Source: Physcia stellaris (Eukaryota; Ascomycota; Lecanoromycetes; Caliciales; Physciaceae). From it: a stretch of 64,000 nucleotides of DNA. This document shows, one piece after another, positions 1 through 64,000 of this stretch. Each line of letters opens with the position of its first letter. Position 1 is the stretch's first letter. The stretch is from assembly GCA_018902385.1 (NCBI GenBank), contig JABSSW010000004.1:62001-126000 (forward strand). Reading direction: 5' to 3'. The translations under genes and the position numbers were made by a program. The notes below the pieces were generated by a model. That model was not told the DNA's origin, made no database searches, and saw only the letters and a list, made by a program, of their open reading frames with translations.

Positions 1-2812
1 GTTCAGCGCTGTTGGCTTTTACAGCCGTGTTCCAGGAAAGTAGTAAAGTCCCGGGGTTCTCGACGTAACTTATCCCCTGCACTGACGATACTTCAGATAG
101 CTCGAATCATCCTGACTCACACAATGTAGACTTTATAAATACACCCGCCAAGATTGTGCTGCACGAGATACGAGGCTTACATCCACATTTATGGCTGTCA
201 CTACTTCCACTGATTTATAGTTCACGGCGCATTATCCTATCTAAGTGTGCAATGTCGATATTCGCATTAGGCTCGCTGCAATGTAACCACCTGGAAAGTA
301 CCCATGTACATGTAGTGCTGAGAGGGAGTGCTAAAAGCTTACTCATCTAGGGTCCTTCCAGCTAGTCAAGATAAGCCTGCAGGAAAGATGACAGAGCCTA
401 CACGAGGTTTTCATCTGCATTTAGAAATCTACACAGAGTTCAAGCCAGCATAGTTGCTTCTATGAGTCAAAGAAACAATTCTCTCGAGATTGCGAGATTT
501 GGCGGATGAAACGTAGTGAAATGATACCTTACCATTGGGGCACCTTTGAGGCACGAAAAGAGATGCTGAGGTTCTGAATAGTTTTCAGACTGAGCTAGCA
601 CGCAGAGAAGCAATACGCTTATCTCAATATTGCGTTTGGTATCGTCGTCGTCGGCGTCTGCGAACGTCGCGGTGTTTATGGTTTGTCGAGCTCCTTACCG
701 AAGTCAAGCCCCGTAGATCGAGTCCAACATTCATGAAAGGATTTGTGCAACTGAGACGAGGCTTACCTTATCAATAAGCAAATAAACTTTGACACGAGCT
801 AGGGCTCTTGTAGTTTAGGGGAACAACTGAGGGAGATGGCGAGTAATCCCTCAGCAAGTTGATTCACGTGAGAAGTCGTCGTGGCTTATCTACAGATTAG
901 AGATGCCCTGTAAGGGTAAGAATCTGATTGTCATTTCTCAGTCTTTCAGGTTTAGTTGTCATGATGATTTTCCACGGACGGGCTGTCATGATTCATGCAC
1001 ACTCTAGCAGCATGCAATATTCAGAGTATTCAGAGCAAAAGAAAGGATGGCTTCAATCTCTTGAAGGGACAAATGACTGCCTAAGAAACATTGATAACAT
1101 CACAGATAATAACTAATACCTCGATGACTTCCAAGATGAGTAATGATCCATGAACACTCATGACATCACAATCGAGAATCAGACGGCCATCCCCAAAAGC
1201 CTTTAAAGGAACTATCGCAGTACTCGTCTGATGCCGAGTTCATGTGACGTTGCCGACAGAGGTCGGACTGGCGTCTCGAGTAACATAGACGCAACGTCGT
1301 CCATTTTGTCGTTCTTCGAAAAGGCTCTTTCTAGAATCTGTGTTATCTTTTGGGTTTGCGGGGGGTATTGCCACGGAGCGTTTTTGATAGAAGCGCTTTG
1401 AGTCCCTCATCTGAAAAATTCCGAGCGAGATTTCTGCCCGACGTTTACAGTACTCGACCGGGGCTGGCAAGTCTTCTCTGCAGGTTTAGTGTAGTGAGGC
1501 AGGTTCGAGACATCAGCGTTGAGGGTAAGAAAAACAGAATTATCGACTGATCCTCAACACTAGGAGTATTATTCCGCGTACGATTCCGAAGAGAACCAGT
1601 GTAATTGGTGGAAATTATGCTCAGAAGTCCTGATCTTCCTCGTCAGAAGAATCTGTAGCTTACTTGGGTTCTCCTTGAACGTATATTTCAAGGTCTTGGG
1701 AATATGAGGCTGCACACTTTTTTCCATCGCTCGCAAGTTTAAGCTCTGGTTTGAGGAGGTCATGTCTTCCGGAGTGTTGAGGATCTGTTCACTTTTTGGT
1801 CACTCTGCACACCATTCGACACCCAAGTACTTCTCGCAGCGCTCGTCATCATCTTTTTCCACGACTACCGCCAGATTCTGATGCTGTAGCAGATGGAAAG
1901 AACATCGGACAGAGAGACTAGCATCTTGCTTCACTTAGCGTCCTTTGTAACACGAAATTGGAGCAATTGTTTATCGATCCGTTGCGTAGTCCTCTGCTTT
2001 CTCGCCTTTTGTCGGATCATAAATAGATGACATACCTCTCGATTGTTCTTGTTGAATGAGGTGACGAGACTACAGAAGTCCGAGCGATCTATCAACAAGA
2101 GGCTAAACTCAAGTCTCTGCACAATATCGCGAGTATCAGTTTCGGGAAGAATGTTTAAAGAGTGGCCTAGGACTCTTTCTCTAGTGATCTTGATGACCGA
2201 GCTCTTTGCGCCAACGGCACCTTGTCAGTAGTGGATTTCAATGGCCGACATTTCTCGAGTCTTGCGATTGCGAACCACAGTTGTTACTCCAACTTCATTT
2301 TGATGAAAACTGTCATACTGGGTACAGAATCGCAAGTCCGTGGGCTTCTGCGAGCTTGCCGCAATTCTCGCGTTGCTCATGTCACAACCGCTGGGGTGGT
2401 TGTCCTGATAAATGCCTGGCCTGACGTACTGATGTTCTTGTTACCTTCCATGCTTCGCTTGTGGGCGTCGATGATTTCGACGTGCGATGTTCTTCGATTG
2501 AAGCCCTTGCTTAGATTGACCCCTAGATAAGTGTCACGAATAGCTTCGTCTAATCCCAACTCGGGGTAGAGCTGCATACGCATTGAAGCTACCAGAACGA
2601 GAGTATACGACGCGCCTTTCACGGCAAGAAAGAGCCCGGATTGAAAGTGAAGAAAGAAGCAAAGTGAACAAGCCAAAGAATCTTCTACCAACATCGGACA
2701 CGGAAACGCTGATTTGTTTGTCCATGACGACCGATATTTCGAAAAGTAATGATCAGTGAACACTCTTATAATGAATCTTTCCGACGTGCGCGAAGTCGAA
2801 GAGATCTTGTTT
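1..2812. other. Left flank, no recognisable gene
   Basis: This 2.8-kb stretch has ordinary base composition, and all dinucleotides including GG, CC, AG and CT are common, unlike the block that follows. It contains only short overlapping ORFs. The longest is about 128 codons on the minus strand at 2377-2763. None resembles a family I know, and none joins into a convincing multi-exon gene. It may be old intergenic DNA or the remains of a gene. The change in composition at about 2813 is abrupt. Confidence 0.5.
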
Positions 2813-5510
2813 TGTTGAAATAAAAATAATTCATTGATTATATCGATGATGATACTAAGTGTACAAAATTTGAAATTGAAATTTTCATCAAATTTTTTGC
2901 AATTTTAATTCTAAATGAACTAATTGCAACATTTTTTTTCGAATCGAATTCGAATAAAATTTATTGACGAAAATGAATTTATCATCAAAAATTGATGTGA
3001 ATTTCATTTTACGTTGTAAAACATTTCAATATTCAATGTAATGATTTAAAATCGAAAAAATTCAACATGTTATGATAACAATACAACGTTTTTGAATTTA
3101 ATTCATGTTCAACATTTGAATAAAACAACGAAACTTGATAAAAATCAAAATTTTGATAAATTCGTCGACAAACATGTTTTGAATAAAAATGTAATGTAAA
3201 CGAATTCGATTAATTTTGATTTCGTTTCGAATGTAATGATAAACGATATCGACGTGTTTAATGCGATCATGATAAATTGAATTTTCGACGAAAATTTTGA
3301 CATTTTGATTATCGATATGTATTTGTAAAATAACGTATTTGTCACGTTAATGATGAATGTATAAATCGACGAACAAATTTCGAAATCACGTGATTTTTTA
3401 ATAATCGTCGAAATAATTATATAATTTGCAACGCATGTGAAAGTGATCACGATAAATTGAAATTTTGACATTCAATTTATTGATTTTTATTGAAAATGAA
3501 AACGTAAACGTCAATTGATTTTTTAATGATCAAATCGTTATCGTAATTGACGTTACAATAATTTTGTGAATCAAATTTTTTTTTCGTAAACAATGTTTAA
3601 ACGATCAATAATATTGAAATAATCGAAAATATCGTTTACGACGTTCATGTGAATTTTGTTTGAATTTTGAACGAAACGATTGACGATAAAAATGACGTTA
3701 AAAACATTTGATTTGATTTCGATCATGACAAACATGACGAAATCAATTTTGATTTGATACAATTTTGTGTCAAATTCAAAAATTTGATTTTCGTTAAAAA
3801 TCGAAACGAAATTCGTTCGCATTGAAATATGTATTGATTTGATTTCATTTCGATCAAATTTGATAACGATGCGTTTGATATAAATTTTTTGATTGAATCG
3901 AATTTTTTTGCGATCACGATTTTTGATGACGATCATGTTTAAATAAAAATTAATTGATTTCATATCAATCATTTCGAAAACAACGAACAATTTTTTTTTG
4001 ATTTTGTTGATCATGACGATGAAAAAAACAATAATTTTGATATCGTCAATTCAAAAAATGAATATGAAATTTTGAAATTTTTCGTCGTTGCAAAAATACT
4101 GTGATCGACGTGTAAATAATGCAAATTCAATTTTTCAAAAAAAAAATTTGCTAAACGTTCGTATCATAAGCGAGAAAATTGTTTAAAATCGTATAAAGTT
4201 TTGTGAAATTTGCAAATTCTTTTCTCGTTGTAATTTTCAAAATATTTAACGTATATTTTTGTATCGATGAAATCGTAAAAAAAAACAATTTTGACGTTCA
4301 TTTGTTCGATTTTCAAATTCAAAAATGCGACGATAACGAACAAAATTCGAAAAATCATTGATTTGATCACGAAAACAAAAATTTGTTCGAAATCAATGTT
4401 ATATTGTTGCAAATAATTTTTAACAATTCATCGAATTTTGTAACGAATTATTTTTTTCGACATTTCGTTTGATTTTGAAAATTCATTTATCGTTTAAAAA
4501 TTTTCGATCATCGAATGTACGATTTATCAAAATTCATGTATTGTTTTTGTTCAAAAATTGAATTTCGTTTTCGACGACGTTCATTCAATTTGACGAATTT
4601 GAATTATTTATGATTTGTGTTCATGTATTGAATTCGTCGTCATTCATATTGTTGAAAACAACGAAATTTTCAAAATTTATGACGTTTTGAATTTCGATAA
4701 AATCAATTAACAATGAAATTGAATTGACAACGCATGAATCATTGTATCATTCGAAAATGCGTTTGACAAAAATAAAATTTTCGTCGATACAATTCAAAAA
4801 AACGACGAAATCGTCGAAAAAATGCTTTCAATTTGTCAATAATTTTGTTATAACAACGTTAAATATTTTTGTCGTATTGTTTGATATAAACGAATAAACA
4901 AATGAATTTATAAAAAAATCAATTTGTTTGATTTGACGATTTGAACGCATGATGATAAATCTATAAAAAATGATTGAAAATATGTTTTGTGAAATTTTTA
5001 ATGCGAATTTGATTTTGCGAAAAATAATCGATTTATTTTTGAATGTAATAATTTTCGAAACAATAACGTTTGAAATTGTGTTTGAAATAATAAAACATTT
5101 TTTTTGTTCAAATGCAATAACTTCGCTAAAAATCGTGTATTGTTTGAAAATTGCGACATCGTAAAAATCGACGTTTTTAATTTTGCGTATTTCGTTGTCG
5201 TTAAAAAATGAAATTTATACACGATAAATCGTGTCGTCGTCGTATTTAATGAAAATGTTTTTGTCATCGCGAAACTCGAAATGATTTTTGTGTTTGAAAT
5301 TTTTGACGACGTACGCGATAATTTCAAATAAATGCAAATTAAAAAAATTTGAAACAATATTTATAAATTTTTCAATAAAATTCATGTCGTCAAAAAAAAT
5401 CGAAAAACGACGATTTTTGATATATGTCATGATCAAAATGACGTTTGATTACAGAAAATCAAATATATTATCGTCAAATAACGTCGTTTGAATCATGATT
5501 GTAATTGTAT
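2813..5510 (-). mobile_element. Truncated Ty1/copia retrotransposon
   Basis: The minus-strand frames show a copia pol remnant in the usual order. A post-integrase segment lies near 5215-5436 (ends IKYDDDTIYRV), followed by reverse transcriptase (4164-4412 and 3571-4014) and RNase H (about 3480-3540, KSIDVYVFIFN). The RT frame includes the IEQMNVKIVFFYDFID stretch and an IDDI active-site segment at about 4044-4055. The integrase core and gag are missing: the element stops at 5510, exactly where the LTR of the neighbouring gypsy element begins. A possible terminal TGTTGAAA lies at 2813, but I found no second LTR. The element is dead. Confidence 0.8.
3130..5436 (-). pseudogene. copia pol remnant (IN tail, RT, RNase H)
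   Basis: Several minus-strand frames separated by stops and shifts together give a degraded copia polyprotein. The piece at 4164-4412 aligns by eye with the copia RT start (DFEQIFVFVIKSM, then LYDFKQ). The piece at 3571-4014 continues with FEMIDMKSINFYL and KIYIKRIVIKF. At about 3540-3480 in another frame the RNase H start appears with the first Asp context changed to DND. Lysines are almost all AAA, and Gly and Trp codons are widely lost, as expected from GG to GA change. It does not encode a working enzyme. Confidence 0.78.
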
Positions 5511-5704
5511 TGTTAAACGTGATGTGTCGATTGATTGATTTAAAAACTATGAACGACGAAATGTCAATTTATGTACAGTAATTGCGAATCAGTTGTTTGA
5601 TCATCACTCATTTAATATGAAACGACGACAAAATTTTTGTCAAATGTTTTGCAAAAATATTCGATTTAATTTCAAATCATTCAATCTGATTTTGTGTCAT
5701 AACA
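5511..5704 (-). repeat. 3' LTR of minus-strand gypsy element
   Basis: 194 bp, starting TGTTAAACGTGATGTG and ending GTGTCATAACA. It is paired with 12736-12929 at roughly 85-90 percent identity. Most clear transitions between the two copies fall at CpT or ApG sites (about seven), with one at CpA. Confidence 0.9.
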
Positions 5705-5925
5705 ATTTGTCAATCAAAAAAAAAAAAATCAATGTTTTATTGAGTTTCATGTTTTATCATCATGCGTAATCATATCATGCATCAATTTTTTTTTTTCGCT
5801 TTTTTTTTGTCGTTGCGATCATCAAAGTTTTGCGAATGATTGAATTCGTATTGCTCAATGAAATTTTGAAAATTTTGTAATTCGAAAATAAATCGTCATT
5901 CGTCATATTTCGATTCATAGTCGAT

Positions 5926-8900
5926 TCATCTGATTAAATATTGAATTACGAGAATTTTGTTGTATTTTTTGATACGTTTGTCGATTAGCTTTTCGATTTC
6001 ATAAAATTTGTATTGATTCGTATCGTTTTCGATTTCAATGAAATCAAAATAATGAAAACGAAAACGATTGTAAAAATCAACGTCAACAAATGTTGATTCG
6101 AGTTGTGCAATAAACACAACGAAATGAATTCGTCATGTTGATGACAATTTCAATCGATATGTTAAACGTTCGATGCGTTCAAAAATTCGAAATGATTCGC
6201 AACGTTGTTGAAATAATTTCGAATTTGATTTGTCAAACAATTTGTAATTTTTGTTAAATTGTAAATAAATTTTTCATTTTGCTTTAATCGAATAAAAATA
6301 TGACATGAATCATAATATATTTTGATTTTGACAATTGCAAAGTTCGTGACATCGACAATTTTTCGTTGATATTTCATGCGTTGAATTGACAAATTCTGTA
6401 CATTTGTTGTGTTAAATTCGATTAAATTTGATATCGCGTTTTTGATTTTGAATTCGTATATGATTTCATTGAATGATAAATTTGTAACGATGTTAAACGT
6501 GTTGTTTAACTGAATTTGAATTGCAAAAAAAATTAAAATGTAATCGATGTTCGAAAATTCGATGACGAAATATTTGATAACAATTTCAACAATTTGATTG
6601 ATTCGTTTTGACGAATCGTTCGTTTGCGAATGATATGTCATTGAAATTAACAATTTCGTGTCTAATTTGATGAAGAATATCTGTCAAAAATTCGACATGA
6701 ATTTTGAATCACGATCGAAAATTATAATTTCAAACATTTTTCAATCGACGATTAATAGTCTGTTCAGTAATGCATTGATTCATTTTTTCGTTTCATAAGT
6801 GTTTTTGTCGAAAATCAATGAAACTCGACGAAAATGTTTGCATGTTGCGAACATGACAATGTTCATTTCGTCGAACATAATTAGAATAAAATCAATAGCA
6901 ATAATATGAAATGAACGCGAAACGAATGTAATAAACATGAATTTTTCGTACGATCGATAACGTTTGATTTGTGTCAATTGACAAATAAAACAATGCTCGA
7001 TGTATTTTTTAATTTTTCGCGAAAATCGAAATATGTATAACGTATTGAAAATTCTGTCATAATATCGATGAATTTTTGAATGTTAATTCGTATCGTGAAT
7101 TAAACGAAATATTTCGCGTTTCACAACAACAAATATACACGATCGACGCGTGTCAATGTCAACATGATATATAATGTCATTCGTATTCAACGCGAAATTG
7201 ATTTTTGTTTTGAATTTTCTTGATATAAATTTCGTATCGTCATTTTTTTGTTCATTGACGTTTCGTTTCGCTACGTTGTTTTCGAGCGACGATGAGATTT
7301 GAAAATTTCGAATCGACAATTTTTGTTTTTTTTTTGCATTCGAATCGTCAACGATTTTAACATTTCGATCATGTTTCGTCATGTTTTTTTTTTTTGATAT
7401 TCGTTCTTGATTTTTTTTTTTAGATTTTTCGACATTGCGATGAATGTGTTTTGAAAAACGTAGCAATCGAAATTATTCGAAAAATCGATTATCTCGTCAT
7501 GATATGTGTTCAAATCAAATTTATTTTCTGAATTCTTGTCGATTTGCTCATTTTCAGAAGTTAATTTTGATAACGCATTCGAGACAACATGATTTTTTTT
7601 TGATCTATATTTCATTTTCAATTTAAACTGTGACAGATAGATTGAAGCACGAACGAGACGAAAATTGAATTTATCGATATTGTTCGAATTCATCGTGATT
7701 TGCTTAACGATGAAAATATTGACGACATGATTCGTGAACACAACAATGATATTTTTGATTGTTTTTATCATATGTCGAATTTTTTTGACAATTCATATTA
7801 AATCACACATTTCGAATTCGATGAATCAATATTTGATTTCGATTTCGTTCAACATTTTGTTTAAAAATAAAATGAATTCGATGTCGTTACGTTTGAATTT
7901 GTTTGAATTGCTGCTTGTTTTAAAATGATAAATCATCGCGTCGAATTCGCGTCGTTTAAACGCGTCGATGTCGATGTACAATTTTCGATCGAAATTGAAA
8001 CGTATCAGAAATAAGATTTTGCTAAACGTTTTTTGCAATAGTCGATATGATTTTAATTTCTCAATTGAAAAATTGTTCATTACAATTTTTTGCGAATAGA
8101 TTTTGCGAATCGTCTTTTTGTTGTTTGAAAATTGACGTAAAAATAGAATTTTGCGACGTTGTAACGCGTTCGTCTTTTGAACATAAAACGCGACGAAATC
8201 TCGTAATCATTCTGTAAAATCTAAATAGATTTTCAAATCTTTGAGAATATAGAAAAAATTCAATTTGACTATTGTTTTCAATTTGTCGATTGCGATAATG
8301 AAATCAAAAACGTCAATTTTTGATCAAAAATGCGATCGTAAAATAATCGAAAAACGATTTTTCGACGACAAATTAATCTCATAAACATTCAATCGTTCGA
8401 ATATCGAATGTAAATAAATCATATGTTTTTCAAAAATATTGAAAAAAACAACAATGTTATTTACGTAAACACGAACAAATTCGCGAAAATTTCGAAAAAT
8501 AAATCGATTCGTCGTTGTACGTATGATGAAAAAATTTTTGAAATTTCATCATGATGCGACGTTAAATTGTTTTTGTTTTTATGTGAAAACGACGATAAAC
8601 TTATGTTTGTTTGCAAACTTTATCAATTATTGATGAAAAAAATTTGCAACGTCAAAAACGAAAATAAATTTGCATTCGACGACAATTGAAATAATGTTTG
8701 ATTGAAAAAACATAAAATAAAAATCGATTAAATGATTTTGTTTAATTCGCGTATATTCACGACGATTCGATTTTTGCATTTTGAATCATTTGATTCAAAT
8801 ATTGTTTTTCATATTGCGAAAACAAAATAATCATGCGAAATTGATAATTGATCGATATATTTCATTGCGATTTTGAGCGTGCAATTTATCGAAAATCTCA

Positions 8901-10312
8901 TCAACAAACTTTCGATTTGCGAGATCGAAAAATAAATTTTCGTTGTTTCGATTTTCGCGTCGAATTTGAACTCAATCGACATTCATTTTCAGACGAAATT
9001 CGCACAATAAACTCGTTATCATTTCACAATTTTGAATAATTTTCGAACATTTGCAAATTTAATTCGAGCGTTAATCATCGTAAATCGTGATATTTCAACG
9101 AACAAGATTTTTTCAACATTAATGTTTGAATTTGAACAAAATTGTTAGAATTTTCGCACGAATTAATTGCAAAATTGATCGTAAAATTGAAATTTGAAAC
9201 GACGAAATTAAACGCGATCGCATCGTGCAAATTCTCATAATTAATCGCGATAATCGCGTTAACGATCAAAATCGAAACATCAAATTTCATAATTTGTTTG
9301 AATCAATTCGTGAAACAAATTTATAAACATTAACAATTAAATAAACGTATTTCGAATTAACTAAATAACATTTTTTTTTTTTCGTATTTTGTACGAATTT
9401 CAAACGCGTATTTTTGAAAATGTAAACATTTTCAAAATTGACGTTGTTCGTTTGAATCACTTCTGTATGTGCATCAATGATATGAAAAATACGTTTTCAT
9501 TTGAATTTAATCGTTCAATTCGCGAAAACGTGAACATAAAATCGCGTTCAATAAATAAATTATTCTTTTCACGTAACTTGAAAAAAATCGTAAAAATTGA
9601 TTTAATTGAAATTTTAATAACATTGACACGAATCACGCGTTTGATCAACGATTTCGCATTAACGACATTTAATCAATTTTAATGTTTTTGCAATTTTCAA
9701 TGATAATCATCTGTTTGTTTACATTTATATTCATTCGTTTTGAATTCAATATATCATTGTCAAAAAATCTTTGTTTTCAGTTTTTTTATTATGTAAATTT
9801 GTCGAGTGAACGTGACGATCGCATTTTCGTCATTAATCGAAATTTCGAAAATTCGAAAAATTAATGAAATATGATTCGTCGTGATTACAACGACGTTTTC
9901 AATGTCGCGAATTTTGAAAAATTTCATAATTTGTCGCGCATGAATTTGATAATCAAATATTTTTTGCATCAAAAATTTACGATCGATTAATGACGTATCG
10001 CATTCGATATCGACGCACATATTCGTGAAACATTGTTCAATGTTGATTTTCATCGTGACGTAACGTCACGAGCGAAATTCAAATTGAATCGCGTATTTGT
10101 TTTGACGTTTGATTGTATAATAAATGTTGATAATGATCATGAGTATTTTTCGTCAACGATATGTCAAACTTAATCGAAATTGTTTGACACGAACGCAAAT
10201 GTCGATGAAATTTATTATTGAAATAAAATTTCGATTGACAACGTTTGCACGAATAAATTTTCGTCTGTTTTGCAAAAATATTCACAAAGTATTCGAATAA
10301 TTCATGATTCAC
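5926..10312 (-). pseudogene. gypsy polyprotein remnant (finger, PR, RT, RH, IN, chromodomain)
   Basis: Read on the minus strand. A C2HC finger at about 10190-10255 keeps the pattern CKRC...HRHLRSC. The protease keeps IECDTSLIDR where DTG-TSLIDR is expected. The RT active site YVDD has become YVNN at about 8456-8464, with both catalytic Asp codons now Asn. RNase H keeps LYIDIDAFKRR. The integrase keeps FHIIAIDFIL and YDSCHIF. The chromodomain start EIEKLIDKR...QYLIR is followed at once by a TGA where Trp is expected. Glycine and tryptophan loss follows GG to GA change. I name the domains by resemblance to chromovirus Pol proteins. Confidence 0.85.
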
Positions 10313-12735
10313 AAAATTCTCGTTAAATTTTTGATTTCGAAATGTTTTTCGTCATGATATTCATCATTTATCGTAAGTATTTTCGACGCGTTTTCAATAT
10401 TCATGTTGTGATCGTTTTGATAATTTTTTTCGTCGTTCGAATAATTGTTTTTTGCTTTTTCATTCGCAAAATACGTTCGTCGATATAATGTTTCATCTTG
10501 ATTAAACGTTTCATCTTGATTAAAATAAATATTTTGTTTAAACGAAAACGAAAATGAATTTGAAAAATCAGCAAAATATTGACTAAAACGTAAAATTGCG
10601 AATACTGAAATCGCGAATCGAACGTGTTTCGATTTTTTTGAATTTCGTTTTGTTGCGTTTGTTGAAATCGATATTGTTGATTTTCGTATGAACGTTTTTA
10701 CATATTTTGTGTCGATTGTTGTCGATTTGAATAATTTGATTGATATAAACGTTGTTGAAAAATGTAAACGTTATTTTGCTTTTCAAACTGATACGATGTC
10801 GAATATTGAATTTGACGAGATTACGAAAAAATTTATTGAAATTTTCGTAATTTACACGTTCATTGATAACAAAAGAAATATTATACGAATCGAATGATGT
10901 TGACAAAATTGATAATTGAAAACGATAAATGAATTAAAACAACGTTCGTTTTCGAACGAATAATAAAATCGATATCGATTTTCGATATTTCATCATATTT
11001 TTTTTATTATCAAGCTGTTGAAAAACTCATTCATTGTAATTTTTTTTGTCGATTTGATCAAATTTCGTCGAAATTTCAATTTCAACTCATTGTAAATTAA
11101 ATACAATTGCGAATAAATTGATATCATTGTCGATTTAGTTTTTTTTGATTATAATTTCAACGAAATCGAATGATTCGCGATGTCGACGAACATTTTTTAT
11201 CGTGTATTTTTTTTTTCGTGATGATCGTCAACGTTGTCGATGACGATTTTTTCAACGTTTTAACAACAAACGTTTTCATTTTTTACGTTTTTCGAATTTA
11301 ATCAATCGTTTTTGATCATCGTCGATTATTTTCAATATTAACGTAACGCGTAATCACGCATGCAATTATAAAAATTTGTTCAAATCACATCAACATTTTT
11401 GAGCAATGTCATATTTTTAATTTTTCAATATAAAATGAACATTTCGAAAATATGTATTTTTGTTCGAATGTTCGATCGAATTGTCGATAATAACGTTTTT
11501 TCGTATCACGAATCAAAAAAATTTTGTTTTTTTGAACATTTCATTTGACGTCATCATCATTGTCAAAAATTCGATTGAATTTGATGATTCGACGAATTTT
11601 GAAATTTTGTTTGAACGATTGTTTTTTTTCGAACAAAATTAAAATTTTTGTCATTGTTGTTGAATGAATTCAATGTTTTGTCAATTGTTATTTTCATTCG
11701 TCATGTTTGTATTAAATGCGAAAATAAATTCGATATTTTTGTGTTTCAAAAAATAATATTCAACGAAATTATGATGTTGTTTCGTCGTGAAAAAAACGAA
11801 ATCGACGAAATGATTCAAATTTACGACGTAAATTTTTCGAAAAATAAATGTAAAAAATATCAAAAAAATATTTGCAATCGTCGATTTTAAATCAAAAATG
11901 AATGACGTAACACGATCATTAATTCAATCGAAAAACGATTGATTATTTCGATAAATTTTCGACGATCACGAAAATTTTAAAATTTTTGCGAAAACGAATT
12001 TTGTCGACGATTCATTTTGTTGAATAAACAATGTTTGTCGAAATTAAATGATTAATAATTGACAACGATGTTGATTTAAAACAATTAATTACGATGTTGT
12101 TCACAGTAATTTTGTCGACGTATCGACAAAATAAATCAATCAATTGTATCGATTTAATCGAATAACTCAAACGCAATGCGAATGATTTGTGATATAAAAA
12201 CAATCAAAATGATTTAAAAAAAATGATGTGTCGTATTGAAATTTGAAATAAAAAAATAAACAAAACAAGAAAAAAAAAACGAGTTGAAATTTTCAAAATA
12301 ATTCAACAAATTTTCTGTGTTAAAAAAACAAACGAAATCGTTAAATTGAAATTGTTCGAATCAAACAAAAATTCGACGATAAATTGACATTCAAATGCGT
12401 CGTCATTGAACGATGACAATGCGAATTTTCACGAAAAATCGAAATGCTAATATTTGAAAAAAATCAATCGTTTTTGCTGAAAATTGTAAAAAAAATTGAA
12501 AAATTTGATTGAAATTTTCATTTTCAACTCGAATGTCTATTGATTGATAATAAACGATTTCGATCGACACGTCAAATCGAAAAAGCAATAAAATTTTCGA
12601 CGATAACAACGAAAAAATTTTGAAATTCAATCGACATTTTAAAATCGTGCGTTATTTCGAAAATCGATACGTCAAAAACAAAAAATAATGTCGATTTGTT
12701 TACGTACGATCATCAACTTGAATGATGTTATCAAT

Positions 12736-12929
12736 TGTTAAACGTGATGTGTGAATTGATTGAATTTAAAAATTGTTAACGACGAAATGTCAATTTATGT
12801 ACAATAATTGCGAATCAATTGTTTGATCATCATTCATTTATTTTAAAACGATAACAGAATTTTTGTCAAATGTTTTGCAAAAATATTCGATTTAATTTCA
12901 GATTATTCAATTTGATTTGTGTCATAACA
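12736..12929 (-). repeat. 5' LTR of minus-strand gypsy element
   Basis: 194 bp, TGTTA...TAACA, a direct repeat of 5511-5704. Because the element runs on the minus strand, this copy is upstream. The primer-binding site should lie just below 12736 but is too degraded to assign to a tRNA. Confidence 0.9.
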
Positions 12930-15900
12930 TGACGTTCAAACGTGTTCGAGTTTAAAAACGAATTAAAATTTTTGAATTGAAATTTTGAAAATAATTAAAA
13001 AATTAAAATTATTTTTCATGATTTAATAAATCTTTTAAATTTTCGTTTAACACGAATATATATCAACAACGACAAAAAGCAAATTTATTTAAAATGTTTT
13101 ATTTTGAATTCAAAATTTGCGACGAATTAACGAATTAAAAACGCAAATAAATATTTTGTCACAACGATGAAAATTATAAATTGTAACGACGAATATCGAT
13201 TGAAAACAAATCTCGATATTTATTAAATTTTTCTAATTTTTTAATATTTTAATATTTTTCAAAAAAAATATCTCGTCAAAAACGACGTTCAAAACGATAC
13301 AACAACACATTCAAACGAATTTTTTGTCGAATTTACAAAAACATTTCGAATTCAAAATCGAATACAAAATCATTCATTAAAAATTCGATTTGAAAAATTT
13401 ATCGAAACAATATAATCAAAATTCACTTGAAATTGATAATAAATCAGTTATTTTTCAATTTATCGATTCGTCATTAACTATTCATAAATTTCGATTTTAT
13501 GCAAAAAATTATTTCAGATTTGAACAACATTGCATTTTGAAACAAAATGTCTTTTTGAAATTCAAAAAAATTTCAATTTAATCGAATTTACAAAAAAATC
13601 AATCGAAATAAATTGAAACAATTTTTTAAAAGTGCAATTAAAATAAATCATTTCGAACGAATAAATATCAAAAATTAATTATAATTTTAATGCGCAAAAT
13701 CAAAACGATCGACATTTAAATGTTTGTTTAAACGTTCGAACATTAAATGTACGATTTTCGAATATAAACAATTTATCGACGAAAAATTCACAAACGAAAT
13801 ACGAAAAAAAACGATAAACAATCAATAAAAATTAATGAATTTAATTAACATAACGAAAATCGATTTCATCGTACAAATTTCAAACATTTTTTCGATTAAC
13901 ACAATAACGTCATATCATTTGCACGATTTCGATTTGTATTTTCGATCACGAATATTAATAATTCAAATTTTATTTACATCGACGAAAAATTTCGAATTCG
14001 ATAATTTATTCAATTTTCAATTTATCGTCGAATTTTTGTAATTTTGTATTTTCAAATTGCAATCAAAATTTTTCGTTTCGTTCAATAAATTAAATTTGAA
14101 TTCAAACAATCAAATTCATTTTCAAATTACGAAAAAACAATTTCATTTTTTGACGCAATTTCGAAAAAAAATCTCGCGAATCGTCAACGAAAAATCGATT
14201 CGATATTCAAAATCAAACAAATTTTCAAAAACAAATTTTGCGATTTATCGAAATTGAAAAAACTCGAATCGAAAAATAAACGTGTTCAATTGAAATTGAA
14301 AAAATCAAATTAAAACAAAATGAACGACGTTTCACAAAAATAAATAAAAATTTGAACAAAACAAAAACTAATAAAACATTAATAATTATTATATCAGTTT
14401 TCATTTTAATTCAAAAAACAATTCAATGTTTATTAATTTTTTGTTTAAATAAATTTGACATTTGAAATTAAAATTTCATTTCGAAAAAATCAAAAAAAAA
14501 CTAATTATGAAATAATTAGAAGTTTTACAATTTAATTTCAATTTTAATCAAATACAAAATTTTTCGATGATTATTCGAAAATTTAATAAATTTCGAAAAA
14601 TTAATTGTTAAATTAAAATTTTTACTGTGTTCGTCGTTTGATAACAAAAAAATTTATTTTGAATTGATATAAAAAAAAAAATTATACAATTAACAAATTT
14701 TATTAATTATAAATTTAAATTTAAAAAATAACATAAAAAAAAAAAAATTTTTAACGAATTTGAATACAAAAATATTTCGAATTGAATTTTATTTAAATGA
14801 TACAATATTTAAATCGACAATTTTAAATAAAACAAAATTAAATAATTTTTAAATTTATCAATATTTATATTGAAAATAAAATTTCGAATTCTATTTATTA
14901 TAATTTTTAAATTATTGTTTATGTTATCGTAAATTAAAAAAATTAAAATAATATTGAAAAATAAAAAAATTATTAAAAACAATTTCAATTAAATATAATA
15001 ACAAAATACATAAATTTTTTTCTAATTTAAAAACTAATTGAAAAAACAATTATAACATTATAAAATAATCTTTATTATATAAATAGAAATATTTAAAAAA
15101 ACAATAAAAATGTTCATCTATTGTGTTTTTTCGAAATTAAAAAATTAAAAAATTAAAAAATTAATAAAGTTAAAGTTTGTTATCAATGTTAAATTACATG
15201 ATTAAAACGTTTGAAAAAAATAATTAATTTTTTATTAATCAGATGAAATCAATCGATTTGTATAAAAAATTTGTTTCAAAATTCGAATATATTACAAAAC
15301 ACATTGTTTAAATTTAAAATTTCCGATTTTCGATTTTATTCACGCGCGAATTCAATAATTTACATGACAAATTGAAATAACGTTTTATTGATTTTTTTCG
15401 AAAACACGAAAAATGAATTTCAAAATGATTATTAATTTTCTATTATTAATATTAAATTCTAAATGTTTTCATTAAAATTTGTAATTAGTTTTTTATCAAT
15501 TGAATTGACAATTCAAATTTTAATAATTTTTGTTTTGCACATCGATTTTTTTTTTTTTTCGTTGATTTTTTCAAAAAACACATACATGTGAAAACTATTA
15601 ATGAATACGAAAAATGTGAAATCAATTAAATTTTTTTCGAATGATCGTCAAAATTTAATGCGTAAACTAATTAACTTTCGAAAAAAATAAACGAAATTTT
15701 GCATTACTAATTTTCTATCGAATTAATTGCATATTGTAAAACGTCATTTTTTGAAATTAATACGAAACATTCGATATGCGACGTTTATCAAATTATTTTT
15801 GATTTTAATTTGAATTTCGATTTCGTTGACTAAATTCGTTTTGATTAATTGCAAAATTTTAAATTTTGAACAGAAATTTTCGAATTTTTTTTTTGTTATT

Positions 15901-18310
15901 TTTTCAAACATTTCTTTGACAAAATGTTTAATAATTGTTTTTAATTTATTAATTTGTCGATTATAATCGAAATCACAATAATGTTTGACAAAAAAATGTT
16001 AAAACGATACACATTTTTGTTTCATCGATTTTTCGAATTTTTTTTTTAACAAAAACAATGATAATGCAATCATAATCATTTGCAAATAAAAAATTCGTAA
16101 TTTCTCAATTCTGAATTAATTTATAGTTTTTTAGAAAAATTTTCTGTCGCGTACAAATTGACGAAAAAAACAAAATATCAATTTTGTGTCACAAACAAAC
16201 AAGTTTTTTTTTTTTCAATATTAATCTGATTAATATTTTTCAACAATTTTATCGTAATGTCAAATGAATTGCGCAAACATGTTGAAAAAATACACAAACA
16301 AATGTTTTTAATTTCGATCGTATTTTATCGATTTTTAAACGATCAAATCGAAAATCGTCGCGTAAATTTTCATCAATTATGAATCAATTTTCTATTGATA
16401 ACATCAAAATTATTCGAAATTTTATGCGTCAAATTGACAATAATGCAATAAATTTCAAAATTGATCAACTAAATAAAAATTAATCATTAATTTTTGAAAA
16501 CATATACAAATTCAAATTCGAAATTTAAAAAAATTCGTCAATCATTATTCGAACAATTCAAAAAAAAACGTGAAAATTTGAATGTTAATTAAAACATTTT
16601 TAATATTTTATTAACATTTTTTTTTTTTCAGACAAAACAGCAAACGATTCGTTCGAAATAAAAATTATGTGAAAAAATTTTTTGAATTTTCGAACAAAAT
16701 AAATGTTTTGTAATTCAATTGAATTTTAATCATTGATTAAAATTCAATAATTCATTTTTTCGTCGAACAATTTTGTGATCAATTTCGAAATAAATTTCAT
16801 TTTTACGAATCAATCAATAATTGATTTTTGATGAAAACAAAACGAATTGACGATCAAAAAAACGAAAAACAATAAAATAAAAATCACAAAAAACATATTT
16901 TTTTTCGTTATTGATTGTTTCAAAACAAATTTGCGATAAATAAATCGTTTCAAATAAAAATCAACGCAAATATTTTATAAATTAATTTTTTTCAAATTAT
17001 TAATTTACATAAAAACAAACGAAAAAAATAATCAAAATGCGATTTTTGAAAATTAATTATTTATGAAATTTTGATTTTTTTTCAAAATCGATTTGCAAAC
17101 GATCATTTAAACAAAATTGTGAACAAAATAAATATCATTTTCAAAACGATTGATTGATATTTTTTTAATTGACACAAATATCATTGAAAAATGCAAACAA
17201 AATAAATTCATTACAAAAAAAAAATTATTAATTATTAATTGAAACAGAACAAAACAAAACATGTCGACAAAATGCGTTTTTTTAAACAACGTATTTAATT
17301 ATTATTTGTTGAATTTTTTAAAATCAATTTGCGTTTGATGTTATAATAAAAAAAAACGAAATATTATTCGTGAAAAAATTCATTTATTAAATGTTAATAT
17401 TTATTTAAATTTAATTCGCGTCGAATGACATAATCACGATTGACGACATTATCGATTTCGAAATAAATTTGTCAAAAATTACGCAATTAAACAGCAATGT
17501 TAATATTATTCAAATGTTCAATGCGACATTTTGAAAATAAAAAAATCGAAAATCGCGAAATATTTTTTGATTGTGAATCAATTGACAATCAATTAATTTT
17601 TTCAATTTTTTTTCGCGAATGTCAATTTTTTTAACAACGAAAATCAAAATGTATGTGCGAACAATCATTCATATTCATATGTATATCAATTAACAATTGT
17701 TTTTAAAAATTTCACACGACGAATATGAATAACGCGATAAAAAAAAATCATTTTGCAAAAATAAAATATCGTCATATAATTAATTTAATATCAAATGTTA
17801 ATCGTTCAAAATGATTCAAAATGATTCAAATTTTATTCATTTTTTCAAAACACAAAATGCGAATGAATTTTCGATACGTATAAAATATCATTATCATCGA
17901 TCAAATATTAATTTTTTTATATTAACATAACGACACAATTTGTCGAATTCGAAATGAATTCAAAAACAAAAAAATCAATATTAATTTTTAAATTTTTTCA
18001 AAACGCAAAATTTTTTCTTTTTCGTTATCGAAACGAACGTGTAAATTCATTGTCATTATCATTTGATTTAATAATTAATTTCAATTTAATTTAATATCGA
18101 AATTATCAAACGCGCGAACGAAAATAAAATTTGCGAAAAATGTCGAACAATCAAAACAAAATGTACAAACAAAACAATTCAAAAAAATTGTTTGCATTAT
18201 TTACTTTTCGACACAAATTAAAAAATCTTTGATATTTTTTTGATTTCAAACGAAAAAAACATTATTTGTAAATTAATTTTTATTTGAATGACAATTGATT
18301 CATGTTTAAA
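12930..18310. other. Gene-free, extremely AT-rich stretch
   Basis: 5.4 kb between the two gypsy elements. It includes the most AT-rich DNA of the window (around 14400-15300), where even CpG becomes scarce. ORFs are short and featureless. There are many A and T runs and loosely repeated words, but I could not define a clear repeat unit or domain. It may be older repeat sequence mutated beyond recognition. I saw no clear continuation of the interrupted copia element here. Confidence 0.6.
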
Positions 18311-18315
18311 TAATC
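18311..18315 (+). repeat. Target-site duplication, left copy (TAATC)
   Basis: TAATC directly precedes the left LTR and is repeated at 25771-25775 directly after the right LTR. Five bases is the size usually made by Ty3/gypsy integrases. Confidence 0.9.
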
Positions 18316-18512
18316 TGTAATGCAACGAAATCGATCAAACGAACGCTAAAACGCTGTGAATCTAATTGTCGCATTTCGTGCTTATATATTCGAAATTTCA
18401 CGAATTTTTTTCTGTTTTTTTAGCAATTAATTCTATTATGTGTTTAGCATTTATCATAGCAATTCATACTATTATTCGCACATTTTAGTCACGCAATGTT
18501 TACATTTTTACA
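18316..18512 (+). repeat. 5' LTR of plus-strand gypsy element
   Basis: 197 bp, TGTAATGCAACG...TTTTTACA. It is less saturated by mutation than the interior, since several CT and AG dinucleotides remain. Compared with the right LTR, about ten transitions fall at CpT/ApG and two at CpA/TpG. Confidence 0.92.
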
Positions 18513-18566
18513 ATTTTAATTGCTTTACATCAAAAATTGCTCGATTAAAAATGTTCAATTCAACAA

Positions 18567-19922
18567 ATGCGTTTCGTCGTCGCGAAATTCGTTCGCAAAT
18601 TCGTGATCGTGCGATCGTATCGATTGCATCACAATCAAACATCATTTCATCAAACAATTTTTTTATGTTTTTTTTTTATCGATCGAATTATTGAATTGTT
18701 CGATGATGTTCAATTCGAAAATTTTGATAAAAACAATGATTTTGTCGATTTTGATAATGTCGACGTTTCAATTAAACATATTTCAATTTTCGAATTTTTG
18801 ATTTTAAATGTTGATCAATTTTTCAATTCAACATTTGTTACGCATTTTAATCAAAATGAAACACAACGAAAAAATGATTTTGTTTCGTTGTCGTCAAATA
18901 ACGATGTCGTTGTGTTTGTTGTTGTCGATTCAAACGTGATTTTCAAACAAATAAAAATGCGTATCAAAATGTTGAAAACTGAATCAAAATTCAATGATTT
19001 TAAAATATTTTTAATCAAAACGAAAACGAAACGTGATCGAAATCGTCGTCGTCGTCGCAACAACGATGATCAATATGAAAATTCATTTTCGCATATCAAA
19101 AAACGAATCGTACGATCAAAAATTTCAAACACGCAAAAATGTGAAAATTGAAACAATTTGAAAAGTTGATTGCGTGATTGCGAAAAATATATCGTTTTCG
19201 ATTTTGTTAATTTTCAAACAAAAAAAATGAAAACAAATTGATCGACGTCGTTTTTGATAACGACAAAAAAAAATCAATGACGTAATTATGTTGATGCTCA
19301 ATTTGAAAAACAAACATAAAAACAATATAAAAATTATTTGTTGACGTTGTTTAACAATTCGATGATTCGTGTCATGAACACAATTATTGTCATTGAAAAT
19401 GTCAAACAATTGTTTCGACAAAACATTGTTGCGTTCAATCAATATTTAATCAAATTGTGAAACAAATTGAAACGTCACGTTTCGAACGAAAAACGACAAA
19501 AAAAATTGCTAATCAAAATTTATGTTTTCATTCGCATCAAATGTGTAAAAATGCGAAATCATGAAATCGATTTTTATTTTAAATTAATCGTCAATTTATT
19601 GATTGCGAAACAATTGCTTGTCGACGATAATACGTTAAATAAATCGTCGAACAATGTTACGAAAACAAAACAAAATAATGAAAATGATCAAAAAAATCAC
19701 GAAAATGACAATGACGACGACAAAAATAAAAACAAAAAAATTTCGCGTAACAAATTTGTTGAATTTGACAACGTTCAAAAAAACAATCAAAATCAATTTT
19801 CGAAATCGCAGCAAAATCAACAAAATAAAAAAAAAATGAAAATCGAAATCAAAATCACAATTTCGCATTTTCAGAATTCGAAAAACGCACATGTTTTTCA
19901 TGTCACAAATCGAATCACATAA
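18567..19922 (+). pseudogene. gag-like remnant of plus-strand gypsy element
   Basis: Two open stretches, 18567-19151 and 19467-19922, in the position of gag. The first encodes an acidic then arginine-rich protein (a run of RDRNRRRRRNN at about 19035-19065). The second is Asn/Lys/Gln-rich and leads into a zinc knuckle. No sequence motif in the first part is diagnostic, so the assignment rests on position between the 5' LTR and the knuckle and protease. Confidence 0.65.
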
Positions 19923-19939
19923 CAAATGATTTTGTGTGT
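19892..19939 (+). pseudogene. CCHC zinc knuckle remnant
   Basis: Read in the frame of 19892, the sequence gives CFSCHKSNHITNDFVC. The pattern CX2CX4H is kept, but the fourth ligand expected four residues after the His is Phe, and the next Cys lies six residues after it. This is the nucleocapsid knuckle expected at the end of a gypsy Gag. Confidence 0.7.
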
Positions 19940-22900
19940 GAAAATTATGCGCAAATTCAAAAAAAAACGCAATCAAAATCAAAATCAATCGTCGAAAAAA
20001 AAACGAATTTGATGTTTGTCGTTAAAACATTGAAAATAAATTTCAAACGAAATAAATTTCGTGTTTTGATAATCACGTTATCAATCAAAACATTTGTTAC
20101 GCAAACAAACAATATAACAATTATTTGTTTGATTGATTTTGATGTCGAAACGAATTTTATATCACAGATTTTTGTCAAACAAATGCAATTGTTTGAATTC
20201 AAGAAAATTGCTAAATAACATGTAGAAATTGTTGACGATCGTGTGATTCAAATGTATGAACATCATAAAAACGTGCATATCATGACACGAAATAGTGAAA
20301 AACATGTAAAAAAGCAAAATGTTGATTTTTGAACGATTGATATGCGTGAATACGACATGATTTTTGAATATTCATGATTAAATGTTATCGATTTTGACAT
20401 TCGTTAACATGATCGTCGTTGACTATATCGTGATGATAATTATGAAAAATTCAAACAAATTTCAATCAATTTTTGTTTTGCGAAAAAATTCGTTGATTTA
20501 ATTATAATTGTCATTGCGAATCGCGATCGTTTTTATGTCGCAATGTTATATCAAATGTTTTTTTTAACACAGAATTATCAATATCGAAAACGAAATGTTG
20601 TTCGTTGTGATGCGTTACAAATGAATCGCAACGATTACATTTTTGATGTTATCAAAAAAATAATCGAAATATTTTTCAAAACGTTGTCGAACAATTTGAA
20701 TACGCATGATCAAATCGAACATGTTATTGATTTGCAATCAAACAAAAAATCGCGTTTTGAATTTATATACAATATGTCACACGACGAATTTATTGTTATA
20801 CGCAATTATTTCGAGAATGCGTTGACGAAAAAATGAATTCGTTTTTTCAACGCATTTGCGAAAACATTTGTGTTGTTTGTCAAAAAATCAAATGACAATT
20901 TGCGTTTATGTGTGAATTATCGAAAATTCAATGAAATCACGATCAAGAACAATTATTCATTGTCGTTGTTGTTTGAAACGTTAAAACGTTTCGCGAATGT
21001 TAAACATTTTATCAAAATAAACATTCGAAATGCGTATCATAAAATTCGTATTCGTCAAAAAAATGAATGAAAAATTGCTTTTCGTACTCGCTATGAAAAA
21101 TACGAATATCAAATTATGTTTTTCGATTTTGTTAACGTTTTTGCTATTTTTCAATTTTATATTAATGAAATATTAAAGTCATACATTGACGTTTTTTGCG
21201 TGATGTATTTGAATGATGTGTTGATTTATTTTGAAAATGAACAACAACATTGAAAACATGTTCGTTTGATGTTTAAAACGTTGTTACGTTATCGTTTATA
21301 TGTCAAATTGAAAAAATGCGAATTCAACAAAAAAAAATCAATTTTTTAGATTTCGTTGTTGAACGCAATGATATTCAAATAAAACGTTCGCGTATAAACG
21401 CAATCGTCGATTGATTTGAATTCGAAAATGCGAAAAATATCATGATTTTTCTAGATTTTGTTGAATTTTATAAACGTTTTGTTAAAAAATTTTCGCAAAT
21501 CGTAATATCATTTACGAATTTGACGCGTGATGCGAAAAAAAAAAATCGTTTTTCATTTGTTATGACAAAAAAAATTAAAATTGCGTTCAACGAGTTCAAA
21601 ATTAAATTCACGATTGTTTTTATTTTTACGCATTATGATTGAAAAGCGAAATTACGCATGAAAATTGATGTTTTTGATCGCGAAACAAATAATGTGTTCA
21701 ATCAAAAAAATAAAAACGATCAATGACATTTCATTGCGTTTTTCAATTACAAATTCAAAAAAGCAAAAATTAATTGAAATACGCATGACAAAAAACTGTA
21801 TGCGATAATGTTTGATTTCAAAATTGAAAACATTATTTGCAAAATAACAAACATTTCATTCGCGTTATTTTTGATCACAACAATTTTCGATATTTTATAA
21901 CAATCAAAGAATTCAATGCGAAACAAATTCGCTGAATTGAGAAACTAATTGCGTTTGATTTCAATATAAAATATCGCAAAAACAAATTGAATTTTGCGAA
22001 CGCGTCGTCGAAAAAATTTGATTTTATGAAATCGAACGATAACGACAAAAACAACGATAAATTTTTGTTTATTTTGCGAAACAAATTTCGCAATCAAAAT
22101 TATCAATTTGATTTGCAAAACGATTAACGTATGTTTGTTTCAATCAAATTTGCAACATCGACAACGCGATTGCGTAACATTGTTACGACAAATATTCGAA
22201 ATATTGTTTCGAATGAAAAAGTTTTCGATAAATATGTTTGCAGAATTTTAAACATTGTCGCATTTCGATTTTTAATTCATCAAATTATGAAATCGAAAAA
22301 ATTTTATTTAAAATTGCGAAAATCAATGATTGCGTGATTATTCAAATTACAACAAAAAAACGTTTTTGTTGTTGAAAAACAATGACGTCAAAAATACGCA
22401 AACAAACAAAACGAACTTTCGAAATGAAATGTTGAAAAAAATGAATTGTTTCGTCGTGATTTCGCAATTTATGTGTTTGAAAATTTTGTTACAAAACAAG
22501 AAATTTTTCGTATGAATCATGACGATTCAAATGTTGAATATTTTGCGCGAACAAAAATCGAAAATGTTGTGCGACGCAAATATTTTTGATTTGATATAAT
22601 TAAAAAAATAACAAATTATGTACGCATTTGTTTAAATTGTCAACGAATGCGAATTTATCGACATAAATTTTATAACGATATGATAACAATTTCGTCGAAA
22701 AAAAAACAATCATTTGATACAATTATCATGAATTTCATTACAAATATGTTTTTTGTTAAAAATTTTTATACGAAAAAAATTAACGATTCAATATTAATAT
22801 TGATAAACAAATTGACGAAATACGCAACGTACATAACAATCACAAAAACGTTAAACGCGATAAATTTTGCGAATTTGCTATGACGAAAATTCGTATGTCG

Positions 22901-23919
22901 TCATGAAATGATGCGTAACATTATTTCGAATCGGAAATTTTTTTTCACAAACAATTTCTGATTTATTTTGTGCTGAAATTTGAAAACGAAACGTAAATTT
23001 AACATTGTTTTTCATTCACAAACAAATGAACAAACAAAAAAACAAAATATTGTGTTCGAACATTATCTGCGTATGTATTGCAATTTCAAGCAAAATAATT
23101 GATCAGAATTGTTATTTATGACACAATTTGCTTACAATAATAACAAACATTCAAACATTGATCAAATTTTTCAAAAAATTTTGTCTGAATACGTTGCGAT
23201 TCTAAACAGCGATTTTGTGAACAATTTTCAAAAAAAAAAAACAACATTTGCAACAAACAAAACAAAAACGTTGCGAAACAATCGAACGCATTTAATGAAA
23301 TTGTGAAAAACGATTTTCGAACAGCAAATCAAATATTATAATGAAAATCATATAATGAAAAGTTTTGAATTTGAAAAAAAAATGTTGTTACGTGATGTAA
23401 ATATACGCACATTGCGTTTCAAAAAAAAATTGATCATAAACAATTGAATTTTTTCGAAATTGTCAAGAAAATAAATACGCAAATTTACGAATTTGATTTG
23501 TTTATTCAATATGAATTCATACATTTTGTGTTTCATGTTTTTTTATTCGAATTTTGATATAATCGTGACGACGCAAATTCAAAATCGCAATCAATATTAA
23601 TGAAAAACGAAAAAAAAAATAAAAAATATCGCAAATGTTAAACAAGCGCATTAAAAAAAATCAATTTGAATATTTTATTGCATGAATAAATTCATCGTCA
23701 TATGAAAATTCGTGAAAATCAATGAAACATTTCGAGAATGCGAAAAACGCAATTGTCAAATTCGAAAATGCGCGCGAATTACGCAAATCTGAAAAAATTG
23801 CGAAACGTCGAAAAACAGACAAATTCAAAACGAAATCGAACGAAAAACTTTCAACAAAAAAACAAGCACGTCAGTTTCTAAAACTGAAAAAACATGAACG
23901 ATTCAAAAAGCAGAAATAA
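19934..23919 (+). pseudogene. gypsy pol remnant (PR, RT, RH, IN, chromodomain)
   Basis: The protease shows LIDFDVETNFISQ where a DSGAT-NFIS motif is expected. RT shows LCVNYRKFNEITIKN, then the active site YLND at 21206-21217 instead of YLDD. An RNase H/connection segment (FLDFVEFYKRFVKKFS) follows at 21442. The integrase has a zinc-binding end ICLNCQRMRIYRH at about 22625-22665 and a core with ILINKLTKYATYI, where Asp is expected at the Asn. A chromodomain near 23650-23770 reads YFIA-stop-INSSSYENS-stop, both stops being TGA where the conserved Trp residues belong. ENAKNAIVKFENARE closes it. This element belongs with the chromoviruses. Confidence 0.87.
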
Positions 23920-25578
23920 CAGTAATTGCGACGCAAAAACACAAACAATAAAATGATATTGTGAATTGTTTTTGATTATATGCACAGTTTGCATGCAACA
24001 AACAAACAACAGAACAACACGTCACAATAAAAAACAAAATTCAACATTCAACGAGAAAAAACACAGCAACAAACAAAATCATGCGATCATTAAATCGAAA
24101 AAAACACGAAAATGTAAATCAACGCGTCAATAAATTCATCAATCAAAATTCACATCACAACAATCAAATCGATTTCGATTGCGTCATGTTAATTGTCGTC
24201 GCGTTTAATGAAATTTGTTTATCATTGATTACACGATTTGATTGAGTCGAAATCGACGCAAAAACAAACGCGACAGCAAACGAATTTGTTTGCGATGTAA
24301 ACGCAACGAAATCAACAAACGAAACAAACGCGAACGAGACGAAAACGAAAAAAATCGAGAAAAAAACGACGCGAAAGTCGAAAAACGAAACAAAAAAAAT
24401 TCGAGTTTTTTTTCGAGCAAAAACAGAAACAAACGAAAAAAAAAAAATGACAAACAAAACGATTTTTTTTTCAGCAAGTTTTGACGTGACAATCAACGCA
24501 ATTTTGCGAAAAAGATTTTGATAAAAACAACGAATTTTTTTATGTCATTTTGTTTCATGTTAGTCACGTTATACATCAAAAATCGTATGTTACTATTTTT
24601 TCAATGTTGAAAAATCAATTTCAAATTGTCGTTATTTTTGACAACGAAAATGCGAACGTTGTTTTGCAATTTGTAAAAAACATTGTTTTTTTCACAATAA
24701 TGAAAGTTTTTGTTGCAAAATTCGCATTTGTTTCGTTTGTTTTCGTCAAAAAAAACGCAAACGTGTTTTGAATCAAAACGAAATTTTCGAACGCAACGTT
24801 GACATTACATATGAATTGATTTTGTTACGCGTCAAATTGATATGAAACAACTGTGTGTGTTTATTTATTGAGTTTGATTACAATGCAATCGCGAACATCG
24901 CGATTCGAATACATTTTTGTTGTATTGATTGTATTCAACAATTCGAACGTAAAAAATTTATCAATCTAACACGCGTTAACAACGTCATCGTTATTTACAA
25001 TACATTTACAACAAAAACAACAAATTGCGTGTTTTTGCGAAACGTAACAAACAACGACGAAAAAAAGAATGAAATCATAATTTGTTGCATCGTTAACACA
25101 CGCATTGTATTGTCGACGTTCGAAAATCAATTTCGTCGTCATTGAAATATTATTGCGACAACATCATCATTTGCAAAAGCAATGTGATAATTGTACAAAC
25201 AACGATATATCATGTTGACATCATTGTCGCAATAATTGTTGTTATCGCAAAAACAAAAAAAATCAAATGAAATATTTATCATGCTATGAAATAAAAATGC
25301 TAAAAAAAAAAATTCAAAAAATGAATTGAAAAATTGAAATAAACATTCATCAACACACGACGCGATTCATTTCGACTCGATTTCACAACACGAACGCGAT
25401 ATTTGAAATTACATTACATTGTTATTGTTATTTTTATTTATTGAATTACAATGTTTCAAAATTACACGTCGAAAGCACAAAGTTATTTACAAAACAACGT
25501 TGTTGCGATACATTTCTGATATGTTATAAAGACATTGATAATTGACGCGAAAAATCGATCATTCAAAAAAAAAACAAT

Positions 25579-25770
25579 TGTAATGAGACGAAATCGATCA
25601 AACGAACGTTAAAACGCTGTAAATTTAACTGTCGCATTTCTATATATTCGAAATTTCACGAATTTTTTTTTGTTTTTTTAACAATTAGTTCTATTATGTG
25701 TTTAACATTTATCATAACAATTCATATTATTATTCGCACATTCTAGTTACGCAATGTTTACATTTTTACA
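25579..25770 (+). repeat. 3' LTR of plus-strand gypsy element
   Basis: 192 bp, TGTAATGAGACG...TTTTTACA, a direct repeat of 18316-18512 with a few small indels. Confidence 0.92.
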
Positions 25771-25775
25771 TAATC
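25771..25775 (+). repeat. Target-site duplication, right copy (TAATC)
   Basis: TAATC directly follows the right LTR and matches 18311-18315. The tandem array begins at the next base, so the element inserted at the edge of that array. Confidence 0.9.
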
Positions 25776-26890
25776 GCGAAATTTAGCAATTTTCATTCAT
25801 TTGTATGCGAAAAAATTTTCGATTTTTCAACAATTTTATGCGTTTTCGATGAATTTGTTTCATTTATGCATTATTGAATTTCGTTTGTCGTGTTTTTTAA
25901 TTTTCAAATTTTCAATATCGATTATTAATCAATTTTTTTTTAAATGAATTTTGAATAATTGCGAAATTTTTTCGCGATTTTCATTCATTTGTATGCGAAA
26001 AAATTTTCGATTTTTCAACAATTTCATGCGTTTTCGATGAATTTGTTTCATTTATGCATCATTGAATTTCGTTTGTCGTGTTTTTTAATTTTCAAATTTT
26101 CAATATCGATTATTAATCAATTTAATTTTAGATGATGTTTGAATGAATGCGAAATTTTGCAATTTTCATTCATTTGTATGCGAAAAAATTTTCGATTTTT
26201 CAACAATTTCATGCGTTTTCGATGAATTTGTTTCATTTATACATCATTGAATTTCGCTTGTCGTGTTTTTTAATTTTCAAATTTCAAATATCAATTATTA
26301 ATCAGTTTTTTTTTTAAATGATGTTTGAATGAATACGAAATTTTGCAATTTTCATTCATTTGTATGCGAAAAAATTTTCGACTTTTCAACAATTTCATGC
26401 GTTTTCGATGAATTTGTTTCATTGATATATTATTGAATTTCGCTTGTCGTGTTTTTTAATTTTCAAATTTTCAATATCGATTATTAATCAGTTTATTTTA
26501 AATGATGTTTGAATGAATGCGAAATTTTGTAATTTTCATTCATTTGTATGCGAAAAAATTTTCGATTTTTCAACAATTTTATGCGTTTTCGATGAATTTG
26601 TTTCATTTATACATTATTGAATTTCGTTTGTCGTGTTTTTTAATTTTCAAATTTCAAATATCAATTATTAATTAGTTTTTTTTAAATGATGTTTGAATGA
26701 ATGCGAAATTTTGCAATTTTCATTCATTTGTATGCGAAAAAATTTTCGATTTTTCAACAATTTCATGCGTTTTCGATGAATTTGTTTCATTTATGCATCA
26801 TTGAATTTCGTTTGTCGTGTTTTTTAATTTTCAAATTTTCAATATCGATTATTAATCAGTTTTTATTGAAATGATTATGAAACGATGCAT
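25776..26890. repeat. Tandem array, six units of about 185 bp
   Basis: Six head-to-tail units of 184-187 bp. The anchor TTTCATTCATTTGTATGCG starts at 25791, 25978, 26164, 26350, 26534 and 26718. The units are highly similar. Differences between copies are mostly C/T or G/A and fall at CpT/ApG (CGCTTG versus CGTTTG; ATCAGTTT versus ATCAATTT) and at CpA/TpG. There are no spacers, so it is not a CRISPR array, and no open frame runs through the units. Confidence 0.93.
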
Positions 26891-27239
26891 ATTTTTCGCA
26901 ATTTTCATCATATTGTGTATCGACAAATAAAAACGTTTTCAAAACAACAAATCATTTATGTCATTTTTTAACAAAAGCAAATCTAAATTAAATATTATTT
27001 AAAACGAAAATTCATTTAAATCAGTTTTTTTTTAATTTTTTTTTTTGATTGTCAGATTTCGTTCGAAAGTTTTCACAAATCAATTATTAAAATTTGTTCA
27101 TTTATCATTTTCATTTTGCGCATTAAAACTGAAAATCAATTAGTTTAATAATAAAAAACATTTAGAAGATTTTTTTATTTTTTACGTGAACGATGATTCG
27201 ATTCGATGATATTCGTAATTGATTTATTTTTCAATCAAT

Positions 27240-27640
27240 TAAATATTAAAAATTTTTCAAAAAACATTTATTCGTTTCGTTTTTTTTCAAATTTTGCATT
27301 TGAAATCGATGAAATGTTTTTAATTTTCATTTAAAAAAATATTGAAAAATTTTCAAAAAACATTTATTCGTTTCGTGTTCGTTTTTTTGAAACAAATGCA
27401 AATTCAAATTTTGTTTTTGAAATTTTTGTATTTGAAACATTTAATAATATATTAATTTTCATTTAAAAAAATATTGAAAAATTTTCAAAAAACATTTATT
27501 CGTTTCATAATTTTAATTTTTTTGATTTTGTTTTTGATTTTGCAATTGAAATATTTGAAACAAATGAAAATAATCTAATTTTCATTTAGAAAAATATTGA
27601 AAAATTTTCAAAAAACATTTATTTTCGATTTTGATTTTTA
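27240..27640. repeat. Degenerate tandem repeat, four units of about 95-130 bp
   Basis: The block ATTTTCAAAAAACATTTATT recurs near 27255, 27350, 27483 and 27605, each preceded by TTCATTTAAAAAAATATTG or a variant. Spacing is irregular. No coding potential is visible. Confidence 0.75.
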
Positions 27641-27879
27641 GAAATTTTTGTCATTTGCGCGATTTTTGTTGTTAAACGTGAAAATACGAAATTCATGTTT
27701 CGATTTATATCGAATGAATTAAAAATTTTAGTTTTCATTCAATAAATTTTTGAAAATTTTCGTTTTATCATTTACGATGAGAAATTGCGTTGAACGAACG
27801 CTCGATACGTTCGTTGATTTTTGATTTTCAATTAAAACAAAATCAAAATATCGACTTTTAACATTTATTTTACATTAAA

Positions 27880-29482
27880 ATTTTCGAAAACGAATTCGAA
27901 TTCGTTGTTTGATTCAATATTAATTGTTCGATTATCAATTTTCGATTAAAAATTTTTTGAATGATTTCGATGAATTCATTTATTCGTCAAACACAAAAAT
28001 CGAATTGCGTTTTCGATTTGATACGTACGTAAAATCAAACATTTTATGAATAATTTTATCGTTTGAAAATAAATTGATTTCAAATTAACAATTTATTGAT
28101 TTTTGATTACATTCAAAAAATATTTACGAAATTTGTTTTTCGTCACGTTTCATTGCAAACGTCATCGACGAATTATCAATTTTTCATTAAAAATTTTCTG
28201 AATAATTTTCATGAAATATTTATTTTCGTTCACGATTTGATACGTACGTCGAATTTGACATAGAACACAATCTATAAAAAAATGTTCAGTATATTCGTTT
28301 AACGCGAGTGATCGATCGGAAAGAATTCTGATCAATACGAGAGTCTCGTTGCTTAAAGTCGATAAATTCAATCAATACTTAATTCACGTTCTTAATCGAA
28401 ACATACGTCAAGATCATTTCAAAACGCTTCAACGGCGTGCAATTACTTCACATCTTACACATCAATCAAGAATCACATATGATTTACAATTAATTAGTCA
28501 AAATTGTAAAGCAGAATCAGCGCATTTTAACTCTGTAAAAATAATCAAAATCGACTCATTATCGCAATAGTTCTGAAACTTCGAAGACTTCGTCGTTGTC
28601 AGATTTGTGTCAGATCGTCAACTGAGATGTCTGCGAAAAGATTTCGCTCAACGCTTCGTCGTCTGTACAATTATTTCGCATTTTGCATTTCAGTCAACAA
28701 TCACACATGATATACAATTAACTAGCCAAAGTTGTAGAGCAGAATGAGCGCAATTTAACGCTGCAAAAATGATAAAAATCGGCTCATTATCGCAATAGTT
28801 GTGAAGTTTGAAAAATTATGTTTTTGTCAAATTTGTGTTTGCATCTTGCGAATAATTCAACTTCTCGCAGTGTTTGCAATGCGATAATGCGATTTTCATC
28901 ACAATTCAATGCGACAACGATAAATTTTCGATATTTTTGATTATTTGAATAGAGTTCACTTCAAGTTTCAAAATGAGTCTTCGATTGTATGTTTTATTTA
29001 TTAAATGCAAATGTTATTAAGATGCGAAATCGATGAAATCGCAAAACGAATGCGAAATCATTGAAATTCTGATTTCGATGCGAAAATTTTCGCAATCTTA
29101 TCAGATCTGATTTTAATTCTGAAAGTCACTCAGCAAATTTTTTTTTAAAAAAAATTTCGAGCAAACTTGTTTTATGAATAAATTTATCGTTTGAAAATAA
29201 ATTGATTCGAAATTAACAATTTATTGATTTTTAATTACATTCAAAAAATATTTACGAAATTTGTTTTTCGTCACGTTTTATTGCAAACGTCATCGACGAA
29301 TTATCAATTTTTCATTAGAAATTTTTTGAATGATTTTCATAAAATATTTATTTTCGTTCACGATCTGATACGTACGTCGAATTTGACATTTTATAAATAA
29401 ATTTATCGTTTGAAAATAAACTGATTCGAAATTAACAATTTATTGATTTTTGATTACATTCAAAAAACATTTACGAAACATC
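27880..29482. repeat. About 220-bp tandem units split by an insertion
   Basis: Copies carrying TTATCGTTTGAAAATAAA... and ending GATACGTACGTCGAATTTGACAT lie at about 28041-28261, 29170-29390 and (partial) 29391-29482, with a more diverged copy before 28041. The first and second good copies are separated by 28262-29169, which is unrelated. Removing that segment restores a continuous array, so it was inserted into it. Confidence 0.8.
28262..29169. mobile_element. 0.9-kb insertion with internal direct repeat
   Basis: This segment interrupts a tandem unit after GAATTTGACAT. Unlike its surroundings it is rich in CT and AG dinucleotides, so it has escaped most of the hypermutation or arrived later. 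It contains two direct copies of about 190 bp (about 28422-28612 and 28652-28841, spacing about 230 bp), both ending in ATCGCAATAGTT...GTCA-ATTTGTGT. I find no terminal inverted repeats, no clear target duplication and no transposase. The 73-codon ORF at 28349-28570 is not recognisable. It might be a non-autonomous element or a displaced satellite. Confidence 0.55.
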
Positions 29483-29629
29483 GTTCGAAATACGAAAAAT
29501 CACATTTTCAATATTCAATTAAAAAAATTTCAAAAATTGATCGATAATTTTTACACGACAAAAAATTTTGAAAAATCATTTTCGTTTTTTTCGTCGCGTT
29601 TTATTGCAGAAAAAAACGATGACGAATTA

Positions 29630-30292
29630 TCAATTTTCAATTAATTATTTATTGAATTGCTTTCAAAAACATTCATTTGATTACGTTTTTGAAACGTGTG
29701 TTAAACGTCGATGTAAATGAATTATCAATTTTCAATTGATAATTTATTGAATTGATTTCGAAAACATTTATTTAAATGCGCGATTCATTAAAAATAATGA
29801 TCGAATCGTTGTCGCAAAATTATCAATTTTCAATTAACAATTTATTGAATTGTTTTCAAAAACATTCACATGAATTCACGATCGCGTTTTAATGATAATG
29901 AAACGAATGATTGCAAATCAAAAACAATTGTCGCAAAATTAACAATTTTCAATTAACAATTTATTGAATTGTTTTCAAAAACATTCACATGAATTCACGA
30001 TCGCATTTTAATGATAATGAAACGAATAATTGCGAATCAAAAACAATTGTCGCAAAATTATCAGTTTTCAATTAACAATTTATTGAATTGTTTTCAAAAA
30101 TATTCACATGAATTCACGATCGCGTTTTAATGATAATGAAACGAATAATTGCGAATCAAAAACAATTGTCGCAAAATTATCAATTTTCAATTAACAATTT
30201 ATTGAATTGTTTTCAAAAACATTCACATGAATTCACGATCGCGTTTTAATGATAATGAAACGAATGATTGCGAATCAAAAACAAAATCAAAT
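29630..30292. repeat. Tandem array, period 119 bp
   Basis: Four nearly identical 119-bp units contain TTTATTGAATTG at about 29841, 29960, 30079 and 30198, followed by TCACATGAATTCACGATCGC. Two shorter diverged units start at about 29635 and 29720. The last unit ends near 30292. No ORF is conserved across units. Confidence 0.9.
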
Positions 30293-31082
30293 GCGAACGA
30301 AATTTTAAATTTTTTTTAAATAATAATCAATTTTGCAAACATATTGTTTACGAAATCACGTTAACGAAAACATTTTTGTCAATGTTTATTAAATTATAAT
30401 CAATCATAATTCAAAAAATTTTTACAATCGATTTTTTTCGAAAATGTTTTCATTGATTTTCGTCGAAATATTTTGTATCAATCAATTTTCAATTCAATTC
30501 ACAATTGAAAAATTTTCAATTACATGAAAATGACGTTTGACATGTTTTTTAAATTCAAAAACATATTGATAATATTTATTTTGAAAATAATTTAATTAAA
30601 ATTCAAATATTTGAATGAAATCAATTAAATTTTTATTTTTTTGTCGAAATCATCGATACAATATTGACAAAAATGTTCGATTTTTTGTATTTATCATAAT
30701 GTTAAAAAAAATTGAAATAATTTCAAATTGTAATTACGTTGAAAAATACGTTAATTTTTATTACGAATTATCGATAACATTGACAATCGTCGATTTTACA
30801 CGACATTTTGACGAAAAATTAAAAAATATTAATTATTTTTTAATGATGAATTTGAAAACAATTAATTTTGATAAATTAATGATGAACGAAATGTATTATC
30901 ATGATGACGACGATTAAAACGAAAAAATGAATTGAACAGAAAATTTTTCAAAAAAAAATTGAAAAATTATTGATTGTGAGAATTTTGATTACGTTAACAC
31001 ATTTTGATTATTTGATTAATTTTGTTTTAAAAATGTTTTAATAATATTCGTTTATCAATTACACAGACAGTTGAATTTTGCA
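30293..31082. other. AT-rich remainder of the block
   Basis: No gene, repeat unit or domain is recognised. A 100-codon ORF at 30615-30917 is compositionally driven. The AT block ends abruptly at about 31083, where normal sequence resumes. Confidence 0.6.
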
Positions 31083-31426
31083 AATTAAAAATAAGTCTTG
31101 ATTCGAGATTGCGTCACTGCAATGACATCAGGTCTATTCGCAGTCCCGAAACTAAGACAAATCTTGTCTCAGCCAGTCAGACCCACGCATTTTACGGACT
31201 TAAGGGAGAAGTCCATCCGGCGCCAATTGGAGCGAGGCAAAGAGCCAGGCCAAATCGGGCTAGATCAGTAGATTCTCGGTCATTCGGATGACATCAGCAG
31301 GCTCTCTCGGCTCCCTTCTCCTTCGCGAAATTGCAATTCAATCATCTTTGGAATCAATCTACTCCGTGCTACCAATCTTACTTGTACCACTGCCTCAGTC
31401 CTCACAAGTCGCGTCACACAGCAATC
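31083..31426 (+). promoter_or_regulatory. Upstream region of the MAPEG gene
   Basis: About 340 bp of normal composition between the AT block and the first gene of the arm. It must hold the 5' untranslated region and promoter of the MAPEG gene. I see no clear TATA box or repeated site. Confidence 0.4.
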
Positions 31427-32139
31427 ATGAGCTCAACCCTCGGCATCGGCGTCCCCGTCCCCAAAATGCTGCGTTCGTCCCATCCCCTCTCCTCTCCACC
31501 TTCACTCTTAGCTTAGCTAACCTCCTCTCTCCTCTCTGTAGCAATAACCGGCACCTGGACCCTCCCATTCGCAACTTACTTCCTCTTCCTCACTAATCGC
31601 ATCGTCTACCACCGCCTCAGCAATGAGAAATATTTCGGGGACCGCCTCAAGGACGCCGACGCCGACCAAGAAAAAGCCGATCCTTTGCTCTTGGATACGA
31701 GGGCTCAAGGTTCGTTCTCCTGCTCTCCATCATGTTCTTCCCCTATCTTTTTCTTATCCCTCTACCTCATCAATTCAATCCCATCGTTCCTCTCCCGTCT
31801 TCCCTCCCATCACCCCATCCCCTCCCTTCCTCCCCTCTCCTCTCATCAAAAAAGCCACAACTAACACCTTCCCCCCTTCCCACAGCAAACTTCCTCGAAA
31901 ACGTCCCCCTAGCCCTCCTCTTCGCCGGCATCGCCGAGCTCAACGGCGCAGACCGCAAGATCCTAAACTACACCCTCGCAGCACTGCTCCTGTTCCGCAT
32001 CGGCCACGTCGAGCTTGGCCTCAAGGGACCGAAGACCGTGGGCTTGGGGAGGCCGATTGGCTATTATGGTACCCAGGCTGTGATTGCCGGACTGGCGGGG
32101 TGGGGCGGGTGGTTGGTTAAGGGGTATTGGGGATTTTAG
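31427..32139 (+). CDS. MAPEG family membrane protein
   Basis: Three exons, 31427-31472, 31542-31709 and 31886-32139, joined in phase to give about 155 residues. The product fits the MAPEG family (membrane-associated proteins in eicosanoid and glutathione metabolism): a short N-terminus, a first helix (ITGTWTLPFATYFLFL), the loop with NEKYFGDR, then FLENVPLALLFAGIAELNG and further hydrophobic helices to the C-terminus. Members are small integral membrane proteins, many with glutathione S-transferase or peroxidase activity; the substrate cannot be read from sequence. It is the first gene beside the AT block and shows no sign of the block's mutation pattern. The introns are 69 and 176 bp. Confidence 0.88.
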
Positions 32140-33999
32140 AGGATGGGGAGGAGAAGGAGGAGGGGGAGGGGGGAGGGAGATGTGTGTGAAAGAGAAGGGG
32201 AGGGGGAGTGGGGTGTGAGAGAATAGATGTCGATGGACATACGGTGCAGCGTGTGTATATTTGCAAATCTGGCGCCTCGGGCGGCTCGTGATGGCTATCC
32301 GCTTCACAAGGACGAAGCGAGTAGCGAGGGAAACTGTATTTAGTATTGAACTTTTCTCGACTCACACGCATCATATCTTTCAACAGGAGTGCTTACCCTC
32401 TTTCCTCCAAATCTGACCATTCGGCGATTGTGATAGATTAGAAATGTAACGATCAAAAGGCCCAAACACTTTCCCCGTCTCAACAATCCACTATCCAATC
32501 GCACATCCCCACACGCGTCTATCTCTGATGCAGCAACGCAGCCATGACCTCTCGCAAAGCCATCTCCATCAAGCAGCAGTAAAAATATCCAATTAAGTGA
32601 ATCCAACCCTTGTCTCCCAAACCCCCCGCCCCGCCCCCCCACAAATATAATTACTACCATCCCTTCCCCCCTATCTTATCCCTCCTCCTCACCTCCTCAT
32701 CTCCCCATCCCCATCCCCACCTGCGACCGCAATCCCTCGTGCTCTAAGCTCTATGAAAGTAGACAATTCAATGACAAAATAGGCAACGAGCCAGGGGAGG
32801 GCAGGGGGTTGGTCTCTTGATATAGGGATAGTTATACACTTCCTGTCTCGGGGATATTGTGACTTTTAAGGGAATGGAGGGCGTAGAAAGGGGAGATTTT
32901 CTGACCTTGACGGGAGGACCTGAGAGATTAAGAGTTTGTGTTTTGGGGGATGAGGGATGAGAAATGAAGAACGAAAAATGAGAAATCAGGGATGAGGAAT
33001 GAGGGATGAGAAATTGAGAATCGGAAATTGGAAATCGAGGTCTAACGATTTGGGGACAAGGTAGAAGTTGCTACTAAGGAAAATATAACGAAGGGTGGGT
33101 TGGAGCGCTACGGACATGAAGGGAAGCTTTAGATCGACTCGATATGATACTGTGGCGCTGGCTAGGTGCGGAGTGTCTGTTGGTGGGGACTTGTGATAGG
33201 AATAGGATATCGGGGAATTGGGTAAATCCTTTTCTTCCCTCGTGGTGGTTGGGAATGGTTAAGATACTGTTAATCCGCGAAAACCAAATTTCAAGCAAAT
33301 GGAGATGGAATGTCACGGATAAATGGAAAAGGACTTAATCTTTGAGACGACGTGGAGCGTGTTGATCGAGCGTGATCATGACTGTATAGTCTGGTAGTAT
33401 TTGGGACGAAATTGACAACTGGTGTTATCTTCATGGCGTCTTCATATGCTTTGTGCCAGAGACGGGTGCGTGGTTTGTCATAATGAATGTATCATTGAGG
33501 ATGCACCAGAGGTAAGCTAGCACCACACCAGACCGTGGGATAAAGTTGAGGGGCTAGTGTGGGACTATGCAGACTCTGTGAAGGTATGTAAAGGACTGAT
33601 ATACCGAGAGCAGTTGATGTACTATTTTTGATATAGTAGTTCTTTGCTGGAAAGTCTGGATGAATGGTATTATTGTAGCTCCTACGGCTTCAGACCACTC
33701 ATCAGCTGTAGTGCTTTCGCTTATCGAAAGCGGATGGTCGAGGGCGTGAGAATAGCCGTATTATTGTATGACGGGAAGAGACAGCCGCCAGCCGCTGGGT
33801 TTCGCTATAATTCTATGAATAATCAGTTCGACGGGAGTCGCATAACAATGACCATAGCCTGCCCCTTGAGGATCAAGAGAACGACCTGTGTGAAGCGCTA
33901 ATATCGTGTGTCTGTTGGAACGTAGGCTGCCAAACGGAAGCAGTTCTGATATGTTCTTGGACGAAAAGATTCTGTTCTGATGGTTGCACAAAGGTCGAA
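32140..33999. other. Long intergenic region with simple repeats
   Basis: 1.9 kb without a convincing gene. It starts with a G/A-rich tract (32140-32225). A C-rich tract lies near 32625-32645 and a pyrimidine-rich one near 32660-32725. Imperfect GATGAGGGATGAGAAAT-type purine repeats occupy about 32945-33040. The ORFs (33074-33316 minus, 33644-33901 plus) are short and unsupported. The last part must include the promoter of the secreted-protein gene at 34000. Confidence 0.5.
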
Positions 34000-34708
34000 A
34001 TGAGACTCGAGTCATTGTTCCTCTTTTACTTGCTCTTGCAAGGAGTCCCTGCTGCGTTTGCAGCTGTAGTCCCAAAACCTACCTCAGCAATCTCTTCAAA
34101 TGGTCCAGCAATAATAGTACCACATGCGTCCTCGAATGAGACTAGCATCGTAAAGTAAGACTATAAAATGGTCCCCTCACCATCACTGGGGATAGTAGCA
34201 GTATCATGGCCAGAAGAAACTGATAACGCACAGATATGAGCCAAGGCCTCGAGAACCATACACGAAGACTCTGGCTTTCACAGGCATATCAGCCACATTC
34301 ACACAGTTTGGCCGTTCGATATACATTGGCTTCGTGACAGACATCTTAGAGCGAGCGGGCGCGTGGATGGCAAGGAACATAATGGCCTTTGGCCAACATG
34401 GAATTGTTCCTGCGCGAAGTGCCGAGTTCCCACGTGGTCTTAGATGGACGTCTTATAAAAGCGTTCAGCTATCTATACTGCCAGGTCCCCGTATGACATG
34501 GTTTGATCTAGAAGCTTTGATCCATTTGATGTCCGATTTTATGACCATCTATTCGCCGTTTGAGTTCCATGTCGAATTGAACAACATCAAGCCAGGACTG
34601 CTGGGATCCGCGAAATTCAGATACTACAATGGCCCGGTGCTGATGGGCGGGCTGGTGAATGATACTTTGCCTTTTGGCGCCAGTTTGACTGGAGTTCAGA
34701 CCCAGTGA
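34000..34708 (+). CDS. Small secreted protein, unknown function
   Basis: Two exons, 34000-34154 and 34234-34708 (79-bp intron, phase kept), give about 209 residues. The N-terminus is a good signal peptide: MRLESLFLFYLLLQGVPAAF then AAVVPKP, with likely cleavage after an Ala near residue 19-22. The mature part has no transmembrane segment and no cysteine cluster. It ends PFGASLTGVQTQ. The protein encoded at 60604-61385 has the same layout (signal peptide, one intron, C-terminal TLTGVNTS), so the two look like distant paralogues. No enzymatic motif is recognised. An extracellular or effector-like role is inference only. The start is the only ATG that gives the signal peptide. Confidence 0.72.
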
Positions 34709-35347
34709 CATTCAAAGTGCCAGACACTGGGCTGAGCATCGTCTTTTTAGGGAGTGGAAAGCGATTGGTATGACCGATGTAGGCTCGTGCATATCTCATG
34801 CGCTTTTCGTAATCACTGAGGGAGTTCTGGATAACAAGGCAACTAAAAGGTAAGCATGATACACCCAATCCTGTTAACAAAAATGCATGATTTCACACCA
34901 ACTTCTCACCGGCATATCTTGCCGGTTGGAAACATGGACGACCATTCGAATTTTGATGTGTAATGCAGCGAAGCGGACAAGAGGTCGGCTGACTTTCTAC
35001 TGATATTCCTTTCTTGTCTCCAACGTTCTCAATGGTAAGCTGACACATAGGGTTTAGGTCTAAACCGGACATGGCGGCATGTGGACTTGCATCTTGCTCC
35101 ATCCATCCAGATGACGCATAGAGATCTAGCCATAATAATCACAGATACATTGTTGGTTACTGGGATTCTGCTCCCATGAAATTCATCGACGACCTCTGGG
35201 GGAGGATTGGTGGAGCGGCAATGAAGCGTGAATAAATGTCTAATGCCAGTAAATAAGAGCGTCAATGTTCGGTAAATAAAGATACATCTCGCAATATGCA
35301 GTCCTGTTTCCCTATAGGCGACTTCGCGGAGAGGCTTGTTTACGCAT
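34709..35347. other. Intergenic region
   Basis: About 640 bp between convergent genes (secreted protein on plus, SEA4 on minus). Only short ORFs lie in it; nothing is recognised beyond the presumed 3' ends. Confidence 0.5.
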
Positions 35348-38300
35348 TTATTTTCTGTCGGTTTGATTTCCACCGTCGAGATTCACACAGTGACAGTTGC
35401 ATCCAGGAACCGCACACTCGTCATGCTTTTCGAACCACTCATCCGAGTGTGCTCTGTGAGACATATGCCAGCATCGTCGGCAGACCGTGATTAGATCTTT
35501 CATCACATCGTTTGCCGTCCTTTTATCCTGAGTTTCCTTCGTCAAACTGTTCACGTTAGCACTGACGTGTTTGGTATTCTGAGATTTGCCGATAAGCTTT
35601 CCCTTCCCATCCACAGCACTGCTTGGGTATGACGATGGCATTCCAAGCCACATCATGCAGATGATACATCTGGGCATGTGCCTGCCACATTTCGGACATA
35701 CTGTGCCAGATTTTGCGTCACCAAATATTGAGGTGTTTTGATTAGCGCTAAACGAGGACTTGACTTGTGACTGAGGTCCGGTCGCAAATACTGGAACATG
35801 CTCGGGGTTACGATCCAGTGCTTGATCGCAATTGTTACAGCGAATCGAGACTTGCCGTGGCGCTGGAGTCAGGGAAGGCTTTGCTCTTGCAGTTGAAGAG
35901 CGAACAGAGAGTTTCGTAGCCTGTACATCGAATTGGACGCGTTTGATGAATAAGCGGTACGTATTCAACAACGAGCGATAAGAGTCTCGCCAATGATCCA
36001 TCAGAGGACTGGGAAAGTATCGTGGAGAAACGAAGGAGAGAGCTAAAATCGGGGTCTGCAAATCATAGAACTTGACCATATATGCTTGAAAAAGCGGGAC
36101 TACTTTTTCTGTTAGACCAGTAAGAATGATACCTTCAATGTCACCTTGCTTGATGCATTCGGCAGTGGCAGACTCGATGTATCTCGTCAGCTCAGTGTCA
36201 TCCAGGTGCATCAATGCGACACCAACACGATACCTCAGTGGCAGTGACGTCTCTGCTAGGACATCATGCCAGTCGCCATAGCTCACGAGTGCTAAAATTG
36301 CTCGAGCATATGGATCATCAAGCTCTTTGGCGACGTCCCGGACTGTCTCGTCCCAAGTGTCGTCATTAGTACCCTTAACGAATCCAGCAAGCGCCAAAGA
36401 CAGCTCTCGGTATTCTGAAGAGGTTCTGCCAGAGCGCAAAGCGTTGAAGGCGAGCTTAGGCTGATCATGTATTACTGCCAGTGCAGCCGCTTTGGTGTTC
36501 TGACCTTGCTGCAGAAGTTCTTTAACGTCTGCTTCGAGATCTTGATATGCAAGGCCTAAGCCGCATGTGTGCAGACATAGTTGCCTATGCATAGGAAAGG
36601 ATGTCTTTCTCACAACGGATTCAGGTAATTGCAGGCCTTTCACAAGTGATTCTATGGCGTTACGAAGGCTCACATCGGTCAAACCTTGTCCCGATGTTCG
36701 AGTAGCGCTGTGTGGGCCTGAAAGGCTTCAGCGAAAATCTGGACAAGTCTCTTTGAAGTCCTTACCTAAGTCGCTATTCCAGATGCCAAAGACTCCAAGG
36801 TAGCTGAAGTCCACGGACTGGGCATTCATGCCTTCGTCAGCTGCTATCCCTTTCGCGCCTGGTAGAACTGTCAGCTAATGACCCAAATATCAGCGAAGCT
36901 TCACTCACGACCAATCCATGTCCACAATTCCTGAAGCCATGGATCATGAGCCACGATCTCCACATTTTTCTTGCAATTAAATAAGTAGCCGGCGGAGCAT
37001 CGACGACGGGTAGTAGTCAATTGCGCTAAAGCCTCAGCGATCGTGATACTCCCAGCTAATCGCGCAAAGCGCTCGTGTGACTCGTGACTTGACAGCTGTT
37101 TCTTTTCACCAGTCCCACTTGGAGCAGATCCAGGGATGCCCGGTTCCGCGTCGGTCACCTCACATAATTCTGGGGAAGTATCGATACCAGTTCCTTCGTT
37201 GGCAGATAAGATTTGAAGCATATCAACCAATGAATTATCATCAGCAGGAATTGTCTGCTGTTTGACGAGGGTTCTGGGTTGACTAGCGGCAAGGCTGCCC
37301 AAAGAAGAAAAAGTGAGCACCGGAGGTGGTCCATCGAGCTCTTGGATATCTATACTTTTGTCTGCCCGCATCACAAGAGCACAAGGTCTACCATGGGGTC
37401 CACCTAGATTAGTGAAATCGAAAGCTGTGATCTGTTCATGATCTTGAATCTGTGACTGGTCACAATATGGACTAGAGCCAATATTGTAGATTTGCTGGGT
37501 AACAATGGCCTGTGGCATAAGCTCGAGATCATCAAAGGCGGATTGAAACTGCAATGTCTGTGGATCATGCAATGCACCACAATTCTTCTTCGTTTCGAAG
37601 ACTTTGCACGTCCCAGTGCTAGCTAAAGCACCTAGAAAACCCCTTCGGCTCTTACAGTATTTCAAGCTCCATATGCTTGCGTGTGAAGGCCTTTCATTAT
37701 GATCAAAAGGTTTTTTGTACGAAATTATCGGACCCTGTTGTAAATGTTCGCTCAGACCAGAGCTCAAGGTACCTGCTGTCGATGCTACCCCGGCTCTTCG
37801 ATCCCATATCTGTATTGTCGAATCTTTGGCTGTTGCCGCAGACGCAAAGTAGTTATCGTCGAGCAGATCAATCGCAATATTGTGAACGCAACTGGTTGGT
37901 AGCTGCAAAGAAGGGGTGCCAGCGTTCTCGCGGAGGTCATATATCCGAAGGCAGGCTCCTTTGACCCCAGCAATTAGTACATCTGGTTGATTGAAAAACT
38001 TAATGCTCGTGACCGCCTCCGAGCTTGCCAATTGGCGCAAAGGCTCAGTAATCTGCCTTCTAGATCCGGGTCTAGGAGAAGAATGCGAGGGGCTTGTCGG
38101 TGTATTTCGATTGATGTCCCACACGTTCAGGCAGAAATCGTTGCGGACTCGCTCAAGGCCAGTGGCTAGAAGAGCGTTATGGCCAAATGTAACAGCATTG
38201 CAGAGCCGCTGATGCTTGATAGGGAAAGAGAGGGCTTTTCCGTCATCAAGACGTAGTACCGTTGCCTCACCAGACCATTGTCCGATTGCTATCAAGTTTT

Positions 38301-38508
38301 CATCATGGGGTGACCAGTCAAAGGCACGGAACTGAGGAACCTTCCGTTGTGTTGATAGCGCCTCGTAGAGAAGTTCGTCGCCTCTGAACTGCTTAATACC
38401 ATACAGCTTGAATTGTCCAATAACGTCTGCGACCAAGAATTTTTGCTCGCTTATGGTGGTGGTCGAGTGTGGGGACCAGCGTACTGCTGTTTCCATTGAT
38501 GCATCCAC
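35348..38508 (-). CDS. SEA4: SEA4/MIOS WD-repeat protein of the SEACAT/GATOR2 complex
   Basis: Three exons on the minus strand, 38508-36909, 36858-36766 and 36717-35348, with 50- and 48-bp introns, give about 1020 residues, close to yeast Sea4. The N-terminal part has WD-like blades (WSPHDENLIAIGQWSGE; IQIWDRRAG). A helical middle begins after a GIAADEGMN...YLGVFGIW stretch at the exon 2 position. The C-terminus carries paired zinc-binding motifs: CNNCDQAL, CPKCGRHMPRCIICMMWLG and CRRCWHMSH...CAVPGCNCHC. That architecture is specific to MIOS/Sea4, a subunit of the GATOR2/SEACAT complex that relieves SEACIT/GATOR1 inhibition of TORC1 at the vacuole. It is divergent from EFG1, 270 bp away. Confidence 0.92.
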
Positions 38509-38778
38509 AAGCCATTGGCATCAGTTCTCCTCCCATATGTTCAAAGGAAACGTCTCCCAACGGTCTCGTCTAGTAGAAAATGAGGATATGGCTCGTACAT
38601 CATAACACTTTGGCAGGCGTTGCAGTGTGGGAGACGGGAAATACCGTAAGCGTAAGGTTCCTTAGGTTTGTGGTTATTCGGCTAATCCTTCCATTTTTCA
38701 GTCGCGACATCACCTCATATTGAAACCGGCTCCTTTACAAATTAGTTCTCTTCCCAAGTCCACGGTTCGCTTTGCGCA
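38509..38778. promoter_or_regulatory. Shared promoter region of SEA4 and EFG1
   Basis: 270 bp between two divergent start codons. It must contain both promoters. No clear TATA box is present, which is usual for housekeeping genes. Confidence 0.5.
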
Positions 38779-39653
38779 ATGGGGAGCAAGCGGTCACGGT
38801 CTGTCGAGGATGAAAATGAAGATTTGTTGCCAGATCGATCAGAGCGAAAGCGGCCCAAGAAAAAAATCCGTAAGACTGGCATAGATACCCTACGACCTCC
38901 GGTAGCAGTGAATCAGATCAAGCGTAAGATTCGCGATGTGCGTCGCACGCTCGACAGGTCCGAAAACCTACCTGCCGATGTTCGGGTGGAGAAGGAGAGA
39001 GCTCTAGCCGGCTACAAGCAAGATCTGGAAAAGTCCGAACATGAAAAGAGGACGCAACAGATGATCAAGAAGTACCACATGGTCCGCTTCTTCGGTCGGT
39101 GGCTATGCGCTCCCATTGCCACAACCCGTTACTAATTTCTGTGTCCTTCGCAGAGCGCCAAAAAGCTACAAGAAGGCTCAAAAGACTAAAGAAGTTGCTG
39201 TCGACCAAGGACGAAGCAAGCGAGGAATTTGTCGACCTCAAGCAGAAGATCCATCGAGCTGAGGTGGACCTCAACTATACGCTCTACTCCCCTTTGGCAG
39301 AGAAATACGTCAGTCTTTACAAGCAGAAGGATGATGCAGGTAATGGCGACATCACCATGAGTAATGACAGCATGATAAGTCAAGGAAGTGAGCCACTTCT
39401 AGTACGGCCTCCAATGTGGGTCACCGTCGAGAAATGCATGGCAGAAGGCACATTATGGGCTCTACGAGACGGGAACTTAAGTCGCGTAACAGATTTAAAA
39501 GCAAGTACCGATGGATCCTCTCGTCAGAAAAAGGATTCGTCTCGACGTATAGACAAGTCGAAGTCTCGGAAAGCTGGGGAGAAAGAATCTACTAGAGATA
39601 AATTGAAAGAGACACAAGATGCCCTTAGCGACGATGGCTTTTTCGAAGAATGA
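38779..39653 (+). CDS. EFG1: rRNA-processing protein EFG1
   Basis: Two exons, 38779-39094 and 39154-39653 (59-bp intron), give about 271 residues. The N-terminus is strongly basic (KRPKKKIRK, a likely nuclear localisation signal). It is followed by the family signature VNQIKRKIRDVRRTL, a long charged helix region, and after the splice KATRRLKRLKKLL with DLNYTLYSPLAEKYVSLY, the most conserved stretch of Efg1. The C-terminus is a low-complexity Ser/Lys tail. In yeast, Efg1 is a nucleolar factor needed for early 18S rRNA processing in the 90S particle. Confidence 0.9.
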
Positions 39654-40224
39654 TGCATTGAGAATGTACACGAAACCCGAACAATTGTCTCTATGATGGA
39701 GTCTGGGCTCAAGACCGGGTCAAGGGAAGATCCACCGCATGTCTTTTGAGCTACAGGCTTTGTTTTAGCATTAGGGGCTACCATATTTAAGGTGATACTT
39801 CAAGCTATGCCTCCAGATGCTCAAGCTAAATTAACATAGAATTCTGTTTCCTCTACTTGCACACATCAGAGTGACTACGATATCTTATTTTTGACAGACA
39901 GATTTACTATCCGGCAAACAAAGGAAAGATTGATACTTATTATAGCTCTGAGGCTTAACAATGACTGACTTTATGAACTGTGCCTGGTATATTATGGTAT
40001 ATTATCCTGGGAAAGCTTTAACACTGGATTCTCCCTGGTATCCACCTGGCAACAAGCTTGTGTTGTCATCTACATATGCATGTGTGCCTCGGTACTCGCA
40101 ATGACTCAAAAGAGGGTAGTACTGGGAAGTGTCACGTATCAGCAAATGATGCATAAGTTTCTGTGCCACCCTATATTGCTGCAACCCATTCAATTTCGAT
40201 CTCTGTCATTGATATCTAGCTAAG
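39654..40224. other. Intergenic region
   Basis: 570 bp between tandem genes. It includes the EFG1 3' end and the promoter of the next gene. A small direct duplication (TATATTATGGTATATTATCC-like) lies near 39988-40008. Nothing else is recognised. Confidence 0.5.
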
Positions 40225-41228
40225 ATGCAAGCTGATGTTCAACACATCGGTAACATGGGAGGAGAAAAACCAGAAGAGATGGTATCCATTTCCAGGACTC
40301 GTCAGAGGAAACCTCGTCGGAAAAAGAATCCCCACCGTCGATTTCGTAAGAACCTTGTATTCCATCTACGTCCGTGCCGAAACTGAAAAGTGACGTAGGC
40401 ACCATCACGACTACCACCGCGACCGAGCGAGACTTTGGATACGAACAGGCTCAGTCCCTACGCTGGCTGCAACTCCACTTCGGTTCAAATCACTCGAGAA
40501 ATTCAGGAAGTGAAAAACACAACACCCACGAAGAACTTCTCACATACTTCACTTCTCCAACACTCGAAGAGCGCAACGCTGGCCCTGAACTCAGCGATAG
40601 GAGTAAAGCAATCGTTGAGAACTTGGAGGCTGAGAGGGACCGAAGCCGGAAAGTACAGGGAGGGACTGCGAATGCAAATGATTGGTTCCTTACTCCGGCA
40701 GAGCAGTCCGATTTGGTATCACTCATGAGCAAGGCCACCCTTAGCGATGTGGAGAAGGGCAAGGGCAAATCTGCGGATGTTCAGGTAGAGCAACGGCCCC
40801 TAGAGGAACAGGTACCTATATCGCGAACTCCGGCCCAAGTAGCTAGGCTAGAGTTGCAAGCGAAGGCACGGCAGCTGTGAGGATCTGGCCGTTCCTAGAG
40901 TCATGAACCAGATACTAACATCTAAAACAGCAGGTACGAGAAGAGAGCAGAGAAGCGTCGGCTTAAGATGCTCGGAGAAGCAGATAACCCAGTCGAGGGT
41001 TTGGCACCTACTGGAGACCGCTCAGCACAGTCAGCTCAGCGGAAATCTAAAAAGGCTGAAAAGAAGAACGCTAGGCTTAAAGCGCAGGAGGGCAGGATCA
41101 AGAAGACGAAGACGCGGAAGAGGACTGAGAGGGGAGCCACGGCCATCGCCATAAGGAGACTGAGCAAGCTGACGATTGAAAATGCCCGAGGCCGGAAAGA
41201 CGATGAAGACGATGAATGTGGAGAATAG
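40225..41228 (+). CDS. Basic nuclear-type protein, unknown
   Basis: Three exons, 40225-40345, 40399-40876 and 40934-41228 (53- and 57-bp introns), join in phase to about 297 residues. The first exon ends in a dense basic patch (TRQRKPRRKKNPHRRF). The middle has an acidic/polar region with NDWFLTPAEQSDLVSLMSKA. The last exon is lysine- and arginine-rich (YEKRAEKRRLKMLGEADNP, later RKSKKAEKKNARLKAQ), probably helical or coiled. It looks like a nuclear or nucleolar protein, but I do not recognise the family. No signal peptide or membrane segment is seen. Confidence 0.7.
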
Positions 41229-41626
41229 TCAGCCGGAAGCTATGAAGCAGTAACAGACATCCTTCAATTAGAGGTCATGGATGTTCATGTGGGTAGACTA
41301 TGAATGCACGAGAGCTTGGTTCTCCATGACTCGTCACTCCATAGACTACGGAGTAGAAAGGACAGCACCAAGATGATCCCTCTCCTCATTCATCCGCCGC
41401 TCCTGAAATAATTTACATTGATCTCAGACCCAGCTGTTCTTGCGCCCACATCTGCTACTACCCTGGAGGTGAAAGCTCTTCGAGTCGAAAATCAATGGAT
41501 TTATACCCCCTACTCTTAGGGTCTACGGCAAGCCATTCAACCCCTAGAGTAGCGCACACAGCACCCCTCTCTGCCCCTTACACTTTTTCAACTATCCATA
41601 TCCACAACATCCCCCTCCAAAGCACC
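41229..41626. other. Intergenic region
   Basis: About 400 bp between two plus-strand genes. It must hold the promoter of the parvulin gene, including a pyrimidine-rich stretch near 41560-41620. Nothing else is seen. Confidence 0.5.
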
Positions 41627-42036
41627 ATGGCCAACAAAAAAGCCACCTCCAAAACCTCCTCCTCCTCCTCCCCAACAACAACAACCCCAAAAACCCCAAC
41701 AACAAAAAAGACAAATCCACCCCCCCCCTCCACCACCCCCTCAAACCCGCAACGAGCATCTCAACGCGCCACATCCTGTGCAGCAAACACTCGCAGCGCG
41801 AGACCGCGCTCTCAAAGCTGCGTTCCGGCGCCCGCTTCGACGACGTGGCGCGCGAGTGCAGCGAGGATAAGGCGCGGCAGGGGGGCAACCTGGGCTGGAA
41901 ACCGAGGGGGGCGCTGGATGCTGAGTTCGAGAGGGTCGCGTATGCGCTTGAGGTTTCGAGCGTGGGGAATCCGAAGTGGGGGGAGGTGAAGACGCAGTTT
42001 GGTTTTCATGTGGTTATGGTGGAGGGGAGGAGGTGA
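41627..42036 (+). CDS. Par14-type parvulin peptidyl-prolyl isomerase, one apparent frameshift
   Basis: A Ser/Thr/Pro/Lys-rich N-terminus (MANKKATSK...) begins at 41627. The catalytic domain follows in another frame: KPATSISTRHILC, then ALSKLRSGARFDDVARECSE, GGNLGWKPRGAL, and VKTQFGFHVVMVEGRR at the end. This is the Par14/PIN4 (eukaryotic parvulin) domain, which isomerises peptidyl-prolyl bonds and acts in ribosome biogenesis and chromatin. It has about 136 residues if one base is missing. The two frames meet around a run of nine C at 41720-41728 with no GT/AG intron available, so the sequence seems one base short there. Either the assembly undercalled the run or the gene is mutated. Confidence 0.8.
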
Positions 42037-42239
42037 GGGATTCTTGTATTGGGGGAGGGGAGAGGGGATCGGAGGGATGGGGGAATGGGAATGGGGTGTG
42101 AGGGGAGAAAGGGTAGGTTGAGGTTCCGATATTGAGATGGAGTGAAGCTGATTTCTCCAAGCTTGCTTGTGGCGGTTCGCTCTCTAATCATGATTCATGA
42201 TACCCTACGACAGAAGTATGCAACTACGTCCATTCCTCA

Positions 42240-43609
42240 TCAGGGACGCTGTCGCGCCATCAGAGTATCTTCCGCGCGCTGCAGACAGTTCTCGATCATG
42301 TCCCAGAAGCGAGAAACATTTAATGCCCTCGGTATTCGGATCCCATCGACGCCAGACCTCAAGTGTGTCAAGACCGTCCGTCCAAGCTGTTCCTGGTTGA
42401 TGTTTCTGTTGTGGTAATCCGGGCTCTCGTGCTGGCCTTCCGGCCTCACAAAGATACTGAACCTCTCGCCTCCGTTATCATTAAATTGAAGATCTTCTAT
42501 GCCCTCATCAAACAAAACTACCGCAACAGCGACTGGATCGTGCAGCGGTGAGCCCTCCGTTAGGCCAAATACGTCATTGTATGTCCTCACGTAGAAGGTG
42601 AGAAGGTCGTGGTACATTTGACGGACCGTGAGATTCGCACTTTGCACAGTTGAAGAAGATCCATGGAGTAATCGCTGTTGAACGTCGTGCGTAGCAATAA
42701 CTTGATGGGTCAAGTCTAATGGTACCAAAGTTGTTTTCGCGGCCATCTTCGGATTGCTGAATATTACATTTGCGGCTTCTGGGTCACACTGCGTAATTGC
42801 TTAGCATTTGCTCCTAGCCGAAGGATACCAAGACATCTTGTACGTACATAGATGTTGAATTCCGCATAGAATGTCGTATTCCCAAAGGGTTCTTGACTGC
42901 CTTTTTTAGTGACTGGCGAGAAACCACCCCCAATTGCGCCACCCATAATACTCAGGCCTTTGATGTGTTCAGGTAAGTCAGGACATAAGATCAACAGCTG
43001 GGCCACGTTTGTCAAGGTTCCGGTGGTAACAAGCCATGCTTCACCCTTCGGCTGAGCAAATAGAGCAGCCCGCATTGCAAGTATCGCGTCGGTGCCTGTG
43101 ATTGGCGGGCTTGTGGGCTTTGGGAGAAGATCTGTACCATCGATTCCAGAAGCTCCTGGGTCGCTGTTCAGCGTACGTATATGTAAAGACGAGATATCAC
43201 TGACCATGAATGTACGGAGCATGAACAGGCTCTCTGCACATGGGCTTCGCTTCCCCGGGATATACACCTATATCAGGCCGACCAATGGCCTCCAACACCA
43301 TGCCAGCGTTGATAGTGGTGTGTTCCAGGGATGCATTGCCGTGGACGGTACTGACACCTAGTAGATTCAGGGCCGGATGATGGACGGCCAGAAGTATTGC
43401 AAATGCATCCTATGAATGTCTATGAGCACATCAGAAGCTTGTGATAATTAGTGTAAGATGCTCACATCGTGCCCTAATAATTGTCAGCCGGAGCTTATCG
43501 ATGTAGAGAAGCATTGGCGGAATGTACCATGCTATACTCGAGATTTACCTGGATCACAATCTAGCCAAAGCGGTATCCTTTTTTTACTCAATGGACTGAA
43601 GCCTTCCAT
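42240..43609 (-). CDS. Inosine-uridine nucleoside hydrolase
   Basis: Five exons on the minus strand, 43609-43549, 43473-43466, 43409-43205, 43155-42848 and 42788-42240, give about 376 residues. The second exon is only 8 nt and completes the signature DPGHDDAFAILLA, the calcium and ribose binding site of the IUNH family. Later motifs fit too: LLGVSTVHGNASLEHT, HGASGIDGTDLLP, TGTLTNVAQLL, GLSIMGGAI, AEFNIYCDPEAA and, near the C-terminus, GSPLHDPVAVAV with the last catalytic His/Asp. It hydrolyses the N-glycosidic bond of nucleosides to a base plus ribose, as in pyrimidine and purine salvage (compare yeast Urh1). Nucleoside specificity cannot be read with certainty. It is convergent with the parvulin gene. 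Confidence 0.92.
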
Positions 43610-43876
43610 CGCCAATGGCGTGCTGATATTGTATTTGAAGACATTCTATCTGGTTGTGAGGACTCTTTAATGATTCAGGTGCTGGTCTGATTCAGGGTCC
43701 ATCCCGGCTTCATGCCTACCTTATCTCCGAAGCCTCAAGCTAAGCGAGCGGCCCACCCACAAACCTCAGGCTTGGCTAAACCCCTGTACGTTAACATCAT
43801 TACCCACGCTCCTTCAATACCAAAGCTCTTTGAGGATAGCCGACAACTGCAGTGACAAGCAAAGAACTCAGTCAAC

Positions 43877-44519
43877 ATGGTAAGCTTCTCTTGCGGATCT
43901 AAATATGCAATTCTCTTCTAGATTATGATAATTCAATGGCTTCGACGTGAAAACGTTGCTTGCCGTCAATTTCGAGGTCGTGTGATGGCTAAGATTTACT
44001 TCACAGTCGGACGGAGAAGAGCCCACCTCACCCGCGCCCGAAGCGGCACCAGAGATCGAGGTCCCCACCAATGCCGGTGGAGGCTCTCAGATGACCGTCC
44101 TCGAAGCCCTGAAAGGCGTCCTAAAGCTTGCTCTCATCCACGATGGCCTCGCCCGCGGTCTACGTGAAGCCAGCAAAGCACTCGATCGTCGGCAAGCGCA
44201 TATGTGTGTTCTTAACGAAGGATGTGAGGAGGAGGCGTACAAGAAGCTGGTGGTTGCGCTGTGTGGAGAGCATAACATTCCATTGATCAAGGTGCCAGAT
44301 GGGAAGATGTTGGGAGAATGGGCAGGATTGTGTAAGCTACCTTCGTTACTACTGAAAAAGCCGGAAGGTTATTCGCTAATGTCCTGATTCACAGGCGTAC
44401 TTGATCGCGAGGGTAATGCACGCAAGGTCGTCAATTGTTCCTGCGTTGTGGTCCGTGACTGGGGTGAGGAGTCTCAAGAGCGCACAATCTTGCTCGATTA
44501 CTTCCGAACGGAACAGTAG
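43877..44519 (+). CDS. RPS12: 40S ribosomal protein eS12 (S12)
   Basis: Three exons. The first coding exon is the ATG alone (43877-43879), followed by a 127-bp intron. The others are 44007-44331 and 44395-44519. The product of about 150 residues starts [20 protein letters not shown] and contains [45 protein letters not shown] and [16 protein letters not shown], all hallmarks of eS12 (L7Ae/L30e-like fold). It binds the beak of the small ribosomal subunit. An intron directly after the start codon is common in fungal ribosomal protein genes. Confidence 0.95.
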
Positions 44520-45071
44520 GGTTGTGAAGAAGGCAAGGTCTGCATTGGAAAAGAGCTAGCGAAGAAACATCAAACAGCAGCCGACGTGATGCGGCGCATA
44601 TGCTGGAGCTGAAAAGGTTTCGAATATCAAATTAGACTCAATGGATTTGGACCTAGATCCCGGATTGATACAAGTCTCTGTGGGACTATCTTACAGATTT
44701 TCTATGTCTTCAATGATCCGGGAAAGCACCGGTATCAGCCAAATGCTCCCTCTTTGGCAGTCATCACCTTGATATGGCATCGACCGCATTGAACTACCCC
44801 TGTCGCAATAGTACAGATCATCATCCTACAGCTGCTTTCAGACTAACAAATTGGCTTCAAATTTTGGAGTTTGTTGTGAACTATGTGACAGCTAATGGTA
44901 TGCTTCAAGAACGATCTATTATCAACCTTCCCATCATAACGAAAATGCCCCCCTGATGCATAAAGCCCCCATGCCAAATTTCTCATCACGATAACCTAGT
45001 CGATCTGACAAGCGATTCAGAAAGTCTTTGCATCATGTTCTCATAATCGATAGTTTAGTGGTATTCGGAAA
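44520..45071. other. Intergenic region between convergent genes
   Basis: About 550 bp covering the 3' ends of eS12 (plus) and the Vid24-family gene (minus). The 60-codon ORF at 44774-44956 is not supported. Nothing else is seen. Confidence 0.5.
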
Positions 45072-47067
45072 TTATGTAAATGAGTACGATGGGAAGGTTC
45101 TCATGCCCTCCGGCATTAAAGTTAGGTATTGGTATGGCGTGCTCGAAGGATCGTAATACAGGCCTTCAACATGTCCATCTTCACGTCTTAGCGAAACGTA
45201 ATAGAAGCCACTGATAGTCAGCGATGATTGAGCGTCCGACGGCTTAACAAAGCATTTTTCTGTTCAGAAGGGTTAGCAAACGAGACTAATGTGACTCAAC
45301 GCTAACAAATACCTTTCCACCGCATCAATATCCATTTTGTCCTGAACTCTTCGTTGAGCCAGCGTTTACTTGTTAGGTTTCTAATCATTTCCTTATCCGT
45401 AAGGTTCTTGAAAGGCTCCAATTTTCGCCAGTATGTAGCGTCAATACGAGCGTTAGCATTGAAAGTTTCTGTCTCCAACGAGTGAATGTTGAAGTCAATG
45501 ATCTCGCCTTCAAGAAAAGTAGTGATACTTGATTCCTGTGTTGGCGAAGACTTGTCGGGCACGTTGAAGGCTTCCATTGTTCCAGACAGAGTCATGGTGG
45601 AGTAATCGACACTATGAATACTGACTTTGACAGGCCAGCATTCTTCACCATGATTCACCCGTGGACGTGTCGAAGAAGGTACCCAGCTTGTATCCCAGCG
45701 ATTGCTTCGAGATGAATCTGCTGGTGCTGGGGACGCATAGTTTCTGAAAAGCTCTTCTTGCTCACTTGTTGGAACTCGATTGCGACGTCGTGCCGACGAG
45801 CCGCCATCTGTGGCCCCTCCAGCCCTGTTAGCATTGTATGGCATCTGAAGGCAGGAAGCTCCAGCCGCATGTTGTGAGCCGGAAAGGATACCCCCAGGCT
45901 TGAACCATGAGGTTTCCGGTGGAGGCTTGATAGAGCTGCGATGGAACATGAAATCCTCCCAGTCATGAGAGAACTCTTCAGTGATCAGTCCAGCATCATG
46001 GGCTGCATGAACCTGCTCTGACTCTGTGACGCAGCTCCGTATACAACCTAGGTATTTGATTGTTTCCGCCAAGGTTCTTGATACGCTCACGGAGCTTGCC
46101 ACAGCGTTCTCATATGGCTGCCTTGAATCGTCGTTCGGCACACGAGAGGCCCGCTGCTGTACTTCCGACAACAGTTGTTGTCGACGACGCTGATCTAAGA
46201 TCATTGTGGCTCTTTCATGATTGCGTTGGTATCTCCGCCGTGCGTTTTCAGCGTCCTCGATCGCGGCTCGCTCTCTATCCAGAAGATATTGGGGTAAGGG
46301 TGGCAGGTGGTTTCTTGAGCTGTTCGAGGCTTGCTCGTTCTGTATTGAGTCTCGAGACGCCCGCAGATACGAGTCAAGCTCGTCTTGGGTATGGGTGACC
46401 TGATCAAGTAATTGTGACAATTCTCGCCTGGAAGATTGGGCCATCCGCAGTTCGCGCATCCTAGATGACCACTCATTGTAGAATTGCGATGATCCTTCGC
46501 CGCCGTATCTGAATTCAGTGTGCGATTCATCTTCGTCATCAGAGCTGCCAGGAGCCCACCCGAGGTAACCCTGAGAGGGCTGCTGAGATATGCGATCCGC
46601 GTAGGTAGGTTCTACTATGCTCGCTCGATCTGAGTATCTCGCTGCTGCTTCCGCAGTGGCCGCGACCGCCCGTCGCATTCGGCGATGGTCTGCATCTGTA
46701 CGAGGGATGACCTGACCACTTCGAGCGTCCCGTAACGGAGGTGGAGCGCGGGTTTCTGGCATCGATGTTTCCCTCAACCTCTGACTCTCTCGGACATCTG
46801 GTGGGGGTTGAGGTGATGGAAGGTGGGTGCGAAGGAAGCTGACATTGTCGTCTTCAGCATCCTGCTCAGCTTGCGTTGATAAGGTGGCCGCGAGATTTGG
46901 GACTGGACTTGCAAGCTGAGCGAATTGATCAAGGTAAGGGCTGGCAGCGGTACGTGAAGGGCCAGCAGGTGGAGTCTCCTGCACGACATATCAGCAAGGG
47001 TCAGTCACCGACAGCATGCGGGCACAGTTCCACGGAAGCGCACCGTGGGGGAGTTTGCCGGCGGCAT
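45072..47067 (-). CDS. Vid24/GID4-family substrate receptor
   Basis: Three exons on the minus strand, 47067-47044 (24 nt), 46978-45313 and 45259-45072, joined in phase, give about 625 residues. The first 380 are low-complexity, Pro/Ser/Arg-rich, with a predicted coiled stretch around the RRYQRNHERA region. The C-terminal half has the Vid24 beta-barrel: SWFKPGGILSGSQ, VKVSIHSVDYSTMTLSGTMEAF, TFLEGEIIDF, WRKLEPF, KWILMRWKEKCFV, and TISGFYYVSLRREDGHVEGLYYDP at the end. Gid4 proteins are substrate receptors of the GID/CTLH ubiquitin ligase that recognise N-terminal degrons and remove gluconeogenic enzymes. Whether this is Gid4 itself or a sister receptor (Gid10/Gid11 type) is open. Start and exon 1 are inferred from splice phase. 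Confidence 0.87.
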
Positions 47068-47877
47068 TGCTGACGCAGGATGTTTGCCTCCGAAATGCAA
47101 GCAAGCTACGTCTTGGGTTTGAGAGATGGCAGTGCCAATGCCAGCTGTCATTCGATGTGCTATAGTACCAGTAGTGTGATGGTGGGCCAGCGGAACAAAG
47201 GAGGTTTTGGAAGCAACAACGTTGTCGAGCTCGTTTCACAAATCACATGCGCAATCAGGCCCAGCGGAACGGTCTAGATAAAGCGACTTTTATTTCCGCT
47301 TTGGGGTCTTGCACGCCAGGTGTGAAAAATTACTTTATCTCTGGTCACTTTTATGACTTTGTTTTATTAGTTGGCACATCCCAAGTGAAGGCGAAGGCAA
47401 GGCTGACTTCGATCATCACGAGCTGTAAAGGGCCTTGACAGCCAAGAGTCGACAATCACTGTGACCAATGACGCATCTGAGACCCTGACGATCTGCCGCC
47501 CTCTATCCGTCGAATTCGAGCGTGTTGAAAAAAGTCAAATCGCTGCCATTTAACCCACGTTTCATTCGACCCAAAAGTTCTTTCTCAAAATGAGGTCACG
47601 TCAGCTCCATGCAGTTCTATTCCCAGGTTTGACTGCCGCGCTGGCTATGAGCTTGGGCCTTGATGGAATTTTGACCAGCTTCAACCATCGCCAGTAGTCT
47701 GTGCTGCCCGAGGGTAAATGATGAATTGTCCGCTCCAGTAGTAACCTGATCGCATTATCTCGCATAAAAGTAAACAGTATCTAGTTCTCCTATATACTTT
47801 CTCTATCCCGGTACCCAGTCCGCTTTCTCTCTTACGCCCTAATATTGTGTTGCTGTCTTTTTGTATCTCCTATCATA
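47068..47877. other. Divergent intergenic region with a 35-codon ORF
   Basis: 810 bp between divergent start codons, so it carries two promoters. One small plus-strand ORF at 47590-47697 (35 residues, MRSRQLHAVLFPGLTAAL...) is hydrophobic in the middle and could be a translated upstream ORF or chance. No other feature is recognised. Confidence 0.45.
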
Positions 47878-49081
47878 ATGCCTAAAATCAAGAACATCGA
47901 GTACTTTCGAGTCCCTCCGCGATGGCTTTTCGTCAAGATCACAGACGAAGAAGACAGATTTGGATGGGGTGAGGCAACGCTTGAAGGGCATACCCAGGCA
48001 GTCGAGGGCTGTCTCGATGCCTTGATGCAGCGATTCGTTGGTTTCGAAGCCAAGTACACCACCACATCGGTTGCGCCACTCAACTCTCGCTGATACACTT
48101 GACAGTGACATCGAACACCTGTGGCAAAGCGCCTACCGTCTGGGCTTTTACCGCGGAGGGCCCGTGCTGATGTCTGCCCTAGCTGGGATTGATATCGCAC
48201 TATGGGATCTGAAAGCTCGTCGCCTTCAGGTTCCGATATTCGAGCTCCTCGGCGGCGCTGTCCGCAAGAAGATTAGAGTATACGCCTGGATCGGAGGTGA
48301 CAGGCCCAAGGATGTGGAGAATGCTGCCAAGGAACGATACGCTCAAGGCTTTCGTGCAATCAAGATGAACGCAACCGAGGACGTCGATTGGTTAGACTCG
48401 CCGCGCGCTTTGGAGACCAGTGTCGAGAGATTAAGAACTGTCAAAGCGCTCGGTATGGACGCAGGCCTTGATTTCCATGGTCGACTACACAAGCCAATGG
48501 CGAAACAGCTGGCCAAGGCTCTTGAGCCGCACCATCCACTCTTCATCGAGGAGCCGCTTCTTTCCGAGAATCCCGAAGGCATAAAACAGCTGTCGCTGCA
48601 TACTACAATCCCCATCGCACTCGGTGAACGTCTGTACAGCCGTTGGGATGCGAAACGATTCTTCGAGGACACTTCCATCGACGTATTGCAGCCTGACATT
48701 TCGCATTGTGGTGGCATCTCGGAAATGAGGCGCATGGCATCAATGGCCGAGGCCTACGATGTTTCTCTTGCGCCTCACTGTCCGCTTGGGCCAATAGCTC
48801 TTGCAGCCAGTATGCAAATCGCACTGTGCACCCCGAATTTTGTCATCCAAGAAATGGGTCTTGGGATTCACTACAACACGGAAGCAGGATCGCACGACAT
48901 CAATAACTATGTGCAGGACAAAAGTGTGTGGGACGTCAAAGATGGCTACGTTGACGGTCTTAAAGGGGTAGGTCTTGGCATCGAGGTTGATGAACAAGAG
49001 GTCAGGCAATTAGCGAAAGACTCAACAGCATGGCAACCGAAAGGCTTCTCAGGTCCTGATGGCAGTATAAGAGAGTGGTAA
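47878..49081 (+). CDS. D-galactonate dehydratase-like enolase-superfamily enzyme
   Basis: Two exons, 47878-48053 and 48106-49081 (52-bp intron), give 383 residues, nearly the length of E. coli DgoD. It starts MPKIKNIEYFRVPPRW, the capping domain includes GWGEATLEGHTQAVEG, and the barrel begins with GIDIALWDLKAR. Active-site positions known from DgoD are present: the Asp/His pair in DFHGRLHKP (His about 183), IEEPLL, ALGERLYSRWD (metal Glu ligands), PDISHCGG, and the catalytic His in LAPHCPLGP. The family dehydrates D-galactonate (or close aldonates) to the 2-keto-3-deoxy acid. It is likely cytosolic. Its neighbours are a SnoaL-like protein and a CoA-transferase. Confidence 0.88.
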
Positions 49082-49368
49082 CATCCGCAGGGAGCAGGTT
49101 GCCACCCTAACTCTTAGCAGAGATGTACAAAAGTTTCGGAATGTATTCAATTTCACCTCTCTTCCCACTTGCGATTAAATCTTACCAGAGCTCCTTTCCA
49201 TGGTTAGAGTCCAAAGCCGCACAAAGCTTTATTCAAATGAAAGTGCCACATGCACGTGTGGAAACCATGGTCACGAACAGAAGGTGCGTTTTCTCCTCGA
49301 TTTTTGTCGCTCAGTGATGCAGACAATCAATGTGTTCAAATTATTGCTTTGCTTCAACAAAGATCATC

Positions 49369-50162
49369 TCAAAACATCGGCTTGTAACTCTCCGGCACCC
49401 CCAAAGTTTTCGCAACCTCCTTTCCCTGCAACCAATCATCGATCGCCCTATATAGATCATAGAACCCCTGATTATTCATCGTAGGCAGACCCCCAAGATC
49501 TTATGCCCCAACCTCGCCTGTGCCGCGCCCAAATATTGATACCCCTCAGGGTACTTCTCCAACTCACTCTTCTCAAACTTCGGCACCGTATGTCCATCCG
49601 TCGGCACGAGCTTATCCTTCTCATAGAACAACTTCACGTACTGCGTTTTCCACTCAGGCCGGCCGGATGAGGTGGAAGTCGGCGATTTATGGCAAAAGAA
49701 GATGAAGCGGCAGTCGCATTCCATGTCGAACTTGACGCCGTCGAGATCGAAGCGTTGCGTGATGGTAGCCTTCATCTTGCCGACCGCGCGCGAGGTGGAC
49801 GGGTTCAGGTCGACGAGGGTGCCGTTTTCGCGGTGCATTATGAAGTCGCCGTTGGCGCGCCCGCGTTTGGATACTTCGATGAAGTCGTCGATGCTGAGGC
49901 CGCCGGACCAGGCTAGAAGGAAGGGATTAGAATGGGGAAGAGGTGAGAGGGAAGATGGGAGGGGTTAGCAACTTGTCCAGATAAAGGCGTCCTTCTCTGC
50001 GAAAATATTGCGGTAGTTTGCCCATTCTGAGGCGTCGCGGTAGACTGGCCAGCCTTTGCAGAGCTCGGAAACGCAGTAACGGTCTAAAATCTCCTCGGTT
50101 GAGCCATTGATGTGGCAGTACGAGTTAGGTTGAGTCTCCTTTTCGGTGATATTGTAAGGCAT
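49369..50162 (-). CDS. SnoaL-like (NTF2-fold) protein, possible frameshift near the end
   Basis: Two exons on the minus strand, 50162-49973 and 49912-49476 (60-bp intron), give 208 residues up to a TGA at 49476. Recognisable parts are [58 protein letters not shown], and the beta-sheet segment [13 protein letters not shown] with CDCRFIFFC. This matches fungal SnoaL/scytalone-dehydratase-like NTF2-fold proteins; the reaction is unknown. Past the stop, the neighbouring frame continues plausibly ([20 protein letters not shown]) to a stop at 49369. The frames meet at a run of five C at 49490-49494, so one base may be missing. I give the outer boundary for that longer form; the literal ORF ends at 49476. 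Confidence 0.75.
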
Positions 50163-50886
50163 TGCGAATGGAAATTACATTCAATGGAAGGCTTTAGAAT
50201 TGGTGATAGGAAGCACTAAAATCTACTGGCTAGAGTGAGAAACTGGAGAGAAGAGAGAAGAGGTATAGGAGAGGAGCGCTGAAGTTCACAATACTCCAAG
50301 TGGGACGTTCCTCCAAGCCATGGCTTCATCGGCATGCTCATCGGCATAGCGGTCCACCAAGGGAACCGCATCGTTCCGCAAATATGACCTCACAGGGATC
50401 GATTGTGCTGCCAGGTGAAACAATCGAAGTCTGGCGCCATCCTTACCTCCTTCGCTGGGGAGGGGTCTCAGGATGCCGTTAACTCTGCCGTCAACAGTTG
50501 CTTGCATGGGATCTTCAGGTCAAGAGGTTTTTCGTGGAGAGATAGATTGTAGGGTCACAGCTTATGTAGCTAGCGGATGACGCCCTAAGCGAGTCCAGCT
50601 TCCGATCTGCAAAGGCCTTTCCGAGGTGCTTCTCTATCCGTACTCTCATCGTGTTAAGGTAACACCTAGGACCACCACACGAAGTCGTATGTTACCCGAC
50701 GACGTGCGTTCCGGCTTTGACCATTGCCCGCGTCGAAATAGTCCCCTTTCTTTAGTCATCGTCGCACTGTTATGGGATGGAGGAAATGTATCGACCGAAC
50801 AATCTATTCAACTGTTTCAATTCATTTCCTATTCTTACACCTAAACATCTCTTTTCTGTACCGTCGATCAGTCCATCTCCAGAAGC
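50163..50886. promoter_or_regulatory. Divergent intergenic region (SnoaL-like / CoA-transferase)
   Basis: About 720 bp between two divergent start codons. It must hold both promoters. ORFs at 50286-50507 (minus) and 50626-50844 (plus) lack support. A shared promoter would fit co-regulation of the two genes, but no repeated binding site is evident. Confidence 0.4.
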
Positions 50887-52937
50887 ATGCCAAACTACTC
50901 GTTGAAGGATGGTACAGCATCTGCTTTGAGCGCTCTGCTGCAAAGGTCGCGACACGGAATTCCAGATCCATTCATAGCACGAGCTCGACATGTAACCTTC
51001 CACTCCATTGAGGGCGACGGACGCATAAGCACACCATGTCCGTTCAAGGAGACAGAAGCTGTGTCTGCTCTCAAGGCCGTGGAAGCCGCAGCTCTTGCGA
51101 CAATCGCTGATTTAAAATATGGCACAGAGAAGAGAAGCATCACGGTGGACTTCGAGCGAGCAGCATGCTTTCTCTTTGCCGCATATATTTGTGAAATTGA
51201 CGGAATGAACAAAGCCCACCCAAATGTCAAGTCGAAACTGATAGGTACTTCATGAGGCACGGCTTACCGAGCTTGGGAAGTCTAACATGGCTAGACACCG
51301 ATCTGTTAAAGGCTCAGTCGATTCTGTACAGACGGCTATCAGCCAATTTATATGAGACTGGAACACCCGGCCAGTATTTCCATCTCCATGGCTCTTTGGA
51401 GGCTACGGCGGCACTCAACATGATTGGTCTTGAAGGCCACCGTCCGGACATGACGGGATATCATGATGCTATCAACCTCATCGAGAGCCATGTCAAGAAA
51501 TTTACTACGGATGAGCTTGAGAAAATGAATGCCGAGAAGCGACAAGCCGGTGTAACATGCCTCAAGTGGGAGAACTTCAAAAGGACCAACTATGTGCGTG
51601 TTATAGAGTATCTAGAGCTAACAAGTCTAATCCTCCTCAGGGACAAAGTAAGCTCGAGCAAAGTCCTTGGCTCATTGAAGAGCTTGAGATGACGACTCCG
51701 CCTACGCCTTTTCCTTCGTTGGGCCCAAGAAATGGGAAACTTCGGCCACTAGCGGGAATCAGGGTGATCGAGATGTGCAGAATAATTGCTGGCCCAGCGA
51801 TAGGTAGAACTTTAGCTGAGTATGGCGCCGATGTCATCAAGGTCACACCTCCTCATCTCAGCGATGTTCCCTTTTTCCAGGTTGATGGGTAAGTCAACCG
51901 TTTCCTGTTCATGGACCTGGAAGTTCCTGCTTCTCCGCATGCTGGACCTCACTAATCGGCTGTCATGACCGTGATTTGTTCTGCACCTGGATTTATGATG
52001 TCTTTTGACACCATATAATCCATTGGCGTGATCAAGCAACGACACACACAGCATGGGGCTTCCTATTCATCGTATTTCAATCGAATCTGACCTTTCCTAC
52101 AGAAACATGGGCAAGCACACCCTATCCCTCGACCTTCGGACACTTCAAGATCGCTCCAAACTCGACAGTCTTCTGGCGACAGCTGATATCTTCATCGATG
52201 GTTATCGTCCTGGCTCCCTAGCTCGACTTGGTTATGGCTATGGCGCCCTTACCTCCCTCGCTGTTTCACGTGGAAAAGGCTTAGTATACATCTCTGAATC
52301 CTGCTTCGGAGCTCTTCCCCCGTCCGCTGAGGCTAATGCGTCTGACGAGGCCAAAGCTTGGGCTCAACGGCCTGGATGGCAGCAAATAGCCGATTGTGTC
52401 AGCGGTGTGGCATGGGCTCAAGGTACAGAGTTCATGGACTTGAACGAGCCAGTAGTCCCGCCCTTTCCAATGAGCGACTACGGCACCGGATGCGCAGGGG
52501 CGATCGCCGCACTCACTGGGCTATACAAACGTGCCATGCAGGGAGGAAGCTGGTGGGGTGGTGTCAGCTTGGTGGGCTACGATGTATATCTGATGAGTTT
52601 AGGGCTGTATGAGCCTGAAGTACTTGAGCCTCTCAAAGCAGACTTCAAGGCAGCTGGCTTTTTTGGTGCTGGCGAGGGAGGACTGAGACACAACGATAGT
52701 GTGGATGAGATTGGTAAGAGAGCGCTGAAGGCGATGAAAGAATGCAGGCCTGGGCTTTTTAACGCAGAGAATTCGCGTGAAGCATACAGCAATGCTTATG
52801 ATGCGAAGGTCAAGTATTTCAAGAGTGCTGTGAGAATTGATGGTATTGGTATCGGCTTTGATAGGATGACGAGGCCAAATGGTCATGACGAAGGAGAATG
52901 GGATGACTGGGAGGTTGACCAAGGTTTGGTAGAATGA
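50887..52937 (+). CDS. CaiB/BaiF family (class III) CoA-transferase
   Basis: Four exons, 50887-51244, 51295-51593, 51641-51888 and 52103-52937, give about 579 residues. The typical class III start appears mid-protein: PLAGIRVIEMCRIIAGPAIGRTLAEYGADVIKV, then VDGNMGKHTLSLDL, ADIFIDGYRPGSLARLGYG, GWQQIADCVSGVAWAQG, and PFPMSDYGTGCAGAIAAL. The N-terminal 250 residues are the extended region seen in fungal members. These enzymes move CoA between carboxylic acids or racemise 2-methylacyl-CoA; the substrate is unknown. The catalytic Asp should lie near the VDGNMGK or MDLNEP segments but cannot be fixed by eye. An alternative acceptor at 52051 would add 17 residues before NMGKH in the same frame; 52102 fits the family better. 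Confidence 0.85.
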
Positions 52938-54164
<1,227 letters not shown>

Positions 54165-54272
54165 TGATGTGTTCAAGGGCCCGAGAAGTCAAGATCATGG
54201 GCAAGGAAGGGCTTGCTTTCACGATGGAGATGTAGGGATTGGGTGGTTGACGTGCAGGCTTCAGTGACGCTG

Positions 54273-55338
54273 CTAATACACGAAAGGTATCATCTTCCAT
54301 CTCCCTTCTACCTTTTCCTTCCCGAATTTCTGCGCATACCATTCCTTGCTTATGGAAGCTGTTGCGCCTAGGTTTACCAACACGAACAGCAGCGCTGAAG
54401 CTATGGTCCTATTGATCCAAGCACCTTTCGGTGCACCGAGAATGGCCATCGATAGATAGATCAAGCATTCGGCGAAGTAATGCGGGCACACGATGACTTG
54501 GAAGATTGGGTGGGTCGGAAGGGTGTACTTGGGGAGCGATGCTAGGTATGCATGGCAATCATGCTGAATGCCGGAGGCGAGGATGAAGAGTGGCATGCAG
54601 AGCAGTGTTCGCTTTGATGGTGCGGAGAAGGAGAGCTCTTGCCATGGTGATTTACTTGAAAGAAGTGTTTCTGCCGAGACAGGGTTAGCTAGGAGATACA
54701 GAAAGCAGTATCCCGTCTTCGAATTGACGGTGGTGAGACGGGTCTAACTCACCTGCGCCTTCTATCCATACAGTGATACCCATGACCAGGTAAAACCCCA
54801 TCCCTAGGAGGTAATGAACAAACCACATCTTCGACGCCGACGTTTTCGTCATGAATAATGATTCGATCAATCTTCGCACGCCTTGCAGCATCAAGAAAGA
54901 CCACAGCAAAGCCACTCGGTCGATCGACATCGACGAGGAGCTATTACCCTGATTGACCGTGCCGGCCACGTACTTCACGACGAACCCATGGCTCAGTATC
55001 TGATATCCCCAGAAGATAGATGAGAGAACCGAGAGTATGTAAAAGTGCTTGAAGTATCCATGCGGTGCCTGTATGCTGCCCAATCCATCTAGAAGACGTA
55101 GGAGTCTTTTAGAGGTGTGCTCGGCAGGAGATGGATCGGATGCATGCCTGTGGTCAACGTTCACTGGAGTCGCTCGCAGGCCATAAGCGAGAAATCGAGA
55201 CCGAAGCTCAGGCACAAAGTTGATGAAGATGATCTGAGCGGTAGGCCATCAGCGGTGTCCAGGATCTTCGACCAGAGGTTTTACCGCGCAGCATGTCGCG
55301 AGGAAGGAGGATTGAATAAACAGACAAAGGTCGATCAT
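54273..55338 (-). CDS. DFG10: Polyprenol reductase DFG10 (SRD5A3 family)
   Basis: Three exons on the minus strand, 55338-55285, 55233-54753 and 54670-54273 (51- and 82-bp introns), give about 310 residues. It is a multi-span membrane protein. Segments include NFVPELRSRFLAYGLR, VPHGYFKHFY-like (APHGYFKHFYILSVLSS), LQGVRRLIESLF, and in the C-terminal steroid-reductase domain HPIFQVIVCPHYFAECLIYLSMA, NLGATASISKEWYAQKFG and WKMIPFVY at the end. The family reduces polyprenol to dolichol in the endoplasmic reticulum, needed for N-glycosylation. The start and first exon rest on splice phase. Confidence 0.9.
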
Positions 55339-55848
55339 TTCGCCGAGTTATCATGCATATACCGTGGCTGTGCTGCTATTGCATGAAGACACATCATGCC
55401 ATGGAGACAGGTATCTATCTCGTGAACGAATTCGAAATGCTAGAGTAATTATTAATGTGCCACCACGAAGATGAAACGGAGGCGGTGGGGAGGCTCGCAC
55501 GATAGGGCTGATTTAGTAATCCGAAGTGGAGCCCCGCGTCATCCAATCACAAGCCAGGCAGCACGCTCAGCCCGCAGTCCCTCTTGCGAGAGATTGCGCC
55601 CGAGTCCCCCAGCTTCCATTAACTCACATGTACCCTCCCATCCTTAAACCCCCTCCCGATCCTTTATCCACGGTACTTCCCTTCAGCCGCATCCTTTATT
55701 CGCAACAAAGCGCCGCCGATAACCAGATTTCCATCCTACTTCGCGGAGAGCTACCCGCCGGCTGGACCCATTGTACAAGGCACCCGGATTTCAACGCCGA
55801 AACGGCCAGTATGAGACGCATAGCAGCCTCGACAACAACAGCAGAGTT
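55339..55848 (+). promoter_or_regulatory. Divergent promoter and HOS4-like 5' leader
   Basis: 510 bp between DFG10 (minus) and the ankyrin gene (plus), so it serves both. Its right part must be the long 5' leader of the ankyrin gene, which carries an upstream ORF at 55811-55852. Confidence 0.5.
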
Positions 55849-55852
55849 ATGA
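55811..55852 (+). promoter_or_regulatory. Upstream ORF overlapping the main start (ATGA)
   Basis: A 13-codon ORF, ATG AGA CGC ... GAG TTA TGA, ends with a TGA whose first two bases are the last two of the main ATG at 55849. The overlap is the ATGA arrangement that can allow reinitiation. Whether it is translated is unknown. Confidence 0.5.
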
Positions 55853-58800
55853 GTAACGAGAATGCGACATCAGATAACAGAGATGACATAGGGCAAGCTC
55901 GAGCTGGAGGCCATGACTCAAATCGAAATGTAGACACTACGACTGCTAACACACCAGCCCTGCCTATAACTAATGGGCATGCGTTGCCCAATGGCCACAA
56001 TGGTAGACACACCCACAATGGCAAGAGTGATTCTGAGACGGAGACCGTCGTCCTTTCTGGGAATGAAGAAGGCAGAACGACCAGCAAGAGGAAGACTATC
56101 AAGCATGAAGATTTGAGTGATGACCAGGGGAGTGTGGGATCAAGAGTTGAGAAAAGGGAGCCCTACAATGAGCCAAACGTCGATAGGGATGGGGCAAATG
56201 GAGCGCGAAAACCGTCATTGAAGCGAAAAAGGATAGTCCAGGATGTTATTGCAAATGATTGTGTTGAAGGCGGCAACTCAAGTAACCTGAGCTCGGCTTA
56301 TTCCTCACCTGCACCTCAAGCGGCGTCAGACAAAAACCACGGATCTGATTCGGACCGATCACGCTCATCACCACCTGTCGATGAGGATATTCGAAAGAAG
56401 AAAAGCCGCCTACGAAAACGCAAGCTCGGAAGTGCCGATGATCAGGGGGTCAGGAAAAGGCGAGGCAAGAGTGATCCTGAAGCTGTCAACGGGAAAGAAC
56501 GACGTGAACCTCGGCGGGCGAGAAAACAACACACAACCAGCGCCCAATCTGAATCTCCACCACCACATCAGCATCTCAGAACGCATTCTACGCAGACTAC
56601 TAGCATCAATAGCAATGTGAAGCGAAAGAAAGCTCCCCCTTCACTCTCCATCGACAGCCGCAGAAAAACATTTGAAGATACTGGCCCGGATTCAGATGAT
56701 AGCGGGTCTCAAAAGAGTCGTCCGCGACTACACAAGTCCGCCTCCGTTGATGAGCCAATGACGTCAAAGCTGTCACATAAAAAGATCCTGGATCGGAGCG
56801 GACGAACGCCTGTCGCGCGCGCTTGTGCCAATGACAACATTGAGCAGCTCGCCGCTGAACTCAAGGAGCGGCCGCATCATCTTAATGAGCCAGACTATGC
56901 GCGAAATACACCACTTCAGATCGCAGCACTCGAGGGCTTCGTCGAACCGGTTCGGTATTTGATCAGGGAGGGTTGCACTGTAAATTGCAAGAATATTGAT
57001 GGCGACACACCTCTTATTGACGCCGTGGAAAATGGACACCTGCAAGTTGTGGAAATATTGTTGGAAGCGGGTGCTGACCCACGCATGCGGAACGGCAAAG
57101 GTTTCGAGCCTCTAGATTTGGTCAATGTCGAGAACGATGACTATGAAGCGATCCGCGACTCCCTTATCACTGCAAAAGCAAAGCTCAGCCTCCGCAGACC
57201 GTCCGAAGATCAGAGCACTGGGGCTAAGGATAACGACGGGGCTTCAATCAGTGCTCCTGGAGGGAGTCCGACTGATTCTTTGCAAACACAAGGTAGCAAG
57301 CCAGGCTCAGGCGGTGACACCATAGCGAAGGGACATTCCGCCAAACCGGAGGTAGATGTGGGAAGAAGGAAAACTGCGAGAAGAGAGCCAACTCGTGAGG
57401 ACCTTCTGTGGATCAGGGGTACTCCGGCAACTCTTAGGGATGCGGCGAGCAAAGGGGATATGGCTGTTGTTAATGCTTGTCTGAACACCTTGAGAGCTGA
57501 CACAGAGTCGATGCTTGCGGCCGCACGTGGTGGGCACGACGATGTACTTGGACTACTGATTGCGCTCGGTAGGCCACCGGACCCGGATCCTGAACCTCTC
57601 TCCTCGAATGAATACAGGCCAGGACACGATACTCCAATGCTAGCAGCAATTGGAGGCGGAAATGTCAAGGTCATTAAGGTGCTTCTTGGGCAACCAAGGT
57701 TCAACCCCACAAGGCGGATGTATCATGGTCTCACTTATTATGAGCTTGCGAAGAAAAGACAAAGTTCCAATTGGCAAGAAGAGCACGATGTCCTGAAAGA
57801 AGCATATGATAAATACAGCAGTGATGGGGCAAGGACATCTGCCAGTTCCTCGCCTCACAGGGTCCGCACAAAGCATCTGGAATCATCGTCCTCTCCCCTT
57901 GCCGCGTCAACAAGTGAGCGTCCGATTGGCATGATCAAGCGCGAGCATTCGCATAAGTCATCTTCCCACAAGCACTTGCATCCCAATGATACCGAACGCA
58001 AGGGGTCCTCTTCCGCTGTCTCAGATCGTGAGGTCGAGGGCGTGAACGCTCGGAGGCCAAAAGTCAGAAATGGTAGATCTGTCAGCGACGCTGGATCCAC
58101 AGCAAACGCCGGAGCAGAGTCAGGCGCAAAACCAAGACGAAGGCTACTGTCCAAAAATGAGATACAGAGTGATCAAGACATCAAAAGAAAAGCTAGTGTA
58201 GCGGTGGAAAAGTCGCCCCCTTTAAGTCATGCAAGCCATGAGAAAAGAAACCGTGTATCGACCGATTCTCCGGTCTCAGTGCCGCAAGACAAGAAGGCTT
58301 CACCTCAAGATTCTTCATTCAAACGCGAAGGTGGCAAGAAGCGCCCTAGAATAAGCACAAGTCCACGCAGCAGCTTTTCGGAAGTGCACAAGGATCATGA
58401 CGCAGTCAAGAAGAAGCGACAAAGAGCCGATTCCCAGGGCAATGCAATCGAACAAGAGCGAAAAGACTCCATGCCGCGAGGACCTGCTATGGTGGCCAAC
58501 ATGATTGCAAATCCCGAGCCAGTAATGTCGCCAATCAAAACCCCAGGTACGGCGCCAGTGGCCTTTATGGGTGGCAGCACAGCATCTCCTCCTATGGTTA
58601 GATCACCTATTGAGCAACGTAAGAGCATCAATGTTCCAGTGGGCAGCCTTGATGTAGCTTTACATCAAGATGTGGCAATGTCTGAGAACTTAAGCTTCCG
58701 CCACGATGCGCCTATCCTGCAGCCCCCGGGTCAGGCGCCAGAGCATTTCGCCTCAACATCAGAATCACCCCTAAAACCGGAAGAGTCTGCTTCTGAAGGA

Positions 58801-59835
58801 CTGCACAATCAGAAGATGTGTCCAGCTATGGTAGACGAGCGTGACGCTAGAGAAGAAAAGGCAGCACGTGATATAGAGATCTTGAAGGCCCGAGGCAGAG
58901 AAGCCTTAGCGGCTCGTGAGCTGGAAGAAGCGCACTTGAAGGCACAGCGTGAAGAAGCCGAACTTCAACGACAAATGCAGACAGAGCGTGAAGAGGCTGA
59001 AGCTCGCGCAGCTAAAAAGCAGAATGACGAGCAGCAGATGCAAGTGAGACGAGCTGAGCAAGAACGGCAACATAAAGAGAAAGAGGACCGCAGACGAGCC
59101 GAGCTGGAACATCGTGAAGAACAGCGCAGAATTCGCCTTCAAGAAGAACAAGAAATGCAACGCCGCGAACGTTTAACATGTGGTCTGCGAAGAGCCGCTG
59201 AAATCAGTCCTGACGAAGCGAGGTATCCCGGATGGATCCAGAGTTGGTTGCCACTGTACTATGTCACCACCGAGGATCTTGATCCAGAATGCGACAAAGA
59301 GGACATTAACGAGCGCTGGATCTCAAATGTCCAGGTGGCACCATTACTGGCCAACAGGGACCTCGAACTTTCGCAATGTAGGTTATACCATGTTGGAAGC
59401 TCGTGCACGCCACTGACCGCAATCACAGATACCGCCTGGACCCATCGTCCACTTACTCTGGACCAACGCGGCTCTCTCTGGCGACAGCTCCGCAATCAGC
59501 AGTCAGGCGTTCGCATACCCGAGCTTACGAAGGACAAAGGCGACAGTGTTCTCTATGCAGAGAGCAGACGTAGTTTCTTTACTACCCTTGAACCAATCTT
59601 CTGGCTCAGACATTCCGATTTCCTCAACATCATCCCTCGACATCCCCATCTCGCCGGACTCCCACTGGCTAGCCGACATATGGCGCTCCACGACTACCCC
59701 TTTGGCATAGGCGGCACGTGGGACAAAGAAACATCAGAAGGCAAAATGTTGATTAGTCGAAAGCGGGATCGGGAAGAGGAGGAGGCTCCAGCAAAGATAT
59801 CGGCAAACGGGGATCTGCCCAATGGACACATATGA
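55849..59835 (+). CDS. HOS4: HOS4-like ankyrin-repeat protein (Set3 complex)
   Basis: One long frame starting at MSNENATSD (55849), with a probable 51-bp intron at 59378-59428 whose removal keeps the frame, giving about 1311 residues. The N-terminal 300 residues are disordered and basic (KRKRIV, KKKSRLRKRKLG). Ankyrin repeats lie at about 312-445 (GRTPVARACANDN, NTPLQIAALEGFVEPVRYLI, GDTPLIDAVENGHLQVVEIL). A second ankyrin-like set is at about 517-640 (TLRDAASKGDMAVVNACL, TPMLAAIGGGNVKVIKVLL). A charged coiled coil covers about 1000-1105, followed by a conserved C-terminal domain. This layout fits Hos4, a subunit of the Set3 histone deacetylase complex. Orthology is inferred from architecture. 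Confidence 0.82.
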   Translation: MSNENATSDNRDDIGQARAGGHDSNRNVDTTTANTPALPITNGHALPNGHNGRHTHNGKSDSETETVVLSGNEEGRTTSKRKTIKHEDLSDDQGSVGSRVEKREPYNEPNVDRDGANGARKPSLKRKRIVQDVIANDCVEGGNSSNLSSAYSSPAPQAASDKNHGSDSDRSRSSPPVDEDIRKKKSRLRKRKLGSADDQGVRKRRGKSDPEAVNGKERREPRRARKQHTTSAQSESPPPHQHLRTHSTQTTSINSNVKRKKAPPSLSIDSRRKTFEDTGPDSDDSGSQKSRPRLHKSASVDEPMTSKLSHKKILDRSGRTPVARACANDNIEQLAAELKERPHHLNEPDYARNTPLQIAALEGFVEPVRYLIREGCTVNCKNIDGDTPLIDAVENGHLQVVEILLEAGADPRMRNGKGFEPLDLVNVENDDYEAIRDSLITAKAKLSLRRPSEDQSTGAKDNDGASISAPGGSPTDSLQTQGSKPGSGGDTIAKGHSAKPEVDVGRRKTARREPTREDLLWIRGTPATLRDAASKGDMAVVNACLNTLRADTESMLAAARGGHDDVLGLLIALGRPPDPDPEPLSSNEYRPGHDTPMLAAIGGGNVKVIKVLLGQPRFNPTRRMYHGLTYYELAKKRQSSNWQEEHDVLKEAYDKYSSDGARTSASSSPHRVRTKHLESSSSPLAASTSERPIGMIKREHSHKSSSHKHLHPNDTERKGSSSAVSDREVEGVNARRPKVRNGRSVSDAGSTANAGAESGAKPRRRLLSKNEIQSDQDIKRKASVAVEKSPPLSHASHEKRNRVSTDSPVSVPQDKKASPQDSSFKREGGKKRPRISTSPRSSFSEVHKDHDAVKKKRQRADSQGNAIEQERKDSMPRGPAMVANMIANPEPVMSPIKTPGTAPVAFMGGSTASPPMVRSPIEQRKSINVPVGSLDVALHQDVAMSENLSFRHDAPILQPPGQAPEHFASTSESPLKPEESASEGLHNQKMCPAMVDERDAREEKAARDIEILKARGREALAARELEEAHLKAQREEAELQRQMQTEREEAEARAAKKQNDEQQMQVRRAEQERQHKEKEDRRRAELEHREEQRRIRLQEEQEMQRRERLTCGLRRAAEISPDEARYPGWIQSWLPLYYVTTEDLDPECDKEDINERWISNVQVAPLLANRDLELSQCRLYHVGSSCTPLTAITDTAWTHRPLTLDQRGSLWRQLRNQQSGVRIPELTKDKGDSVLYAESRRSFFTTLEPIFWLRHSDFLNIIPRHPHLAGLPLASRHMALHDYPFGIGGTWDKETSEGKMLISRKRDREEEEAPAKISANGDLPNGHI

Positions 59836-60603
59836 GCTTCTTCACGACGATGAAATACGACTATATCGGCATCACGGTACGACCATAAGGCTTTGTTTCT
59901 GCTGTGCCCACTACCTTTTCACTTTGTCACATAATCTGCATATGAATGGTGCTTTAGGAGCGACAGCTTTGGCTCTACTGCTTTGGCTATCCATGGCGCT
60001 GGTTCTGGTTCTGGCATACTGGATGGAGCTGCAGCTGCTGGGTAAGATACTGAGCTTTTACGTGTAGGAAGTACTCGTATGATAGACACTGCTTCTAAAT
60101 ATTTGTATAATACGAGTACGTTCGTTGCGCCACCTCCTTTCTCTCTCGTGTTGGTTTTAAGAGGGTTGATCGAGTTCGTGTCTCACGTTTCAATATGCCT
60201 AGAGGGATAAGCTGATGCCCGGGATGGTCTTTATCTTGCACGCGTCCGCAGACGTTTTACAGTGTCAGTTATCCCATACATCTATGTCACAAGTGTGGAA
60301 GGTAAGATACTTGACCTAGGTAGTTGTACCTAACAATTGCATCCCAGTAACAGGGATGGCCGTCGCCTACCAAACGCTCGGGGTCCTTCTTTTAGCATGG
60401 GCAAGTACTCGGCAAGAATGTCGCTTACTCGCTTCTGGATTCTATGACTTGTGGGCGGTGGCCGGATTGGCGATACCCTACAGACGGGTCGCTTGGAGGT
60501 ATCTAATTCAACAGCTATATAAGGCGGAAATCCAGCTCCGCTTTGTATGGTCTTTCCACATCCTCTAGACACCTCATAAGATCTCATTCGAACTCTGCGC
60601 ACG
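59836..60603. other. Intergenic region
   Basis: About 770 bp between two plus-strand genes. Short ORFs (for example 60330-60653 minus) are not supported. The last 100 bp must be the promoter and leader of the secreted-protein gene, with TATATAAGG at about 60516-60524 as a possible TATA box. Confidence 0.5.
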
Positions 60604-61385
60604 ATGTGGATCTCGAACCTTCTTCTCGTCACCTTCCTTGGTCTGATTTCCATCTCTGGTGCTGCAACGATCCCAAGCGGTACAAAGAGTCTAAACCGAG
60701 TCTCCTCGACAAGCCCCTTCTCGATGCTCGGTTCCGTCCAGCCAGTTAATCCCCAACAACATCCTGACTGGTTGGGCGATTTCGCTTCCAGTGACTGTGA
60801 GCATGCCTTTCAGAACATGACCGAGCAATTCGCCCATGACGATCTCGACGCCACGCATTTGTTCTGGTCACGAAAATGGAGACTGAGCCCCCCACGAGGA
60901 CCCCGTCCAATTGAGCTGCCTTTGGGCACGCGATTCGGTATTTGGCCTCCTTTCCCGCGTCCAAATTCCCGTCCTTTTGCGCACATCAGGCTCACATAAC
61001 CGTATTAGGTACATGTATTCTCCTTTTCCGTATAGGGAAGGATTTTGGCGATCACGTTCTCCCTACATGGGGTGGATTTCACCAAACGTCACAGTATCCT
61101 CCCTGGACCGCTGCGAGTCTCAACGATCTACTCCACTCAGCCAGATATATTCTCATCGAAGTAGAAAATTTGGACAGGCCTGCATGGTATTATGGAGCGC
61201 ATCATGGAGGCTCATACGTCACGATCATGTACTTGCCCCGAAGGAGCTTCATGGCTCGAAGATGGGCGAGCGACTACGTGTCAGCTGAAGCGGGTCCGAT
61301 CAGAGGCATCCTAGGGTCTACCAATGGGACGTTGTCAGACGCCGTTGCAGCGGGCACAACTTTGACAGGGGTAAACACATCGTAA
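60604..61385 (+). CDS. Small secreted protein, second family member
   Basis: Two exons, 60604-60937 and 61009-61385 (71-bp intron, phase kept), give about 236 residues. The signal peptide is clear: MWISNLLLVTFLGLISISGA then ATIPSG. The mature protein has two or three cysteines, NMTEQ and NGTLS (possible N-glycosylation sites), and a C-terminus AGTTLTGVNTS. It shares signal peptide, single-intron layout and the LTGV terminus with 34000-34708, although overall similarity is weak. No catalytic motif is seen. The promoter has a TATATAAGG sequence 80 bp upstream, suggesting regulated rather than housekeeping expression. Function unknown. Confidence 0.75.
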
Positions 61386-63305
61386 AGATGATTCTTATTC
61401 AATAAACAGGAGTGTCTGCATTTTCAGGAGTACTAGCCTGACGAGCCATCGAACTCGAAGCTCGGTAAAGCCACAGGGAATTCGACCCACCGTTGGATTG
61501 GATGATTCGCCATAATCCCGGATCAAGCTGTCAAAACGTCAAAGCTCTCCCTCGCATTGCTTCGGGATGAGCTTTGCAGAAGAAAGGGGGGCCACTTCTC
61601 ACCGGAGGATGGGATATTCGAGACGGAGGGTTTGGGCGGCCAGCGCAGATTAACTGTGAATGGCTTTGCCACACCCAATCGCAACTCCTACATAGTTGCT
61701 GTATATCCTCTTCTCGTATATCGAGTAACGACACTAGAGACTTCGCTCCGAAAGCTCTTCAATCTTATCTCAAAACCTGCAAACAATTACTCACTCCATT
61801 CTTCATCACTTTTCATAGTATCAAATCCTCAATCCACTGCAGATGTGAGAGAACGTTGCGAAAGAAATAAGATTACCCCAATCACCGACGAGGAATAGTC
61901 TATAATCACATAGTAGAAAGCATCTTCATATCAACTATCCGCCAGGTTAATTGCATCGAATCCACAAAGAAGCAAGTCCCTTGACTTTAATAGCGATGAT
62001 ATAATCCCATCAAAATAAAAAAATATATCTCCAGAGTATCAAAGTTATCAATGGGATATCGGCTTGCCCTAATTTGAAGAACTGGGAGCACGGCTCTATG
62101 ATCGTCTCCGGATATCAAAGTCCCAAAAAAATACTTTTCCCCAACGTCCGCACGTTCGAATAATGATTGATCCTAAGGTCACGGCCTTCAAGGGCAGCGG
62201 ATGCTGGGCCCTGGAACATACATCCCTCCCCATCTCCGCCCAAAATCCAGCAATCTCCAAACCCTATCATTGCTATGTACATACAAACCCAAAACCCAAT
62301 GCTGACCGATCCCAAACTTTCAATACTCTCCCATACGGTCCGGGGACTCCTCGCTTGACTCGTGATGCCAAGCTATAGAAGGTGACGCGATATCCTATGA
62401 TACCCCCTTGGAGTTGCTTTCGAGACTACTGATACTTTTCCATGCGGTTCAAAAACTCCTGTTGGGATGTAGCTTTCTCTTTTGGGGCCAGCTGGAAAAG
62501 GTGAGACGAACCCTACTCACTTTGGGTTATATATGCTGGTGGTAGAAGGAAGAGAGAGAGAAGGGGGGACGCAAGCTTAATCTTTTGGGATCGACAATAG
62601 GATAAGGGCAACGTTGAGTACGTAAGTCTACAGCGAGTAAATACCTTGAGGTGATCGTGGGGGGCTTTTCGCGATTGTGATGAGATGATTAAGATTTTGA
62701 TTGGGCTGCTTGTTGAAGTTCGTGATAATGCCAATACTCAAAGAGTTGCGTTGTGAATTACCGCTTCCGTCATGCATAATGATAGTAGAAACTATGCGCG
62801 CAAGATTTAAAGCGCAGTATGCAAGAAAGGGGAGAAGGGGAAGAAAAGGAAAAAAGGGGGAAAAAAGAAATGTCGAGGCTGAATTCGAACCCGAGACCTT
62901 AAAAATAGGCAAAATTAAGAACCAGTAGCGCATCCGCACCTCGTAGGAGGAGTGTTGTGAAACACGCTCCTAGTCAGAACGCACTCCGAAGAGTATAATG
63001 TACGTCTGAAATTCTTGAAAACAAATTGCACAATTATAATATATAATAACCAAATTCAAATTAATTAAAGTGAAGATCCGCTCACTCTCATCCTCACAAC
63101 CTTCCTAATAATCTACCATTCCTCGTGAGGTTCATCACACGTAGCTGGATTACAAAAGTACTAGCAGCAATTGCAACGAGACTTCAACACTTTATCTACT
63201 CAATATTTGCTCATCGTCGCGATCACAGTCCAAGAGGTCGAATCACAAGGCAATCACGGGATAATAACAGATCATTAACACTGGATACGTGAGTATTCAA
63301 GGATT
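61386..63305. other. Long intergenic region
   Basis: 1.9 kb without a convincing gene. It holds short ORFs only, a purine-rich tract (62821-62865), a tRNA-like sequence (62875-62943, minus) and an AT-richer patch (63000-63070). The CpT/CpC depletion of the left block is not present here. Confidence 0.5.
62875..62943 (-). ncRNA. tRNA-like sequence (possible tRNA relic or SINE head)
   Basis: On the minus strand the sequence contains a B-box match GGGTTCGAATTC and, about 40 bases before it, an A-box-like GATGCGCTACTGG with CTTAA between them. The ends GAGG and CCTC could pair. The T-stem and anticodon stem do not pair well, so this is not a functional tRNA as it stands. Confidence 0.35.
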
Positions 63306-63958
63306 CTATCCGAACATAGCCTTAAACTCGTCCTTAGACAAGGGGACCGGCGTGATATAGCCCACCTCCTCACGTCTCAATCTTTTCGCATGTTGCCCAC
63401 CTAGATCCTTAGTCTCCCCATCCCTCTTCTCTCCCCTCTTACGCTTCCCCTTCTTTGGCACCTCCTCTATCTTCTCCCACCAATCCTTCTCCGGCGCAAA
63501 GTTATCCTCAAACCCATTCCAGTGCTCGCGCACCCACACGCACCTCTCTTCCTGCAACGTCATCCACGCCCTGACACTGTCGTTCCCCAACTCCGGAACC
63601 CGCCTACCGTAAGCCACCTCATTCGAGGTCCACAGATCGGGAACACAGCGCTTGAAAAAATGCAGCAATTCTCGGTTTGTTTGCTATCATGTTCCCAATG
63701 TCAGTGTTTCCAACGACGGCCAAGCGTTGGTTCAAGAGGGGGCTTTACCTCGCTGAAACGGCCACGCTGCCTTTGGGCGTGGAGCCAGCGCCGGTCTTGC
63801 TTGCATTGACGCTCGTGGTCGACGCGCGCCTGGTGCGCTGCCTGCTCTTCGGAGGCGGCTATATATTTGGCTATGCCAATGTCAGCACGTGCCCGAGTAG
63901 GCCAAACGGTGTTCGATATTGAGAGAGCAAGCTTGTAGGAGAGGAGTGGAGTGGACAT
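63306..63958 (-). CDS. Unknown protein, C-terminal basic
   Basis: Two exons on the minus strand, 63958-63749 and 63683-63306 (65-bp intron, in phase), give about 195 residues from MSTPLLSYKLALSIS. The first exon carries an alanine- and arginine-rich helix (EEQAAHQARVDHERQCKQDRR). The second begins QTNRELLHFFKRCVPDLW and includes EERCVWVREHWNGFED. A basic KKGKRKRGEKRDG patch and VPLSKDEFKAMFG end it. No known domain is recognised. The gene lies near the window edge; an ATG further upstream at about 63991 is followed quickly by a stop, so 63958 is the better start. Context gives no hint of function. Confidence 0.65.
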
Positions 63959-64000
63959 TACCTGCTTCACGACCTAGCAACCTTTTGCCATGGTGGTAAC

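Follow-up and report, generated by a model that had tools for sequence, protein, structure and literature searches.

RIP-like C-to-T mutation of repeats in Physcia stellaris, with C before C or T as its target in place of C before A

The window analysed is a stretch of 64,000 nucleotides from the genome of the lichen fungus Physcia stellaris (contig JABSSW010000004.1, positions 62,001 to 126,000), in which a hypermutated, CpY-depleted block (2813..31090 from dinucleotide counts and edges, with repeat homology extending to 31146) is followed by a normal gene-bearing flank that was used as control (33000..64000). Repeats of several kinds are nested in the block: LTR retrotransposons, tandem arrays and duplicated segments. 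The leftmost part of the block (2813..5508) belongs to a third repeat, which is probably an LTR element that element 1 has interrupted; ~120 of its terminal bases are found again 5-6 kb off in several of the other near-full copies. Element 1 is an LTR element on the minus strand (5509..12929) with LTRs at 5509-5704 and 12734-12929 that are 90% identical. Its segment 5511-8412 could be aligned to the less mutated locus L047, and it contains a 173-aa open stretch (6162..6683, minus strand) devoid of Pro, Gly and Trp, the database relatives of which bear PF24626 or PF17921. AT-rich repeats (12930..18307), with two other copies of 15500-17500 on C9 and C19, lie between element 1 and element 2, an LTR element on the plus strand (18308..25770; LTRs 18308-18512 and 25572-25770, 90% identical) with a reverse-transcriptase match at 20882-21334 containing two TGA. 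There follow a CpY-depleted 184-base tandem array (25771..26916), dispersed repeats in which mutation is less complete (26917..29623), a CpY-depleted 119-base tandem array with diverged units (29624..30403), and the right end of the repeat (30412..31146), which matches a copy on C19 in inverted orientation with 94% identity. Neither Rfam nor tRNA scanning of the window gave a match, and a Pfam search of two hypermutated open stretches returned no family.

Dinucleotide counting in 2813-31082 revealed 2 CC and 4 GG (observed/expected, O/E, 0.00 and 0.01), with four of these six residual sites lying in the dispersed repeats at 26917..29623, as well as 214 CT and 213 AG (O/E 0.17 and 0.16). CG (1520; O/E 3.53), CA (1741; 1.31) and TG (1763; 1.36) were in excess, TA was low (1780; 0.44), AT was close to expectation (3854; 0.96) and the GC content was 0.247. 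In the control flank, the corresponding values were ordinary (O/E of CC 0.96, GG 0.95, CT 1.06, AG 1.06 and CG 0.87; GC 0.50). When the block was shuffled 200 times at the mononucleotide level, CC+GG came to 861 on average (minimum 778) compared with 6 observed, and CT+AG to 2629 (minimum 2542) compared with 427. The near-loss of CC, CT, GG and AG with retention of CpA/TpG and CpG, as had been described in the first-pass annotation from the letters alone, was thereby confirmed. Its estimates for 11641-11880 (about 10 CA, 18 TG, 14 CG, 14 TA and 33 AT) came close to the counts of 10, 20, 13, 14 and 33; CC, GG, CT and AG are each absent from this stretch, and 5000 shuffles gave a mean of 28 and a minimum of 14 for their sum. 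In 28001-29000, CT+AG reaches 0.58 of expectation.

The TpA/ApT ratio was 0.46 in the block and 0.64 in the gene flank, and the index thus overlooks the signal, as that annotation had also claimed. According to a passage of PMC7882544, classical RIP is scored at TpA/ApT >1.15, a substrate index <=0.75 and a composite index >0. The block, with a product index of 0.462, a substrate index of 1.428 and a composite index of -0.966, falls outside all three, so that the usual RIP tests miss mutation of this kind.

The mutation ends where homology ends. On the left, 12 other near-full copies start at 2810-2813, which is the first mutated base. On the right, dense CpY-type sites resume at 31094, and the final ~50 bases of the repeat (31094-31146) are unmutated; the sole other copy longer than 56 bases likewise extends no further than 31146 and is itself flanked by unmutated sequence. 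Three inner stretches tested within the block were all multi-copy, and the flank 31100-33000 is single-copy except for 47 bases, which supports the earlier view that the mutation is confined to repeats. We infer guidance by pairing itself. The mutation is widespread: 57 of 74 fetched element loci, some of them overlapping, were CpY-depleted, and reverse-transcriptase matches across the genome (150 scored of 527 candidates) contained 250 TGA, 33 TAA and 3 TAG. Among 20 evenly placed 1.5-kb samples, one was hypermutated; this is below the ~27% expected from the published GC content of 43.3% and, like the unmutated final bases of the repeat, weighs against a RIP-like, homology-guided process.

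When C/T differences in 415 alignments were counted without regard to direction, 24849 fell at CpA, 25621 at CpG and 29053 at CpT, contexts that would appear equally numerous. These counts are misleading because CpY is exhausted in the mutated copies and because diverged families are among the alignments; therefore, C-to-T changes were scored directionally, with unmutated relatives from this genome as the starting state and the mutated copies as the outcome. The 17 loci classed as unmutated represent nine places (a single element, for instance, holds L013, L045 and L051) and include L057, which satisfied the simple rule (CC/GG O/E >0.6) but mixes mutated and normal DNA, and L047, which is itself partly mutated (GC 0.43, CC/GG O/E 0.72) and served as a yardstick. 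The yardstick relatives, drawn from three element families, stand in for the ancestor. Pooled were 21 of 58 mutated rows, in which an unmutated relative aligned over >=1500 bases with <1.5% transversions; the other 37 had no qualifying relative among the fetched loci or had L057 as the nearest one. As L001 overlaps the window's own row, the 21 rows correspond to 20 places.

Directional counting revealed C-to-T change at 5198 of 5497 CpC sites (94.6%) and 4659 of 5836 CpT sites (79.8%), compared with 397 of 5882 CpA sites (6.7%) and 197 of 5538 CpG sites (3.6%), CpG being spared even more than CpA. CpC was mutated ahead of CpT in all 21 rows, and the 10451 C-to-T changes were accompanied by 298 transversions in 45214 bases (0.7%). 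The 3' base decides whether a C is mutated, with the 5' base being of little weight. Alignment of copies, which had been put forward earlier as the means to see whether CpT and CpC changes far exceed those at CpA, showed precisely this. The control pair L014/L015, both unmutated, differed by C/T at 42 CpC, 37 CpT, 31 CpA and 23 CpG sites, without an excess at CpY. Differences between the paired LTRs, at few sites, were consistent but weak evidence (element 1: CpT 7, CpG 3, CpA 3; element 2: CpT 12, CpA 2).

That the pattern is classical CpA-directed RIP in a compositional disguise, or that the ancestral elements already lacked CpC and CpT, has next to no probability. CpT is dominant in alignment-based analyses of some ordinary RIP fungi, as indicated for RIP-capable fungi in a passage of PMC7882544 and for Tad1 of Neurospora in one of PMC2621366. 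However, the directional counts favouring CpY exclude this explanation, the unmutated relatives have an ordinary CpC and CpT content (O/E ~1), which also disposes of the ancestral lack that the first-pass annotation had named as fatal to its proposal, and the block itself combines a raised CpA (O/E 1.31) with a low TpA (0.44). The coding consequences point the same way. In a 321-codon frame of L013, all seven Trp codons had become stops in seven of seven mutated copies compared, and each of the 21 Pro and 22 Gly codons was altered, while none of the 12 Gln and none of the four CGA codons had been turned into stops.

Comparison of L013 with its mutated copy L030 revealed change at 440 of 442 CpC, 448 of 461 CpT, 26 of 444 CpA and 0 of 410 CpG sites. 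The mutation of L030 was a burst, with 888 of 903 CpY sites changed and only 4 transversions in 3464 bases. Both strands were mutated alike (CpC 183/183 and 256/258), bearing out what had been read from the block. The order of targets is apparent from L052, a less mutated copy (CpC 335/444, CpT 175/397, CpA 13/414, CpG 9/418), which also contains one 800-base stretch mutated on a single strand only (81/106 versus 7/97). Fungal DIM-2 methylation extends beyond CpG, and the presence of a DIM-2-like gene in the genome would allow for a process without a burst, in which 5-methylcytosine, placed at CpY by DIM-2 or a different methyltransferase, was slowly deaminated over a long time. We consider this unlikely, given the near-complete change of L030 at CpY with so few transversions and intact CpG, and given that the homology-end edges and the single-strand stretch fit an episodic process.

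The same strand data bear on an AID/APOBEC-like deaminase editing retroelement cDNA before integration. Such enzymes read the 5' base and act on one strand of the reverse transcript. The coincidence of mutation edges with element ends would agree with this, but here the 3' base decides, both strands are mutated alike, and tandem arrays and duplicated segments are mutated too, which makes the explanation extremely improbable; a search with PF08210 (APOBEC_N) yielded 0 matches, as did its controls, and carries no weight. Repeats polish poorly, and methylcytosines in repeats could have been miscalled as T by Nanopore and left unpolished. The published assembly combines Nanopore and Illumina data, as stated in passages of PMC7513301. 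Against such an artefact, which we regard as very improbable, stand the almost complete change of 28 kb on both strands, the single-strand stretch in a partly mutated copy, and 9 of 12 related proteins from another source, of platform and species not known, that also lack Pro and Gly.

A search for the RID/Dim-2 homologues suggested in the annotation revealed three C5-cytosine methyltransferase genes in P. stellaris, of which one is DIM-2-like and two are RID-class. The RID homologue (L011) shares 99% identity with P0121 of P. stellaris; L009 is its paralogue. The latter, referred to as RID2, has EET in place of EQT in motif VI and falls in a clade for which the only named member found is from another lichen.

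We conclude, with a probability of roughly 0.86, that the repeats were mutated by a RIP-like, homology-guided C-to-T process with inverted 3'-base specificity. C is converted to T on both strands of repeats at CpY, with CpC first and CpT next, CpA nearly spared and CpG almost wholly so. The process would take place in the sexual cycle, with a RID-class enzyme presumably setting the target; a changed or second RID (RID2) is the foremost candidate to account for the inversion. Of the proposed RIP pathway with changed context, the context is now established, while the pathway itself is an inference. That a separate RIP-like system exists in Physciaceae and kin, run by a CpY-reading RID2 and not by canonical RID, is a tentative and rather doubtful extension; if it were true, no fewer than two homology-guided mutators, complementary in what they target, would exist among fungi, and the choice of target letter would lie with the RID-class enzyme. 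The P. stellaris repeats indicate that near-complete inversion of the RIP target letter is possible, and a comparison or exchange of RID-class enzymes could now test what sets RIP specificity. Since TpA/ApT surveys would score such a genome as RIP-negative, lichen genomes especially merit re-examination.

The changed context is nearly the reverse of known RIP, with C mutated before C or T and spared before A or G. In Microbotryum and rusts (Masc2 class), C-to-T mutation likewise affects repeats, with CpG as the target; in P. stellaris, CpG is the most spared context, and the block shows no CpG loss (O/E 3.53). Among lichen fungi, reports on Endocarpon pusillum and Cladonia rangiformis likewise place RIP signs in repeats only. 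However, Endocarpon repeats have a TpA/ApT of 1.47, which is a classical sign, versus 0.46 in the block, and TE-derived sequence of Cladonia peaks at ~16% GC, under the ~25% GC that would be the floor of CpY-only mutation starting from 50% GC. In Botrytis, Sclerotinia and Magnaporthe, CpT signatures have been tied by the authors of PMC4352252 to RID-class enzymes. This CpT component is common to P. stellaris, but CpT is listed there alongside CpA and the term CpC is absent from that text, whereas in P. stellaris CpA is spared and CpC comes first. For seven Sclerotinia elements, a quotation of Clutterbuck 2011 in PMC4188875 has CpA and CpG mutated more commonly than CpY. RIP of Trichoderma reesei is also homology-dependent C-to-T mutation, with the order CpA~CpG, CpT>CpC in the excerpt of PMC5496416; CpC is last there and first in P. 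stellaris. The likeness to RIP of Neurospora crassa, as judged from sequence, lies in dense C-to-T (G-to-A) change with few other changes, on both strands, in repeats, with a context set by the 3' base, and in the RID-class and DIM-2-like genes corresponding to its RID and DIM-2 pathways. The preference for CpA, which is typical of RIP without strictly defining it, is absent: against the Neurospora order CpA>CpT>CpG>CpC, as quoted in the same excerpt, P. stellaris shows CpC>CpT>>CpA>CpG.

Dinucleotide counting in the block at 2813-31082 revealed CC 2 times, GG 4 times, CT 214 times and AG 213 times; shuffles of the block gave means of 861 for CC plus GG (6 observed) and 2629 for CT plus AG (427 observed). 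CpA (observed/expected, 1.31), TpG (1.36) and CpG (3.53) were abundant, and TpA stood at 0.44. The flank at 33000-64000 was of ordinary dinucleotide composition, without depletion of CpY (C before C or T). A recount of 11641-11880 agreed almost exactly with that of the first-pass annotation, and its expectation that the standard TpA/ApT index would miss the block was borne out, the standard product, substrate and composite indices having values of 0.462, 1.428 and -0.966 in the block and 0.642, 1.327 and -0.685 in the gene flank; the RIP-positive thresholds, as quoted in excerpts of the source, are > 1.15, <= 0.75 and > 0 (PMC7882544). Pfam searches of open frames in the flank (33000-64000) gave MIOS-type domains, a mandelate-racemase family, CoA-transferase III, an ankyrin-repeat protein and a vacuolar import and degradation protein.

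The block opens at 2813 with part of a third repeat and further comprises LTR element 1 (5509-12929, minus strand) and LTR element 2 (18308-25770, plus strand), each with LTRs 90% identical to each other, two tandem arrays and dispersed or duplicated segments, and CpY was depleted in all eight tabulated sub-parts. An LTR piece of element 1 gave 40 scored matches (self counted; 146 candidates) in the genome, while 3000-5000 had 12 near-full other copies of 93% identity or more, 15500-17500 two other copies and 27700-29200 tens of partial ones. Inverted matches to contig C19, ~176357-196083, cover much of the right part of the block (15500-31146), so that it contains, besides single elements, a duplicated segment.

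At the left end, the 12 other near-full copies start at 2810-2813, where the first mutated base lies, and 15 more short matches start at 2797-2813. At the right end, just one other copy, C19:176357-177092, exceeds 56 bases, and it ends at 31146; CpY sites are dense again from 31094, leaving ~50 bases inside the repeat end (31094-31146) unmutated; apart from this end, 31100-33000 is single-copy. In the C19 copy, CpY-type sites numbered 23-34 per 100 bases in the flank outside homology and, over the first bins within the homology, fell to 13, 5, 3, 1 and 0. Among 20 samples of 1.5 kb, evenly placed in the genome, one was hypermutated and 19 were normal. Homology sets the limits of the mutated DNA.

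The 74 element loci fetched, which overlap in part and are not all separate places, divided into 57 CpY-depleted (CC/GG observed/expected < 0.6) and 17 non-depleted (> 0.6) loci, some of the latter being copies of 51% GC with open frames that served as yardsticks for directional counting. Mutated copy L030, set against its relative L013, had C-to-T changes at 440/442 CpC, 448/461 CpT, 26/444 CpA and 0/410 CpG sites, with 4 transversions in 3464 bases. For 5511-8412 of the window against L047, the changes were 208/223, 268/334, 20/382 and 17/362, respectively, with 40 transversions in 2900 bases. The proposal that the target is CpY in repeats, not CpA, was upheld by 21 pooled rows, each a mutated copy aligned to an unmutated relative, where 94.6% of CpC, 79.8% of CpT, 6.7% of CpA and 3.6% of CpG sites were changed, with 298 transversions in 45214 bases and the CpC rate exceeding the CpT rate in every row. 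The less mutated L052 (CpC 75%, CpT 44%, CpA 3%, CpG 2%) shows that CpC is mutated first. Two unmutated loci, L014 and L015, differed at 42 CpC, 37 CpT, 31 CpA and 23 CpG sites, without CpY excess. CpA changes in L030 favoured CpApY (CAT 14/111 and CAC 7/75 versus CAA 3/153 and CAG 2/104); the 5' base had little effect, except that GCT was hit less often in copies mutated only in part. In columns 800-1600 of L052 against L049, 81/106 sites were mutated on one strand and 7/97 on the other; this 800-base stretch suggests long tracts of single-strand action, and no such stretch was found in L078.

CpA-type RIP is expected to turn Gln codons into TAA and TAG. In a 321-codon frame of L013 holding the reverse-transcriptase match, compared with 7 mutated copies, all 7 Trp codons had become stops in every copy, against 0/12 Gln and 0/4 CGA codons; none of the 21 Pro or 22 Gly codons was left unaltered in any copy, and one copy carried one extra TGA. 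Stops in 150 scored reverse-transcriptase matches (527 candidates) were 250 TGA, 33 TAA and 3 TAG, with 10 rows stop-free, and TGA was present in 144 of 150 scored Integrase_H2C2 matches (658 candidates).

A search with a 173-aa open stretch of element 1 retrieved 12 related proteins, all of 'ena' source, nine lacking Pro and Gly and three (P0240, P0243, P0248) having both. Identity to the query was just 55-63% for some of them, a hint that the mutation signature may be common to relatives, although a mutated query is biased toward mutated matches. The metagenome-predicted P0242, P0245, P0247 and P0249 have 0 Pro and 0 Gly, yet keep Trp, partly at the usual Trp places, as if the gene predictor had read TGA as Trp (code 4). 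Hypermutated lichen repeats could be mistaken for code-4 microbial genes.

The assembly analysed (43,974,083 bases, 147 contigs) is somewhat smaller than the published one, described in the genome paper's available text as 46.57 Mb in 184 scaffolds with 43.3% GC, from an axenic ascospore culture sequenced by Nanopore and Illumina; 'repeat-induced' and 'AT-rich' are absent from that text (PMC7513301). Homologues of RID and DIM-2, proposed earlier as worth seeking, were found: a PF00145 search of the genome gave 4 matches, read as three genes, one DIM-2-like and two RID-class. L010 (contig C3) is DIM-2-like, with SPCQGFS and ENV motifs and, as best solved-structure match, 9bap (E 2e-181), which we take to be DIM-2. 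L011/L012 (contig C5) is of canonical RID type (PPCQFFS, EQT) and annotated as the 932-aa protein P0121; the L011 protein matches G7Y79_00005g016670 of Physcia stellaris at 99% identity. The second RID-class gene, L009 (G000:C6:790057-794028; PPCQSFS, EET), has two in-frame TGA in its match, both probably within introns as judged by eye, the first putative intron being positioned as in L011. Of 101 methyltransferase domains supplied, 97 entered a quick tree (4 were removed because their motif region was short or missing), which placed L009 in a 38-row set (SH-aLRT 95), where the lichen Heterodermia was the sole named organism, and L011 in a 46-row set (SH-aLRT 98).

The block, with its observed context, direction, burst, action on both strands, homology limits and candidate genes, is most likely the product of a RIP-like process. 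Repeats would recognise each other by homology, pairing presumably being the trigger, and a RID-class enzyme, probably the mutator and probably acting premeiotically, would then convert C to T on each strand, its target pocket accepting a pyrimidine at the 3' side and shutting out purines. That the new specificity comes from RID2, the clade of L009, is a tentative idea that we consider rather doubtful.

No report of a CpC-first, CpA-sparing RIP was found in the literature searched, which covered few subscription papers and was consulted as listings and excerpts. In such excerpts, CpT dominance by alignment is reported for RIP-capable fungi (PMC7882544) and for Neurospora Tad1 (PMC2621366), and a study that surveyed 1,239 fungal genomes concludes that CpA preference is common to RIP-like defences (PMC12543289). 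Unlike P. stellaris, the lichen Endocarpon has repeats with a TpA/ApT of 1.47 (PMC3897900), and Cladonia, also a lichen, a peak of TE-derived sequence near 16% GC (PMC12542154), each according to the text available. The RIP order is given there as CpA>CpT>CpG>CpC for N. crassa and as CpA~CpG, CpT>CpC for T. reesei (PMC5496416), while Botrytis, Sclerotinia and Magnaporthe are described as having a CpT component alongside CpA (PMC4352252).
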